From Crambe crambe (Eukaryota; Porifera; Demospongiae; Poecilosclerida; Crambeidae): 64,000 nucleotides of DNA. A program made the position numbers and the translations under genes. A model generated the notes under the pieces. That model saw only the letters and a list, made by a program, of their open reading frames with translations. It was not told where the DNA came from and searched no databases. The stretch is from positions 186,001-250,000 of the forward strand of contig OZ004593.1 in assembly GCA_963924555.1 (NCBI GenBank), given 5' to 3'. Below are positions 1-64,000 of this stretch, in pieces. The first letter of the stretch is position 1. Each line of letters opens with the position of its first letter.

Positions 1-326
1 GTGTGTAGAGCATGGATCCCCCAATGTGGACATCTCCGGATCTGTCTATTTCACCTAAACCTCATCAATCAGTATGCTGTTACATGTGCTAATTGCTAAA
101 ATAATATTATGACACTTTTATATGTAGAGTGTGGATCCCCCAGTGTGGACATCACCGGATCAGCCTATTCAACCACCTCAATCAGTATGCTGTTACATGT
201 GCTGATTATTTATAATATGACACTTTTATATGTAGAGTGTGGATCCCCCGGTGTGTCCATCTCCGGAACCAGTACTTTAAAAAAAATTTTTTTTATTGCT
301 AATATATGCCATCTACTGCTACATAG
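1..326 (+). repeat. Tandem array of small phase-0 cassette exons plus their introns
   Basis: Three diverged copies of a 108-119 base unit, each made of a small exon and its intron. Exons are 9-71 (21 codons), 128-184 (19 codons) and 236-271 (12 codons); all begin AGYRTGGATCCCCC after a TAG acceptor, all end in phase 0, and the first two end at the same donor gtatgc. They encode variants of S-V/M-D-P-P-V/M-W-T-S-P-D. The exon at 327-446 starts with a weaker version of the same peptide. The array continues leftwards out of the window. Confidence 0.75.
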
Positions 327-2358
327 AGGGATTTCCCAATGTCCCAGTCTCCATCTCCAGACTTTCCTGTAATTAAGTGGAGTAATTCCCCTACAAATCC
401 TATTTCTCCTGTTGCACCTCCATATTCTCCTATCACCCCGGACAAGGTTGTTCTAGTCTGCTGTTTTCTATATAGTACATCATGGCATTATATAATTTTA
501 AAGGTGCCGAGTTTTGTTGATCTTACTGAAATAGAAGAAGACATGATGTCAAGTGCTATTAAGGAAAGTCTTAAGAACGTTCCATGCATAGGGTGAGGAC
601 TTTATTTTGTTAGCTAACATACATTAAGTTGCAAAATGTTACAGTGAACCAGAAAACCTGAAAGATGTCATCATCTTGCTTCAATATGAGTGTGGAGTGA
701 AGATTCCAAAGACAGACGAAGAATGGAAAGGAGAAATACCTCGTACATTCATTGATGTACGCAGATCTGCTGTGGTGAAGGATGCGCTCAGGGAGGCCAA
801 AAAGGCTAAGTTTGATACTAAGAAGCTTCTTGATGTAAATAATATTTCATTGCATATACATGTACACATTTCTGTAATTATCAACCATAGGTTCATTTTG
901 TGTTTGAGCCAGCAGTTGATACTGGTGGTGTTAGCCGTGAGTTTTGGCGTCTCTTTGGTGCTGGAGTCTATGAAATTTACTGTTCTGGAGACCCAGAATG
1001 TTGTGTCTTCACAAAGAATATTCCAGCACTACAGGTGCGTAGCTATTATAAGGCAAGCCTTTTCCTTGTTTATCATCCAGGAGATGGAGGGAGGGAGGCA
1101 TGTTTTTATTTTTATTGGTTCCCATGGCAAGCATATTTAAAAAAATGATGAAGACTTTCAGCTGGAATGTTGCTAAGTATAGGAATTCCAAATAAAGCGC
1201 GTCAAATTCTAAATAGGGCACACCCCACTTGTTCAGTAGAAACAAAATTAGCTTTCCAAAAAAGGGATGATAAATACCTCTTGTATTGAATGGCATTTTC
1301 ACTGACTATACATAACTAGTTCTACAAATTGTTTAGAATGGAGACTATAAGCTAATAGGGAAGCTTTTTTCTATGTGCATCGTCCAAGGTGGGCCTGGCT
1401 TTCCTATGCTACATCCTGCTGCTTACAAGTATTTAACAACTGGAGAGTACATGGGTCAAATTATCGAGGATAGTGATGTTCCTGATTCACATATCCAGTA
1501 CTTACTAAAAGAGGTAAAAGGATATAGTTCTATTAGCTGATATCTACTTGATATAATAATTATAATAGATTGATTCACCAAAAACTGATGAAGAACTACG
1601 TTCTGTATTTAGTGAAAATGCAGACAATGAAGCCATTATTCTGGAAACTGGATTTCGGAAACCCTTATGTCTACTGAGTTTAGAGGATGTTCCAAACTTG
1701 AAGCAAATGCTACGTGATCAGTGTTTCATAAAAGTGAAAGCTGAATTTGATCAGTTTTCTGAAGGACTGGCTACTTTAGGTGTATTAGCTAAAATGAAGC
1801 AGTATCCATCCCTAATGTCCCCATTATTTACGTCTGGTTTTAAGAAGAAATTGGATAAACGTAGGATATAACATAATGAATGATTATTGATCTTCATGCA
1901 TTAAATTTTATAGAATTCTTCAAGGATTTGTTGAGTCCCATTTTTAGTATTGATGATGCTAAGCGAAGGTCTAAAGAAGAAGCCACCTTTATCTTTTTTA
2001 TGGACTTTCTGGATGAATGTGAAGGTGAGTATTGCTACTTATACGTCTCATGTATTGTGCTTGTATCCCCTCTTTAAACTATAATAATTAACGTGCAGAT
2101 GGCACTGCTAGTACTGAAGATGGAAGGGTAGTGACCCTTGAACATGTTCTCATTTTTTTTACTGGAGCAGATTGTGAGCCTCCACTTGGGTTTAACCCAA
2201 AGCCTACTTTGCGTTTCACAGACACTGATCTGGCTTCTGCATGTACTTGCGACATGGGATTCTGTCTTCCCATCAAGTATGCATATGAGGAGTACAACAA
2301 TTTCAAAGAAAAGATGATTTTATCCTTACTTGGTCATGATGGATTTGGAAAAACATAG
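9..2358 (+). CDS. G2E3-like HECT-domain E3 ubiquitin ligase, 3' part (5' end outside window)
   Basis: Multi-exon gene: exons about 9-71, 128-184, 236-271, 327-446, 504-592, 645-834, 891-1034, 1337-1513, 1569-1860, 1914-2024 and 2099-2358, joined by GT-AG introns with matching phases. The HECT fold is recognisable from the exon at 891 (DTGGVSREFWRLFG), through the exon at 1337 (MCIVQGGPGFPMLHPAAYKY) to the C-lobe (ASACTCDMGFCLPIKY), where the Cys of the TC pair is the expected thioester cysteine, and the usual short tail after GHDGFG. HECT ligases take ubiquitin from an E2 onto this cysteine and pass it to substrate. The closest family is the G2/M-phase-specific E3 ligase (G2E3)-like group, which is multi-copy in many invertebrates and fish. 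Residues upstream are proline-rich and encoded by repeated small exons. No start is visible, so the N-terminal domains are unknown. Its stop lies only 9 bases from the stop of the opposite-strand integrase gene. Confidence 0.85.
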
Positions 2359-2367
2359 ACTTTTTTT

Positions 2368-3974
2368 TTATTGTGCATGTAGTTTACTCAATACAAACTG
2401 AAGTGTTTCAAAGTATGTTTCAATGCCATATTCTGAACTTGGATCAAGGGGGTTAACTTTTCCACACAATTCTTGATACTCTGAACTACTCAAAGGTTCA
2501 GATGGAGGATCCACATCAACTGCATCATTCATGGATGGGAGTGGTCCATTCCAATCAATGCCCATCTCTTGTACCTGTATAAATAGGACTTGTGATATGC
2601 CCGAGTTGTGATGCACAACTGATGCTTACATTTGCGTCATCCACATTGTCATCCACATAATTAGGGTGTGATCCACTTATCCAAAGCTGGCTAGGACTTA
2701 AATGGGATGAAGAGGAAAGTGGATGATTATTCCATGCTGTTTTGAAGTGATTCAGACTGTTGTTAATCCGTGGTAAGTATACATAGTGCAAACTAAAGAG
2801 ATGCACATCACTGTCAACACGTAAGAGACCAATGTCTTCTAGATAGTGAAACAAACTATAATATAAAATAAGGCAGGCACTGAACACATCTCTCCATAGA
2901 CGTTCAACTCGCTGATTGTGGACACTACGCCCACTAATAAAACTTCCTCTACGGGTCCCACGTTGTGCAATCATAAAACTGGCTACATGAACATTTTCCC
3001 CACCTCGGTCTCCTCGCACACGACTTGGTATCCCATATATATTAACACCTTCAGAAAATGCTTGTAGCATTGTTTCAGCTCTGTTATTGTCACCACATCT
3101 CAAAAATACAATAAGGCGGCTATATCCATCAATGCCACCATGTACTATCATCTTCCATCTAAAGAATTTCAAAGCACACGGTAGTATCATGAAGGGCAAT
3201 AAGCTCTAATTGTCACATTCATACTTACCTAATGAGCTTATGATTTCCATCAATATGCCATAGGTGCTGGGGTCCACGTACATTATAACATCGCCTTCTT
3301 AGATTTCTTAATTTTCGCATAATGGAACCCTCGGGATCTACACGACTTTGTGATTCACGTACTCGATGGAATGGCACTCTTATGCCAAGAGATATCAGGT
3401 GGCCATACATTTGTCGGTTTCCCCAGTTTGGGAAATTTTGTTGTGCACCTACCACTATTTCGTCCAACTGCTCATCTGTCAATGATGCATAGGTAGCACG
3501 GATCGACAAATTGAAGGCAGTCATTCGACGCCTAATAGTACTCACTGATACTCCAATGAGATCAGCAATCTGTGGAACAGAAAACTTACTTTCTACTAGA
3601 TATTGCAATTGGTGATAAGAAATTGCAAAACGGGGTCTTCCTACAGAACCTGTGAGAATTGTTTGAGCTGGTTCTACTGGAGAAATTCCCATATCACTTG
3701 GGAAGGTCATTAGTTCCTCAACGAGCTTGCTCATGCCTCTATAAGCATTTTCTACACACTCCAGAGCACCCACTTCTGTAGTTCCATCAATTATTTCTAT
3801 TGCTAGCAATTCTCTAAACATTAATTCAATCCTCCACTTATAACCTTCTGCTGTAACCAAGTCAATTCCACTTCCAGAACACTCGTCACCCAGATCAGCT
3901 ATAACAGCTCGCAAGTTCTGAACAACCCAGGAGTCACCCATACTGTGGTGCAATTTAATTAGAAAATTGATCAC
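2368..3974 (-). CDS. DDE integrase-core (rve-like) protein, probable transposon-derived gene
   Basis: Three exons on the minus strand: 3974-3229, 3158-2630 and 2574-2368, with GT-AG introns and consistent phases. The N-terminal half carries a helix-turn-helix-like stretch ([18 protein letters not shown]). The catalytic core shows three acidic positions in the expected order: [17 protein letters not shown] and [10 protein letters not shown]. The segment ending in [16 protein letters not shown] and WNNHPLS is typical of the eukaryotic 'integrase core domain' family found in many copies in cnidarians, fish and sponges. No reverse transcriptase, capsid or terminal repeats are seen nearby. The reading frame looks whole. 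Whether it is an active element, a domesticated gene or one component of a larger element with the adjacent HECT gene cannot be decided from one window. Confidence 0.8.
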
Positions 3975-3982
3975 GTGACTTT

Positions 3983-4425
3983 ATGGTCACGCCCACGCGC
4001 CCTAGCCTCCAGAAGGGGAAAAGAAAAGAAAAAAATCAAAAAAAAAAGTGTACGTCCCAAGAATATACCCTAGGGGAAAAAAATACAACACTCCAGAAAA
4101 AGTGTACATCTCTCTCTCTCAAAAAAGTACCCCCCCCCCCCCCCCCCCCCTCTGGAAAACAGCTCCAGAAAATAAAAATTACAAAAAAAAATACAACCTT
4201 ATCAAAATAAAAGTGTATGTCCCAAAAAATATACCCCTCCAAAAAAAGAATACCCTAGGGAAAAAATCTACAACACCAGAAAAAGTGTACATCTCTCTCT
4301 CAGAAAAAGGACCCCTCCCCCTCTGAAAAACACACCCCCTTATCAAAATTAGTACCCCTCCCCTCTGGAGAACACACCCCCAATAGTACCCCCCTCTGGA
4401 AAAAAAAATATAAGGCAATTTTGAC
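3983..4425. repeat. Purine-rich/C-rich imperfect tandem repeats with a 21-base poly-C run
   Basis: Intergenic stretch between the integrase gene and nucleobindin. It is built from repeated phrases such as AAAAGTGTAYGTCCC, AATATACCC, CTCCAGAAAAAGTGTACATCTCTCTCTC and AGTACCCCYC. Two larger copies start near 4045 and 4210. A run of 21 C lies at 4130-4150. The open frames across it on both strands (runs of K, P, G or F) are low-complexity artefacts. No promoter element for nucleobindin could be singled out. Confidence 0.7.
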
Positions 4426-4450
4426 ACTAATCTACCGCCATACTTCCAAC

Positions 4451-5549
4451 ATGAGAAAACCAGTACCCGAGGTACTGGTGAGAATATATCTTTTTGCTCT
4501 GTTCTTGAGCATTTCGCCTGAGGGGTTAGGGCTGCCTGTGAACAGAGGACAGGTAAAAGAGAAACATCAACAACCTCCCTCAAATCTACCAGGTATGGAA
4601 ATGGAAGAGTATGAAAGATACTGGGATGAACTGATCAGAAATGATCCAGGTATGTGTGTATTTAGTAACGATAGATTTTGATGATACATTATTCTTTCCT
4701 AGAGTTTCATGATCGTCTCGGTAAAATCAAAGATGTTGATCTCAACAAACTGAAAGAACTGATAGCCAAAAACCCTCATTTACAGGAACGCTTGCTTCAG
4801 GGAGCACCAGATGTCAGAAACCGGGTTGATGAGGCTCGTAGGGTCAACATTGAGCAAATACGACAACTCCAAAAGTAATTAAAATGAGCTATTGATCTCC
4901 ATCACTGTACTTAACACTATATTACTTTCAGGCTACAGAACATGCGTGATAATAATCTGATGAAGGATGGGGATTGGATGACAAAGATGGAAGCAGCGAG
5001 AGACAACCTTCCCGAACACTTCACTAAAAAGGACATTCGTACTAAGATAGAAGAGGTGAGAGGGAGGGAGGGAGGGGAGAAAGAGAAAGAGAGACTTCGT
5101 ATCATTATATTCCTTGCAGGCTCATCGGAACCTTGAGAAGTTGGATGAGAAGCGTAGAGAAGATTTTAAGCAGCAGGAAATGTGGATGGAGCATCAACGC
5201 AGGCAGAAACTGGCACAGATGAACGAGCAGCAGAGACTAAAAGCTGAGGAAGAATACAGAAGGAAACACGAAGACTTGAAGCACCATGAGAAATTGCCTC
5301 AACCAGGTAGCAAGGAGCAGCTTGAGCAAGTATGGGAGGAAGATGATGGCATGCCAAAGGAGGAGTTCGACCCCAGAACTTTCTTCCACATGCATGGTGA
5401 GGGGAAATGAAAGAGATGGTGATACAGATATCATGTGGTGGTTTGTTATGCAGATACAAATGCGGATAGTGTGTTGGACCCCATGGAAATTGAGGCTTTG
5501 TTTCTCAGTGAGGTACATAACACACTGATAGAAAAATCTTCCTTACCTT

Positions 5550-5598
<49 letters not shown>

Positions 5599-6492
5599 TT
5601 AGCCTTTAGCTGCACACACACCTTTAGCCTTTAGCTGCACACACACACCTTATGGACGTAGGCAGCGACATTTATATCATTTGAATTTTTCAGTTGAAGA
5701 AGGTATACAAGGATGAAAAGGACATGGCAGGCCCAGAGGCCCATGAGGATTTGGCCAGAATGCGAGAGTACACTGTATCGGAGATGGACAAGGATAAAGA
5801 TGGCTTGATTTCCCTGGATGAGTTCATGAGGTATGCATCAGGGAAGGATTTCGAGAAAAAGGAAGAGTACCATCCAATAGTCGATGAGGATGCACCTTTT
5901 TCTGATAAGGAGTTTAAGGATTACGAAGATGCATATGAAGAAGACTATGATTACCAGTATGATAAGGATGGCAACATTATAGGTGTGGTCCCCAGGTAAG
6001 CAAGGACCAGGCCAGGTCCTAGCTTGTTCACTTGACACTTTTCAATTCTCTTTTAGGGAGCACAAACAAGACAAGGATCATCAGCAGCCTCCTCATGTTA
6101 ACGAGCAGGGTCATCCTCTTCCTGGTGGTGATCAACAGGGTCATCCCGATAATCAGCAGGGTCTTCCTGGTGGTGATCAACAGGGTCATCCCGATAATCA
6201 GCAGGGTCATCCTCTTCCTGGTGGTGATCAACAGGGTCATCCCGATAATCAGCCGGGACATCCTCTTCCTGGTGGTGATCAACAGGGTCATCCAGCACCT
6301 GGTGGCAATGAGCAGGGTCATCCTCCTCCTCACAACGTTAACGAGAATGCAAAAGGTGAACTTGGTGGACAACCAGTCATCCAAATAGACGATCCACATT
6401 CCCTGAACTTGAACCATCCACAAGACCAAAGGAAAGCTGACATGCCTTCTAGCAACAGGCCTGAAGTCCCTTCAGCTCCTCCCTCAAACTAA
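4451..6492 (+). CDS. NUCB: Nucleobindin (secretory-pathway EF-hand protein)
   Basis: Seven exons: 4451-4649, 4703-4874, 4932-5055, 5120-5396, 5454-5512, 5694-5995 and 6057-6492. The start at 4451 gives a hydrophobic signal peptide (VLVRIYLFALFLSIS). The product follows nucleobindin along its length: the EFHDRLGKIKDVDLNKLKELI motif, a basic region, a long Lys/Glu/Gln-rich helix (EKRREDFKQQEMWMEHQRR), then two EF-hands (DTNADSVLDPMEIE and DKDKDGLISLDEF) separated by an acidic stretch. Family members are Golgi/ER or secreted calcium- and DNA-binding proteins. The C-terminus differs from vertebrates: after the EDYDYQYDKDGNI segment it ends in a His/Pro/Gly/Gln repeat (units GHPLPGGDQQ and GHPDNQQ) encoded by a minisatellite in the last exon. 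Human NUCB1 and NUCB2 are co-orthologues, so no number is assigned. Confidence 0.93.
5551..5651. repeat. (AC)n microsatellite with duplicated CCTTTAGCCTTTAGCTGC insert, intronic
   Basis: Nucleobindin intron 5. About 23 AC units are followed by two copies of a CCTTTAGCCTTTAGCTGC block, each flanked by further AC units. Confidence 0.9.
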
Positions 6493-6589
6493 CAAACAGT
6501 TGTTACATTATCTTCAATTGCTACATTATGTTCAATTGCTCTTTCACTTGTTAATTTTTTACACACAAAACAATACTTGAACAACTGGG

Positions 6590-9503
6590 CTATGGTGAAT
6601 GAGTAGGTGAGTTATGACCAGTCTGCTCCAGTTCAACTGCCATCTTGTTGGTGGCTGCCACTACATAATCATTGTCATTGTTGTCCATGGCTGTTTCTGT
6701 TTCTGCTTCATTGGGAAAGTCTGCCTCTTTAACTTCATCATCTTCCTCCCTGTCAACCTCCTCCATTGTATGTAGTCGATGTCTCTGACGTAGAACAGAA
6801 CCTCCACTCCCACTCAACTGTGTGTGTGTGTGTGTATATACAATTAATACATAATTATAAGAGTGAGGAGAGATCTCGTTCCTCCGTCACCCTGTCTTCC
6901 TTATTTTCAGGCTGAGGAGTAGCTCACTCTGAGACTAAGTAACTTACTTCCAGAAGTTGACCAGATAGTTTTCGTTGGGCAGTCATGTGTTTCTTGAGTG
7001 CTGGTTCTTGTCCTTCCTCATCATCCAATGGAACTTCTGTTGGATTGATAGGGTAAATAGCGATGTCCCTCACCACTCTGAATTGACCACAATTATTCAA
7101 ATGCTCGTTTTCAAGACGGAAAAAGTTCCAAATAAATCTCCTGAACACCTCGAGGGTGGCAAGAATGGTACCCAGAAGGTTCCCCTCCAGAGAACTGATC
7201 CCTGCCTCCCCGACTGAGATGTTCAGAGTCCACAGAGAACGGAGAATCAAATCTGCCACAATCGCCAAAATATAGTAAATCTACGCAAGAATCATAGCAG
7301 AGGTCATTTCACCAGATTGAATAGAAGTCACCATTAATTTTATACCTTTTTAGGATATATGAGTTCATCTCTGAGTTTTTTGGGAGTTGGAAATAGCCCC
7401 CAGTCCATTTTGATGTCCCAAGTGAAGGTGTAGCATGTGCTCACAATGGCAGACACAATCCAAAAGAAGAACATTGCATAGTAGCGACCAGGTTGGGAGT
7501 GAAAATCAACTGATGGATCTGGGAGATGTGAACATGTCATATGAGGCATGTCATGTGACTAGGGAGTCATGTCATGTGACTAAGGAGCCATGTCATGTGA
7601 CTAGGGGGCATGTCATAATGTCTAACCTTTGAACCCTGCAGCAAGGGAAGAGAATAAGACAACGAAGAATGAAGTGGAGTACTTTCCAGCATTGACCAGG
7701 TGAGGGAAGATATTTCTGGGTTTGGTCACATAGTAACGGTTGACACACTGGGCAAACCGGTACCATGCTGGCAATATGGCTACTACTGGCCTCACAGCAT
7801 AAGCCACTATTGTGGACAGATCTGCAAAAAAAAAAGCCAAGACTCACTCAATGCCTTTGCACTATCACTTCAAACAATCACAATGTCATACCAAAAATTT
7901 TTGTACATGTGTCATGTGAATGGGGATGAGTTGTGTACCTGGAAGGAGAAGACCAAAGACCAGAAAACGGAAGAAGAACTCAAGATCCAGAAGAACAACT
8001 GATAAGCTATTCATCTGATCCGCTATCCAGAAATCAGCAAAGTTAACACGGACAAATGGAGCAAAAAAAATCCGTCCCTGCATGGAGAAATTTAAAGCAA
8101 GCACATAAGGATCTCCCTATAGAGCCGAAAGTGCCAGCATTCCACTTAGTGCCCACCAAGTTCTTAGTTGTAGGAACATACGGAGATGATCTTGGCCAGC
8201 CAAAAGCGGGAACTTGCGTACAAGAAAGGAAGAGGGAGTACAAAGAGAAGAGCCAGGATCACCAACATCGCAAGTGGCCNNNNNNNNNNNNNNNNNNNNN
8301 NNNNNNNNNNNNNNNNNNNNNNNNNNNNNNNNNNNNNNNNNNNNNNNNNNNNNNNNNNNNNNNNNNNNNNNNNNNNNNNNNNNNNNNNNNNNNNNNNNNN
8401 NNNNNNNNNNNNNNNNNNNNNNNNNNNNNNNNNNNNNNNNNNNNNNNNNNNNNNNNNNNNNNNNNNNNNNNNNNNNNNNACACAAGACTTGGACATCGCA
8501 CCTGAAAAAGTTGTACAAAGTTGAGGTAATCCCTAGGATTGAACTCAAAGATGAGCACACGATTGACTCCTGCTTTCACCCAACGAAATGTATTGAAAGC
8601 AAAGGAGCAGAACCAGAGAGTCAGGATGAAGCCTATTCTCAGTCCCCTGATGGTGGGGTCCAGATACTTCCATGAATCCCTTGGACGAAGAGCTGCAGCC
8701 ACAGTGATCACAACCACACTGACACATATGAAGCCAAGGAGTATGCCCACCACAAGTGTCACCCAATGGGAACGAACTTCCCTTTTCTCAAAAGACGGCA
8801 ATCTCAGTTTGTTCATGGCCTTGCTTCTATTTCCATTTTCTAACTTATCGATCATCAGATTCTCCGTCTGTTCAATCAGATCATTTAAGATTTTCTTGCA
8901 CCTCCAGAAGTGCGATTCACAAACCTCATCGTTTAAAAACCGCTTTCCACGATCACTACATGCTAGCTTATCATGCTTCTTCAACACTTTGCGAAAACCA
9001 GAGTAGTTCAGCTGCTGAAAGTTCTGCAGCAGAGATAAACTAAGGTAGAATTCGGTTACAGCATTTTTCAAGCTCTCGAGTTTGTTCCGAGTGGAACGAA
9101 GATTGCGTGTCCTCTTGTTGGCTTTTAAGGCGATGAAGATTTCTACTTCCTCACACAGCTCCCTCATTCTGAGTGATGATTGAGTCTCACGCGTACGATA
9201 AAAAGAGTCAACTCCCCTTAATTCTTTCTTTGTTTCCACAAAAAACTCGTCCTGAAGTTCTTCATTCACAATTGTTATAGGGCGTACATCTTCTACAAAA
9301 TACAGAAATATTAATGCTGGTCTGGTACCCATAATATTTGAGCCAGTCAGTGGTCAATTCACACACTCACCATCTTCTTCTTCAGTTTCAGGTTTTTTCT
9401 TGGTGATCATTTCATACACTCTGGCTTTCAGGCCTTCGTAGTCCACATAATACTTCCTCCACTCAGGAGTGAGATGCGAGGACAAGCGATGAGCAAACCT
9501 CAT
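6590..9503 (-). CDS. XPR1: XPR1 phosphate exporter (SPX + EXS domains)
   Basis: Exons (minus strand): 9503-9371, 9292-8502, one or more in the assembly gap, -8182, 8077-7939, 7822-7627, 7518-7346, 7280-6948 and 6817-6590. The N-terminal SPX domain starts [26 protein letters not shown] and senses inositol pyrophosphates. After it come several membrane segments ([20 protein letters not shown] and others). The C-terminal EXS domain is very well conserved ([68 protein letters not shown]). XPR1 is the animal inorganic-phosphate exporter of the plasma membrane. Part of the first EXS transmembrane region is lost in the gap. The acidic C-terminal tail diverges from vertebrates. It shares a 230-base promoter region with DAXX. 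Confidence 0.95.
7548..7622. repeat. Short tandem repeat built on GTCATGTGACTAGGG, XPR1 intron
   Basis: Three to four copies of a unit of about 20 bases, CATGTCATGTGACTARGGRG. The core octamer TCATGTGA lies at 7551, 7572 and 7593. It lies in the intron between the exons at 7822-7627 and 7518-7346. Confidence 0.85.
8280..8479. other. Assembly gap (200 N)
   Basis: A run of exactly 200 N inside XPR1. It removes the exon sequence between LNFVQLFQ and [12 protein letters not shown]. Open frames that run through it (runs of X) are meaningless. Confidence 1.
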
Positions 9504-9733
9504 GATGATCGATCGATCGATCCTAGCCTGGCGTAGCCGACCCTTTACCTTCCTTTTCTTGGGGCTACGCCCTTATATAGCCGGCCAGCTAGCTAGCTAG
9601 CTAGCTAGCTAGGCCTGGTCCCACCCCCGGCCACTTCCGCAGCACTGCCATTTGAACTTTGAACTTTTTACCAGCGCGGGTTGCGGGTTGAGCCCGCCAT
9701 TTATACCGACCACCAACTAAAGTGTGAAGAACC
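9504..9733. promoter_or_regulatory. Divergent promoter region of XPR1 (-) and DAXX (+)
   Basis: Between the two start codons lie (GATC)4 at 9507-9522, directly in the XPR1 leader; the 20-base motif GGCGTAGCCGACCCTTTACC at 9530-9549, which recurs with one change at another divergent promoter; a stem GGCGTAGCC / GGCTACGCC (about 9529-9571); a TATATA stretch near 9573; and an (AGCT)n palindromic run at 9587-9612. Promoter function is inferred from position only. Confidence 0.6.
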
Positions 9734-11255
9734 ATGTGTGCTGATTCCTTGAGCAGATCCTCTCCTTCAACCTCCACTACTGCTGTACCAACTGCCCCTC
9801 CTCCTCAACCTGCTAATCCTGCTGATCGTCCCCAAGCTTCTACTGCCCTCAACTCTCTAAGCATCCAGAGACGGAGGGAAAAAAGAAAATATGCCATCAA
9901 GAAACTAGAAAAGAAACTAGAGCAATATAGTAGACAGATCAAAAGGTTAGTGGATGTATATAAATGCTGTGGCTAGAGTACCAGCAGGAAGTCATGTATT
10001 ATAAAACAGTACTCGTTTATCTAGCCCTAGCCCCACCCTTTCCCCATGAGCATAATATTAATTTGATGTATAGTCGATATACGAAGTATATATTCGAAAT
10101 AAAATGTAAGATGAGGGAGGGGTTAAGGTGACAAAGTGAAATTTGCAGGTGTCTATTGAAATCTAAAGATCAAAGGGTACCCTAATGTCTTTCTCATTTC
10201 TTAGATTGAGTGAGGAGGAGGTAAGTCTGGATGAAATGCTCTCGGGAAACAGTGCCTACCTGAAAGAGGATTACCTCAAGAGACATTTCATGGCTAAATG
10301 GATAGAACTATGCAATCTCTTGAAGATTTCCCCTAACATCGAAGTGGTTCACGAGGATGGAATGGGTGATGGTTATTCGGAGACTCCTTATCCTGAGATC
10401 AATAGGAGAGTCCAACGTTTATTGAGAACTAATGAATTTCCGGATTACGTTGATATTTCTGAACTGGTGGAGAGATGCAACACCAAACACAACTTGGGAA
10501 TTGGAGCAACTGAAAAAACTGAGCTCTCCAGGAAAATCTTCAAGAAAGTGGGCTCGATCCTCAAGTCACGGAGGGAAAAGGATTACAAAGCACATTTTGG
10601 GTCTCACCTGACTGATGCTGTGAATGAGTCAGACGATCCGGCAAGTACTGATGAAGTGCTACAGGAACGTCTCAAGGAGAGCTTCAAACAGGGTCAGGAG
10701 AAGTTATTTGAACTCTGTGAGGACTTTATAGTGAAGCAAGAACAGGAAGGAGAGAAAGCGGGCAGTTCACCTGATTCTAAGGAGGAGGAGGAAGGAGAAG
10801 AAGAAGAAGAAGAGGGGAGTATTGAGAGAGAAGAACTTATCAAAGACGAGGAGTTGTGTGGAGAAGATGAAGTAAGCTCTCCTGCTCAAGAAGAAGAAGA
10901 GGAAAAAGGACTCATGGAAGAAGATAGTGAAGATGAGGAGACTGGTCCTCCAGCAAAAAAAATAAAACTTGGCTACCAGCAAGACCTAAAATTTAATGTT
11001 TCCAGCACCAGAAGTAGTAGCAGTAGCAGCAGCAGCAGCAGCAAGCACTCACTTTCCCCAGTGGCTGAATCAGAGCAGGACTCCAGTACTGATGGTAATG
11101 CTATAGGCAGCGGCAGCAGCAGCAGCACAGTGGATGTTGAAGCACTCCCAGATGATGAGCAGACACAACCAGACTCCAGCACTTCTATCCCAGTCATATA
11201 TATCTCAGATTCTGATAGCAGTGATGTCATTGATCTCTGTGATGAGTCTAGCTAG
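9734..11255 (+). CDS. DAXX: DAXX, H3.3-H4 histone chaperone
   Basis: Two exons, 9734-9945 and 10205-11255. A Ser/Pro-rich head leads into the DAXX helical bundle (KKLEKKLEQYSRQIKRLSEEEVSLDE, then SAYLKEDYLKRHFM) and the histone-binding domain (YPEINRRVQRLL, NEFPDYVDI, ILKSRREKDYKAHFGSHLTDA), matching the order in vertebrate DAXX. Then comes a long Glu/Asp-rich region (about residues 240-330), a Ser run, and a C-terminal SUMO-interacting motif (IPVIYISDSDSS), as in human DAXX, which also ends in an acidic SIM. With ATRX, DAXX deposits H3.3 in heterochromatin and represses transcription in the nucleus. Start chosen as the first ATG after the promoter region. ATRX is not in this window. Confidence 0.92.
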
Positions 11256-11356
11256 CTGCTACCAGCTACATTAAACTTTATATGAAATATTTTGACATCA
11301 TCCAAGAAACTTTATAGGTGTTGTAGCCCCACCCCTTGACTGGATTTGGCGGGAAG

Positions 11357-12272
11357 ATGGAGGGTGATGATTTCATCATCACGAGAAAGAGCAGGAGAGT
11401 GAAGAAGCCAACCTTCAAAAAATATTTAGATGATTCCGATGGCAGTGGAGGTAAAGATCGGTAGCTAGCATTGAGTCAGTTTACAACTCATTGAGTCTTT
11501 AGATGATTTTGCTCTACCTTCATTGAAGAAGACGCGGGAAGAGAAGTCATCCATTGATACTCCTAAACCTACAAGGTAAGACAGCAGTATTCAACTTCGC
11601 TAGCCAATCAACTCTTCTTCTTTTCTAAGGTTATCTAGAGAGGAGAAGCAGTTTAACTGGACAATGGCAAAAGTGTTGGCTGAGTCTGAAAGGATGAATG
11701 GTCCAGCAGTCACTGGTTCAGAACAACTTGATTCTTCTTCCAACTCAGTGGAACATCCAGCAGACTTGTCGGATGACAACAGTGATTTTGAACCAGAAAC
11801 TTCCAAGGAGAATGTCACTGACAGTGATGATGATTTCGAGCCATCTTCTCCTCCAACAAAGAAAACCAAAAAGGTTGCTGGGAAAAAGGCAACCACAGCA
11901 AAGAAGGTGTCGAACAACAGAAAATCAGTGAATCAGAAGAAAGAATCAGCTGTCACTAACACTACAAGTAAACCTCAAATTTCTGTCAAATCTCGGCCTG
12001 ATCTTCCAAAATCTGTTGCAGTAAGGCCCGCCAATCTCCCGGGAGCTAAACCCTCCTCAATTGGATCCACTAACAATACCAGCAACAGCAGGGAGACCCA
12101 TAGACCCAAGTGGGTTCCTCCCACAAAGATAGGAAGTGGCGACAATGCTGTCAAAAGTCCATGTACATGTGTAGGGGGGACTGCCCCTCCAATTAGACTA
12201 GGTTTATCAAGAAAGGCCAGAATCAAACCGTTGCATAAAATTCCTTTACAAACAAAAAATCAAATTACTTAA
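11357..12272 (+). CDS. RAD51AP1: RAD51AP1-like DNA repair protein
   Basis: Three exons, 11357-11450, 11503-11575 and 11630-12272. The N-terminus has the basic R-S-R-R-V-K-K-P-T-F-K-K-Y then DDSDGS pattern of RAD51AP1. Residues around FNWTMAKVLAES sit where the vertebrate protein has its central conserved helix. The C-terminus (PPIRLGLSRKARIKPLHK) closely resembles the RAD51-binding end of RAD51AP1 (LRLGLSRLARVKPLH). The middle is disordered, Lys/Ser-rich with acidic SD patches. The family binds DNA and stimulates RAD51-mediated strand invasion in homologous recombination. It follows DAXX on the same strand with only 101 bases between stop and start. The assignment rests mainly on the two ends, so confidence is moderate. 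Confidence 0.75.
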
Positions 12273-12332
12273 GGTTGTTTTGTTTTTTGTCATAGTAACC
12301 AGTACTGTACAATCAATTATTATATCACAAGT

Positions 12333-14914
12333 TTACCAGTCAATAGTCCAAAAGCAAGCTTTTCTGTCAGCTCCAGTGGATGCAAAGAGTTTTCCCTCAG
12401 GGTGCCAGCGACATTGAATCACCTTATCAGAATGCTGACAGAGTTCAGTCCACCTGTACTGCTTTGTATCGGTAAGGCATATTGTCCCATCATATGAGCC
12501 ACTCAGGATCCAACTCCCAGTTCTGGAGGTGGTGTGGTGAGCGTGTGGATAGAAACGAACAGATCTACACTCATCAGTGTGTGGTGCAAATGTTGACACA
12601 CATTTAAACATGTTCATATCCTGGACAGTACACTTCCCATCAAGATGAGCAGTCACCATCATCTCGTGCCAGCATGCCAGACTGGCCACTCCCGAGTCCA
12701 GTTTCAGGATATTAACAGGTTGTTGCATTCGAATATCCCATAAAAATACATTTTTATCCTGCCCACCAGAAGCAATCAGCCCTCCAGGCAGATTTCCCAG
12801 AGCCAACACTTGATCGGTGTGGCCAGCGAGAGACATCACACACTGCCTTGTTTGTATGTCTATTAACTTGACTTCCATTGATCCACCACCTCCAGAGGCT
12901 AGCAAACCCTCCTGTGTGAACATCACATCTCGTATTGTTCCACATCTGAGAGGGATCGGTTTATGGGTCCTGAATTTGTAGCCAGAGGACGACTCTGGCA
13001 CACAGGTCAGGAGGCGGACACAGTGGTCATTGGAGCCAGAGGCCAACACACTATCATTCAACCAAGCAAGACAGTAGATGGAACTTTTATGGTAGTGAGG
13101 AAACGGTTGCATATCCAACTCCTCTCTGCATGATCATTGAAGGAATCATCATCTCAAAAACAATGACCCGAGTCTTCAGCTGTCTCACCTTGGGTGCTCT
13201 TGTAACAGTGATGTAGTGTAGCACACTCTCAGCATCCGAGAATTTGTACCTACTGCCACAAACTTGCCCGATCCAGAGAAGGCCACTGACCGTACTACCT
13301 GGATAATGACATACAAAACAGCCATATGAATCACTGCTGCTCTATCTATAAATAGTTACACCCTCCACTTTATACCTGAGGGTCAGAAAGAGTGCTGATT
13401 AGTGAAACAGTGGGAAACCGTTGGCTTTCTTCCTCACTAGAAAATCTGATATGATTCCTTGCTCCATTGTGGGTTTGTAATGGGAGAGCTGAATTAGTTA
13501 AGGGTTCTACTTCCTTACTGGGAAGAGCGGAATTGATTGGAGATGAAGGAGGGGAAGTATTAAGGGAGGCACGTGAGGACTTGACGTTCTTTGGCGTGGA
13601 AGAGTCTCTGCCAGTTTTGGGAAGTGGGGTGGTGCTAGGAAAGAATCCAGGCTTGTCTTTCATAGAGAAATCTGATCGGTCATTCTTAGGTGACTGAAAT
13701 GGTGGAGTAGTGGGAATCACAAACTCGGTTGCTTCGATTTTTGCTTGTACTAATGGTGACTCGGGGATATTTGTTGCATTTGATGCAGTTTCCAGAAGCC
13801 CCTTCCTGTTTACTTTAGCAGTCGGGATATCTCCTTCTCCTGAAAGCAGCTTTCCAGCATCTCTGGAACTTTGGTTACTTGGCACAGAAGCAGACCTCGA
13901 AGTCGGATGTTTAAGATTGAAAGGGAAATCAGTTCTATTGGCAACTCCCATGTCAATACTTGCCATTTGTAGTTCTGGTGGAAGAGGCTTAGTCCAAGGT
14001 GTCACAACTAACGACAGCTCTGAAGGCTGCAGTTGGAAAGAGCTATCAGGTTGTTGCTGTATCCACGCCCCCAAGTCCAGCATACCAGACACCTGCTCCA
14101 TACTTGCTTCTCCACATCTTGTTCTGCAGATTCGCTCACACTGCTCATAGAGCAGTCCCTTTGCAAGGAGTTTGAGGAGAGTGCATGATTGCTCCAACTG
14201 ACCTGTTGCTTCTACTTTTGGAAACTTCACATTGAGATAAAGAACTTTGGAAATCCACCCTCCAATTTCGTAAAATGTTTCCAATCTTCCAGAATGGAGC
14301 TGCCATTTGGAGAATTCCTTGCTAGAGGCGAAAGACGGATAAGAAAAAAGTCTTTGAAGAGATTGGAAGTGGTCTGAAGTTGGGCAAAGAGGTTTTATTG
14401 CAGCAAGTTGAGCTTCCATAAACTTGTGCAGCTTTTCAGTTTCATGAGGACTCAGTATCTCTTCATTCTCATAATGACCAAATCCCAAACGAAGTCTGGA
14501 ACGAATATCTGACTGAATGTGATGAAGGATCTCCAAACATTTTTGCTTGTGGGCAGCATATCTGCACCTTGTCAGACCTTCCTTGTCTGCCTCACTCACT
14601 TCATTAAATGCATCCAAATATTTGAATACTTGGTCCCACTTGCCCTCCAGGGTCAGTTCTCTTAATGCAGCCAACTCCAAGGGTAAGGAGTTCAGCCGCT
14701 GAGAGGAGGAAGGGGCTGGTTGTAGCGGTGGTGTTGCAGCCTGGCTCTGCTTTCCGCTGCTACCTAAGCTGCTACTAGACCGAGTGCTTGTAGCGAAATA
14801 GTTCTCCAAAGTGACCAGACACTCTGCATGACCTCCTTGCTCAAAATACTCTCGAATCAGCTCCAGAATAGCTCTTTCTTCGAGGCATGCATCTCGAATT
14901 ACCGAGACATTCAT
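12333..14914 (-). CDS. WDR47: WDR47 (LisH/CTLH + WD40 protein)
   Basis: Exons 14914-13376, 13298-13189 and 13125-12333. The N-terminal LisH/CTLH part is seen in ERAILELIREYFEQGGHAE and LRELTLEGKWDQVFKYLD, followed by a Ser/Pro-rich linker. The C-terminal WD40 propeller tracks human WDR47: VVRSVAFSGSGKFVAVGTNS, HYHKSSIYCLAWLNDS, SGSNDHCVRLL, GTIRDVMF, DECRSVRFYPHAHH, SDKVIQCRWHPEGK and a final blade ending WTIDW. Vertebrate WDR47 acts on microtubules (with CAMSAP proteins) in neurons and in ciliary and sperm axonemes; a neuron-free animal carrying it points to the older microtubule role. It is convergent with RAD51AP1, with 60 bases between stops. Confidence 0.88.
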
Positions 14915-15048
14915 AATGGTGGCTCAAGAAACTCTTTGCAGCTAGCGTTTTGTAAATAAATTAATAATATGATAATGAGTTTGCATTGTAATTAGTTACC
15001 GTGGTAACATGTATACCAGTAGTGAGTGGGTGGTATGTGGTCTCACAA

Positions 15049-16701
15049 TTACCAGTCTGGACGTGAACTAACTGGTATCACTGTGAAAATCACAGAGTCT
15101 GATTTAGTCATGAGGTCATAGACGTCATCGACAGAGTTGTCACTGATATTCTTCCCATTCACTCGAATGATTTGGTCCCCGGGAGTGATAAGACCAGTGT
15201 AAAACTTCTCAGCTGTTGAATCTGCAAACCTTGACACAAAAACCCCTTTCTTGCTTGGAGTCTGTGAGATGTAAATGCCATATCTCCCACTGGGTGGCTT
15301 GTACAGCTGGATCATGTGCAATTTACCTGCTTTCTTATCGATCATCCGACCAACGGCCCTGGGTTGGGTGGGCTGGCTGATAAACTCTAGATCCTCTTCA
15401 TAATCAACCCACCCTTTCCTTATATGGTAAGTCATCCGATCGGAAAAAGATCTTTTAACCGGAAGCCGTTTCTTCAAGTGACTCTCATCTCTGAAACTTC
15501 CTCGTTTTCGTTTCAGCCTCTGAAGGAAGCTTGAACTTCTCTTTGGAGATTTGGTGTTAGTAGCAGTGGTGTGAAGTGGGGATGTAGAACCTGTCTCTCT
15601 GTAACGGTTAGGAACAATGTGTCCAGGACTGGTATGTCTGTGTGTGGTCATGTGAAGAGGACTGGGTCGAGGAGTCAAGCTGTCCTGATAAAACAATGTT
15701 CCACGCTTCGGGAAGTAAGTAAGTCTTGGGCTCCCCTGGACATACTCTGTGTCTGAGTCAGATGCATTGTTAGGGTAGACAATGGTGACTCGTGGAGTCA
15801 AATGTTCCTGTTTATGAGGCCGTGGAGGAGTCCATTCCTCTCCGTTCTCCTCCTCCCCCCCCTTTAGTTGTGTTTGTGGGTGCTTCCTTTCCAGAGTTGG
15901 TGTGCTGGCCCAGGAATTGGAACTTGAATCAGAGGGAGGAGATCTGTGTGGAATTGAAACAGGATCTGTACTTGAGATTGTCTGATGCTGAGGAGGGACA
16001 ACTTTAGATGGACTCTGTTTGGGAGATAGAGAAGGAGGAGGATGGGACTCTATGGACTTTAGATGGATGACTTCAGCTTGGAGCATGGTAGGTAAAGTAG
16101 AGGGAACAACTTCTTTAATACTACTGCTTTGGTGATGTGTGGAGGTTTGAGGTGTCTTGGATGATGGAGTGGAGCTGCGGAAATGACTAGAAAATTTCTT
16201 TCTCTTGGAGTAGAAGAATTCTGGAGAAGGGGAGGAGCCAGGACTGACCCCTGCTGACCTCTGTTGGGCTCTGGAGTGATTCTTTTTTCTCCGTTGTTCT
16301 TTCCTGTAGTGTGAGTCTACAGATCGTGGCTTTTGATGACTGGGATCTTGTTGATTCTGACTCTGGCTTCTTGCAGAGGTTGGCTGAGATGTTGGAATAG
16401 TGCGGTAGGCCAGAGGTGGGGTTAAGATGGAGGGCAGGTAGCTTGTCTCCACAGGACTAATCTTGAAAACTTGAGAATTCACTGATTCTGTATCTTCAGA
16501 ATAATGGGAATCGAATGCACTGTCAAATTTAGAATTGGAATGGAGACTATCCCTGGAGTTGGAATGGTGACTGCCTTTGGAGGTACTGGTGGAATTAATG
16601 CTATGAATGCTGATTCTGTCCAGTTCATCTGTGAGCATCTGCATGCTTGAAGCTGTGTTGAGCACCAGATCGATCAATTTTGAATTACTACTGGGCTCCA
16701 T
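15049..16701 (-). CDS. Single-exon protein with one C-terminal PDZ domain
   Basis: Single uninterrupted exon of 550 codons. Residues 1-400 are Ser/Pro/Thr-rich and look disordered, with basic patches (KEQRRKKNHSR, FLQRLKRKRGSF). The last about 90 residues form a PDZ domain: LHMIQLYKPPSGRYGIYI as the carboxylate-binding segment (GRYGI replacing GLGF), GVFVSRFADSTAEKFYTGLITPGDQIIRVNG, and VDDVYDLMTKSDSVIFTVIP. PDZ domains bind C-terminal peptides of membrane or junction proteins. I do not recognise a named orthologue. An in-frame stop lies upstream of the ATG at 16701, which supports that start unless an intron precedes it. Confidence 0.8.
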   Translation of the reverse strand: MEPSSNSKLIDLVLNTASSMQMLTDELDRISIHSINSTSTSKGSHHSNSRDSLHSNSKFDSAFDSHYSEDTESVNSQVFKISPVETSYLPSILTPPLAYRTIPTSQPTSARSQSQNQQDPSHQKPRSVDSHYRKEQRRKKNHSRAQQRSAGVSPGSSPSPEFFYSKRKKFSSHFRSSTPSSKTPQTSTHHQSSSIKEVVPSTLPTMLQAEVIHLKSIESHPPPSLSPKQSPSKVVPPQHQTISSTDPVSIPHRSPPSDSSSNSWASTPTLERKHPQTQLKGGEEENGEEWTPPRPHKQEHLTPRVTIVYPNNASDSDTEYVQGSPRLTYFPKRGTLFYQDSLTPRPSPLHMTTHRHTSPGHIVPNRYRETGSTSPLHTTATNTKSPKRSSSFLQRLKRKRGSFRDESHLKKRLPVKRSFSDRMTYHIRKGWVDYEEDLEFISQPTQPRAVGRMIDKKAGKLHMIQLYKPPSGRYGIYISQTPSKKGVFVSRFADSTAEKFYTGLITPGDQIIRVNGKNISDNSVDDVYDLMTKSDSVIFTVIPVSSRPDW

Positions 16702-17147
16702 GCATGGAAAAGGGGGTGGGGCTCAGATCTCACTCACAATCCTGCAGAGGCCAACTTACTCTTCTCTTTTCATCTAAGCAGTATTAGAATTCTTGTATCA
16801 ACTGCAAACACTATAACCACTGTGTCCAGTTACCTCCAAATTGGAGAAGCTTTGCAGAATCAGCACGTCTATCTTCATCTTCTTCTTTGCAGCCTCCATT
16901 ATCGAACGGCGATCACATGACATGACAAGAAATGCAACAAAGGGCGTGTCTTTTCTATTTTAGGAACACAAAAGATTTGTAAGTTCTTTTAGAACTTGAA
17001 CAGGGAATTCCTGTGGGGAAGGTTCTCCTTTCCCTGGCTGCCAGCACTGTAAACCAATACTTAAGGCTGTGAAAATGAACTAAGAGACTTAAATATCATC
17101 ACTAATACTCTATTACCTTGGTTAGTTTAGTCACTTTCTACAGCGCC
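16702..17147. promoter_or_regulatory. Divergent intergenic region, PDZ gene / syntaxin
   Basis: 446 bases between opposite start codons. On the minus strand a small open frame starts at about 16898 (MEAAKKKMKIDVLILQSFSN) and runs into a GTAACT donor-like site after 22 codons. It could be an upstream ORF or a non-coding-leader exon of the PDZ gene, but no acceptor continues it in frame. A TCACATGA octamer lies at 16913. Nothing else was recognised. Confidence 0.4.
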
Positions 17148-19267
17148 ATGTCTCTCGAAGACCCTTTCTTCGTAGTCAGAGAGTAAGTTGGCCAGCTAGC
17201 TATCAATATGTGGCATTGATTTTGTGAATTTGTTACTAGTGAGGTTCGTCAGTCCCTCAGTACCGCGCAGTCGCAGTATTCACAATGGACTATGCTATTG
17301 GAGAGTGAAGCTGACATAGACAAGATACAGAACATTGGATCTGAACTCAAAAACTGCATCAAGAGCATAGAATGGGATTTAGAGGATCTGGACCAGACAA
17401 TCAGTGAGTTTTTCTTCATTTCCCCCTCCCCCCCTCCCGCTTGTTTATCCAAATCTTCAAATTTGTGTGCACAGAAATAGCTGAAGCTAACCCCAACAAG
17501 TTCAGACTAGATTATGGAGAGTTGGAATCTCGAAAGCAGTTTATCAGAGACACACGAGCAGTCATCAAGGTGAGTAGAGTTGTGACAGTGTGTGTGTGTG
17601 TGTGTGTGGCATGGATAGGGTTGCTGTCTGTGACTTCTCATTAGGAATGTGTGCAATGAAGTTAATAAGATGGCCTGACACAAAATGATCTCGCTCCTTT
17701 GTTGACTTTGTTCTGATTTTAAACTAGTCAGTCAACTCGTACACAAAGGCTGTATTAGCACACCTGATTGGTAAAGTCACTGTTAACAAGGTATCATTTT
17801 ATTGAGGTGGGTCGAGGGCTGTTTTCATCGGAGGTTTGGCATGGCTACCGGTGTTGTGATTTCATATGGATGGGATGTATTGGTTAATCACTAAATATGA
17901 GATATTCATGGGTGGGCTTGTTTGTTATAAGTATGTTTGTGCTATCTTGTGCAGAAAATCAAAGATCACATTTCAAGTGACCCAGTACGGACAAAATTAG
18001 AAGCTATTAAGAGAAAAGTAAGTCATATTGGGGAATCACCATTTTCCCAAACTTTCAATATGCAAGAGTTGTGCTTGCTGCTTGGATACACAAAGTTGCA
18101 TTATGAAACATTTTGACTTCCCTTGTACACAAGGAAAAGGAAGTACAATGCATTTTTTAGTGTGCAGGTCATTTCCTGGTCTGAAGGGTCCAAAGTTCTC
18201 AAGTATTCACTGCCTAAAGTACTAGGTTCAGTGTTGTTGTTGACCTGTTCTTGCCCAGCACATTTGCATTGTCCCGACTTGCTCATCCATTGTCCTTATA
18301 AAGTCGGCTAGCCCATTAGCACCTATATCCATTTGCTCTTAGCACTTTCATGTGCTAATGCCATGTTGTGACCCACACATGTGATGTCATTAGTGCGGCT
18401 GCTGTTGTCAGTGATTATGAAATAGTTCTACAACAATTGCTTGCTCTAGTATAACACTCCATATAAGCTTGATCTAGCTTTTTTTCTGTCCTGAACTTGT
18501 AATTGTGCAGTCATAGCAATGGCCACGGCTACCTGACTCGGCATCCATGTGATTGAACTTACCTAATATGGTCACTTTAGTGTAGACCAGAGAACAGGTG
18601 GCTACCTGTTCCTGTGTCAATATCGATAGTAGAAAATTATGACTCAATGCCTCTTTTTTAAATTTCTGTGCAGTCTCTTTTAAGCAGTGCTCGTGAGAAG
18701 AAGCCACGTGGTAGATACCAGCGTTTGGAGGATGAGATGGAGCGATCCAATCAGGACTATATTGATAACCACAAGCAGCAACAGCAGGTGATGTTGACCA
18801 AACAAGACGAGCAACTGGTTCGAGTGGGAGCCAGCGTTCACACACTGAAGAGAATGGGAGAGGCCATTGGAGAGGAACTGGATGACCAGCAAGTGTAAGT
18901 TAGGCAGCTTAATGATGTTTTTGCGGTTGCATGACTTACTCAATGGTCACATGACTTACTTGGTGGTCACATGACGTACTCAGTGATCACATGACTTACT
19001 CGGTGCTGTGTATTTTTTCGTTACAGAATGCTGGAAGAATTTGATCGTGAAATGGATGAAACAGACTCCAGAATGCGATCACTGACAGCACGGGTCAATA
19101 AAGCTATTAAAAAGAGTGGAAGTAAGTGAAATATTTTTTCTAATAATACTGTTAGTCACTACTCTTCATTCTCTTTTGCAGGTAAATGTCAAATAATAAC
19201 TATAATAATCCTCGTTGTCATTTTAATAATCGTAATAATTTGCTTTATAATACCATTCAAAAAATGA
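17148..19267 (+). CDS. STX6: Syntaxin-6/10 family Qc-SNARE
   Basis: Seven exons: 17148-17182, 17240-17403, 17475-17569, 17955-18017, 18674-18894, 19027-19121 and 19182-19267. The start MSLEDPFFVV is nearly identical to human syntaxin-6. The N-terminal three-helix domain follows (SIEWDLEDLDQTI, AEANPNKFRLD, RKQFIRDTR). The SNARE motif runs from RYQRLEDEME to the end of AVNKAIKK (KQDEQLVRVGASVHTLKRMGEAIGEEL), and a C-terminal hydrophobic anchor (QIITIIILVVILIIVIICFI) ends the protein. Syntaxin-6 works in trans-Golgi/endosome fusion. Vertebrates have two co-orthologues, STX6 and STX10, so the symbol stands for the pair. The 656-base fourth intron holds nothing recognisable. Confidence 0.95.
18935..19008. 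repeat. Four copies of an about 20-base repeat GGTCACATGACTTACTCRGT, syntaxin intron
   Basis: Tandem units with the core TCACATGAC at 18947, 18967 and 18987 plus a degenerate first unit, lying between exons 5 and 6. Confidence 0.85.
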
Positions 19268-19441
19268 TGCTATATTATTCTTATTTTATCTCACACAGCC
19301 TCACTTAATTTCTGTTCTCACTCTCTTGTGTATTTCGTGTTGTTTTTGTTGATTATTCTTTAAAGTTCAAAGTTCACTGCTTGAGAAAAATTAGCGCATG
19401 CTCAGTTTCGAATAATTTGAAAAAGCGAGGGACTTCGGTGA

Positions 19442-20711
<1,270 letters not shown>

Positions 20712-20909
20712 CTAAACTTATCACTCTTTAATGGAATAGTATAACTAAGCCCTGCACCGTAGCAAAAAAAAAAAAAAAAGAAAAAAAAAAAGAGAGAGAA
20801 TCTGTCACAATCAGTGACTCGCTCATAGTTCTGTCTGTCTATTTCTGTGACTCATTTTTCATTGTCTTTATTATTTAATTTTGGTACAAATTATTTTTTA
20901 AAAGGAGTA

Positions 20910-21819
20910 TTATAAGGTTTGAGCTTTTAGGGTCCGCTGGCGAAAAGTAAAGCATGGACTTTGGTTGAGTGTTAGGTCATGGACAGGATGGTAGTGGGCG
21001 GGGCCTGGTGTTGGAACTAGTCGGGGAATAAAAAATATTCATCCAAATTCTCCCCTATTGAATTTGATCTGCTAACCTGATCTTCTGGCGCTATCCCTGG
21101 TTGTCATGCTGAAGGAAGGGTAGTTAGTGAGAATATGTTCCTTGGCCTTTGCAGAATTGTATGTGTTGGGGCTTGGTCTATCAGATGCTGAAAAAAATCA
21201 TGAAAATGATGAGAATGAACCTCTCCAATGTTTGGTTGCATGGAGTTCGTGTAGACTCACTTTGATGGGCTTGTGAAGTCACTCTGCGTGGGAGCATGGA
21301 GTAAGCTGGTGCTGCTTTGTGTAACTGAGAGCTTTTTCCAAATGAATTTGGAATACTATACATGAAAGGATCTGGTCTCTGTGTAAATAATGCAGTCAAT
21401 ATAATTAGTGGCTACAGAATTAGCTAGCTACCTTTGCTCGTGTAGAAGCATTGTAGGTCCACAGATTGGTAGTCGGATTAGGTAACAAGTCTATTGGAAA
21501 TCAGCAAGTCATTATCAGTTCTATATTTTCACACCACATGACCTGACCTCTGTCATACTTGGAATGTGGGTTGATTTTACTTCCATGGATAGCGTTTTGG
21601 GGGATTTTTACGGAGTAAGCACAAGGACTTGGACTTTGGGGATTTGGTGGAGGGGGAAAGCGTGACTCTGGACGTTGGGTAGCTGGCATCGTGTGATGAG
21701 AAGTGTCATTAGAGAATCACATTAATTAGAGCCTACTCACCACTATCATTATAGTGTGTCCATGGCCTTCCAACTGGTTTCTCCAATAGTAGGTAATCTT
21801 TGAGATGTCTTCTGGACAT
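20910..21819 (-). CDS. SHIPPO (STPGR)-repeat protein, ODF3/CIMAP-like
   Basis: Six small exons read on the minus strand: 21819-21741, 21682-21548, 21490-21432, 21378-21261, 21187-21077 and 21016-20910, about 200 residues. Every junction is GT-AG with matching phase. The repeats are the sperm-tail Pro-Gly-rich type: PSPCAYSVKIP, KAAPAYSMLPRR, PSPNTYN followed by PSFSMTTRD, and TPGPAHYHP followed by SPCFTFRQR. Such proteins line axonemal or sperm-tail microtubules. Most exons are too short to stand out as open frames, so this gene is easily missed. The exact orthologue (ODF3, ODF3L or an STPG protein) is unresolved. It is convergent with the CDK gene. Confidence 0.72.
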
Positions 21820-22128
21820 TGAATTCAAGCTGCAGTAGTACGCGTGAGTACGCAGCTCAGACCAATCAGCCCCACCCACTCTAAATTCTCACCTGGATAT
21901 TCTCATGGCCAACTTCTTTAGTTTTCTCTGGGGTTTTAGCCCATTGGATTCGCTGTTAACGTTGGCGAACGCATTTTTTGGCTCAAACTGTAACATACCT
22001 GATCACTGGCCACTGTTTGTGTAAAGGTCAAAGGTCAGCAATAGCATAGCGTTCGCGTTTTCGACGACCTTTTCCTTAAAATTTAATAAGAGCTCGAGCT
22101 GAAGTGCTAAGGCGCTAGGCAATGACCT
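21820..22128. promoter_or_regulatory. Divergent intergenic region, SHIPPO gene / coiled-coil gene
   Basis: 309 bases between opposite starts. A 5-codon upstream ORF (ATG at 22122) overlaps the coiled-coil gene start in another frame. No recognisable element otherwise. Confidence 0.4.
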
Positions 22129-25100
22129 ATGGCTGAGAAGAGTCCCCACGGTAGGACGTCTACTCAAGAACCATCCAAGAAAGAAAATTCCTCAATTACA
22201 AAGTAAGTAGGCTGAGGGAATGCTGTTATAGTGCGCATTAATTGGAATTTATCCTCTAGTGATTCCAGTGACAGTGAACCATCACTCAAAGTCCGGGATA
22301 AATCACAGGTAGAGGTAGCTAGCGAGTCAGCTATGTAAGACTCCTCAGTTTTATTTTTTTTTATCAGCCCCCACGTGTCAACATGTACATTGCACCATCT
22401 TATGCTTATGACAGAGTAGCAATTTTGGAGGCCCAGCTGCAGAAACTGCAGGAAAAGGTGTCAGAAAATGCCTCATCGCAAGTGAGGCTGAAGCACTTAG
22501 CAGATATGCAGGACAGGGAGAAGGAAGAATGGAAAGAAGGGAAGAGAGTGCTGGAGAAGCAACTGGCCACAGTACGACAAGAATGCCAGAAGCTAAGGAG
22601 GGAGGTTGACTCCAGGAATGGAGAGAGAGAAGGAGCAGAGGAGTTGCTATCTAGTGGTGTATTGCATAGGGTATGTGTATGCACTATAAATTAATCTCTC
22701 CTTCCATTCATTCTCTTGCATATTTCATTTCCTTCACAGTCTCTATCTTCACAAAGTCTTCCTGCTAAAGCGTCCGCCACACTTTGGGACACATCTTCAC
22801 CTCCTCCAAGATCCAACCAGCCATCTCCTCTTCCATCAATGCTCGGCTATCCTTATCGTACTCAAACAAAACCCCCTACCTCGCTGTACCCTGCTTCCAC
22901 TTCCCTCCTAGGACATTCTCTCACTAGTGACAGCAACTCCAGCCTCAGCAGCATCAGGTCCTCCCAATCTACGAAGGACCACACCTACTCACAAAGGAAA
23001 CTCCCTCCAGACTACACATTCCTCTCTCATCATTTAAAAACCCACCGCACCCCTTTCTCGAGCTCTCCTCGGACCTCATTACATGGAAAGACAGAGTTAG
23101 AGAAGCCCACAGTCAAGTTCTCATCTAATGCTACCAATGGGTACTCCTCTTCCTCTTGGAAACCACACCCTTCTACCTCCTCTCCCACTAGCACTACCAA
23201 CAGTACTATCACCCAAGCATTGGATGACACTGACACATCACCAGATATAGAGCTCAGGAGGGCAAAGTTAAAAATTAAGCAACTGCAGAAAGAGGTAAGT
23301 ATGTAAGTAACTACTATGTATATATGTTCTTGTCTATTGCATTGGAAATTTTCTGCAGGTCATGTTGCTTGAGCAACAGTTGACGGAAAAGGCGCGCTCA
23401 GCCCAGGGGCATGTGGAGGAGCTGGTACTGCTACGCACAGAGCTGTCCCAGGAAAAAGCCTCCCTTGCTATCGTGCGACAGGAAGTACAAGATCAGATAG
23501 CACAGGAACTGAGCATGGCTCGAACGCTGCATGCTCGCCAGACTCACGAATTAGAAATGAAGATGAAGAAAGTGGAGAGAGGGAGAAGGACCTTGGAGAC
23601 AGAGGGCTTAGAGTTGAGGACTAAGCTGAAAGGTGAGTGGAAGAATACTCTTTGTTGTGTGTGATGTTAAAGTTTGTTGGTTAGGGAGCGAATTAGAGCG
23701 TTCTCGACTGAGTGAGAAAGTGAAGGAACTTGAAAGGCAGGCTGAAGAGGAGAGAGCCAGTCACAGGAAAGCAATGAAACACCTCCAGGCTGAGGTGAAG
23801 AGTGGTACTGCTAACATCACGCAGCTGGAGAGCACTCTACACCAGCGCCAAATGGAGCTGGAGGGCCATTTGACCAGAGTAGAGGAAGATTCCTCGCACC
23901 ATAAGACACAGATGTGGCATCTGAGACACCAGGTATGGAAAATCCTTGATGTTGTGACAGGTGATCATGATATTCATTGCAGCTAGAGAAGGTGTCTGAA
24001 GAGTTGCAGAAAAAAGAAGGTGAACTGTTCAAGCAGATGGATCTTGCAACTCGTTTTCAACAAGAAATGGAGAGTACAAAGGTGGAGCTTCAGAGAGGCC
24101 AAACCTCCTGGAAGATTGCCAAACAGGAACTGAGAGAAAGATTGGAAGCAACTGAAGCAGCTCGAGACTGTCTCTTGAGACAGCTAGCCGAAGCAAATAG
24201 AAAAGTCACTCTTCACTCTTCCAGGGTCAAGGAACAACAGGGAGTGCATATTGAACTGGAGAAGTATCAAGGGGAGGTAAAGAGACTGGAGGGTGTGGTC
24301 AAGAGGGAAAGTGGAGAACGCCTGGAGGTGGAGGAAGAGGTGGAGAGGTTAAAGGAAGAAGTGAAGAAGATGGAGAGAAAGTGTCTGGAAGCTCAAACTC
24401 ACCAGGAACAAGCGGAAAAGAGATGGCTTGAAGAAAGAAGAAGCAAAGAAGCCTGTGAGCAGGAAGGGGAGGAGCTTAGGAAGGAAGTGGAGCGACTAAG
24501 TGCAGAATTGAGGGCATGTCAGCACCAGCTCCAAGAGGAATTGGGAAGAAGAGGAGAGAGGGAGAGAGCAGAAGAAGAATCACTCTCTCATCTCCAGCAA
24601 GAACTAGCCAAACGAGCTCAGCAGGTAAGTTTACAGACCGTACACCACTAAAGCCTACCAGCCTCAAACCATTAGATAGATAGATCCCTTTCCTTTAAAT
24701 CATGTATGCAGGTATTGGAGATGGACAGGCTACTGCAGAGTCATCAAGCAGAGACCACGGCCCGTAGGCTGCAGTTGGAACGAACCTTAACTAAGAGACA
24801 GGGTGAGCTACGAGCCAGGACCCAGGAAGTGGAAAACCTTTCAGCTCAGGTCAGTGAGGGTCGAGTAACTATGGCAGAGCTGAGAGAAGAGTTGAGGAAA
24901 GTCAAGGAGGACCAGAGGAATCTGTTTAGTGGGAGCCAGGCTCAACTGCTAGCAAAGGCAAGTGGAGGCTCTAAATAAAGCCCACCCATTGGAAACTGAG
25001 TGATATTGTGCTGGCTTCAGGAAGCAAGGTTGACGGAATTAGAGAAGAAAGAGAGAGAGAGTGAAGCAGCCCTCAAGGGGAAGACGGAGGAAGTGGAGGG

Positions 25101-25911
25101 GCTAAGGGGGGAGGTGAGGAGAGCGGAGGAGAGGGAGAGGGAGTGGCATATCTCATGTGAGCAGCTGCAGAGCAAAGTGCAAACATTGACCAATGAGAAT
25201 CACCAGCTACGTACAGGACACTTAAACAAGGTGAGACTGCTGTGGAACTTCTAAATAAAGCACACCTTGACTCTTGCTCTGTTTGGAGCACAGATTCAAG
25301 AGCTTCAGGAATTGCACAATTCTCAATTGACTTCACGTGAGGAGCAAGCAAGTGCCCATCGCCTCCAACTCCAGCAAATAACGCAACAAGAGAGAGCACG
25401 ACAAGAAGAACTTTCACGCTGCAGGTGAGGACTAGGCCCCTATTATAAGTTAGATTACCCATTATACTCTCCCTGTCCTGTAGGGCGCAAGTGACTTCTC
25501 TTTCGGCAGAGCTCTCAGCTGAAAGGAAAGTGGGAGAAGAGACCAAAAAAGACCTCGCCATAGTTCGAGCTGAAGCCAGCAGATACCAGGAACAGGTCAG
25601 GGCAGAGAATAGTTGTGAGAGAGAGTCTTTCCCTCTAGAAATGGACGAGCTAACATGCTGTTTCCCTGTAGGTAGCTACTCTTCAGAGAACATTTGCATC
25701 ATTGCAAGATATGGCTCTAGAAGGCACTCCCACAAGCTCTTCAGGGAGTGACACGCTCCTGTTGCCTAGTAACAGTGTTCCTCAAGTGGCCTCACTAACT
25801 ACCACCTCACAATCTTCGCTACCCGAATCCACCAATCATAATCGCCGCTCACCACCACTTCAGTCCCCTGCCTCCCCTATTCCTGCCAAGGGAAACATCA
25901 TCACTGTTTAA
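22129..25911 (+). CDS. Long coiled-coil protein, unidentified
   Basis: Exons 22129-22202, 22260-22308, 22368-22670, 22740-23294, 23359-23632, 23685-23932, 23983-24624, 24712-24957, 25021-25230, 25294-25424, 25484-25595 and 25672-25911. It has a Ser-rich head, then a coiled coil starting AYDRVAILEAQLQKLQEKV, a Ser/Thr/Pro linker (exon 22740), and about 700 residues of almost continuous heptad-type Glu/Lys/Leu/Gln helix, ending in a Ser/Pro tail whose last residues are NIITV. No catalytic domain is visible. Proteins of this shape are commonly centrosomal, ciliary or Golgi scaffolds; no specific orthologue is claimed. The intron at 24958-25020 is a GC-AG intron (AAG|GCAAGT): reading through it meets a stop, so its removal is needed. 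Confidence 0.8.
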
Positions 25912-26197
25912 CAGCTCCCTCCCTCCCTCCCTTAAAACTCAGCAGATGCAGAACTTACAAGTTTAATCATTTCAGTACTTCTTATAATGAACCTAGTTTT
26001 TGTTTATGTATAGAATGACCAGCATTATTTCTTTATAAAAACATTGACAAAGATGTTGTAGTAAAGGTTAAAGACAAAAATGGATTGATATAAGTCTTTA
26101 AAAAGGGTTAAAATGGAAAACAGGTTGAAATAACACAGTAGTGATGATGAAAAGACACATGGGTGATGGTACAGTAGCTAAAAATAATGTTTGACTT

Positions 26198-29100
26198 TCA
26201 AATGTTGGGGGCGCTGGCTGCAGCTTTCAGTGCACTTTTCTGTTGTTGAGGTTTCTTCCTGTATTGGACTCCTGCCACACTAATCATTGACCCAAACCCC
26301 CTGAAAAAAACAAACAAAAACAACCAGTACCTTTTACTCTAAACAATGCTCACTCTTTATAGTCTGAGGCAAGGGACATGTGACTAGCATGTGATCTACC
26401 TGTCCTAGGTGCTCTGAGGGACATGTGACTATCATGTGACCTACCTCTCCTCCTCATTCATGCGTTGCCATTGCTCCCACTCCTTGTCAGCCCCTTCCTC
26501 TATCCCTAATTCCTCCAGACCTTCGTACCCGGCCAGTTCCAATCCAGCTCTGGCCAGTTCCAGCCCCGCCCTCTCCAACTCCCTCATGTGCTGTTGGTTG
26601 AACTCCTCATCCGTCAGTTCCTCTTCAGAATCCGAGCACTCGCCACTTTCCTCCCTCTGTCTCTGCCCCTCCCTCTCCAGGGGGGTATTAGGGGTACTGG
26701 GGGAGGACGGAAAGGGAGGGAGGGCTGTGGAACGACCCGTTGTTAGGTCATCATCGTCATCATCAGAGAATAAGGAGGGACATGGTGTCGTCTCACAATT
26801 AGTAATAGTTCCACTTTCCTCCTCCTCCTCATTGTAATTGGCAGTCACTTCAAAGGAGTGGGTGTGGTTATGACGGGTGTGGTCTTGTGGACTAGGAGTG
26901 AGGTGATCGTACTCGCCACTGTACGAGGAAGAGATGCTTCTGTTGTCATCCATCGAGCTGTCCAGGGAAGAGGCACGCATTGGATGGTTACGGGGACGCA
27001 CTGGACTCTCCTCCATTAGGGTGTCATGTGACCAGCCAGAGAGGCGAAATGGAGGACCAGACGGGGGGAGGGTGCCAAAGCCTGTAGACTGTCCCATCCA
27101 AGAGGGAGACACATCTGCCATGACAAGGAGTGGATCTGGTACAAAACTATCTGATGTCAATCTCGTAGGTGATCCCAACTCCAGCTGTGGGCGTCGCCTC
27201 TGTCCCCTTCCACTCCACGTACCCATCTTATTTTGCAGAGCCCGAGGGCGACTCTCCAGCCCACACCCATAATCAACATACTCCGGATTGACTTCACGCT
27301 CCAAGTTACTGGCACGTGACACGGTGTGATTCCTCTCTCTCCCCTTCTTGGGAGGGGTGTGGCTTTCTTGTTTCTTTCTTCGCTTTTCTTGTTTCAAAAG
27401 CCGCTGGATATCTTTGAGATGGAGTTCAGCAGAATTCAAGGAGGTGCGGTCACCTAATTGCTGGAATATTCTCACCAGCTAAACACAACAAGAACAAAAA
27501 CAACAAATTGTAATGATGATGATATTCATTACGTTGGACAAAAGCGAGATTATTCACAGAGTAACATGAGCCCCTTAGTCAATTCCCATTGACCTGTACA
27601 CACATTCTTCACCACATTCCTCAACACATAGCTAACTCCAAGTCCTTTGAACACTAGCAACAACCCATGATTTTTTTGATGGAATTAGATTCTTGCATAC
27701 ACTCAGTTGCTATGCATATTTCACTGTTGCTATGTGTTGGAATCTTTTTGAGAGAATATCCACTTACATTGACGTAGTACTCGTGAGCTTTTGTGATTTG
27801 TCCGGTCTCCAAATAAAGTCTTGCCAAAGCAGTAAAACCTTTGACCTGCTTCTTCAATTCTCCACTCTGAACCACCATTCCCAAATACTGCAAACATATT
27901 CAATTCAGACGTTGCCGTGATAGGACATCCATAAGGTGTGGGGCATTGGTGTGATTGCTACTGGGGCTACCCCTATCATTAAGAGGTGATTACTACTCAC
28001 CAAGGGGGGGCTGCCCCTATCATTAAGAGGTGTGACTACTACTCACCAAGGTATAACTTGCGATGGCATCATTCAATTGGTTGTTGAGTTCGTGGGTGAT
28101 GCCCAAGTTCATGTGCATCAGCTCCTCCATATGCTTATCTCCTACACTCTCAGCCATTTCAAGATTCTACACCACCAAAAAAGATAAGGGGTCATTCCTC
28201 TAATTAGATACCCAATTAAACTCACCATCAGGTAATGCTCCAATGCTTCATCCAGGTTCCCCTTTGCCCTGAAGCAGTTGCCAAGGTTACAGAGGGTGCA
28301 GGATTCTGAATACATGTCACCAACGGCTCTCACTATCTCCAGCCTCTGCATAACAGACCAATCATTCACTGAGCATGCTCAGACCGGCAAAAAGTTGCTC
28401 ACTTTTTGGTGATAGAAGATAGCCTCAGGATAGTCCCTTAAAAGCTCATAGCAACTACCAATATTGCCATAGGCACGACCTTGCTTCTCTCTACAATAAA
28501 AGAAAAAGCATTACGAGGTAGCCCCTCCTAATTAGTCATAAAATATTGTCCTAACTAGTCATAAAACATTATGAGGTAACCCCTCCTAATTAGTCATAAA
28601 TTGCTACTCACAAGTCTCCATGTGCTTGAATTACTTGCAGATGCTGCTTGAAGAAGATGATGGCTCTGCGTAGACAAGTGGTGAGGATAGCAATGGCTCC
28701 TTCCTGCTCTCCCCTCTCCATGGCTGCCTGGTAGTTCTTAAGGGCCAGTGACTTGGAGAGAAGGCCGAGGTTGCTACAGGCTGACTGGACCCCCCACTCC
28801 TCCCCTAGGTTCCGGCAGTTCTTCAGGTACTGGAGAAAACATCGTCCGGCCAGTTTGAGGAGGCCCATCTTCATGTATGCTATTCCGAGATTGCACTCTG
28901 CTTTAGTCATACCCTTAAAATCATTCAGGACTCGGCAATGGGCTAGATGATGCAAGTAACAAATGGAGGCCTTTTTATAGTGACCAACAGCTATCTCAGC
29001 ATATCCTAGATGTTCCCAGAGGAGCAGCTGAAGACGAGGGTACTGTTGCACGCGCATCAGAATAGCCTCCAGGACAGGAATGGCTTCTTCATACTCTCCT

Positions 29101-30029
29101 CTCTTCATTTGCTGGTCGACTTTAACAATCCGCCTCTTCACCTCTGCTTCTAATCCTTCCATCTTCCTCAAGATACTGGCCAAAGGGGTTAAGGGTTTGC
29201 ACTTCTTCCTTGGTAGATGTTGAGCTCCAGAACGGAATGGAACTCTCCTGGAATGGTATGGAGCTCTTCCTGAGTGGTACACAGAATGGTATGGAGTTGA
29301 CTCAAAATGGTGTGGAATAGAACCAGAATGGTACTCAGAATGGTGTGGCGCTGAACCAGGGTGGAATGGAGTGGATCCAGAATGGAGCTGAGTTGACCCA
29401 GTAACATTCAATACTTCAGTAGATCTGGAATGGATTTGAGCTGATCTGGAATGGAATTGAGCTGACTGGTACTGAAGTTGATTGGTAACAAGAGGATGGT
29501 GCTGAGGTCTGAGCGTCACACGCTCCTTGGGAGTTTTTGTATGGAGGAGAGATCCAGAGGGTGTTGGGTGATGGTGGGCTGGGGTATGTCGTGTGAGGGT
29601 ACTGGTTGCCGAGTGGTCTAATCTTGAGTAGATGTCGTAGTTGAAGATGGGATGGTGGTAATTATCAATGGTGGAGTACTGACGTCTGTTACTACATCCA
29701 CTACTCACCATCTCTTCTTCTTCTTCCCCGTAGGTGGAAGTGGAGAGGCAGGGCCTGGTCCTCCCCTGGCCCTGGACTGAACATAAATTGCTGGAGCTGC
29801 TCATGTAACCAGAGGAGTATCCTGCACGGGGCGTCTGCTGGGGGGTGTGACTGCCCTGCAGCGTTGGGTCAATGGGGAGGACATCAGAGTAAGTGAATGC
29901 TTGGGGACATCTGTGACGAGGGGGAGAAGCCAATGGTGCTGGCAGAAGAGGAGGAGGAGGTGGTGGAGGAGATGGCTCATCAGTCTCGAGAGGAGCTGGC
30001 TCTATCCTCATCTCTGACATTGAAGCCAT
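26198..30029 (-). CDS. TPR-repeat protein (LGN/TTC24/TTC28-like repeats) with acidic low-complexity tail
   Basis: Exons 30029-28612, 28490-28403, 28345-28226, 28166-28047, 27887-27768, 27478-26445 and 26300-26198. The N-terminus is Pro-rich ([12 protein letters not shown]), followed by a His/Ser-rich region encoded by minisatellite-like DNA (about 29200-29480: HSGSTPFHPGS, YHSGSIPHHF). The centre holds about eight TPRs, for example AECNLGIAYMKMGLLKLAGR, RAYGNIGSCYELLRDYPEAI, TLCNLGNCFRAKGNLDEALEHY and GFTALARLYLETGQITKAHEYY, of the 40-residue LGN type. The C-terminus is disordered with Asp/Glu runs. No GoLoco motif was seen, which argues against a true GPSM2 orthologue. Such TPR arrays scaffold protein complexes. 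Confidence 0.8.
26347..26445 (-). repeat. Duplicated 5' splice site, last intron of the TPR gene
   Basis: On the minus strand, GAGAG|GTAGGTCACATGATAGTCACATGTCCCT at the exon end is followed 45 bases on by GACAG|GTAGATCACATGCTAGTCACATGTCCCT. Both the exon tail and the donor are copied. The first donor keeps the frame into the last exon. Confidence 0.8.
27965..28050 (-). repeat. Duplicated 5' splice site in the TPR gene
   Basis: The exon end CTTG|GTGAGTAGTAGTCACACCTC (donor at 28046) is repeated 46 bases downstream as CTTG|GTGAGTAGTAATCACCTC (donor at 28000), including the following TTAATGATAGGGG. Use of the second donor would shift the frame. Confidence 0.85.
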
Positions 30030-30476
30030 TCAGCTGCAATTCCTAGCAATGACCAATTTTGCACAAAAATTCACTCTTGCAAGCGCTTTCCGCTGCGGAT
30101 CTAGGACTCGACTATTTGGCGGGAGACTGCAGGACTTTATGGTGGCGGAGAGTGCCTGTGAATTCACTTGGTGATGTTTGGTTGAGTGAAGAGCTGGAAT
30201 TTCTCCTTTGTGACTTCAATGCACACATCATGAATACATTTCCACATGAGAAAATTGGAGATTCACAGTTGCACCGCGGCATAGTTGGCTTGCAATAGCG
30301 TCGACTGACCTTCCGAAAGTTTTCCAGAGAGCTAGAGCTAGAGCTGAACTGCGATGGCCCGGCGCCCTTGGCATAGCCGACCCTTTACCATTTGCTTTCA
30401 TTCCTCTATTTATCCGAAAAAAAAGAAAAACTAGATCACAATTTAATATTTCCAGATTTAAAAAAAATGATTGCTG
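30030..30476. promoter_or_regulatory. Divergent promoter region, TPR gene (-) / TMCO1 (+)
   Basis: 447 bases between start codons. It contains GGCATAGCCGACCCTTTACC at 30370-30389, matching 19 of 20 bases of the motif at 9530-9549 upstream of DAXX, about 90 bases before the TMCO1 ATG. An 80-codon open frame at 30059-30298 has no recognisable features. Confidence 0.55.
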
Positions 30477-31570
30477 ATACCCTGCTCATCCTCTTCATCT
30501 CCCTTTTCACTGCCTTTCTCTCTGAAGGTCAGGCTTAGCTATAGTTATATGCTTACTGCTTATCATCAATTCCTTACTCACTCCTGCACTGCACATGTCA
30601 TGTGACTGCCGGGCCCCCAGGCATCCTTTATGTACTGGTGTATAGGACTGATGACTACAAGAGATTGAAGGCTACTGTAGACAAACAGAGCAAGAAATGT
30701 GAGGCGAATGGACTTCTGACTAAGTCGTGATTTCATTACTAGCTATGTTTGCTGTTCCAGTGGAGCGAATGAAGGAGCAGTTAGGTGAAGCCAAGGCTGC
30801 AGGCGGGAAGAAAAAACTGGATAAGCAGGAGGAGCAGTTACGGAATAACAGTCGAGACTTGAACATGGTCAAAATGAAGTCGGTTCTTGTGATTGGCTTC
30901 ACTTTCACTGCTCTCCTTGGCATGTTCAACACCATGTGAGTCTCTGACTCTCTTCCTCCCACCCCTTCTCCCTCTCATGTTTGTTCTTCCTCCCACCCCT
31001 TCTCCCTCTCATCTCCGTTCTTCCTCCCACCTCTTCTCTCTCCCTCTTATGTCCGTTCTTCCTCCCACCCCCTTCTCCCTCTCATGTTTGTTCTTCCTCC
31101 CCACCTTCTCGTTAAAGGTTTGATGGGCGTGTGGTGGCAAAGCTTCCCTTTCAGCCCTTTTCACTGATCCGTGGTCTCTCTCATCGTAACCTGATGGGAG
31201 AGGACTTTACCGACTGCTCTTTCATCTTCCTCTACATTCTCTGCACCATGTCCATCAGAGAGGTCAGTCTTTATCCACACACCATGTCCATCAGAGAGGT
31301 CAGTCTTTCATATCCATTAGAGAGGTCAGTCTATACAGCAAGCAAGTAAAAGGTGTCTCTTAGGAAATACTTTATGGCATGTTATGTACCAACTTACCAT
31401 ATTTGATTTTTCCCACATTTTTTAGAAGAGGAGGTATAGTTATAATAGAACGAGGTTAGTGAATGATTATTATTTTTTTGCAGAGTGTTCAGAAGGTTCT
31501 TGGCTTCAATCCCTCTCGAAGTGCCAGTAAAGTCAGCTCAGGGTTCATGTCTCCTCCAACCTCAAAGTAG
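30477..31570 (+). CDS. TMCO1: TMCO1, ER calcium-load-activated channel / translocon-associated protein
   Basis: Five exons: 30477-30527, 30621-30698, 30761-30935, 31118-31262 and 31494-31570. The product is collinear with human TMCO1: MIADTLLILFISLFTAFLSEG as the first membrane segment, LVYRTDDYKRLKA, a charged coiled coil, KMKSVLVIGFTFTALLGMFN as the second segment, then FDGRVVAKLPFQP, GLSHRNLMGED, TDCSFIFLYILCTMSIRE and a Ser-rich tail ending in PPTSK. It is an Oxa1-superfamily ER protein. The junction T|TG restoring KKLERMKE confirms intron 2. The coding end of exon 4 and its donor are duplicated downstream. Confidence 0.96.
30944..31105 (+). repeat. Pyrimidine-rich minisatellite in TMCO1 intron 3
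   Basis: About four copies of a 42-46 base unit, GTTCTTCCTCCCACCCCTTCTCCCTCTCATGT, filling most of the intron up to the acceptor region. Confidence 0.9.
31246..31330 (+). repeat. Triplicated 5' splice site at TMCO1 exon 4
   Basis: ACCATGTCCATCAGAGAG|GTCAGTCTTT (donor 31263) is repeated exactly at 31281-31308 (donor 31299) and in shorter form ATCCATTAGAGAG|GTCAGTCT (donor 31325). The second donor lies 36 bases on, in frame, and would add 12 residues. Confidence 0.9.
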
Positions 31571-31785
31571 CCTATAATTTATTATGAATCATGTACGTGT
31601 GAATCACTTCAACCATGCATCTTAATATTATGGGCTAACTGACATACAAACAGGTTAGACATGATTGCCACCATTTTAGAGGTTCATTACAATTATTATA
31701 ATTATGTGGATAATGGATGTATGAATGTTATGATGGTTATTGAGCTGTGCAGATGATGATGGTCCATTGGCTGGTTGGGGATTAA

Positions 31786-32769
31786 TTACAGCAAATCTTC
31801 GTAATGTGAAAGGGCTTGGATGATACTGGAATCTTTCTTTGCTCCAACCAAAAACTCTTCCAAACTGATTCGTCCATCTTTATCCTACAGCCAAAAAGAT
31901 CTCCAAATGATCAATTTTAAGAGAAAGTGACCTTTAGCCAATGCTTACCAGGTCCATATCTTCAAACATGCTGTCCACTCTTTTTTGAGGTGTATCTTCC
32001 TCCTCAGGAAAGGTGACCATGTGACCCACCATCTTGTAGATAGAATTGACCACACCTTCCATTTCTTCACGGTTGATGTAGCCATCGTGATCGGTATCAC
32101 ACAATTGAAAGGACCCTAACGATATACATGGCAATAACAGTGGAACAAAGTAATGGAGACACTTGGCTTGGAACCCCAGCCTTTTTGTCCTCTTTCGTAG
32201 GTTAGATTATATACAATGATGCCTTTTAGATTGGCCTTTGTTGAGAAGGTTTTGGAGTAGTGGAGAGATTACAATAAATAAAGGACCATTGACTTACAAT
32301 GAAGTTTCTCCTCCAGTGAACCTCTGGCTGTGACTGAAAGAGCCACCACAAACTCTTTGAACTCTATCAGTCCATTCTGGTTCATATCAAAAGTATTAAA
32401 TATCTGCAAAGCAAAGTGAGCTGGATTGCCAAATGGAAAGAATTGCTGGTAGATCTTGCAGAATTCCTGTGTGGTGGTTGATGAGGTGAGAGGTAGGTAA
32501 CTAGGTTCTTTAATAATCATATTTACCTCTTTGTTCAATGTCCCCGAGGGACAATCATTAAGGAAACCTACAAAGGAGAATATTATTTGACCTTATAAAA
32601 AGGTGCTTTGTATGTAGCATCCATACCATGTGTTCAATTCTTTAGGAGAAACTGTTTAAACAAAATGTGATCAGAATTGGATTACATCAATACTTGTTGA
32701 CTTACAATGGGTCAGTTGTGTTAATTCCTCGATTTCTCTAGCGCTCAGTTTGGAGTTTCTTTTTCCCAT
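31786..32769 (-). CDS. Neuronal calcium sensor family protein (NCS1/hippocalcin-like)
   Basis: Myristoylated-type start MGKRNSKLS, then [44 protein letters not shown] and EF-hands at [26 protein letters not shown] and [11 protein letters not shown]; the first EF-hand is degenerate (DCPSG), as throughout the family. It ends [13 protein letters not shown], as NCS1 ends SIVQALSLYDGLV. Exons start at 32769, 32651, 32567, with later exons down to 31786. NCS proteins are membrane-switch calcium sensors. The intron at 32621-32568 has no GT donor in frame: the protein only continues if the exon ends at 32622 before GATGCT. Orthology to NCS1 rather than hippocalcin or recoverin relatives is likely but unproven. 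Confidence 0.9.
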
Positions 32770-33024
32770 TGCAGGTTTGAAGTGGGTGGGGCTGAAGGGC
32801 ATGATATAAATTGCGCATGCGCAGCAGGTAAGCTTAACACACTGGTACGACAAAGCCTGGGGAGTGATCAAAGGTCACTAGTGCTAGCGAGAAGTTTCTA
32901 TTGAATCAACAGGTACTCGAGTGATTAATAAGCCGATTAAATACCTTATTATTTGCGTGCTTTTTTGACATTGAAAAACACGGATCCACAGGTGATCGGT
33001 CGTGTAGAAGAAGCAGCTGCAATC

Positions 33025-34152
33025 ATGTCGAACAATAGCACCGTGGATCGCAGGTCTCCTTCCTCCTCCATTGACGGCTCTCCCTGTTCATCCCCTTCAG
33101 TCAAATCAAAAATGATGCCCTTTCAGAACAGTGGTGGTTACACACCCCTTGGCTTTGCTCCCATCAATGTTGACAAAGAGGACCACGTAGCTGTATCCAC
33201 CAACTCCTCACTCTGTCCAGCTTTCTTGAATTGCAGGACACAAAAAAGGATTGTGAATCGAGACAACGGACGTCCCAACATTGAACGGTATGGCATAGCC
33301 AGGAACTCTCTGGGATTCATCACCGATAGCTTCACCACCATCATTAACAGTAGGTGGTATGTCATCATCCTTTTCTTTGCCATCTCTTACATACTCTCGT
33401 GGTTGTTTTTCGGGGGTTTGTGGATACTGGTGGCCAACCATCAGAATAATGGCAATCACACGTGTGTTCATGGAGTAGATGACTTCACAGGAGCTCTTCT
33501 CCTGTCTGTAGAAACACAGGTAACCATTGGTTTCGGCAACAATTACATCGAAGATGACTGTCCATGGGGACTTATCGTGGTGATGATTCAATGTCTTGTA
33601 GGGCTGATGTTAGATGGGATTCTTCTCGGTCTCTTGTTCACTAAAATCACACGTCCCCGGAGCAGACGAAAGACCATTTTGTTCAGTGAGAAAGCCGTTA
33701 TATTTGAGGAGGAAGGAAAGCGATATTTGGAATTCAGGGTTGGTAATCTCCGCACATCACAGATTGCCGAGGCTCACATCAGGCTGGTTTTGTACTGGTA
33801 CCGCCAAGTGGATGGAGAATATGAATTCCGACAGCACGATCTAAATTGTGGCTATGACACAGGAATCGATCGGGTAATGCTTTTAACCCCCGTCATTGTG
33901 AGGCATGAAATTGATAAAAATAGTCCTCTATGGGACATCCCCCCCGATACATTGAGTGAAGAGGACTTGGAACTGGTCGTAGTGCTAGAGGGGATAGTTG
34001 AGGCCACGTCACTGACTGTTCAGGCGTTGTGGTCCTACACAGCAGAAGAGATTGTGTTAGGAGAGAAGCTTCGTTCGATTGTCTCTCGGGTCAACGGACA
34101 ATGGATTGTGGATTTTAGAAGGTTTGATGAAATTATCATTAAAACTACATAA
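33025..34152 (+). CDS. Inward-rectifier potassium channel (Kir), intronless
   Basis: One uninterrupted exon. Two membrane helices (WYVIILFFAISYILSWLFFG and LIVVMIQCLVGLMLDGILLG) flank the pore helix and filter ETQVTIGFGNNY. The cytoplasmic domain is canonical: KITRPRSRRKTILFS (PIP2-binding basic stretch), RVGNLRTSQIAEAH, LLTPVIVRHEID, VVVLEGIVEAT. Residues linked to strong rectification in Kir2.1 have acidic counterparts (LDGI in the second helix, AEAH and LEGIVE in the cytoplasmic domain). The filter reads GFG instead of the usual GYG. ATG 33025 is preferred because an acceptor-like CCACAG|GTGATC at about 32991 suggests a leader intron; an in-frame ATG at 32953 would add 24 residues. Kir channels (AmqKir) are known from Amphimedon, and this may be one of them. 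Confidence 0.93.
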   Translation: MSNNSTVDRRSPSSSIDGSPCSSPSVKSKMMPFQNSGGYTPLGFAPINVDKEDHVAVSTNSSLCPAFLNCRTQKRIVNRDNGRPNIERYGIARNSLGFITDSFTTIINSRWYVIILFFAISYILSWLFFGGLWILVANHQNNGNHTCVHGVDDFTGALLLSVETQVTIGFGNNYIEDDCPWGLIVVMIQCLVGLMLDGILLGLLFTKITRPRSRRKTILFSEKAVIFEEEGKRYLEFRVGNLRTSQIAEAHIRLVLYWYRQVDGEYEFRQHDLNCGYDTGIDRVMLLTPVIVRHEIDKNSPLWDIPPDTLSEEDLELVVVLEGIVEATSLTVQALWSYTAEEIVLGEKLRSIVSRVNGQWIVDFRRFDEIIIKTT

Positions 34153-34388
34153 CTTTGTTTTGTAATGCTTAGCATCATTTCCTATTGTTAGTTCGTTTTG
34201 TACTTAACATGAAGTATTTTGTACTTAACATACAAAAATGAAGTGATATACATAATACCAGTGAATGAGTGAATGAGTGAGGGAGTGAGTGAGTGCAATG
34301 GGTGATGAGCACACATGCATGAATCAGCAGCGTCAGTTAAGAGTAGTGGATTGATTGACAGGGAGAAATAATGCCAAAGTTTGTTGAT

Positions 34389-37300
34389 TTATTGTCGATG
34401 GAGCAAATCCCATGTGTCCACCCAGAGACGCCATGCGATCTCGTCCTGAGATAGGGCGGGGTAACCATAAGTAAAGGGTGCAAAGATCAGGTATGAGGCC
34501 ACAATTGCTACCAGGAACATGGAAAGAATGAAGTAGTAGACTGGAGTGAGTACAAAGGTCATATTAGGCCACCTACATGTGTAGATATGACAACTCATTG
34601 TGGGATAAACAACCATCCCTGACCTTTGGACCATTGTGTGGGCGTGCTCACAGACCGCAGCAAAGAGCATGAACTTGAAGGGGAGAGCAGGGAGGTAGTG
34701 ATGGAGGAACAAGACGCGTGAAAGAAGGAAGTATGGAACATAGTGTACCATCCAACCCACCAACAGGACACTCCCACTTCTCCACAACTGCTGGAACTCC
34801 ACTGAAGGTCAAAGGTCATAAAAATCTTGTGTAGATAATAGGGGTATCATTACTTTCTACTCACCTGTCTCAAGGTCATAATAAAGTCGATGTCGTCTCA
34901 TCAGGTAAAGGGACACCAAGAGTAAAAACACATGTATAGATCCTGTACTGAGCCACCATAAAACAGGGTTGCCCAGCAACGTCACTTGCGCATTGGTTTT
35001 CTGATCTAGCCAATAAGGCAGGGTTTTCCCCATCAATGGCCAGTTAAGGGGAGGAGCTCCAAAGGTGTGGTCTCCAAGGCTACTATGAGCACTGATCATG
35101 TGCTCCTGCAGAGAAATATGAAGATATCAATGTACATATTTCCATACAACAAAAGACAGTCCAAATACATGATAAATTTCTTTTCCATCATGTCTGTGTG
35201 TAAGTGATACAATGGAATCTCTGAATAATGGGACCAGGTTGTCCTCTTTTGGAGTTTATTTTGTATAGAGTGTATTCAAAAGTTTCTTTTTGTTGAATCT
35301 TTTGGAATAGAGGTTTCACACTGCACTGTGCATGCTCAACAGATTTTGGTCACCTGAATTTCAAAATATTTTTCCCAAAAGTTTAACGTAGTTCCGCCAG
35401 TGTTCGCAGGATTGGATCTGCTTCCTGCAGGATGAACCCGACGGGCCAAGCTCTCTTTGATCTCCTTCTCCTCTTTCTGCATTTCCTTGGACCTGTTCCT
35501 CCGACTCCTTGAAGTGTTGGGGAGGTGGACATCGTCCACGCCCCACAGGACGTGGGTCTCCTCCACTGCTCGGTCAGTTACCACTTCGTACTGCTGGAAC
35601 CCCCACTCTGGCAGGCGCTTTCCTGTGGACTAAGGAGGGAGGGAGGGAGGAGAGAGGGAGTGGATACAAGTTTCACTGTGTTATCACTACTCTTCCTAGA
35701 CTTCACATTTCATGTACCATGTAAAGGTCATGTCAAAATGTGTATAATGCATAATCTCCTGTCATGCATGTCAAGTTTTTCTTGAATGTCAGTGACTGCA
35801 GTTTCCTCAGTCAGTCAGTGTTCAGTTTTCACTCCATTGAGAGACTTCACACACTAATCTTATTTCTCTTATATAAGTGGTGATTTTGATTGGATGCTTC
35901 AGATTCCGTACCCTTACACAATGCGTAGACTAGTGATGCTAATAACCACAATATTGTCATAATATTTGAAATAAATGATAAATACTTCCTCCCACTTCTT
36001 TGACAATAACGTTTGTTTGGACACTCACAGATAACACTTGCTTGGACAATCACTAGAGATAATGCTTGCCTACACCCACTGATAAAGCTTGCTTGGACAC
36101 TCACTGATAATGTTGACTCACTGATAATGCTTGCTTGGACACTCACCGATAATGCATACTTGGAGACTCACTGATCTAATAATGCATACTTGGACACTTA
36201 CTGATAATGCTTGCTTGGAGCGAACGTGGAGGAGTCTGAGCTTCAGTTTTCCCTTCTCCCAGAAGAGCGGTTCTTTGGACTCCAGACCAGCTACTTCCTA
36301 CTCAGTCAGAAGGGGAAAAAACAATCACACACCAAAAGATTATCTTGGGCTACTGGGCACTCACCAGTTGCCATTGAAGGTGAGGGACAAACTGAGCGGA
36401 GTAGTTGATGTAGCCAGCCACTTCCTGCATGCCAGGACTAAGAGGTGCGGCCACATCATGACTGTTCAACAACTTTCCTGTGCCCAAGTGAACCAGTTCA
36501 ACCATGTCACCATTTCGGATTGGGGAGTCGTCCACTGGAATTGATGTGTCCTGGGGACTATACAATCAAGTCATGATCTCAATATCATGAGTACAGTCAT
36601 ATTATAATGATCACATGATATTCCAATCAGTCATGTGACTGAATCATGTGATAGTTGCATAGGACACAGACACACCTTCCTGGCTTGCGAACAGCCCAGA
36701 GATTGTTCACATCACGAAAGTCATAGCATGTGATCTGTTGTTGGTAGCTTGAGCCACGCCCATCAGGGTACTTGAGGGGATAGGTGTGGTTATGTGAGTG
36801 GAGCCAACAGGAGAAATCTGTCGACCTCAGGCTGAAGGATGAGCCATAACGAAGCACTGGCGAGGCAAGTGAACCCATAATTATTATTGTTAATGATAGT
36901 GGGAGAGGGAGGGGAGGTTACTCACATGTGGCATTGGGAGAGAGCTGAGTTGTGGGAGATAAGTCGATGGTTCCCTGTGATCCAATGGGTGTGTGTGTGT
37001 GTGTGCGTGTGCGTGTGTGTGTGTGCAAGTACAAAAGGTGACTTTCGGGGGGAGGGAGGAAGGAGATGTGCTAACCTCCAAGGAGTTTTGGAATGCTTTT
37101 GATACGAATACATTTCCTGGGCCTGCTTGTGATAACAGGAGAAAGTGGATGTAGAAGAGGGTGATGTTCATCAGAACAGGGATACCAAGCAGATACACTC
37201 CTCGTAAAAGGGCATGCTGGAACAAGATGAACTGTAGTGTGGGTGTATGTTATATGTAGAGAGGAAGTCCCTGGTCATTCCCTATCCCTAATGAACTTAC

Positions 37301-40014
37301 AGTAGTCAGGGTATGGTTGCCGATGAGTTGCCAGAGGTCACAGAGGGCAAGCAGTCCCACACAGGCCAACCCAAGCAGTCCTGTATACTTGATCCTACAA
37401 AAAAATGAATATGCTTCCTAGATTCATTTTTGAGTGAAAAAACCTAAAATTGGTTATGCAGACTTGGGAAATCTTTACACTCAAATGTAAATCTAAGGTT
37501 CAACATGATGCCTAGATTCACTTTTGACTGTTAAAACCTAAAAAATTTCCCCCTATTTTTCAATGTCTATTGAAATGGCCAATTTTTTTTCAACACCAAT
37601 AACACTCAAATGTGAATCTAAGCATTCAGCACGATATCTGGTAATGATACTGACTACTGACCCAAGGAGACAGCCCAGGAACACGCCTGTAATGGCAAGG
37701 GAACAGTGCCAGCTGGGGGAGAAGGGGTGTGACCGATAACGGTAGAATTTGAGGTAGGCAAGGATGGAGGCGTAAGTAAAGAAGATGAGGAGAGAGTCCA
37801 ACATTATCACACGGCTCTGAATCACAAGGGAGTTGTCTGTATGTGTGCGTGTGTGACAGAGAGAGGGTTTGATCACAATAATGATGAATGATCAATTCAT
37901 CCCTTACCGAATATAGTGAAGAGAGCTGCCAAAGCCGCTGACCTGTGAGAAAAGCCCAGTTCAGTCATGATCTGAAGGCAATGAATAGAGATGAACTCAG
38001 AAGTGAACTTCTCTTGTTATAATTATAGCCATCTGGACATGGGTCATACCTAGGGCTAGGGCTAGGGCTGGACATGGGTCATACCTCGTAGATACAGGCA
38101 ATCAAGAGAGAACCACTGAGAGCCGACACTCCTCGCATCATGACATAAGGAACTGAGGGTGGGATTTCTAAGAGGAAAGGGTGGGCATGGAGGATAAAAG
38201 ATGGATGAAATATCGGCAGCTACTCACCTAGTCCAATGCTGGGGAACAGGAAGGTGCCATCAAATCCACTAATGTAGCCTAAAGGGGAAGGCAGAGAGAT
38301 ATCAAATTGAAAAGGACAGGGAAGATTTTCTTACCCACAAGAGCAAAGAGCATCTTTCCCAGCGGCGGATGGACATCAAAGAAGAACATTCTTTGTAAGT
38401 AATAACTTGCAAACTTCCCAAAATGAACCTCATCAAAACTGGAAACATGAGAAAGACCAGCTGTCACGATCACTCAATGTCAAACACTATCACAAGGTCA
38501 AAGTACACAAAGATTAAACCAAACCACACAAGTCTTGAAAGAGTGGGGGATGCCAGACTCCCTTGAGATCTGGGCAATGTTTGTGTTCTGGAGAGGTGAT
38601 TTGAAAGCTTTGACAACTAATTGCTTTAATTAGAAGCAAGACAATCACTTCAACAGACTTCATATCATCTTGAATTCAGTGGGAGGACGCACCCGCGCCC
38701 ATACCTACATTAAGTACAAAACTTGAACCTTAAAGGCATGCTCACTTATGTCTAGTTACCATGGGAAGATGTCTACCAATGCAGTCCACAGCATAGCAGT
38801 GATGGACCCAAAACCAATACTACTCCTTTTTTAATTACCTTCAATTAACCAAATTGAATTTTTCTTTAATTGAATTATTATTCTGACACCACTTTTACAA
38901 ATTATAAGATCGAATGACATCAAAATTGAGGGATGCTAAGGGATTTAGGGATTGTCAAAGATTGATTCTTGTTTATGGATATACAGGTAGCCTCTCTCTC
39001 TCTCTGGCATATAAGCAGAATTGATCCAATTAGAGCAGCTCATGAATGGTATCAACGGTTCAATGGTGGACATGCATACAAATTATCACATCCAAAGGTT
39101 CTTTGAGACAAGTGAAGGAACCATTAAAGGGAGTGGTGAGAAGTATTGAGCATTGTGTAGCCGCCATGTCAACTACACAAACCGATTAGAAGTGGTAATA
39201 TGTTGCAATGAGGCATTCTCTGATGTACTTTCTGAAGGAATTAATGCCATTCAACATGCACATGTGCCATAGCCCAACATTCATTACAGCATCTTGTGGC
39301 GTGTAATTGACAACTCTGGATCACACACAAGGAAGACCATTTCTTCCTCATGTGATAATCATGTAATAACAAAGAGGGACTCACATGACATAGCAAGGAA
39401 AGTCCAGCCTCCAGAATCTGACCAGAAGCCCTACCCCCATCACCACCCACCAAAGGATGTTGAGTTCGGCCTTATAGACCAGTGGAGGAGCACTGGTCTT
39501 CCGTTGGAACCACATTGTGGAGGTGGAGGAGGTAGATTTAGAGGAGGAGGAGGAGGAGGGGGAGGGGTGGGGGTGTGTGTGGAGGATGCCGTTGGAGAGA
39601 AGATGGGGTGGAAGTTTGGCCCCTTTTTTGATGGCTGCCAAATCTTCATCAGATATGGGTCCACATAATACCACATTTTCATCCTCTTTGGAACCAGACT
39701 CTGAAGGATGTGGAGCGTGGGAATCTGATTCTGATGAATGAGTGGAATTGGAATCAGACACTGCTGAAGGTAGCGGAGAATGGGAATCAGGTGGAGATTT
39801 TGCAGGTGGTTTGGTATTCTTGCCAGAAGCAGTCTCACCCTGGCCCTGCAAAGACCAATCTACATGATTATAGTCCAGCTTGCTGCTTAACTACAAGAGC
39901 ATTAACACACGCATGTGCAGATCCAGCAACAGAACTTAACTTATATTCATACCACCATGTAATTAAGTTCACCTTTCTGTGCTTGGGTACAGTCTTGCCC
40001 TCCTGTTTATTCAT
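34389..40014 (-). CDS. POMT1: Protein O-mannosyltransferase 1 (PMT4 type)
   Basis: Exons from 40014-39973 and 39845-39385 through many small ones to the stop at 34389. After a cytosolic Ser-rich head the catalytic luminal loop reads [30 protein letters not shown], with the acidic DE pair and HPPLGK typical of the family. Membrane segments follow. The MIR region is POMT1/PMT4-like ([59 protein letters not shown]). The C-terminal membrane half contains [20 protein letters not shown] and ends DTWDLLHRQ. The enzyme transfers mannose from dolichol-phosphate mannose to Ser/Thr in the ER, usually as a POMT1/POMT2 pair. An about 945-base intron (39384-38439) contains nothing recognisable. It shares a 120-base promoter region with POLR1H. 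Confidence 0.93.
36008..36206 (-). repeat. Array of about eight duplicated 5' splice sites in POMT1
   Basis: On the minus strand the exon 36297-36202 ends GCATTATCA|GTAAGTGTCCAAG. The next about 190 bases are 20-30 base units of the form GCATTATCA|GTGAGTGTCCAAGCAA, each with a consensus donor copied from the exon/intron boundary. Confidence 0.85.
37417..37622. mobile_element. Two adjacent MITE-like elements with inverted ends, POMT1 intron
   Basis: Copy A (37417-37498) starts CCTAGATTCATTTTTGAGTG and ends CACTCAAATGTAAATCTAAGG. Copy B (37511-37622) starts CCTAGATTCACTTTTGACTG and ends CACTCAAATGTGAATCTAAG. The ends are inverted repeats of each other and each is followed inside by AAAACCTAAAA. 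A related end (CCTAAATTCACTTGAGTG) occurs at about 53992-54009 in an intron of the LOTUS/Tudor gene. Confidence 0.6.
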
Positions 40015-40134
40015 CTTGTAGATCCACACTCAAATGATCGAGCTAAGTCATGCAACACTACAGACCACGCTCACTCCGCTCCATTTATAGGAAAAAAATA
40101 ATCCGATTGTCTAATTTTGAATTGCATGTGGACA
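40015..40134. promoter_or_regulatory. Divergent promoter region, POMT1 (-) / POLR1H (+)
   Basis: Only 120 bases separate the start codons, so both transcripts must start here. TTTATAGG near 40084 is the only TATA-like string. Confidence 0.6.
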
Positions 40135-40586
40135 ATGTCCTTTGCAAGTGACCCTGCTTTCTGTCCTAGATGTGGCACCATTCTTCCTTTGCCAGATGTT
40201 TCGGACAAAGTCAGCTGCAAATTGTGCAACCACGAACAAGATACGGCAGGTATTAGAAATAGCTGAAGGAATAGACTTCTGCAAATTGACCTTTAACCCC
40301 AGAGTTTGAGGGATTGGAAGAATATTCCTGCAAGTACTTTGCAGTGAGGAAAGAGAAGATAGAGCTAGCAGACCAAGGAGAGGGACCACTGGTGAGGAGG
40401 GTGGAGCATGATAGATTGGTATATTAATGGTGTGCATTAATTTGTGTACAGGTGGAGAGGCAATGTGTGAAATGTGGGCACAACAAGATGACATACACAA
40501 CGCAACAAACAAGATCTGTCGATGAGGGACAGACCGTGTTCTACACATGCCCCAAGTGCAAATTCAAAGAGACTGAAAACTCGTAA
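40135..40586 (+). CDS. POLR1H: RNA polymerase I subunit H (RPA12, TFIIS-like zinc ribbons)
   Basis: Three exons joined at T-A|EFEG and P-L|VERQ give about 113 residues. The N-terminal zinc ribbon is CPRCG then CKLC. The C-terminal ribbon is QCVKCGHNKMTY, then the catalytic-type acidic tip in RSVDEGQTVFYTCPKCKF, as in TFIIS/RPA12. In Pol I this subunit supports RNA cleavage and termination. The size matches the family (about 120 residues). Confidence 0.95.
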
Positions 40587-40814
40587 TCTTGCTTTCCAAG
40601 AAAATCGATGACCTTTGGTATTACGTTATATCAACACTATGCAATGATCACTATGCAATGATAACTTGTTCATCATCTTTTAAAACCCGCAAGAAGAAAG
40701 GAAATTGGAGTACACACTTGGACGTAATTGTTACTATTAAACTACCTACTTGTAGTTGTAGTTGGATTATAATTAAAGACTCTGGACAGTTTCTCTGTGG
40801 GATGGGAAAGACGA

Positions 40815-43800
40815 CTATTCCCCTCTCGGAATGACCTTGTACATCTTGGTACAGTAAGGATACTTCTCCCTGTCAAAGTTTGGCTCCCGGCAACGTTTCT
40901 GCTGGATGCAGAAAACATCGCTCACCACCGACTCATTCATGGAGTGATCATGGTGCATCATTGACAGCATTTCTGTATAACAAAGAGATAAGTATTTTCT
41001 TAATGGTGCCCACTCTAAGTAGTGGTATGTAGGGGCAAAAAAATTATAAATACCTTCTTTGATTAATCTTTGAAACCACAATAAAATTTATCCAATTAAA
41101 AACTTCCATATGGACTTGCCTAGTTGTGACTTTCCATTGGTAGACTGTGCCCCAGTCTTTATCAGTGCTTCTTCCACTAACTGCAGAGTCAAATCCTGAG
41201 GACTAATAGTGCGGGGTTCACTAGTGTCCAGCTGCTAGGATATCCCAAGAATACAGTGTAAAAGAGAGAGAGAGAGAGAGAGTGGGTGAGAGGGTGGTAA
41301 AGGAAAGGCAGTGAGCAGTGATGAATGATTATTACAACTATGAGGGGATCTTTTGCGAGAGGAAGAGAGAGTACCTCACCTTCCTCCTCTTTGCTGGCAT
41401 TCCTGAGAGGTAAGCATCGGAGAAGGGCTGCTGAGGCGGGGACTTGGTAGTGTGAGAGGAACTGTCTCTCTTGATAGCTGAGACCCATCCCTACAAAAAA
41501 AGTGAGAAAAATTGAAAAGGGTGGGACTAAACTTGCCTGGCACAACTTGCCTCTGGTACTCCAGGAGGAGGGACGTCCTCATCGACCCCATCACCATTGA
41601 CATCCTCAGAACTAGGGCCCCCAGGACAGCTCTCCTGTACAGGAAGGGGGAGGAGCTGTCCAGGGTGGGTGGTGGACTGGTCCACTGAGTAAGTGGTGAC
41701 AGGATAGCTCTTATTGGGGACCGGGACGACTCCATCCTTCCAGAAGACGTGGCGGTCCAGTTCCTGGGGGGTGTACGGGTAAACCTTGCGGATACGAATC
41801 ATCTCCTTCAAGATGGACTCGCTGCACATGTTCAGGATGACGGAGGGCGTGTTGGGAGGGAAAAGGGTGCCCTGGGGGGAGAGAAAAGAGAGGGAAAGAT
41901 TTCACTTTGTCAATATGAAAACAAAATTTTAGGCACTATCACAACACAAGGGAAAAATAGAAAACCAACATCTATACCACAACCTTATGGTTCTCGTGAG
42001 ATGTGGGGTGGAGAAACTTATGAAAAATTCCCCAACCGAGCCCATGCCCCAACCCAGCCACTTGCCCACTTACTATGAGTTGATTGATCATGTCTATGAA
42101 GATGTCTTCTCCGTTGACGCAATGGCGGATCACACTGGAGAACAGACCCGAGCAGTGGGTGGCCCAATGATGCATCATGTGTGCAAATAACTTGTCTTCC
42201 TTCTCCTCTGCAATAAAGATGAATTATGTAGATAAAGCATGTGCGCGAGGTTTCTGGTGGATTTAGTGCACCGTAGCTGCGGCCTGAGGGATGGTGCACT
42301 AAATCAACCAGAAACCGAGTGCACATGCTCCCGTTGCGCATGCACGTAGCTACTGTAGTCCATAGTTACAAACATCAGTACTGTTTGGTTTGCTATTAGC
42401 TAGCTAATTGCTGTGTTTCCACTTCTTTCTCGAGTTGTGAAATGGTGGCAAGAATAGTCCACGTACCTGCTGATGCTCCTGTTATAGCTATCTATAAATC
42501 CGGATACTCCCAAGCACGAAGGATACAAGTATTTTGTGCCTGCCCAGTCCGAAGATCAAAGAAAACAGCATGCAAAACACCAGCTTACTGTAGACCAGCT
42601 AGAATGTTCCTTCTTTTATACTAGCTACTCTCAGAAAAGCTTGTTGGGTTTGAAACGTGAAATTTATTAACCTGCGTTGCACGTTTAAATGACATGATAT
42701 TCATAACGTTTCAAACCCGACAAGCTTTTCAGAGAGTATAGCATAAAAGGCAGCACTTCAAGCTGTCTTACAGCATTCAGCATAAACAATCGTGCACTCC
42801 TACAGAATTAGTGCACACTTGCTGATTTAATCCACATAGCAACCACATAGCAATGGGATCTAAGCTGCATTATTGACTTACTCGTATTATATTCAGTGAT
42901 GATGTAGCCATAGGCCTCACGACACAACTGAGAGAGCAACATGTACACAGATTTTGGAAAATTAATTCCTGGATGTCTCACAGGCAGCTCATCCTGTTTG
43001 GTAAAGGGTCTCTATCGTCACAAATTCGTATAAATACAAATTGACTTACCTCCACACGTTCTAGACTTGGTATGCAATTCTCCAAAAAGGCAGTGACCGC
43101 CTGATCTTTACGTTCTTTTGTAGGTATTTCTCCATCCAACAGTTTCTCGCGGACGAAATTGAAGAGGCCAGGCTGGAGTCGTTGAGCAGGTTCTACCTGT
43201 CCCTTGAAGACCTGCATCACCTCCACCACCGATAACTCCCGCGAGATAACCTTCAAGATCTGCTCAACCATCCCTAAGTCACCTATTAAGGAGGGGAAAA
43301 AATGGCCTAACCAACTCATACACACATCATAAATTTCCCAGAACACCGACACCTATCCGTAGGGGCAAACTCCTAATAGTTGTACTTACTGTCGTCGTCG
43401 TCATCATCATCAGTGGGAGGAGCTCCCAGCTGGTTCCTCACCTCTGCCATCGTGTCCAACATGGAGATGTGGTGTCCTGAAGTAATCAATTAAAAATTAC
43501 ACCTTGAAATGAGGACACCCCTCTAATCAGGATCCTTTTAATTAAATAGTTGCCGAATTAGGGACTGGACTGACCTGTATGGATGGTTGACATGGCAGCA
43601 GCTGCCATTTGACTCATCGGGTTCTCAAAATCAGCAGGTCCCTCGTGATCACTATCAATGTTGTCCAGGGAACCAGCATCTGATATAGACTTGATTTCTC
43701 CATCTTCATCCAAAAAGGCCCTCTCTGGCTTATCTAAACAACAACAACAACAACAATAATAATAACAACAATAGTAATAGCTAGAAAATTTTACCATCAT

Positions 43801-46800
43801 CTTTCTTCTTCTTTTTTCGCTTTTCCTTTTTCTTCTCTGGATCTTCTTCTGCTCCTTCAGCTCCTTCCTCCTCTTCCTCTTCACTATCCTCACTGCTGGT
43901 CTCCCCGGCCTCTCGCCGCTGACGATGCCTCTCCTCTGCTCGCTCCAACAATGACTGCAGCAGCTGGATGGCTGGAGGCATCGGAAAATTGATGGTCATC
44001 TGGAGAAATGATACAAAAATGTCAAGTTCTTTTTTTCAAAGAATGACAGACTCACCTCTGGTTCTGCACCATCGCCTCGATTCTTGATGCTGAGACTTGG
44101 TCCCTCCATTGGAGGGAGACCAGGAATGCCAAAAGGAGGTGCAGGAGCAGCTGAAATGGTCACTGTGGTCCCTTCTGGGCCAGCGTATCTCTCTGCGAAG
44201 GTCCGTCTTCGTCCTTCACCCTCACCCTCTTCCTTTGTCTCTTCCTCTCCTTCCTTGTCTTTCTTACTTTCCTCTTTCTCTTCAGATGATGCCTCCTTTG
44301 CTTTGCTGGTGTCAGCAGTACTTGAAGCCTCGTCCCCAGCTCCTCCTCCCACGTCATTGGCCCCTCCCCCTTCCCCTGCACCATCATCATCTTTATCCTT
44401 AGGTTTGCTGGGTCTGTAAGGACCCTGAGGGTCAGCCACTCCAGTGATCAGTTCAGAGAGAAGACGAGCCAAATACTGTGGCGTCTCATCGTCACTGTCA
44501 TCACCTTCCTTCTTTTCACCTCCCTCTCCTTCCTTTACCTTGCCCTCTCCTTCTTTTGCTCCGCCATCCCCTTCCTTTGCCCCGCCTTCTCCCTTCTCTG
44601 TAGCTGCTTCTTGTCCAGCTCTGGCCTTAGTATCTAATTTACTCCTAACTTCTTCACCATCGTCCTTTGGTTTCTCCTCTTGACTGGTTCTCACTGTAGT
44701 GGATGGCTTCACTTCATCCACATCCATTTTCTCTTCAGTCTTTTCAGCATTGCCACTTTCAGTCCTTGACTTCAGTCCTTGATTTTTATCCTTGACTTCA
44801 CCCTCACCCTTCTCCTTGGCCCCACCTTCCTTCTCCTTGGCCTCATCCTCCTTTTTCTCGTCTTCATCGTCGCTATCAGCTAGCCGGCGACCACTGAACA
44901 TCCCCTGCACATATAGCATCAAAAAGAGCCAGGGGGATAAAACAACCAACTTACTGGAAAGCCAAAGAGTCCACCCCCAAACATTCCCCCACCAAACATT
45001 CCACCAAATGGTCTACCACCCAATGCACTTCCAAGTCCACCTCCACCTCCTCCTCCTCCTCCTCCTCCTCCTCCTCCGCCCGTCCCTCCCCTGTTGACCA
45101 TAGCACGTGTGCTCCTGCTCCTCCTCTCCCCTCCTCCTCCACTCTGCTGTGCCCCATCACCGGTCTCATCATCACGGGAGATATCCACAATGTAGCCCGA
45201 GGGGGGTTCCTGTCTCATCCCTCCCAGGACGGAAGAGGGACGGAACTGGGTCATCATACGTCGCATCTCTGTCCTCCGAGGGGCACCCAGCCTGATGGTG
45301 CGAGGGGGCACAGATGACATGTTAATGTACAGGCGGGAGAGAGAGACGTAGGCATGTCCAATGTAGTAGTGGAAGTCCTTCACTGTCAAGGCTATTCGAG
45401 TGGCCATTGTTGCTTCTTCATCCTGGAATTGGAGAAGGAGAAAGGAAAGGGGCAAAAGAGGTACAGGAAAAAGGGAGGGGCAGAAAACAGAGGAGAGAAA
45501 GGGGGACAGGAAAAGAGGAGGGGCAGAAAGGGTACCAGAAAGAAGGAGGGGTAGAAAGAAGGAGCAAACTTTAATGCTATAGAGACATGGTAGTGAGTGG
45601 ACTAACATCTAGCCTCTGATCCTCCACCACACTTTCCCTGTATTTTGTGACGTGAGAGCTGATTCGTTTCTGTAGCGTGTCAATCTTGTCCAAAAATTTG
45701 ATATAAAGGGATGAACTGATACATTTACATACAGACAATAATTAGATCCTTGTTAATCATTCACTGGACCAAACCTACCTCAGATTAGCAGGGGTCTCAT
45801 CAGAGAACTGTTCCAGCTCTTCAAATACCTCATCTTCATTTGCCTTGGAATCAACACCATTTTTGGCTCCCCCCTCAGCATTTCCCCCCTCCAGGACCTC
45901 CATTGGTTCCACACCATCCCATTTCTCCTCTGTCTCCTCGTCGTCTTTCTCGGCTGATGATCCCCTGCCTTCCGCTTTTCTCTTCTCTGCAGCTTTGGCT
46001 GCAACTCGAGCAACGGCTCTCTGCAAGCCATAAATCATTATCATCATCTGTATTAAATCCTATAGATCGCCAACTTGACTCGTATCAATGACCTAAATCA
46101 ACCCTCCCAATACACCAACTAATCTCCCAAAAGTTGATCTAAAAAATCAAACTCATCTTGCTGCCAGAGCTCCTATCTAGCTTCCAGAGGAACCTCTCTC
46201 CCACGTCTAAAGGTTGCCTACTCATTTTGCGCTAGTTTTAAGTGAGTAACTCACGTCAAAGCGGTCCAGGACTTTAGTGGCATACTCCAGACATCTCCGC
46301 ACTGTCTTGGCATGGGAAAAGATGGTCCGTAGTTGTTTCTTGTTTCTTTCTACTTCCTGGTGTTGAAGCTCCGCTTCACGTTGGTTTGCCTCCTCCATCA
46401 AACGGGATCGGACAGGAGCTGGCTGTAGAGGATCCTTGGGAACATCGACTGCTGCTTTGGGCGGCTGAGCACTAGGTGCAGGAGTGGGTGTGGCCTCAGG
46501 TTCATCCTTTGGACCAGATTTAGCTGATATTGTTGTAGTGTGCACAGCACCAGTGGAATCCTGTAAAAGTCACATGACGGTCACATGGCTAACTCCTACC
46601 ACATCACATGACCAGGCATGCACACACAGCTAGAATAAAGGCTTATGTATATGCCACTCCAAAATCATGTGATAATCATGTGACAAACACACGTATTGAC
46701 GAACACATTGATTCATTGACACATTGTGTGACAAACACATTGATTCACAGACATCAAACATCACTTCGATCATGCATGACTGAATATAATACTGAATTGC

Positions 46801-47747
46801 AAGGCAGATCACATGGTAATCACATGACTGGTTATTACTGGATGAGACTGTACCGTTGCAACAGCTTCTGCAGACACTTGGGCCTGTGTTCCTTGTGAGG
46901 AGAGAGAGGTCACTATCTGGTCCACCAAATTCTGTGGGAAAGGTAAAAGGAATGTCAACGGACAAGGCAAGTAGCATCCACTAAAGGAAGAGGAGAATTG
47001 CAAATCAAATCTATGGAATGGCATAATCTTACGGAATGGGGATATAATGGAATGGCATCATGGGGAATGTAGTTTGGGAATGACCTGGGTGACCTGTGTG
47101 ATGTCACTATGGGAAGACACAGGGATGTTGCCCACAAAGACCAGGTCTTGAGAGGCCTGGATTGTGATTCCACCACCAACCCCTCGTCCCCCCACCTCTG
47201 CTCCTCCTCCTGTCCCAGTCCCGGGGGTAGCAGCTGCACCCGTGCCAACAGAATCCCCACCCTCGGTGGCAGCAGTTCCTTGAGCAAGAGAAGGAGGCGG
47301 TCTTTTAACCAGGTGAATAACCTTACCGTCAACACCTAACAACCAAAACAACTTAATCATGCAAAAAGTATACGAACAAAGAAATAACAGAATGGCCACC
47401 TAAAATAACTTTCAATTTGTACACTTTCACTCAGGGGAATCACCACAAACTTACCATACTCTTTCAATGGTTTCTCATCTTTGAGCACTTTGCCCTGAAA
47501 AATCAACCTCTGTTCCTCTAGCACTATGCCCTGCCACATAATAACACCGAATTTCAACAACTGATGTATCAAAAAAATATCCTTAATACACTCACCATCT
47601 TCTTCAAGATCTCTTCCCTCAATGTTTTAACTGTCACCTACAAAAAAAATGGATCAGCCAGTTACCCTAATAAAACCTTTCACTCACATCATCTGACAGT
47701 TCAAAATCCTCACTGCCCGAATCTATAGTCTTCACGGTAACCTTCAT
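40815..47747 (-). CDS. BAG6: BAG6 (BAT3) chaperone/ubiquitin-quality-control protein
   Basis: A many-exon gene. The N-terminal ubiquitin-like domain begins MKVTVKTIDSGSEDFELSDD and continues EEQRLIFQGKVLKDEKPLKEYG and VDGKVIHLVKRPPP, as in BAG6. Mid-regions match BAG6 blocks (DEEATMATRIALTVKDFHYYIGHAYVSL, VEPAQRLQPGLFNFVREKLL, THCSGLFSSVIRHC). Near the C-terminus is PFSDAYLSGMPAKRRK, the conserved BAG6 nuclear-localisation block, then a final BAG-like helical segment ending at 40815. BAG6 holds hydrophobic proteins for tail-anchored insertion or degradation. The human Pro-rich middle is replaced here by Glu/Lys/Gly-rich low complexity (44000-45100, including 15 glycines and repeated KEGEGGAKEG-type units). 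The intron around 42207-42880 carries two foldback elements. Confidence 0.92.
42237..42328. repeat. Foldback element, 36-base arms, BAG6 intron
   Basis: Left arm 42237-42272 and right arm 42293-42328 are inverted copies with a handful of mismatches (core GGTTTCTGGTGGATTTAGTG against CACTAAATCAACCAGAAACC), with a 20-base loop. Could be a small MITE or a structured RNA when transcribed. Confidence 0.8.
42626..42738. mobile_element. Foldback/MITE-like element, BAG6 intron
   Basis: Arms 42626-42658 and 42706-42738 are inverted with 2 mismatches in 33 (core AAAGCTTGTTGGGTTTGAAA). Weaker inverted similarity continues outward to about 42570 and 42790, so the full element may be near 220 bases. No coding capacity. 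Confidence 0.7.
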
Positions 47748-47903
47748 TTTCTCTGTTGCAGTGTCACTAGCTTCTAACACACGAGGAAAGTCACTTGGGT
47801 CCGGGTCGCCCCTTCAATGATCTGAGCATGCGCTATGCGCTCAGATTTGATGTGCTTTATTTGGAAAAACACTGCCAGCTCCTCATTGAGATTTCTGCAT
47901 TGA
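47748..47903. promoter_or_regulatory. Divergent promoter region, BAG6 (-) / NELFB (+)
   Basis: 156 bases between the start codons. An open frame in phase with NELFB extends upstream of its ATG into this region, so the true NELFB start could be earlier or this may be leader sequence. No consensus element identified. Confidence 0.55.
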
Positions 47904-49900
47904 TGTCGGACAATACAGGAGCAGGATACATTACAAATGTCTTCAAGGAAGCTGAAGACTCGCTGGATGGAATAGCAACGGTCCAGCAAGACAATAAAGT
48001 CCGTATCTCCTCCATGCAGCCTGCTTTGCCAATGTTAGATCTGCATGGAGTCACTAGAGCAGACATTCACACCAGTCTCTTCCGCACCATGCAAGATAAA
48101 CTCCTCCTCAAAGTGGACAGTCTAGAAAACAGAGGGTTGACGAAACTACTGGATAAATGTTTCAGGTACATAGGTGCAGAAGAGGAACTAAGATCAGTGT
48201 GCCTTTGTATCATGGAAAAGCTTCCCAGCGTTGATTCAAAATACCTTTCACACATTGCGGACAACCACGATCTGTACACTGCCTGTCCCTGTGAGGTGAA
48301 GCGACAGATCTGGCAATCCAACCAAGGCCTCTTTGGAGAGGCTGTTAGTCCCCTTCTGGATCAGTACGTAGCCGAGAAAGAAAGCATACTCTGTTTCTCC
48401 TTAGGAGAAGGAATGGAGGGCAAGCCGACATCTTTCCTCTCCCTCTTACCGAAGGCTCGAAGACATAGTCGTATTGTTCAGGAGCTTATTGAGATGGTGG
48501 GCTCATCACAGCCTCTTTATAACACTTTGCTTCAATTCCTGCGGACTCTTTTCCTACGCACTCAAATCAGCCATTATTGCACCCTCCGTGCTGACATCCT
48601 GATGAGTCTTCATGATGGGGAGAGTCCCATTTGCTCCACTGATCGCTGCTACAAGTTTGCTTGGTGTCTGGATGCCTGTGTTAGGGTGGGACACGTCGAC
48701 AAGAAGAAAGGAAGAGAACTTTATTCCTTTCTGGAAACCCTCACAGGAGGCGATGAAATATTAACGTGAGGGAGTAGACTCACTTGGGGTTTATTGTGAA
48801 AAGGTGGCATTATATAGATTTTTCAGGGGAGCATTCACTACCCCCAGAGATTCAGTAACTTGTTGCCTAGTTTGATATTCTTCTCCCCTCCCCCAAATGG
48901 TTGTCCCCCCCTTAAGTCGAATCCTAAATGCAGCCTTTTCATGTCTTATAATATTTGCAGGGATGTGGCTATGTTACTACGAGATCCTTATGCAATGAAT
49001 GCTATATGTAAAAGCATCTTAAACTGTCTTACTAGCCTCTCTGAAGCAAACAAGTTACCCAGAGTGAGTGAGTGAGTGAGTAAGGGAGATAATGATTTGA
49101 ACTGTTTTCAGGAGAGCAGTGAATTGGAATGTTTGGTGCGACTGCTGCAGTTGAGCCTTAAGGCTCTAACCATCATTGAATCCAAGGAATACTACGAGGA
49201 TCGTTTAGTGAGTGGGAGGGGCTGTTAGAACTATGGGAAAGTTTTAAAAATAATTGCTGGAATTTTCTTGTTTTTAGGATGCTGAATTGATGATTAAGTT
49301 TTTTCCTGATCTGATTTCACTGATGGTTGAAAACACTCTACGAGGCGTCCTCAAGCAACTGAAGGAAGACCACACCCCTTATTCCCCGCCTCCCCACTTT
49401 GCACAGTTCCTGTCTCGCCATAGTGGGGCCATGCACATCGTGTGTGGCTATGCTTTGCAACTCCTGGAAAAGAAAGACATCAGATCATTAACACTTCTCC
49501 TTCCCTCCATCGCCACAGCCTTCACAAAATCAGACTCTGTAGCAATGCCCGACTTGTTCCTCCATAATTTTGTCCTTGACTTGAGTGCTCAGAAGGAAAT
49601 GTTGAAGGAAGGTGCACTCTTGATTGTATTGCGAGATTTCTGGGTCCCCTGTTGCCAAGGTGATGAACACATTCTCTTGCATTTGTTTCGGATGTTGTGG
49701 TATGTCCATTCAAAGGTCAGCGATGCTCTCCTCAGGGAAGTCATGGAAACTGTAGAACCTGGAAAAGAGGTGGGCATCATATGGAATTGTGATGGCACTA
49801 TTTAGATTTTTAAACATTTCTTTTTTTACAGTCAAGCCACACAGCACATGAACAGTATCAACTTTTACTAGATCATATTCAATCATCAAGTAATATTTAG
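47904..49900 (+). CDS. NELFB: NELF-B (COBRA1), negative elongation factor subunit
   Basis: Exons 47904-48765, 48961-49062, 49112-49207, 49278-49769 and 49832-49900. It aligns with human NELFB throughout: ISSMQPALPMLDLHGVTR, CPCEVKRQIWQSNQGLFGEAVSPLLDQYV, LLQFLRTLFLRTQISHYCTLRADILMSLHD, CYKFAWCLDACVR and the helical C-terminus ending EPGKESSHTAHEQYQLLLDHI. NELF pauses RNA polymerase II near promoters. ATG 47904 is chosen because it gives an N-terminus of the human length; the same frame is open further upstream with another ATG near 47829. No long Pro-rich tail as in human. Confidence 0.95.
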
Positions 49901-50079
49901 AAGAATTGCCATTTGAGTAGCATTTAATCTTTTAATATGTATCCATAAAAAAATGATAAAGAAATCACGATCTTAGTATCATAAAAACGATAGAGAAAAT
50001 CAACATAATTAGTATAACAGTTATGTCAGAATGATAGTCTGTCCAATAGAATGATAGTTGGTCAATACCCTTCTAGTCC

Positions 50080-52046
50080 TCAGAGAAGATGCATATGCTT
50101 GGAGGTTCCTGCAGTGTCTTCTTCTGAACACCACAAGAGGTCTTTGGCACAGCTGGCACCCACTTGACGAAGAGGACGTTTGCCATGAGATAAACCTCGT
50201 CCTATTCCAATCACCTTTTTGGGACTGGGTACACCTCGAACGTTATCCAGCATCCTAGAATAATGGACCATGCCTCTTCCTTGGGGTATGCTGGCCTTGG
50301 GGACATTGGGTGTCCTATGTGTAGGGGTACCCCTAGTCGTTATTATGGGAGATGGCATAGGAACAAGACCATCACTTGTGGTTTGGTGGGGGGCCCCTAG
50401 ATGTGGTGTAGGAAGCAGACCATCACTCTTGGTTTGGCTAAGTGTGGAAGGCATGAAGATACTGGAGGGAGTTCCATCTTTGTGTGGTGACACAGAAACA
50501 CTGGATGTGGTTACATCTTTATCAGAGTAGACAGGAGTGTCTGGGCAAGTTGTATCTTCATGAGGGGGCATGGGACCCCTGTTGTCTTTTTGAGTGGGCA
50601 TAGAGCCCTTGTTGTCCTCATGAGGGGACATCAGCCCTCCGTCGTCTTCATAAGAGGACATCGACCCTCCATCATCTTCATGAGGGGGGATATGGCTCCC
50701 CTTGTCTTCATGAGGGGGCATAGGGCTCCCCCTGTCTTCATGGGGAGGTACAGGGGTACTGGAGGGGGGCAAAGGAGTGCTGGAAGGTGTGGCCTCCTCT
50801 AGAGGGTGCACAGGAATCTCGGAAGACATGGCAGCTTCAGGACTTGATTTTTCATCAGAACTCTCTTCTATAGTAACTGTCATATTTTCACCATCCTGTT
50901 CATCCTTTAGATCTAGACAAACCATCTCTTTTTCCAAGTAATTTTCTTCTTTTGAAGAGACTTCTTCACTCTCAATGGCGTCCGATACACGAGGGACTTC
51001 AGGTCCACCAGAGGAGGGTTCTTCACTCTCAATGGCATCCGATACACGAGGGACTTCAGGTCCATCAGAGGAGGGGGGAAGTCCACCTTCTTGGTTGCTG
51101 CTAGTAGCAAGAATACGAGGGGGGATATGGCTCCCCCTGTCTTCATGAGTAGGTACAGGGGTATTGGAGGGGGGCAAAGGAGTGCTAGGAGGTGTAGCCT
51201 CCTCTAGAGGGGGCACAGGAATCTCAGAAGACATGGCGTCTTCAGGAGGAATTCTTGATTTTTTTTCATCAGCACTTTCTTCTGTCATATTTTCACTATC
51301 CTGTAGATCTAGACAAACCATCTCTTTTTCCAGGTAATATTCTTCTTTTGAAGAGACTTCTTCACTTTCAATGGCGTCCGATACACAAGGGACTTCAGGT
51401 CCCTCAGAGGAGGGAAGTCCACCTTCTTGGTTGCTGCTACTAGTAACAAGAATACACACACCATCTATGGGTGTGGCTTCATCTACAGGCGAGACACATG
51501 GAATGGGTGTGGCATCAGATGACTCTGAAGTGGGCACAGCATCATCACTATTATAAGTGGGCGGAGTATCAGACAGGTCCTCATAGGGTGCGTGAGAGAG
51601 TACATTCTCCTCAGAATCAGCAACTACCTGTACCTGTGCAGTGGCTTCACCAGATGCAATACTGTTCCCTGAAGAGGTGTGGTCAGCTCCATCTTGGACT
51701 TTCTGGACTTGTGAAGAGTCATGTTGCTGGCGATGATAAGTCTCCATATCTTCATGGGGGGGGGGGGGAGATAAGTGGGAGATTTCACTGGATACCTGCT
51801 CCTTACCATCATTCACATTTATCCATTCTTCTTCCGATGAGCTGCTGATGCCCTCAGAGCTACTCACCTCAGAACTACTCACTCCACTGGCAGACAACTC
51901 TGAAGAACCTTCAATCATCTTCTCTCCTTTCCTCTGCTCCTTGCTAAGCTCAATCTCCTTCAAAACTCCAATGAGCTGTTGTAGGAGCATGTCAGCACCA
52001 TCAGACTCCTTAGCCATTCTCTTTAGTATCATGTCCCTGTACAGCG

Positions 52047-52090
<44 letters not shown>

Positions 52091-55000
52091 CTGTAACATG
52101 TCTGATTTCATATTTTAGGAGACTTACTTCTTTTCCTTTAGTCTTGGTGGAGTCTTGATGACTTCACTGTTGTAATATTCGGAGTCACAGCTGCTTGAAG
52201 GAGTGGATATCCCATCCAACAAATCTGACACTTGTTGATCACCATTCCGTTCTTCCATAACGTCATTCTGTTCCACTTCTCCTTTAGTTCCATTTCCATT
52301 TTGTCGATTCTTTTCCACTTCTTCAGTTCCATTCCCATTCCATCGATTGGCTTGTTGTGGGGGGAGTTGAAAGGGAGGGGCTTGACAGGATGGAGGAACT
52401 GCAGACATGCTCCTTGACGGGTCCATGAGAAGCTGAGGACCATGAACCCTGTACCCAAGGGGCCACTGAGGGGTCATGCCAGGGGGGGGCATCCCAGGAG
52501 GAACCATTCCAGGAGGGGCCATCCCAGGAGGCAGCATTGGTGGTGGTGGCATGGGGTACATGAATGGCTGTTGTTGTTGTTGTTGTTGTTGCTGCTGCAG
52601 TAGAAAGAGCTGTTGCTGGTAGAATTGCATCAAGTTAGGAGGAAGGATCTTTTGTGGGTGTGGTTTGATGGGTGTGGTCTGTTGAGTGGGGCTGACTGGT
52701 GATTGGATCTGTGATGGAAATGATGATTGTTGCTGATTCATGAATGGATGATGAGGTTCTGATGAAGGGTCAGTGGGTGCTGGTGGATGATGAGGCATAG
52801 CTTGAGGGACGGACACTGGGGGCACACATGGTCCCTTTGGCTTGCGGACCACAGGAACTGATTTGCCATCACCCTATGATTTATAATAACATAAGAGTAC
52901 CAATACAGTCAAATGGGCATAAACAATGCAAGTGAGCATTATATGGAATGACTGCATTGGTATAATCGACAACATGCACGATAGTGCATATTTGCTCACT
53001 CCTTCAAGTGGAACTTGTAGACTGTAATCCTCTGTCCCAACCTCATCTTCTGGAGTGTCAATCTCAAAGAGGGCCAACCCCTGGTTAACAAGGGCATCGT
53101 TAATAAACACATCTCTCTTAGTAGATGTGTCCACAAGATACAGAGATAACATTCGATTCTGAGGAAGAGGGGAAAAGTAACAGGTTTATTGCCAGCACAT
53201 ATATCGCCATGATATTGACCACCTTGATAGCAGTTACCACAGCAACTAAAGGCAGGTCTTTTGTCATCTGTTTAAGCAGCTGATTTGCCCTCAAGCTCCA
53301 AGCCTACGAAATGGACCAATAATGATGCGGTTTAGCAAAAATCTGCATGTAAAAAACTTACACTTCCAGCTGGCTTGAGGTGGCAGAGCCTGCATTGGAC
53401 AGCTTGGGCTGGTAGGAGGAGGTAGTTTGGTCTCGACTGACGAATGGAGGTGATCGGTAACTCAGCAATGTTTCCATAGTCCACGTACTTGATCCTAACT
53501 ACGTCCGCACACACAAGCTTCTCTACCTCTGCTCGATACCAGTAGCCATCATTGTTGAAGGAGGCGCAACAAGGCTAGGAAATGAACAGAATCGATGCTA
53601 GGACTGTCTCTCTCTCTCCACCTCCCTCCTCCCCTCTCCCTCTCTTCCCCCTCCCCCTCCCCCTTCCACAGACAAGAAGGATCACCTGTCCTGGGTAAGT
53701 TCCTTCAATGGTGTAACTCTTGCCTTCCTTGGATCTGTAGAAGTTGGTCATGTCTTCCTGGAGACACTCCAGGACTTGAGTGGTCTCCTTGCCGATGAGC
53801 TGTATGAATAAACTGCTGGGTGACCTCACTTCTGTCACATAGACCGAGATGAATTGAGAACCGGATGGCTTTGGCAGTGCCACACCCTTGTACACGGAAG
53901 GCTGGGACTTCAGGGCCTCCTTCTTCCCAGCGGAACAATAACCCTGTAATAATATTATAACCAGTTGTTCAATTAGCAGAATCTAAGCATACCTAAATTC
54001 ACTTGAGTGCTAAAATCTTTTATTCCAGAAATTTACCAAAGTCAAAGGTTGATAGCACATTTTTAGCTGAAATACTTGCCTCTTTCCCCTTCTGTTTTGA
54101 ACCATCCTCCTCCTCCTCCTCCTCCTCTTCCTCTGAGTGAGGCCATGTAGAGAAGACCATCACTGAGTCAGAGTCAGGAGTCTTTACCACCTGCACTCCT
54201 GGCACCCTCTGAAGCAGTTCAGCAGAAGACGAGAAACCCATCTCTTCCACTGGAAACCCACACTCATTCACAGTCTACACAATTGAGAACGAAGCAGTAC
54301 AGCACGTGACATTGACAGGATGCATCCTCACTTCGAATTGCTTGGGGAAACTGGAAAGGGGGATTCCCTGGGTAACTCCCTTGAGCGTGCGGTGGATGGC
54401 TGCTATCAGCTCCTGGGAGACGTAAGCACTATGATGAAACTGATGGTTGTTGGCAACTGCACAAAAGATTGTGCCAAAAAATTTTAAAAAGCACTTTTAT
54501 CTCAACACAATTGTCTAACCCTTTCGAGGTTTGGTTCCCTTAAGGTAGACGAGCCAGTCCCCCACACCCCCAGGTCTCTCCAGGGCACAGCACGGCACAG
54601 AGTGCAACATGTGCACCACACTGCTGTAACCAAGGGAACGAACATCAAGACTCTTCCCACAAAACTCCTGCACTCAATAGAAAATGCACGTGATTAAGTA
54701 AATATTTATACAATCACTATCAGAGTTTTAATTACCTTGTACTGGACTAAGAACCTGGACACCCAAATACCAGCCTCATTGGCCTGGAGAAAACACTTGA
54801 TATGCTCCAATATCGTCCATGGGATCTTCCTTGTCTTCTTCTCACTTACAGGAGCCTTAATCTCGTCCATCAGCTTCTTCTTCATCTCTGGACTTAGCTC
54901 CAAGGAATGGAGACTCTCCTCCTCCTTTGGCCCTTCCCTCCCTCCCTGCTTCTTGTTCACACCTCCATCACACTCTTTTACAGCAAACAAGATCCCGTTA

Positions 55001-55896
55001 ATACATTTCTTTAGAAGAACACAGCACAAAAGGTTGCCAGGCATGCAAGAAAGCTACATGTGAGGGCGGCAATCCTTTTCTGCTGTTAACTATTCACTTG
55101 TTGCAGCTGTGGAATTCTGTACAACATCACTATTTGTAATCTCATGGGCTTTCTGCAAAGAACACCAGTTGATAGAGCTATTCTTCTCCTTGCCCCCTAT
55201 AATCAACCAATTCTTACTATGAAAGAGATGGAAATGGCCACGTCTATCAATCTGATTCTCACCTGGATTTTCCTTCTTTGCACTCGCTCTTCCCTGAGGA
55301 ATGACCCTCTTCACCATCTTGATATTTCTAGTGGTATCATTGCAGATTAACAGGATGTCAGGCACAGATAAAATCATCGCTTCAAGGGAGGAGAACCCCC
55401 AATGATGGTAGGCAATGTAATGATGGAAACGTTTAGCAAAGGCCTCATTGAAAGACTTGAGTGCAATTCCATTTGGGTGGGAGAGCATTAGCTCTTTGAG
55501 TCGTATCTTGAATATTGGGGGCACCTCTGGTTCTTTTGGTTCCGGCTGGTAATTCTTTGTCACCATGTTTAAGTGGACGTGTGATGAAGAGCACGTTCCC
55601 GGACGGCTCCTTTGCTTAGAGACTAGTTTCTGAATATTTGCTGTTTTACTATCAGCCACACCATACAGTGTGACGTTATTTCGTGTCCGGCAGATGCTAA
55701 CAACGTCCGGCATGGATTGGATGAAATCCATGAAGTTGGAGAAACCGAGGAAGTGGTACGGAATACTTTCACCCAGCATTTGAAGGTAGTCGTTTTGAAG
55801 CTGTCTGGGAGTGCATCCATGCTTGCTGGAGATCAACAGCGCTCTGATTTCTCTCTTTAACGTCGGCAAATCCTTCACTTTGCAGTCGCTGGCCAT
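50080..55896 (-). CDS. LOTUS-Tudor protein, TDRD5/TDRD7 type
   Basis: The first exon (55896-55263) holds two OST-HTH/LOTUS domains (LPTLKREIRALLISSKHGCTPRQLQNDY and IFKIRLKELMLSHPNGIALKSFNEAF). Two further LOTUS-like modules follow around 54920-54540 (IPWTILEHIKCFLQANEAGIW) and 54450-54030 (VSQELIAAIHRTLKGVTQGIPLSSF, then VNECGFPVEEMGF). An extended Tudor domain lies at 53900-53000 (YVTEVRSPSSLFIQLIG, NNDGYWYRAEVEKL, RIKYVDYGNIAELP). The C-terminus is Pro/Gln-rich (polyQ at about 52590) then acidic and repetitive to the stop at 50080. LOTUS proteins bind and stimulate Vasa-type helicases, and Tudor domains bind methyl-arginine of Piwi proteins, so a germ-granule/piRNA role is inferred. One Tudor favours TDRD5; retaining the sequence after 55263 would give a short LOTUS-only product ending at 55090. 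Confidence 0.85.
50560..51470 (-). repeat. Coding repeats in the LOTUS-Tudor C-terminus
   Basis: Two levels. An about 370-base unit occurs twice (roughly 51470-51100 and 51050-50730), encoding GPEVPRVSDAIESEEVSSKEE, LEKEMVCLDL, AMSSEIPV-PLEEAT and PVPTHEDRGS. Inside it, GPEVPRVSDAIESEE is itself tandemly duplicated at about 51060-50960. From 50750 to 50560, about seven 30-base units encode MPPHEDxGS variants. All are in frame. Confidence 0.85.
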
Positions 55897-56002
55897 TTTC
55901 AGGATCTAGGAGCCGGCGCTAAAAGACCACGTGGGATTGTTCAAGGTCAAAGTTCAGTCACGTGGAAAATGGATTCGACCCTTTACCAACCCAAGGGGGG
56001 AA
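55897..56002. promoter_or_regulatory. Divergent promoter region, LOTUS-Tudor gene (-) / SNRNP35 (+)
   Basis: 106 bases between start codons. It contains CGACCCTTTACC at 55976-55987, the same core as the motifs before DAXX and TMCO1, and two CACGTGG/CACGTGGA E-box-like strings (55928 and 55960). An out-of-frame ATG at 55970 is a short upstream ORF. Confidence 0.6.
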
Positions 56003-57118
56003 ATGGCAGCTCTGGAAGGAGAAGACCATGAATATGACAGTCAGAAGAGAGAGGAATGGGCTCCACATGTGCTGGACTATGGATACTATAGTGCTTTGAA
56101 ATCTGGTAGTATTGATGGCACAGATAAACTGCCTCATGACCATGCTACTGTCAGAGCAATGAATTCAAACTGTAAGTTGTAATAGACTGCCAATGCTGCT
56201 GTTCTTAATGCACCTCAAAATTTAATACCAGATTATCCTAACAAGCAGGTGAAGGGAGATCCAGAGAAAACCTTATTTATCGCTAGACTCAGTCATGATA
56301 CTACCGAAGGTGAGGTGATCTTTTTCCCTATGATACGTCAAGTGATCCGTTCATAACAACTCTAATAGAGGTGCTGCAGAATGCTTTTTCCAAGTATGGA
56401 AAGATTGAAAGCTGCAGACTAGTGCGTGATATTGGTATGTAATGGTGTCAGTCTAGTACCACTAAACCACACCCCAATGTTACCCAGTCACTGGAAGATC
56501 AAAGGGTTATGGATTTGTGGAATTCAAACACTCAAAAGACACGGAGAAGGCACATCAAGTGAGTGAGTATCAATGAGATATTTTCAGTGAGATATTTTAA
56601 GGCCGCGGTATTTAACTGTTTCTCAGGCCCTTCCTCCCTCCTCAATTTGGACAGTTCTTGCCTGGGATTAAATTACCACAGCCTAATGTTGTCTTTTGTG
56701 CAGGCTTGCCACCACATGTTTCTGGATAATGCACAGCTGTTAGTGGAGTATGAGTGTGAGAGAATTCTCCCTGGATGGGTTCCTAGACGATTAGGTATTC
56801 ATTTTCAGTACTTGTACCATTAGAGTTGATTCGTTTTCTGCTATTTTCAGGTGGTGGATTAGGAGGAAAGAAAGAGTCTGGTCAGTTAAGATTTGGAGGG
56901 AGAGAGAGAGCATTCAGGAAACCCATGTAAGTCCACTTTTGGAGTTTTAGTACTTGTGTTCAAGTGAGACTTATTCCTTTAGTGTTCTTGGGAGTAGACC
57001 CTTGGGGAAAAGAGAGGGTCCTGGATCTGGTTGGCAAGGAAGAAATATAAGAGAGAGATATCGAGAAAGAAGTCCACCTAGCTATTCTTCTCGAAGAGAC
57101 TTTAGAAAACACTATTAG
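56003..57118 (+). CDS. SNRNP35: U11/U12 snRNP 35 kDa protein (minor spliceosome)
   Basis: Eight exons: 56003-56171, 56232-56309, 56369-56434, 56488-56558, 56704-56794, 56851-56926 and 56983-57118 (with one possible extra split). [21 protein letters not shown] matches the family N-terminal signature. The RRM has RNP2 (TLFIARL) and RNP1 (SKGYGFVEF). The post-RRM block [31 protein letters not shown] is almost identical to human, and an RS-type tail ([18 protein letters not shown]) ends it. It is specific to the U11/U12 di-snRNP that recognises U12-type introns, so its presence implies a working minor spliceosome in this organism. Confidence 0.96.
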
Positions 57119-57196
57119 ACTCGACTACTGCGTTTTTTACACTGACGATACTTACCAACACATGTTCATTGCTTACGACCTTTACCAATAATTACT

Positions 57197-58120
57197 ATGA
57201 TCTATCTTAGATTTGTCTTCAGTCTCTTCCTTTCTTTATTGTTCTCCTGGTATGGAGTTAGGAGAAAATCCTTGAATTTATCAGGAGGTGTAGCTGCTAT
57301 TGTAGTGGGTGCTGTTTTAACTGCTGCCAATGGCTGTTTCTGCCTGGCTCTGCTTGCTTTCTTCTTCACTTCTTCCAAACTGACGAAGTGGAAAGGATCT
57401 GAGAAGAGGAAGCTGGAGCACGACTTCAAGGAAGGTAATTTATACCTGTCTTACTAAATATAGCATTCTATTCATAGCTCCATTTCTGCAGGTGGGCAGA
57501 GAAACTGGGTTCAAGTGATTTGCAATGGGGGTGTGGCAACTATTGCAGCCATATGCTATGTACTCAGTGGTGGTGGATTTGAGGAGCACCCATTTTATCT
57601 CAATCACCATCCATACACTTTATCAGCTGTGGCATGTATTTCTGCTCTGGCCTGCTCCTGCGGAGACACGTGGGCTTCTGAAGTGGGCTCAGTGATTGGA
57701 GGAACCCCTTACCTGATTACTACTTGGAAACGAGTGCCCAGAGGTACGAATGGAGGTGTGACTCTTATAGGGATCGTGTGCAGTTTTGCTGGAGGGGTAG
57801 TGGTGGGTGTGGCTTATTTCGCTGGCCTGGCAATGCTGGTTGGGTTTGAATCACAAAGAGATGCACTGTCCCAATCCTCTGTCATCCTCCTAGGAGGCAT
57901 GGCAGGATTGGGAGGGTCTTTGGTGGACTCTTTGTTGGGAGCAACTGTACAATACTCTGGCTATTCTGAGAAAGGAGGTTGCATTGTCCACCAACCGCTA
58001 GGCAAAGATGTTAAGCATATATCAGGATGGAATATTCTAGATAACCATTCTGTTAACTTTGTTTCATCTGTACTGACAGCACTCATTGTTCCACTGTTTT
58101 TATACCTTTTTATGATTTGA
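57197..58120 (+). CDS. TMEM19: TMEM19 (DUF92 membrane protein)
   Basis: Two exons, 57197-57434 and 57492-58120, about 288 residues with six or more membrane segments. Family blocks seen are GGVAAIVVGAVLTAANGCFC, FFFTSSKLTKW, CSCGDTWASEVGSVIGGTPYLI, VPRGTNGGVTLIG, GSLVDSLLGATVQYSGY and the end DNHSVNFVSSVLTALIVP. DUF92 also contains plant phytyl-phosphate kinase (VTE6) and archaeal/bacterial relatives; the animal protein's function is not established. It starts 78 bases after the SNRNP35 stop on the same strand. Confidence 0.93.
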
Positions 58121-58162
58121 TTATGTCATGAGTGTTGGTGTGCTATAAATGGAGTAGGTCCA

Positions 58163-59131
58163 CTACATGATTGTGTCCAAGAGTGTTCTAATAGTTGGAT
58201 CACTAGTTACTTCGATTGGTCTCCCTCCATCACAATCACACAAGTTCTTATCAACACCTGGCACTAAGAGGAGAAACTTCACCATGTCTATGTGACCACA
58301 TGATGTAGCTGAAAAAAGAGAATGGTTCTGTAGTTAGTTGACAGTTTAAGCCATCACACCCTTACCATAATGGAGAGGAGTTTGTAAGTCACAGTCTTGT
58401 CGATTAATGTCTGCACCTTCTTCCACTAGTAAATGAGCAACCTCCAAGTGTCCTCTGTCACAAGCCCAATGTAAAAGGGACATTCCCTGTGATTACATGG
58501 AGAGTAAAATCCTACAATAATATCTTTAATCATAATGAACCTCTTCATCCAATGTGTTTACATTGTTCCTTGTTACCACGGCAGCCACCTTTGCCACTTG
58601 GCCATCTTTGCACCAATCGAAAATGTTTTTTTCCTCATCTGGGATATCTTCAACACTGTTCATTAGTGTGCTAACCACAGGGCCCACTCCTCCTCTTCCC
58701 TCGTCAGTCTTTCTCACATCATCTGATGGTGGAGGGATCTTCTGCCACTGAGGATCTAACTTATTCACAAGCTCTACATACTTCTTCATGGCTTGCTCTG
58801 TTGACATGGTCCCTAACTTGCTCCATGCATCCCTAAAATAAAACACTGGATCACACTAAGACCATCAAGTTTTAATAATACCACTCACCATTTAGCCCTA
58901 CCAGACATGTCAAATATTCCAGGCTTTGATATGGTGCAGGGACCTTCACTGGCCTGTATTAAAATAATATGCCTTTCCTCTCAGACTCTAGCAATAACTC
59001 TTTTCTACCTGCTTGAAAAGTCCATAGAGGTTGAGTTTTTGTTCCGTTGGTAGTTTCAGCTTTCTATTGTTTCTCATACATTCCGCTGCTTGCTGGAATA
59101 CTACTTCTATACTTATGTCTCCAGTGGCCAT
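58163..59131 (-). CDS. ACBD6: ACBD6, acyl-CoA-binding and ankyrin protein
   Basis: Exons 59131-59009, 58953-58889, 58832-58541, 58486-58366 and 58308-58163. The N-terminal acyl-CoA-binding domain reads FQQAAECMRNNRKLKLPTEQKLNLYGLFKQ, GRAKWDAWSKLGTMSTEQAMKKYVELV. A linker leads to two to three ankyrin repeats (GMSLLHWACDRGHLEVAHLLVEEGADIN, TPLHYATSCGHIDMVKFLL). Same order and size as human ACBD6, which binds acyl-CoA and supports N-myristoylation. Confidence 0.96.
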
Positions 59132-59247
59132 GACATCAAACCACTCCTGTATACAATCTATGCCACTCCTTTATATTTACTGCGCATGCGTAGTAAAGAA
59201 ATGTACACACCACTTGCACTACCTGTATTATACTTCGCTACACTGTC
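59132..59247. promoter_or_regulatory. Divergent promoter region, ACBD6 (-) / TMEM115 (+)
   Basis: 116 bases between start codons. A palindromic CTGCGCATGCGTAG (NRF1-like GCGCATGCGC core) lies at about 59180-59193. NRF1-type sites are common at animal bidirectional housekeeping promoters; assignment here is by sequence only. Confidence 0.55.
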
Positions 59248-61194
59248 ATGAGTGTGCTACACAGACTGACTGGATTTGGGCTGGTAGGTTGTTGTCCTTA
59301 CATACCATCATCTGACTAAGCTAGATGAGTAGAAATTAGAAAAGAGTGAGTGTGTAAGCTTAATCTTTCTGCAGCTGGCTGTTCAGCATGTCCAGAAGAT
59401 GTCTATCATTTCAAAGGTGATGTGTGGGGCTACTTTGCTCTTTTACTGTCTGGGTTATATTCCTAGAGTGGAGGAAAACCTGGCAATGATTCCTGCATAG
59501 TAAGAGTGGTGTGCTTTAAATAGAGGTACATCACACCTCTTTTTTTTTTTTTTTTTTTTGTAGCCTTGGGCCTCCCAATGTAAAGATTTGGACATTAGTG
59601 ACAGCAGTGTTTTATGAAAATAGAATTCTAATGGTAAGTGGTGTTATGATGATGTGTAGCACTGGGATGGCATAGCTATAGGTCTGGTTGTTATTTCTTG
59701 CTAGGTGCTACTGGATTGTGCTGCAATTGTTGGACTATTATCGTTCCTCGAGCCTCTGTGGGGTCTAAAGGAACTCATGGTATGACAAGATATTCCATGG
59801 CAATTCCATTATAAAATACAGTATAAACCTCTGAATAATGGACCCAGCCATTGTCCTTTGTTAAAGAGGTTTGTTCTCTTTCGGAGTATTTTTATCAGAG
59901 GTTCCACAGATCCAACATGAGGTGTTTCCATCACCTACATTAATATTATTTATAGATATTTTCTGGGATAGTGGGAGTGGCCAGTCTGGGTTCTGGCATG
60001 CTGGTTGCAGTGATCATTTATGCTATTTCTCGTTCTTATAGTTTTCTGTGAGTTAAACCCTTTACCAACTTCTGCCTATAGTCTAACATACATAATTGCC
60101 TTTTTTAAATTCAGTTTTGCTCCTTTCCATGGTTTGGTGGGTCTGCTATGTGGATACATAGTAGCCGTCAAGCAGCTCCATCCTGACAGTGTTCCATTGC
60201 CTCCTCCAGCCCCACCTACTCTCAGAGTTAAGGTATGGAAGGAAGGCACTTGGTTTTTCAGCAGGGCTCACAGTAACACTCAATTATTATCTGGACACGA
60301 TTGTATAGTGAAAGTCAGACATAGGCAGAAAATGACTGGACAAATGAAAGAGATTGACCGGAAAGTGTCCTGTGACTGACTGTTATTGTCAGCCCTCAAA
60401 TGGGGCAAGAATGCTTCCTCAGCCATGGGAGCGTACACATAATCTACTTCCTACTCTCATCAGTCCTACCTCTTTCTCCCCTGCATGCTATATAGCATCT
60501 TCCTGTTCTACTGGTTCTGCTATCCTTCCTGTTTGCCATAATTCATCTGGTTTCTTTTCCTTTCCTGTGGCTGGTGTTAAGTGGGAGTACCACTTCTTGG
60601 ATCTACCTTCGTTTCTACCAGAAGAAAGAGCAGGGATCACGTGGAGACATGTCGGAAGGATTTGCATTTGCCACTTTTTTCCCAGAACCAATCCAGTAGG
60701 TGTACAAATTCGTGTTTTAAAATGTTCCCCAATTAACAAAAGTTACTCACCACAGACCTGTTCTGGCTAGTTTAGGCGGATTTGTCTTCCATCTCTTGGT
60801 CTCGATCAAGATTTGTCCTAAAACAGTCAGGACGTACGATGTCAGTGCCTCATCCACTATCAAACTGACCCTGCCTGGGACAGATCCAGTGGATGCACAA
60901 CGGAGAAAGTGAGTCAGCAATCTTTTGTACAGGTAATAGTTATGGGAATTATTTAGACAACGAGCACTCAAGGCATTGGATGAGAGACTAAAGAAGAGCA
61001 ATGAGCCTCTGACATGGCCCTCTCTCGATGAAGCAAACAGCAGTCAAGATGAGCAATCTTCTCCTGAAGGCAAGGATGCACCACTTCAGCTGGAAGCAGT
61101 GGTGGTGGAAAAAGATACATCAGCCAAGATCGAAACTGCCCCCAGCCCTGATTTATCCCCTCAACCAAATTCTCAAAAAGTTGTAACTGTATGA
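59248..61194 (+). CDS. TMEM115: TMEM115 (rhomboid-like Golgi protein)
   Basis: Small exons starting MSVLHRLTGFGL (59248) and MSIISKVMCGATLLFY, then YLGPPNVKIWTLVTAVFYENRILM, SFLEPLWGLKELM, FAPFHGLVGLLCGYIVAVKQ, then SWIYLRFYQKKEQGSRGDMSEGFAFATFFPEP, LVSIKICPKTVRTYDV, LTLPGTDPVDAQRRK and RALKALDERLKK. This is the exact block order of human TMEM115, a Golgi protein thought to act in retrograde transport, rhomboid-fold without the catalytic Ser/His. The exon ending CCTGCATA|GTAAG looks like a stop if not spliced. Internal exon boundaries near 60360-60480 are less certain: the exon at CATCTTCC (about 60496) directly follows LRVK. Confidence 0.9.
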
Positions 61195-61439
61195 TAATTT
61201 TTTTTTCACATTCATCACATTTCGCATCATTATTGAAATCAATGCGTCATAGCATAGGTCATAGTAATTTCTGCGATTTATATCTAATTAACGGTTGTTA
61301 CCATGGTGTCGTATAATTTACTTTGCAACTTGTAAATTATAAACAATCTGCAACTCTTGCTCATAAAGTGATGCTTTCGACCTTGTTCCCTGCAGATCCC
61401 AGAGTCGATTTTTCCTTCCATGCTTTCTTCTAGGCTTGA

Positions 61440-64000
61440 ATGGACCAGGAGAACGAGATAGAGAAGCTGCACCATCTGCAAGCCGAGTTGGAGCAGGAAG
61501 CTCGCTCCAGGCGACAGCAAGAAGAGCTCAACTCCAAGCTCCAAGACGAGTACGACGTCCTGCTCAAGAAATTAGCAGAAGCAGAGCTTCATATCGACCA
61601 GTTGAGGCTGAGAGCTAATGTGGACATCAATAAACGCTTCATCCTCTCTCACCAAACCCAACAGTCGACCACTCTCCATCAGAAACTGGAAACTCAATAC
61701 AACCCTGTGGCTACTTGGACAGACACTCAGGGCCTTTCTTCTAACCCCACTTCAACCCAGGCTTCTGTTGGAGTGAGTGAGGATGCACAAAAGAGTGAAA
61801 TGAGTGAACATTCAGGACACCAATCAGAGCAAAGCATGAATTCAGACCAAAAATATGTAGTAGGGACCTCACAACATGCCCCTATTTATTATAATTCTTA
61901 CGAAGACAACTGTGGGGGTAGTTTATCACCTAGTATTTTACATTTTGATCATGAAGAGGAGCTGATTTCTGATAATTCTTCAGCTGAAGAAGATCCATCC
62001 ATATCTCGGATGTCTTCTGGCCGCATCAATACACAGGCCAATGTGGAGAGTAGGACTCTGGCACAGATATTCCTGATACGCAGCCTTCAGGAGCAAATAG
62101 CTAACCTCAAGCACAAAATCCAAGACAACCACTCCTCTGCTGATGAACTTTCTGAAGACTTGGGCTTCATTTTAGCAGAACATAATAAACTTGCGGAGGA
62201 AATTGGGCTCTCCTGTCAGAAGCTGGACACTGAAAGTGGAGCAACGGTTAGAGCCACTAAGGGCAAAAAAACCTTGGAGAAAGAGGTATAGACCATACTA
62301 ATCTCTCTCTCTCTTTAGTTTCTACTATTATTGTTATAATGATAGCATGTATAGTTTTCCTCCCCACAGCTTCTATCTCTGGCTGAACAACTTAAAGAAC
62401 TGGATTCCATACTCAAGTCCAAAAGTCAAGATTCAGGTCACTACTTCAACTTCCAAATTGGAGAACAACACACACAGAGATCTAACCTCATGCACAATAC
62501 CTCTTGGCTCTCCTTAAGCAGTGATGGATCCATTCGCTCACCAAATTCACCGTCTTTGCCATCCAGGTACCTTGCCAAAGAGGTCAGCTTAAAGAGCACT
62601 AACACTTCCACCGAAAGGGCCCTTGAATCTAATTCATCAATGTCCACAATAGAAGGCCTTGAGGAGCTAGAGGAAGATAGCAGAAGAGAAGGAGGGTGGA
62701 GACATGAGCAAACTAGTGTATTGAATGATCTTACATTAAAACATATTACATCTGATCCTAATGACCAAGGCAAAGAGAAAGCTTCCAATCACCCAATGGA
62801 TGAAATTGTAACAACTCCATCTCTTACAGTTTCTGGAAGTAAGAGCAAACAAGATCCCAAACCAAAAGCAGTATTTCGTTCTCGAATACCAAGGCGAATT
62901 CGTGGGTCAACTTCTCTCCCTGCAGTCAATCATCAACACAGTCCAAGAACCAAGACTGACAGTGATTTTTCTGGATCAGAACTCTCTCCGATGGATAGAG
63001 CAAAGATCAGTCCAAAATGGGAGCAAGAACCAGGATCTAGCCTCCCTGATCCTAACTCATGGAAATCCTCCAGTGGTGGTAGTGTGCCTATCAGAAAGCA
63101 GTATAGTGATCAAGAAGGTGATCTAAGACTGAGAATTCCAAAAAATATCTACCAGGAGAAGAGGAACACCAGTAGAGATACAAATGTATCTACTAATCTT
63201 GACACTGGGGAATCATTGCGAATCCAAGAGGATTTAGTACAATTATCCAGTGAGGAAAACTCATCACCCAATGATACTCAGCATCATTACTCCTCAGAGC
63301 AAAGACCCACTGATGGCACTAATCCAGTAGCTATGAGCTTAGGAGTTCACAGGTTCCCTCCAGCCAGACCTGTGATATCCACTACTACTGGATCAGTCAC
63401 AAGTAATTCATCTGGAAGGTCACTATCCAGCACATCAACAAGAGTAGCATCAGTCATGTCGACTTCAGCTGGGATGTTAGGGCCTTCCACAGTAGAACCT
63501 GTATTGACTACTTCATCTAACTTGCTCAGTCCAGTACGAAGTACAGGAGTAGGTAGTGGAGAGTGTGGAAAAGAGCACTTTGATGACGTGAGGGGTCAGA
63601 GAACAGGGCAAGTGAACAAGAGTATTGTACAGCACAGGACGGAGAATGTGGTGCAAGAGTCTATTGGAGAAGAAAGTGTGGACATGGCAAGGAAGGAGAT
63701 GGAGAGTGATGCACCTGTACTATCTGTGTAAGTACTTACATTCTGTTAGTAACCAAAATTTACTCCATTCTTTTCTTTACAGTGATAGTATGGAAGCTCT
63801 GAAGAGAGATTTAGTGGCTTTACGAGAACAAATTATTAACGAGTCACAATCTTTGGTCATCCAGTCACAATCATCCAACTCGACCCATTATCAGTCACTT
63901 CCGACTCACAACCTTGGCTCATCGATTCACCCTGGTAGATTGTCAATGTCACCTAGTGATCAACCTCCTATCAGTAACATTCTGAGTTCTTCCTTACCAC
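61440..64000 (+). CDS. AKNA: AKNA-like centrosomal coiled-coil protein (3' end outside window)
   Basis: Exons 61440-62285, about 62371-63729 and 63783 onward. The conserved AKNA-type motif near the N-terminus is DVLLKKLAEAELHIDQLRLRANVDI, where vertebrate AKNA has EYEALxxKYAEAENTIDxLRLGAxV. A second coiled-coil block follows (RTLAQIFLIRSLQEQIANLKHKIQDN), matching the AKNA central region. The rest is Ser-rich and disordered. Mammalian AKNA was first called an AT-hook factor but is a centrosomal subdistal-appendage protein organising microtubules. The ATG at 61440 follows an acceptor-like TTCTTCTAG|GCTTGA, suggesting a leader intron. Confidence 0.75.

What the first reader, a model, noticed from the sequence alone, without database searches (positions are those of the whole stretch)
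6590..64000. A sponge proto-MHC: the window keeps together genes from all four arms of the human MHC paralogon
Seen: DAXX, POLR1H (ZNRD1) and BAG6 lie within about 38 kb; all three are in or next to the human MHC (6p21-22). Known human positions of other residents: XPR1, STX6, ACBD6, TDRD5 (1q25), TMCO1 (1q24), KCNJ9/10 (1q23), WDR47 (1p13); POMT1, NCS1, NELFB (9q34), AKNA (9q32), TDRD7 (9q22); STX10 (19p13). These are the four paralogon regions 1, 6, 9 and 19. About 14 of some 20 assignable genes fall there. A proto-MHC has been described in placozoans; this suggests it predates the sponge split, and that proteostasis and chromatin genes were linked before antigen presentation existed. Caveats: Kir, NCS and TDRD belong to multigene families, and no test of chance was run.
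Basis: partly seen in the sequence, partly recalled or inferred. Interest (0 to 1): 0.85.

Follow-up and report, generated by a model that had tools for sequence, protein, structure and literature searches.

The report
Ancient animal gene neighbourhood, MHC paralogon
This stretch of what looks like an early-branching animal's genome keeps close together genes that in people lie on chromosomes 1, 6 and 9, which fits a surviving piece of one ancestral animal chromosome; the linkage looks real and old, but nothing in it is specific to immunity.

Summary
The linkage is real; the immune label goes too far. I outlined 23 genes. Sixteen belong to families with an assignable human location, and 12 of these fall in 1p13/1q24-25, 6p21-22, 9q34 or 19p13 (bands recalled). 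Strictly single-copy genes score 9 of 11: chance 2e-4 with whole chromosomes 1, 6, 9 and 19 as background (p = 0.27), 5e-8 at p = 0.10. Counting every unassigned animal gene as a miss and dropping three multi-member families, it weakens to 0.03 at p = 0.27.

The sharpest signal is not the MHC trio (DAXX, POLR1H, BAG6) but four genes of human 1q25.2-25.3: TDRD5, ACBD6, XPR1, STX6. A 774-kb human segment there holds four complete protein-coding genes, ACBD6, XPR1, KIAA1614 and STX6; three of the four are here.

Arm 19 rests on STX10 alone. No classical proto-MHC framework family appeared in the pieces scanned.

Best explanation: one inherited ancestral linkage group, as already published at chromosome scale for demosponges and bilaterians. 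Sponge origin, gene trees and random windows could not be tested.

The parts
4601..6489 (+). nucleobindin-like gene; outside the paralogon (recalled NUCB1 19q13.3, NUCB2 11p15)
   Evidence: model; EF-hands only in Pfam; the name is from recalled sequence pattern
6593..9503 (-). XPR1 (recalled 1q25.3); 200-base N gap at 8280-8479
   Evidence: SPX E 3e-28 and EXS E 7.5e-71; gap
9734..12269 (+). DAXX (recalled 6p21.32)
   Evidence: DAXX_hist_bd E 2.5e-21
12336..14920 (-). WDR47 (recalled 1p13.3); 5' end not at an ATG
   Evidence: WD40; WDR47_COR 22.4 bits, below cut-off 27
15053..16899 (-). PDZ-domain gene, not assigned
   Evidence: PDZ E 1.4e-7
17148..19264 (+). STX6/STX10 pro-orthologue (recalled 1q25.3 / 19p13.13)
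   Evidence: STX6_10_61_N E 1.3e-28 and SNARE; Syntaxin-6 68 bits, Syntaxin-10 62 bits
19454..20708 (+). CDK1-like kinase; outside the paralogon
   Evidence: CDK1 470 bits against CDK2 452
22129..25908 (+). coiled-coil gene, not assigned; 3' end uncertain
   Evidence: model, tail; no Pfam family above its cut-off
26201..30029 (-). TPR gene, not assigned
   Evidence: TPR hits; PINS E 1e-23 and GPSM2 E 2e-20; no GoLoco family listed
30467..31567 (+). TMCO1 (recalled 1q24.1)
   Evidence: EMC3_TMCO1 E 2.5e-28
31789..32874 (-). NCS1 / frequenin (recalled 9q34.11); 5' end approximate
   Evidence: NCS-1 181 bits, hippocalcin-like 168, KChIP1 137
33025..34149 (+). inward-rectifier K+ channel closest to Kir3.2/Kir2; not used in the counts of assignable families
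   Evidence: IRK and IRK_C; ranking
34392..39890 (-). POMT1 (recalled 9q34.13); 5' limit uncertain
   Evidence: PMT E 1e-30 and PMT_4TMC E 7e-25; 9i5k 151 bits, Pmt4 128, Pmt2 102, Pmt1 97
40126..40583 (+). POLR1H / ZNRD1 (recalled 6p22.1)
   Evidence: RPA12 E 6.9e-24; TFIIS-type ribbon
41047..47747 (-). BAG6 (recalled 6p21.33); 3' limit uncertain
   Evidence: ubiquitin E 7e-14 and BAG6 E 3e-7; no PDB match for a 270-aa C-terminal part
47828..49802 (+). NELFB / COBRA1 (recalled 9q34.3)
   Evidence: COBRA1 E 1e-87
50083..55896 (-). TDRD5 (recalled 1q25.2)
   Evidence: LOTUS E 9e-33 (4 stretches) and one Tudor stretch; no further family in two 3' pieces; TDRD5 best PDB match
56003..58117 (+). 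TMEM19 (recalled 12q21.1); outside the paralogon; 5' end not reliable
   Evidence: DUF92 E 2e-77; in-frame stop in the 5' part of the model
58166..59131 (-). ACBD6 (recalled 1q25.3)
   Evidence: ACBP E 2e-29 and ankyrins
59396..60908 (+). TMEM115-like (recalled 3p21.31); outside the paralogon; start approximate
   Evidence: DUF1751 E 3e-4, 21.6 bits, just below cut-off 22
   Evidence: no significant Pfam family

Best explanation
The window is a piece of one ancestral animal linkage group. In vertebrates that chromosome was duplicated and its genes ended up on human 1p13/1q23-25, 6p21-22, 9q34 and 19p13, the MHC paralogon. In this animal 12 such families still lie within about 53 kb. Shown: the gene content, and an excess over simple chance models. 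Inferred: that common descent of linkage, with slow local mixing and little exchange between chromosomes, produced it. The immune functions of the human MHC came later and do not explain this cluster.
For: Gene identities. Strict single-copy genes 9 of 11: P 2e-4 at p = 0.27, 5e-8 at p = 0.10; times 17 linkage groups, 0.004 at p = 0.27. All assignable families 12 of 16; allowing any member of a multi-copy family to count, P 0.001 at p = 0.27. Without the 6p trio that suggested the idea, 6 of 8: P 0.006 at p = 0.27, 2e-5 at p = 0.10. Four genes of 1q25.2-25.3: P 2e-10, about 3e-7 after allowing for all such windows, with 11 genes recalled for the block; 1e-5 with 40 genes. Three of four complete protein-coding genes of the 774-kb segment: 2e-5 to 5e-5 after allowing for 5000 segments. 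9q34 as defined in PMC2756280 (283 genes, passages): 3 of 16, P 0.001; single-copy only 2 of 11, P 0.01. Chromosome-scale conservation between demosponges and bilaterians: PMC10232365 (passages). Four regions on human 1, 6, 9 and 19: PMC10751288 (passages).
Against: Four of 16 assignable families lie elsewhere. The strictest count (9 of 18) gives only 0.03 at p = 0.27 and 0.14 at p = 0.35. The nulls assume independent genes; Copley (PMC12728501, outline and results section) shows that shuffling nulls can overstate significance in multi-species tests. Human bands, gene totals, the 11-gene count and the size of the extended MHC are recalled. The 1q25 block was noticed after the genes were named. 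Orthology rests on domains and PDB sequences, not trees. Nakatani et al. (PMC8302630, passages) call the hypothesised proto-MHC chromosome that joins MHC, NKC and LRC precursors an artefact of later fusions.
Confidence: 0.75

Rival explanations
1. Selection keeps these genes together: most are arranged as tight head-to-head pairs that may share bidirectional promoters, so a break would harm two genes at once.
For: Eight head-to-head pairs with starts under 1 kb apart, 16 of the 21 genes listed; strand-shuffle P 0.016; 16 strand switches of 20, P 0.006 (the list leaves out the first unassigned gene and the transposase gene). Amphimedon is reported with 45% of genes head-to-head (PMC4773876, passages).
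Against: Four of the 21 starts are not ATG codons (WDR47, NCS1, POMT1, TMEM115) and the TMEM19 start is unreliable. None of the eight pairs is shown to join genes of the same human arm. Shared promoters explain pairs, not the block, and compact sponge genomes have many such pairs.
Confidence: 0.12
2. Chance and choice: the bands are broad, families have several members, and the reader chose the best-fitting theme and began the span after the first, non-fitting genes.
For: The span starts at 6590, just past a nucleobindin-like gene and a transposase gene; four assignable families do not fit; three assignments failed or lacked support. Strictest count with widest background: 0.03 to 0.14.
Against: Single-copy genes still give 2e-4 at p = 0.27 and 0.004 after multiplying by 17. 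Four genes of 1q25.2-25.3 are not explained by broad bands.
Confidence: 0.07
3. A functional proto-MHC: proteostasis and chromatin genes were gathered and kept together before antigen presentation arose.
Against: Functions are mixed (phosphate export, syntaxin, Pol I subunit, mannosyltransferase, K+ channel, calcium sensor; recalled roles). No proteasome, complement, notch, homeobox, nuclear-receptor or bromodomain family listed for the pieces scanned. DAXX is ten genes away from the other two.
Confidence: 0.05

Closest known systems
MHC paralogon of jawed vertebrates (human 1, 6, 9, 19; PMC10751288, passages)
   Same: 12 of 16 assignable families have members in those regions (recalled bands)
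   Different: no MHC class I/II gene and no framework family seen in the pieces scanned; arm 19 only through STX10
Ancestral linkage groups shared by demosponges and bilaterians (PMC10232365, passages)
   Same: sets of orthologues staying on one chromosome regardless of order
   Different: only one 64-kb window here; chromosome membership and the group's letter were not determined; tighter local packing
Placozoan proto-MHC
   Same: paralogon genes linked in a non-bilaterian
   Different: not compared gene by gene
Human 1q25.2-25.3 segment with LHX4 (part), ACBD6, XPR1, KIAA1614, STX6, MR1 (part) (PMC7040864, PMC8990796, passages)
   Same: ACBD6, XPR1 and STX6 present, with TDRD5 from nearby 1q25.2 (recalled)
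   Different: KIAA1614 not identified, no MR1 seen, other genes interleaved

Membership tests
MHC paralogon / proto-MHC region | more genes with human members in the 1, 6, 9 and 19 regions than chance gives | tested here: met
   bands recalled; arm 19 only by STX10; the strictest count with the widest background is marginal
MHC paralogon / proto-MHC region | framework families (notch and pbx named in a legend of PMC10751288; RXR, BRD, PSMB, complement, HSP70 recalled) | tested here: not met
   none listed in Pfam scans of the gene pieces; not a six-frame scan of every base, and silent about the rest of the chromosome
MHC paralogon / proto-MHC region | orthology by phylogeny | not tested
   no animal proteomes at hand; domains and PDB ranking used instead
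Ancestral metazoan linkage group | the same genes on one chromosome in several animal lineages | not testable with these tools
   no genome held for the window; the genome collections are prokaryotic
Local linkage shared with human 1q25.2-25.3 | several genes of one small human segment close together | tested here: met
   XPR1, STX6, TDRD5, ACBD6 within 52,539 bases; human segment; P; orthology without trees
Sponge genome | window comes from Porifera | not testable with these tools
   gene content fits an animal; no marker gene and no animal database available

The most novel reading that the evidence does not exclude
A block of about 53 kb in a non-bilaterian animal keeps, at gene-neighbourhood scale and not only at chromosome scale, a founding set of the MHC paralogon, including the neighbours of human MR1 (ACBD6, XPR1, STX6), and head-to-head promoter pairing has helped to hold it together since before the sponge split.
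Probability: 0.15. Interest if true: 0.65.

Novelty: new member of a known kind. Interest (0 to 1): 0.5.

Why it matters
If confirmed with trees and a chromosome-scale assembly, it gives a dated, gene-level anchor for the chromosome from which the MHC paralogon arose, older than antigen presentation. It also shows that part of this linkage is local (1q25 neighbours within about 53 kb), which chromosome-scale studies do not report on, and it separates the history of linkage from the history of immunity.

Tried and rejected
KIAA1614 for the PDZ gene beside STX6 (15053-16899): tempting, because KIAA1614 lies between XPR1 and STX6 in the listed human segment, but no KIAA1614 sequence was available and Pfam gave only PDZ. 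A paper search for KIAA1614 with 'PDZ domain' (2 papers; passages of one read) showed a separate PDZ gene, pfpdz1, listed with stx6 and kiaa1614 in a catfish sex-determining region; left as a lead.

GPSM2 for the TPR gene: PINS/GPSM2 were the best PDB matches, but E 1e-23 and no GoLoco family did not convince; not counted. The model g09 (25076-25693, minus) overlaps the tail of the coiled-coil gene on the other strand and was dropped.

Rows dropped before the count of 16: the first unassigned gene (217-2355), the transposase gene (2558-3941), PDZ, coiled-coil, TPR, Kir, and the last gene. The five animal genes among them that were modelled in full are counted as misses (12 of 21).

Random-window enrichment and extension along the scaffold were not possible: no whole genome is held. 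PDB searches, all 10, and paper searches, all 10, were used. Supplementary tables of the linkage-group papers were not available.
Full report
What was checked. The window has no held genome and no tRNA. I wrote a simple self-trained gene finder, then split or extended its models by eye from six-frame lists. The 23 gene spans cover 56,917 of 64,000 bases; only three gaps exceed 500 bases. One assembly gap of 200 N lies inside XPR1.

Gene order, with strand. An unassigned gene and a transposase gene with an integrase core, nucleobindin-like +, XPR1 -, DAXX +, WDR47 -, PDZ -, STX6/10 +, CDK1 +, coiled-coil +, TPR -, TMCO1 +, NCS1 -, Kir +, POMT1 -, POLR1H +, BAG6 -, NELFB +, TDRD5 -, TMEM19 +, ACBD6 -, TMEM115-like +, and a last coiled-coil gene +. 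Evidence per gene is in the parts list.

XPR1, DAXX, WDR47, STX6/10, TMCO1, NCS1, POMT1, POLR1H, BAG6, NELFB, TDRD5 and ACBD6 hold up, some with weaker evidence: WDR47's specific domain and TMEM115's domain are just below their cut-offs, and a 270-aa C-terminal part of BAG6 found no PDB match. AKNA has no supporting hit. The Kir channel scores higher with Kir3.2 and Kir2 than with Kir4.1, which is KCNJ10. The Tudor gene is closer to TDRD5 than TDRD7 and shows one Tudor stretch.

Is it more than chance? Bands and gene totals are recalled. Strict single-copy genes: 9 of 11 in the four regions, P 2e-4 at p = 0.27 (about the share of whole chromosomes 1, 6, 9 and 19), 5e-8 at p = 0.10; 0.004 at p = 0.27 after multiplying by 17 linkage groups. 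All assignable: 12 of 16. If any member of a multi-copy family may count, P is 0.001 at p = 0.27 and 0.01 at p = 0.35. Without the 6p trio, 6 of 8, P 0.006 at p = 0.27. If the five unassigned animal genes are misses, 12 of 21, P 0.003 at p = 0.27; dropping the three multi-member families as well, 9 of 18, P 0.03 at p = 0.27 and 0.14 at p = 0.35. By arm: 9q34 as bounded in PMC2756280 (283 genes) 2 of 11 single-copy, P 0.01; extended MHC with about 250 genes (recalled) 3 of 11, P 3e-4.

The sharper signal. TDRD5, ACBD6, XPR1 and STX6 belong to human 1q25.2-25.3. Two papers, seen as passages, list the complete genes of a 774-kb segment there as ACBD6, XPR1, KIAA1614, STX6 and two non-coding genes, with LHX4 and MR1 in part. 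Three of these four protein-coding genes lie here, and XPR1 to ACBD6 spans 52,539 bases. P for four genes of an 11-gene block is 2e-10, about 3e-7 after allowing for all such blocks; for three of the four, 2e-5 to 5e-5 after allowing for 5000 segments. The block was noticed after the genes were named.

Meaning. Demosponge chromosomes correspond simply to bilaterian and cnidarian ones (PMC10232365, passages), so a window dominated by one paralogon is expected if this is such a genome. Copley warns that shuffling nulls can overstate linkage (PMC12728501, outline and results). Nakatani et al. regard the wider proto-MHC chromosome that joins MHC, NKC and LRC precursors as an artefact of later fusions (PMC8302630, passages). 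The amphioxus paper PMC7269912 was seen only as two passages that do not map the MHC. I therefore read the window as inherited linkage, not as an immune precursor.

In print? Searches for proto-MHC with sponge (one unrelated paper, passage), proto-MHC with Trichoplax (three), MHC paralogon with ancestral linkage group (one), ancestral linkage groups with Ephydatia and MHC (none), gene-name combinations and proto-MHC with synteny (nine) showed no report of this sponge linkage in the open library; listings were seen, and passages of some. Subscription papers, including the placozoan one, are not held.

An arrangement seen in passing. Eight neighbouring pairs are head-to-head with starts under 1 kb apart, 16 of 21 listed genes (four starts are not ATG codons). 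In Amphimedon 45% of genes are head-to-head (PMC4773876, passages). This fits a compact genome and offers a weak mechanism for keeping neighbours.

Noticed in passing
9503-9734, 16899-17148, 30029-30467, 32770-33025, 39514-40126, 47747-47828, 55896-56003, 59131-59396: Eight head-to-head gene pairs with starts under 1 kb apart and near-strict strand alternation from the TPR gene to TMEM115 (some starts approximate).
   Followed up: partly
2558-3941, minus: Gene with an rva_4 integrase core (E 2e-81) and a helix-turn-helix stretch: a transposase-like element.
   Followed up: no
217-2355, plus: Unassigned gene model ending in a P-loop-like motif (recalled pattern); no convincing Pfam hit.
   Followed up: no
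11630-12269, plus: A RAD51-interacting motif (E 1.6e-7, above its cut-off) near the C-terminus of the DAXX model.
   Followed up: no
15053-16899, minus: PDZ gene head-to-head with STX6; a PDZ gene (pfpdz1) is also listed with stx6 and kiaa1614 in a catfish sex-determining region (PMC9945428, passage).
   Followed up: partly
8280-8479: A 200-base run of N inside the XPR1 gene.
   Followed up: no
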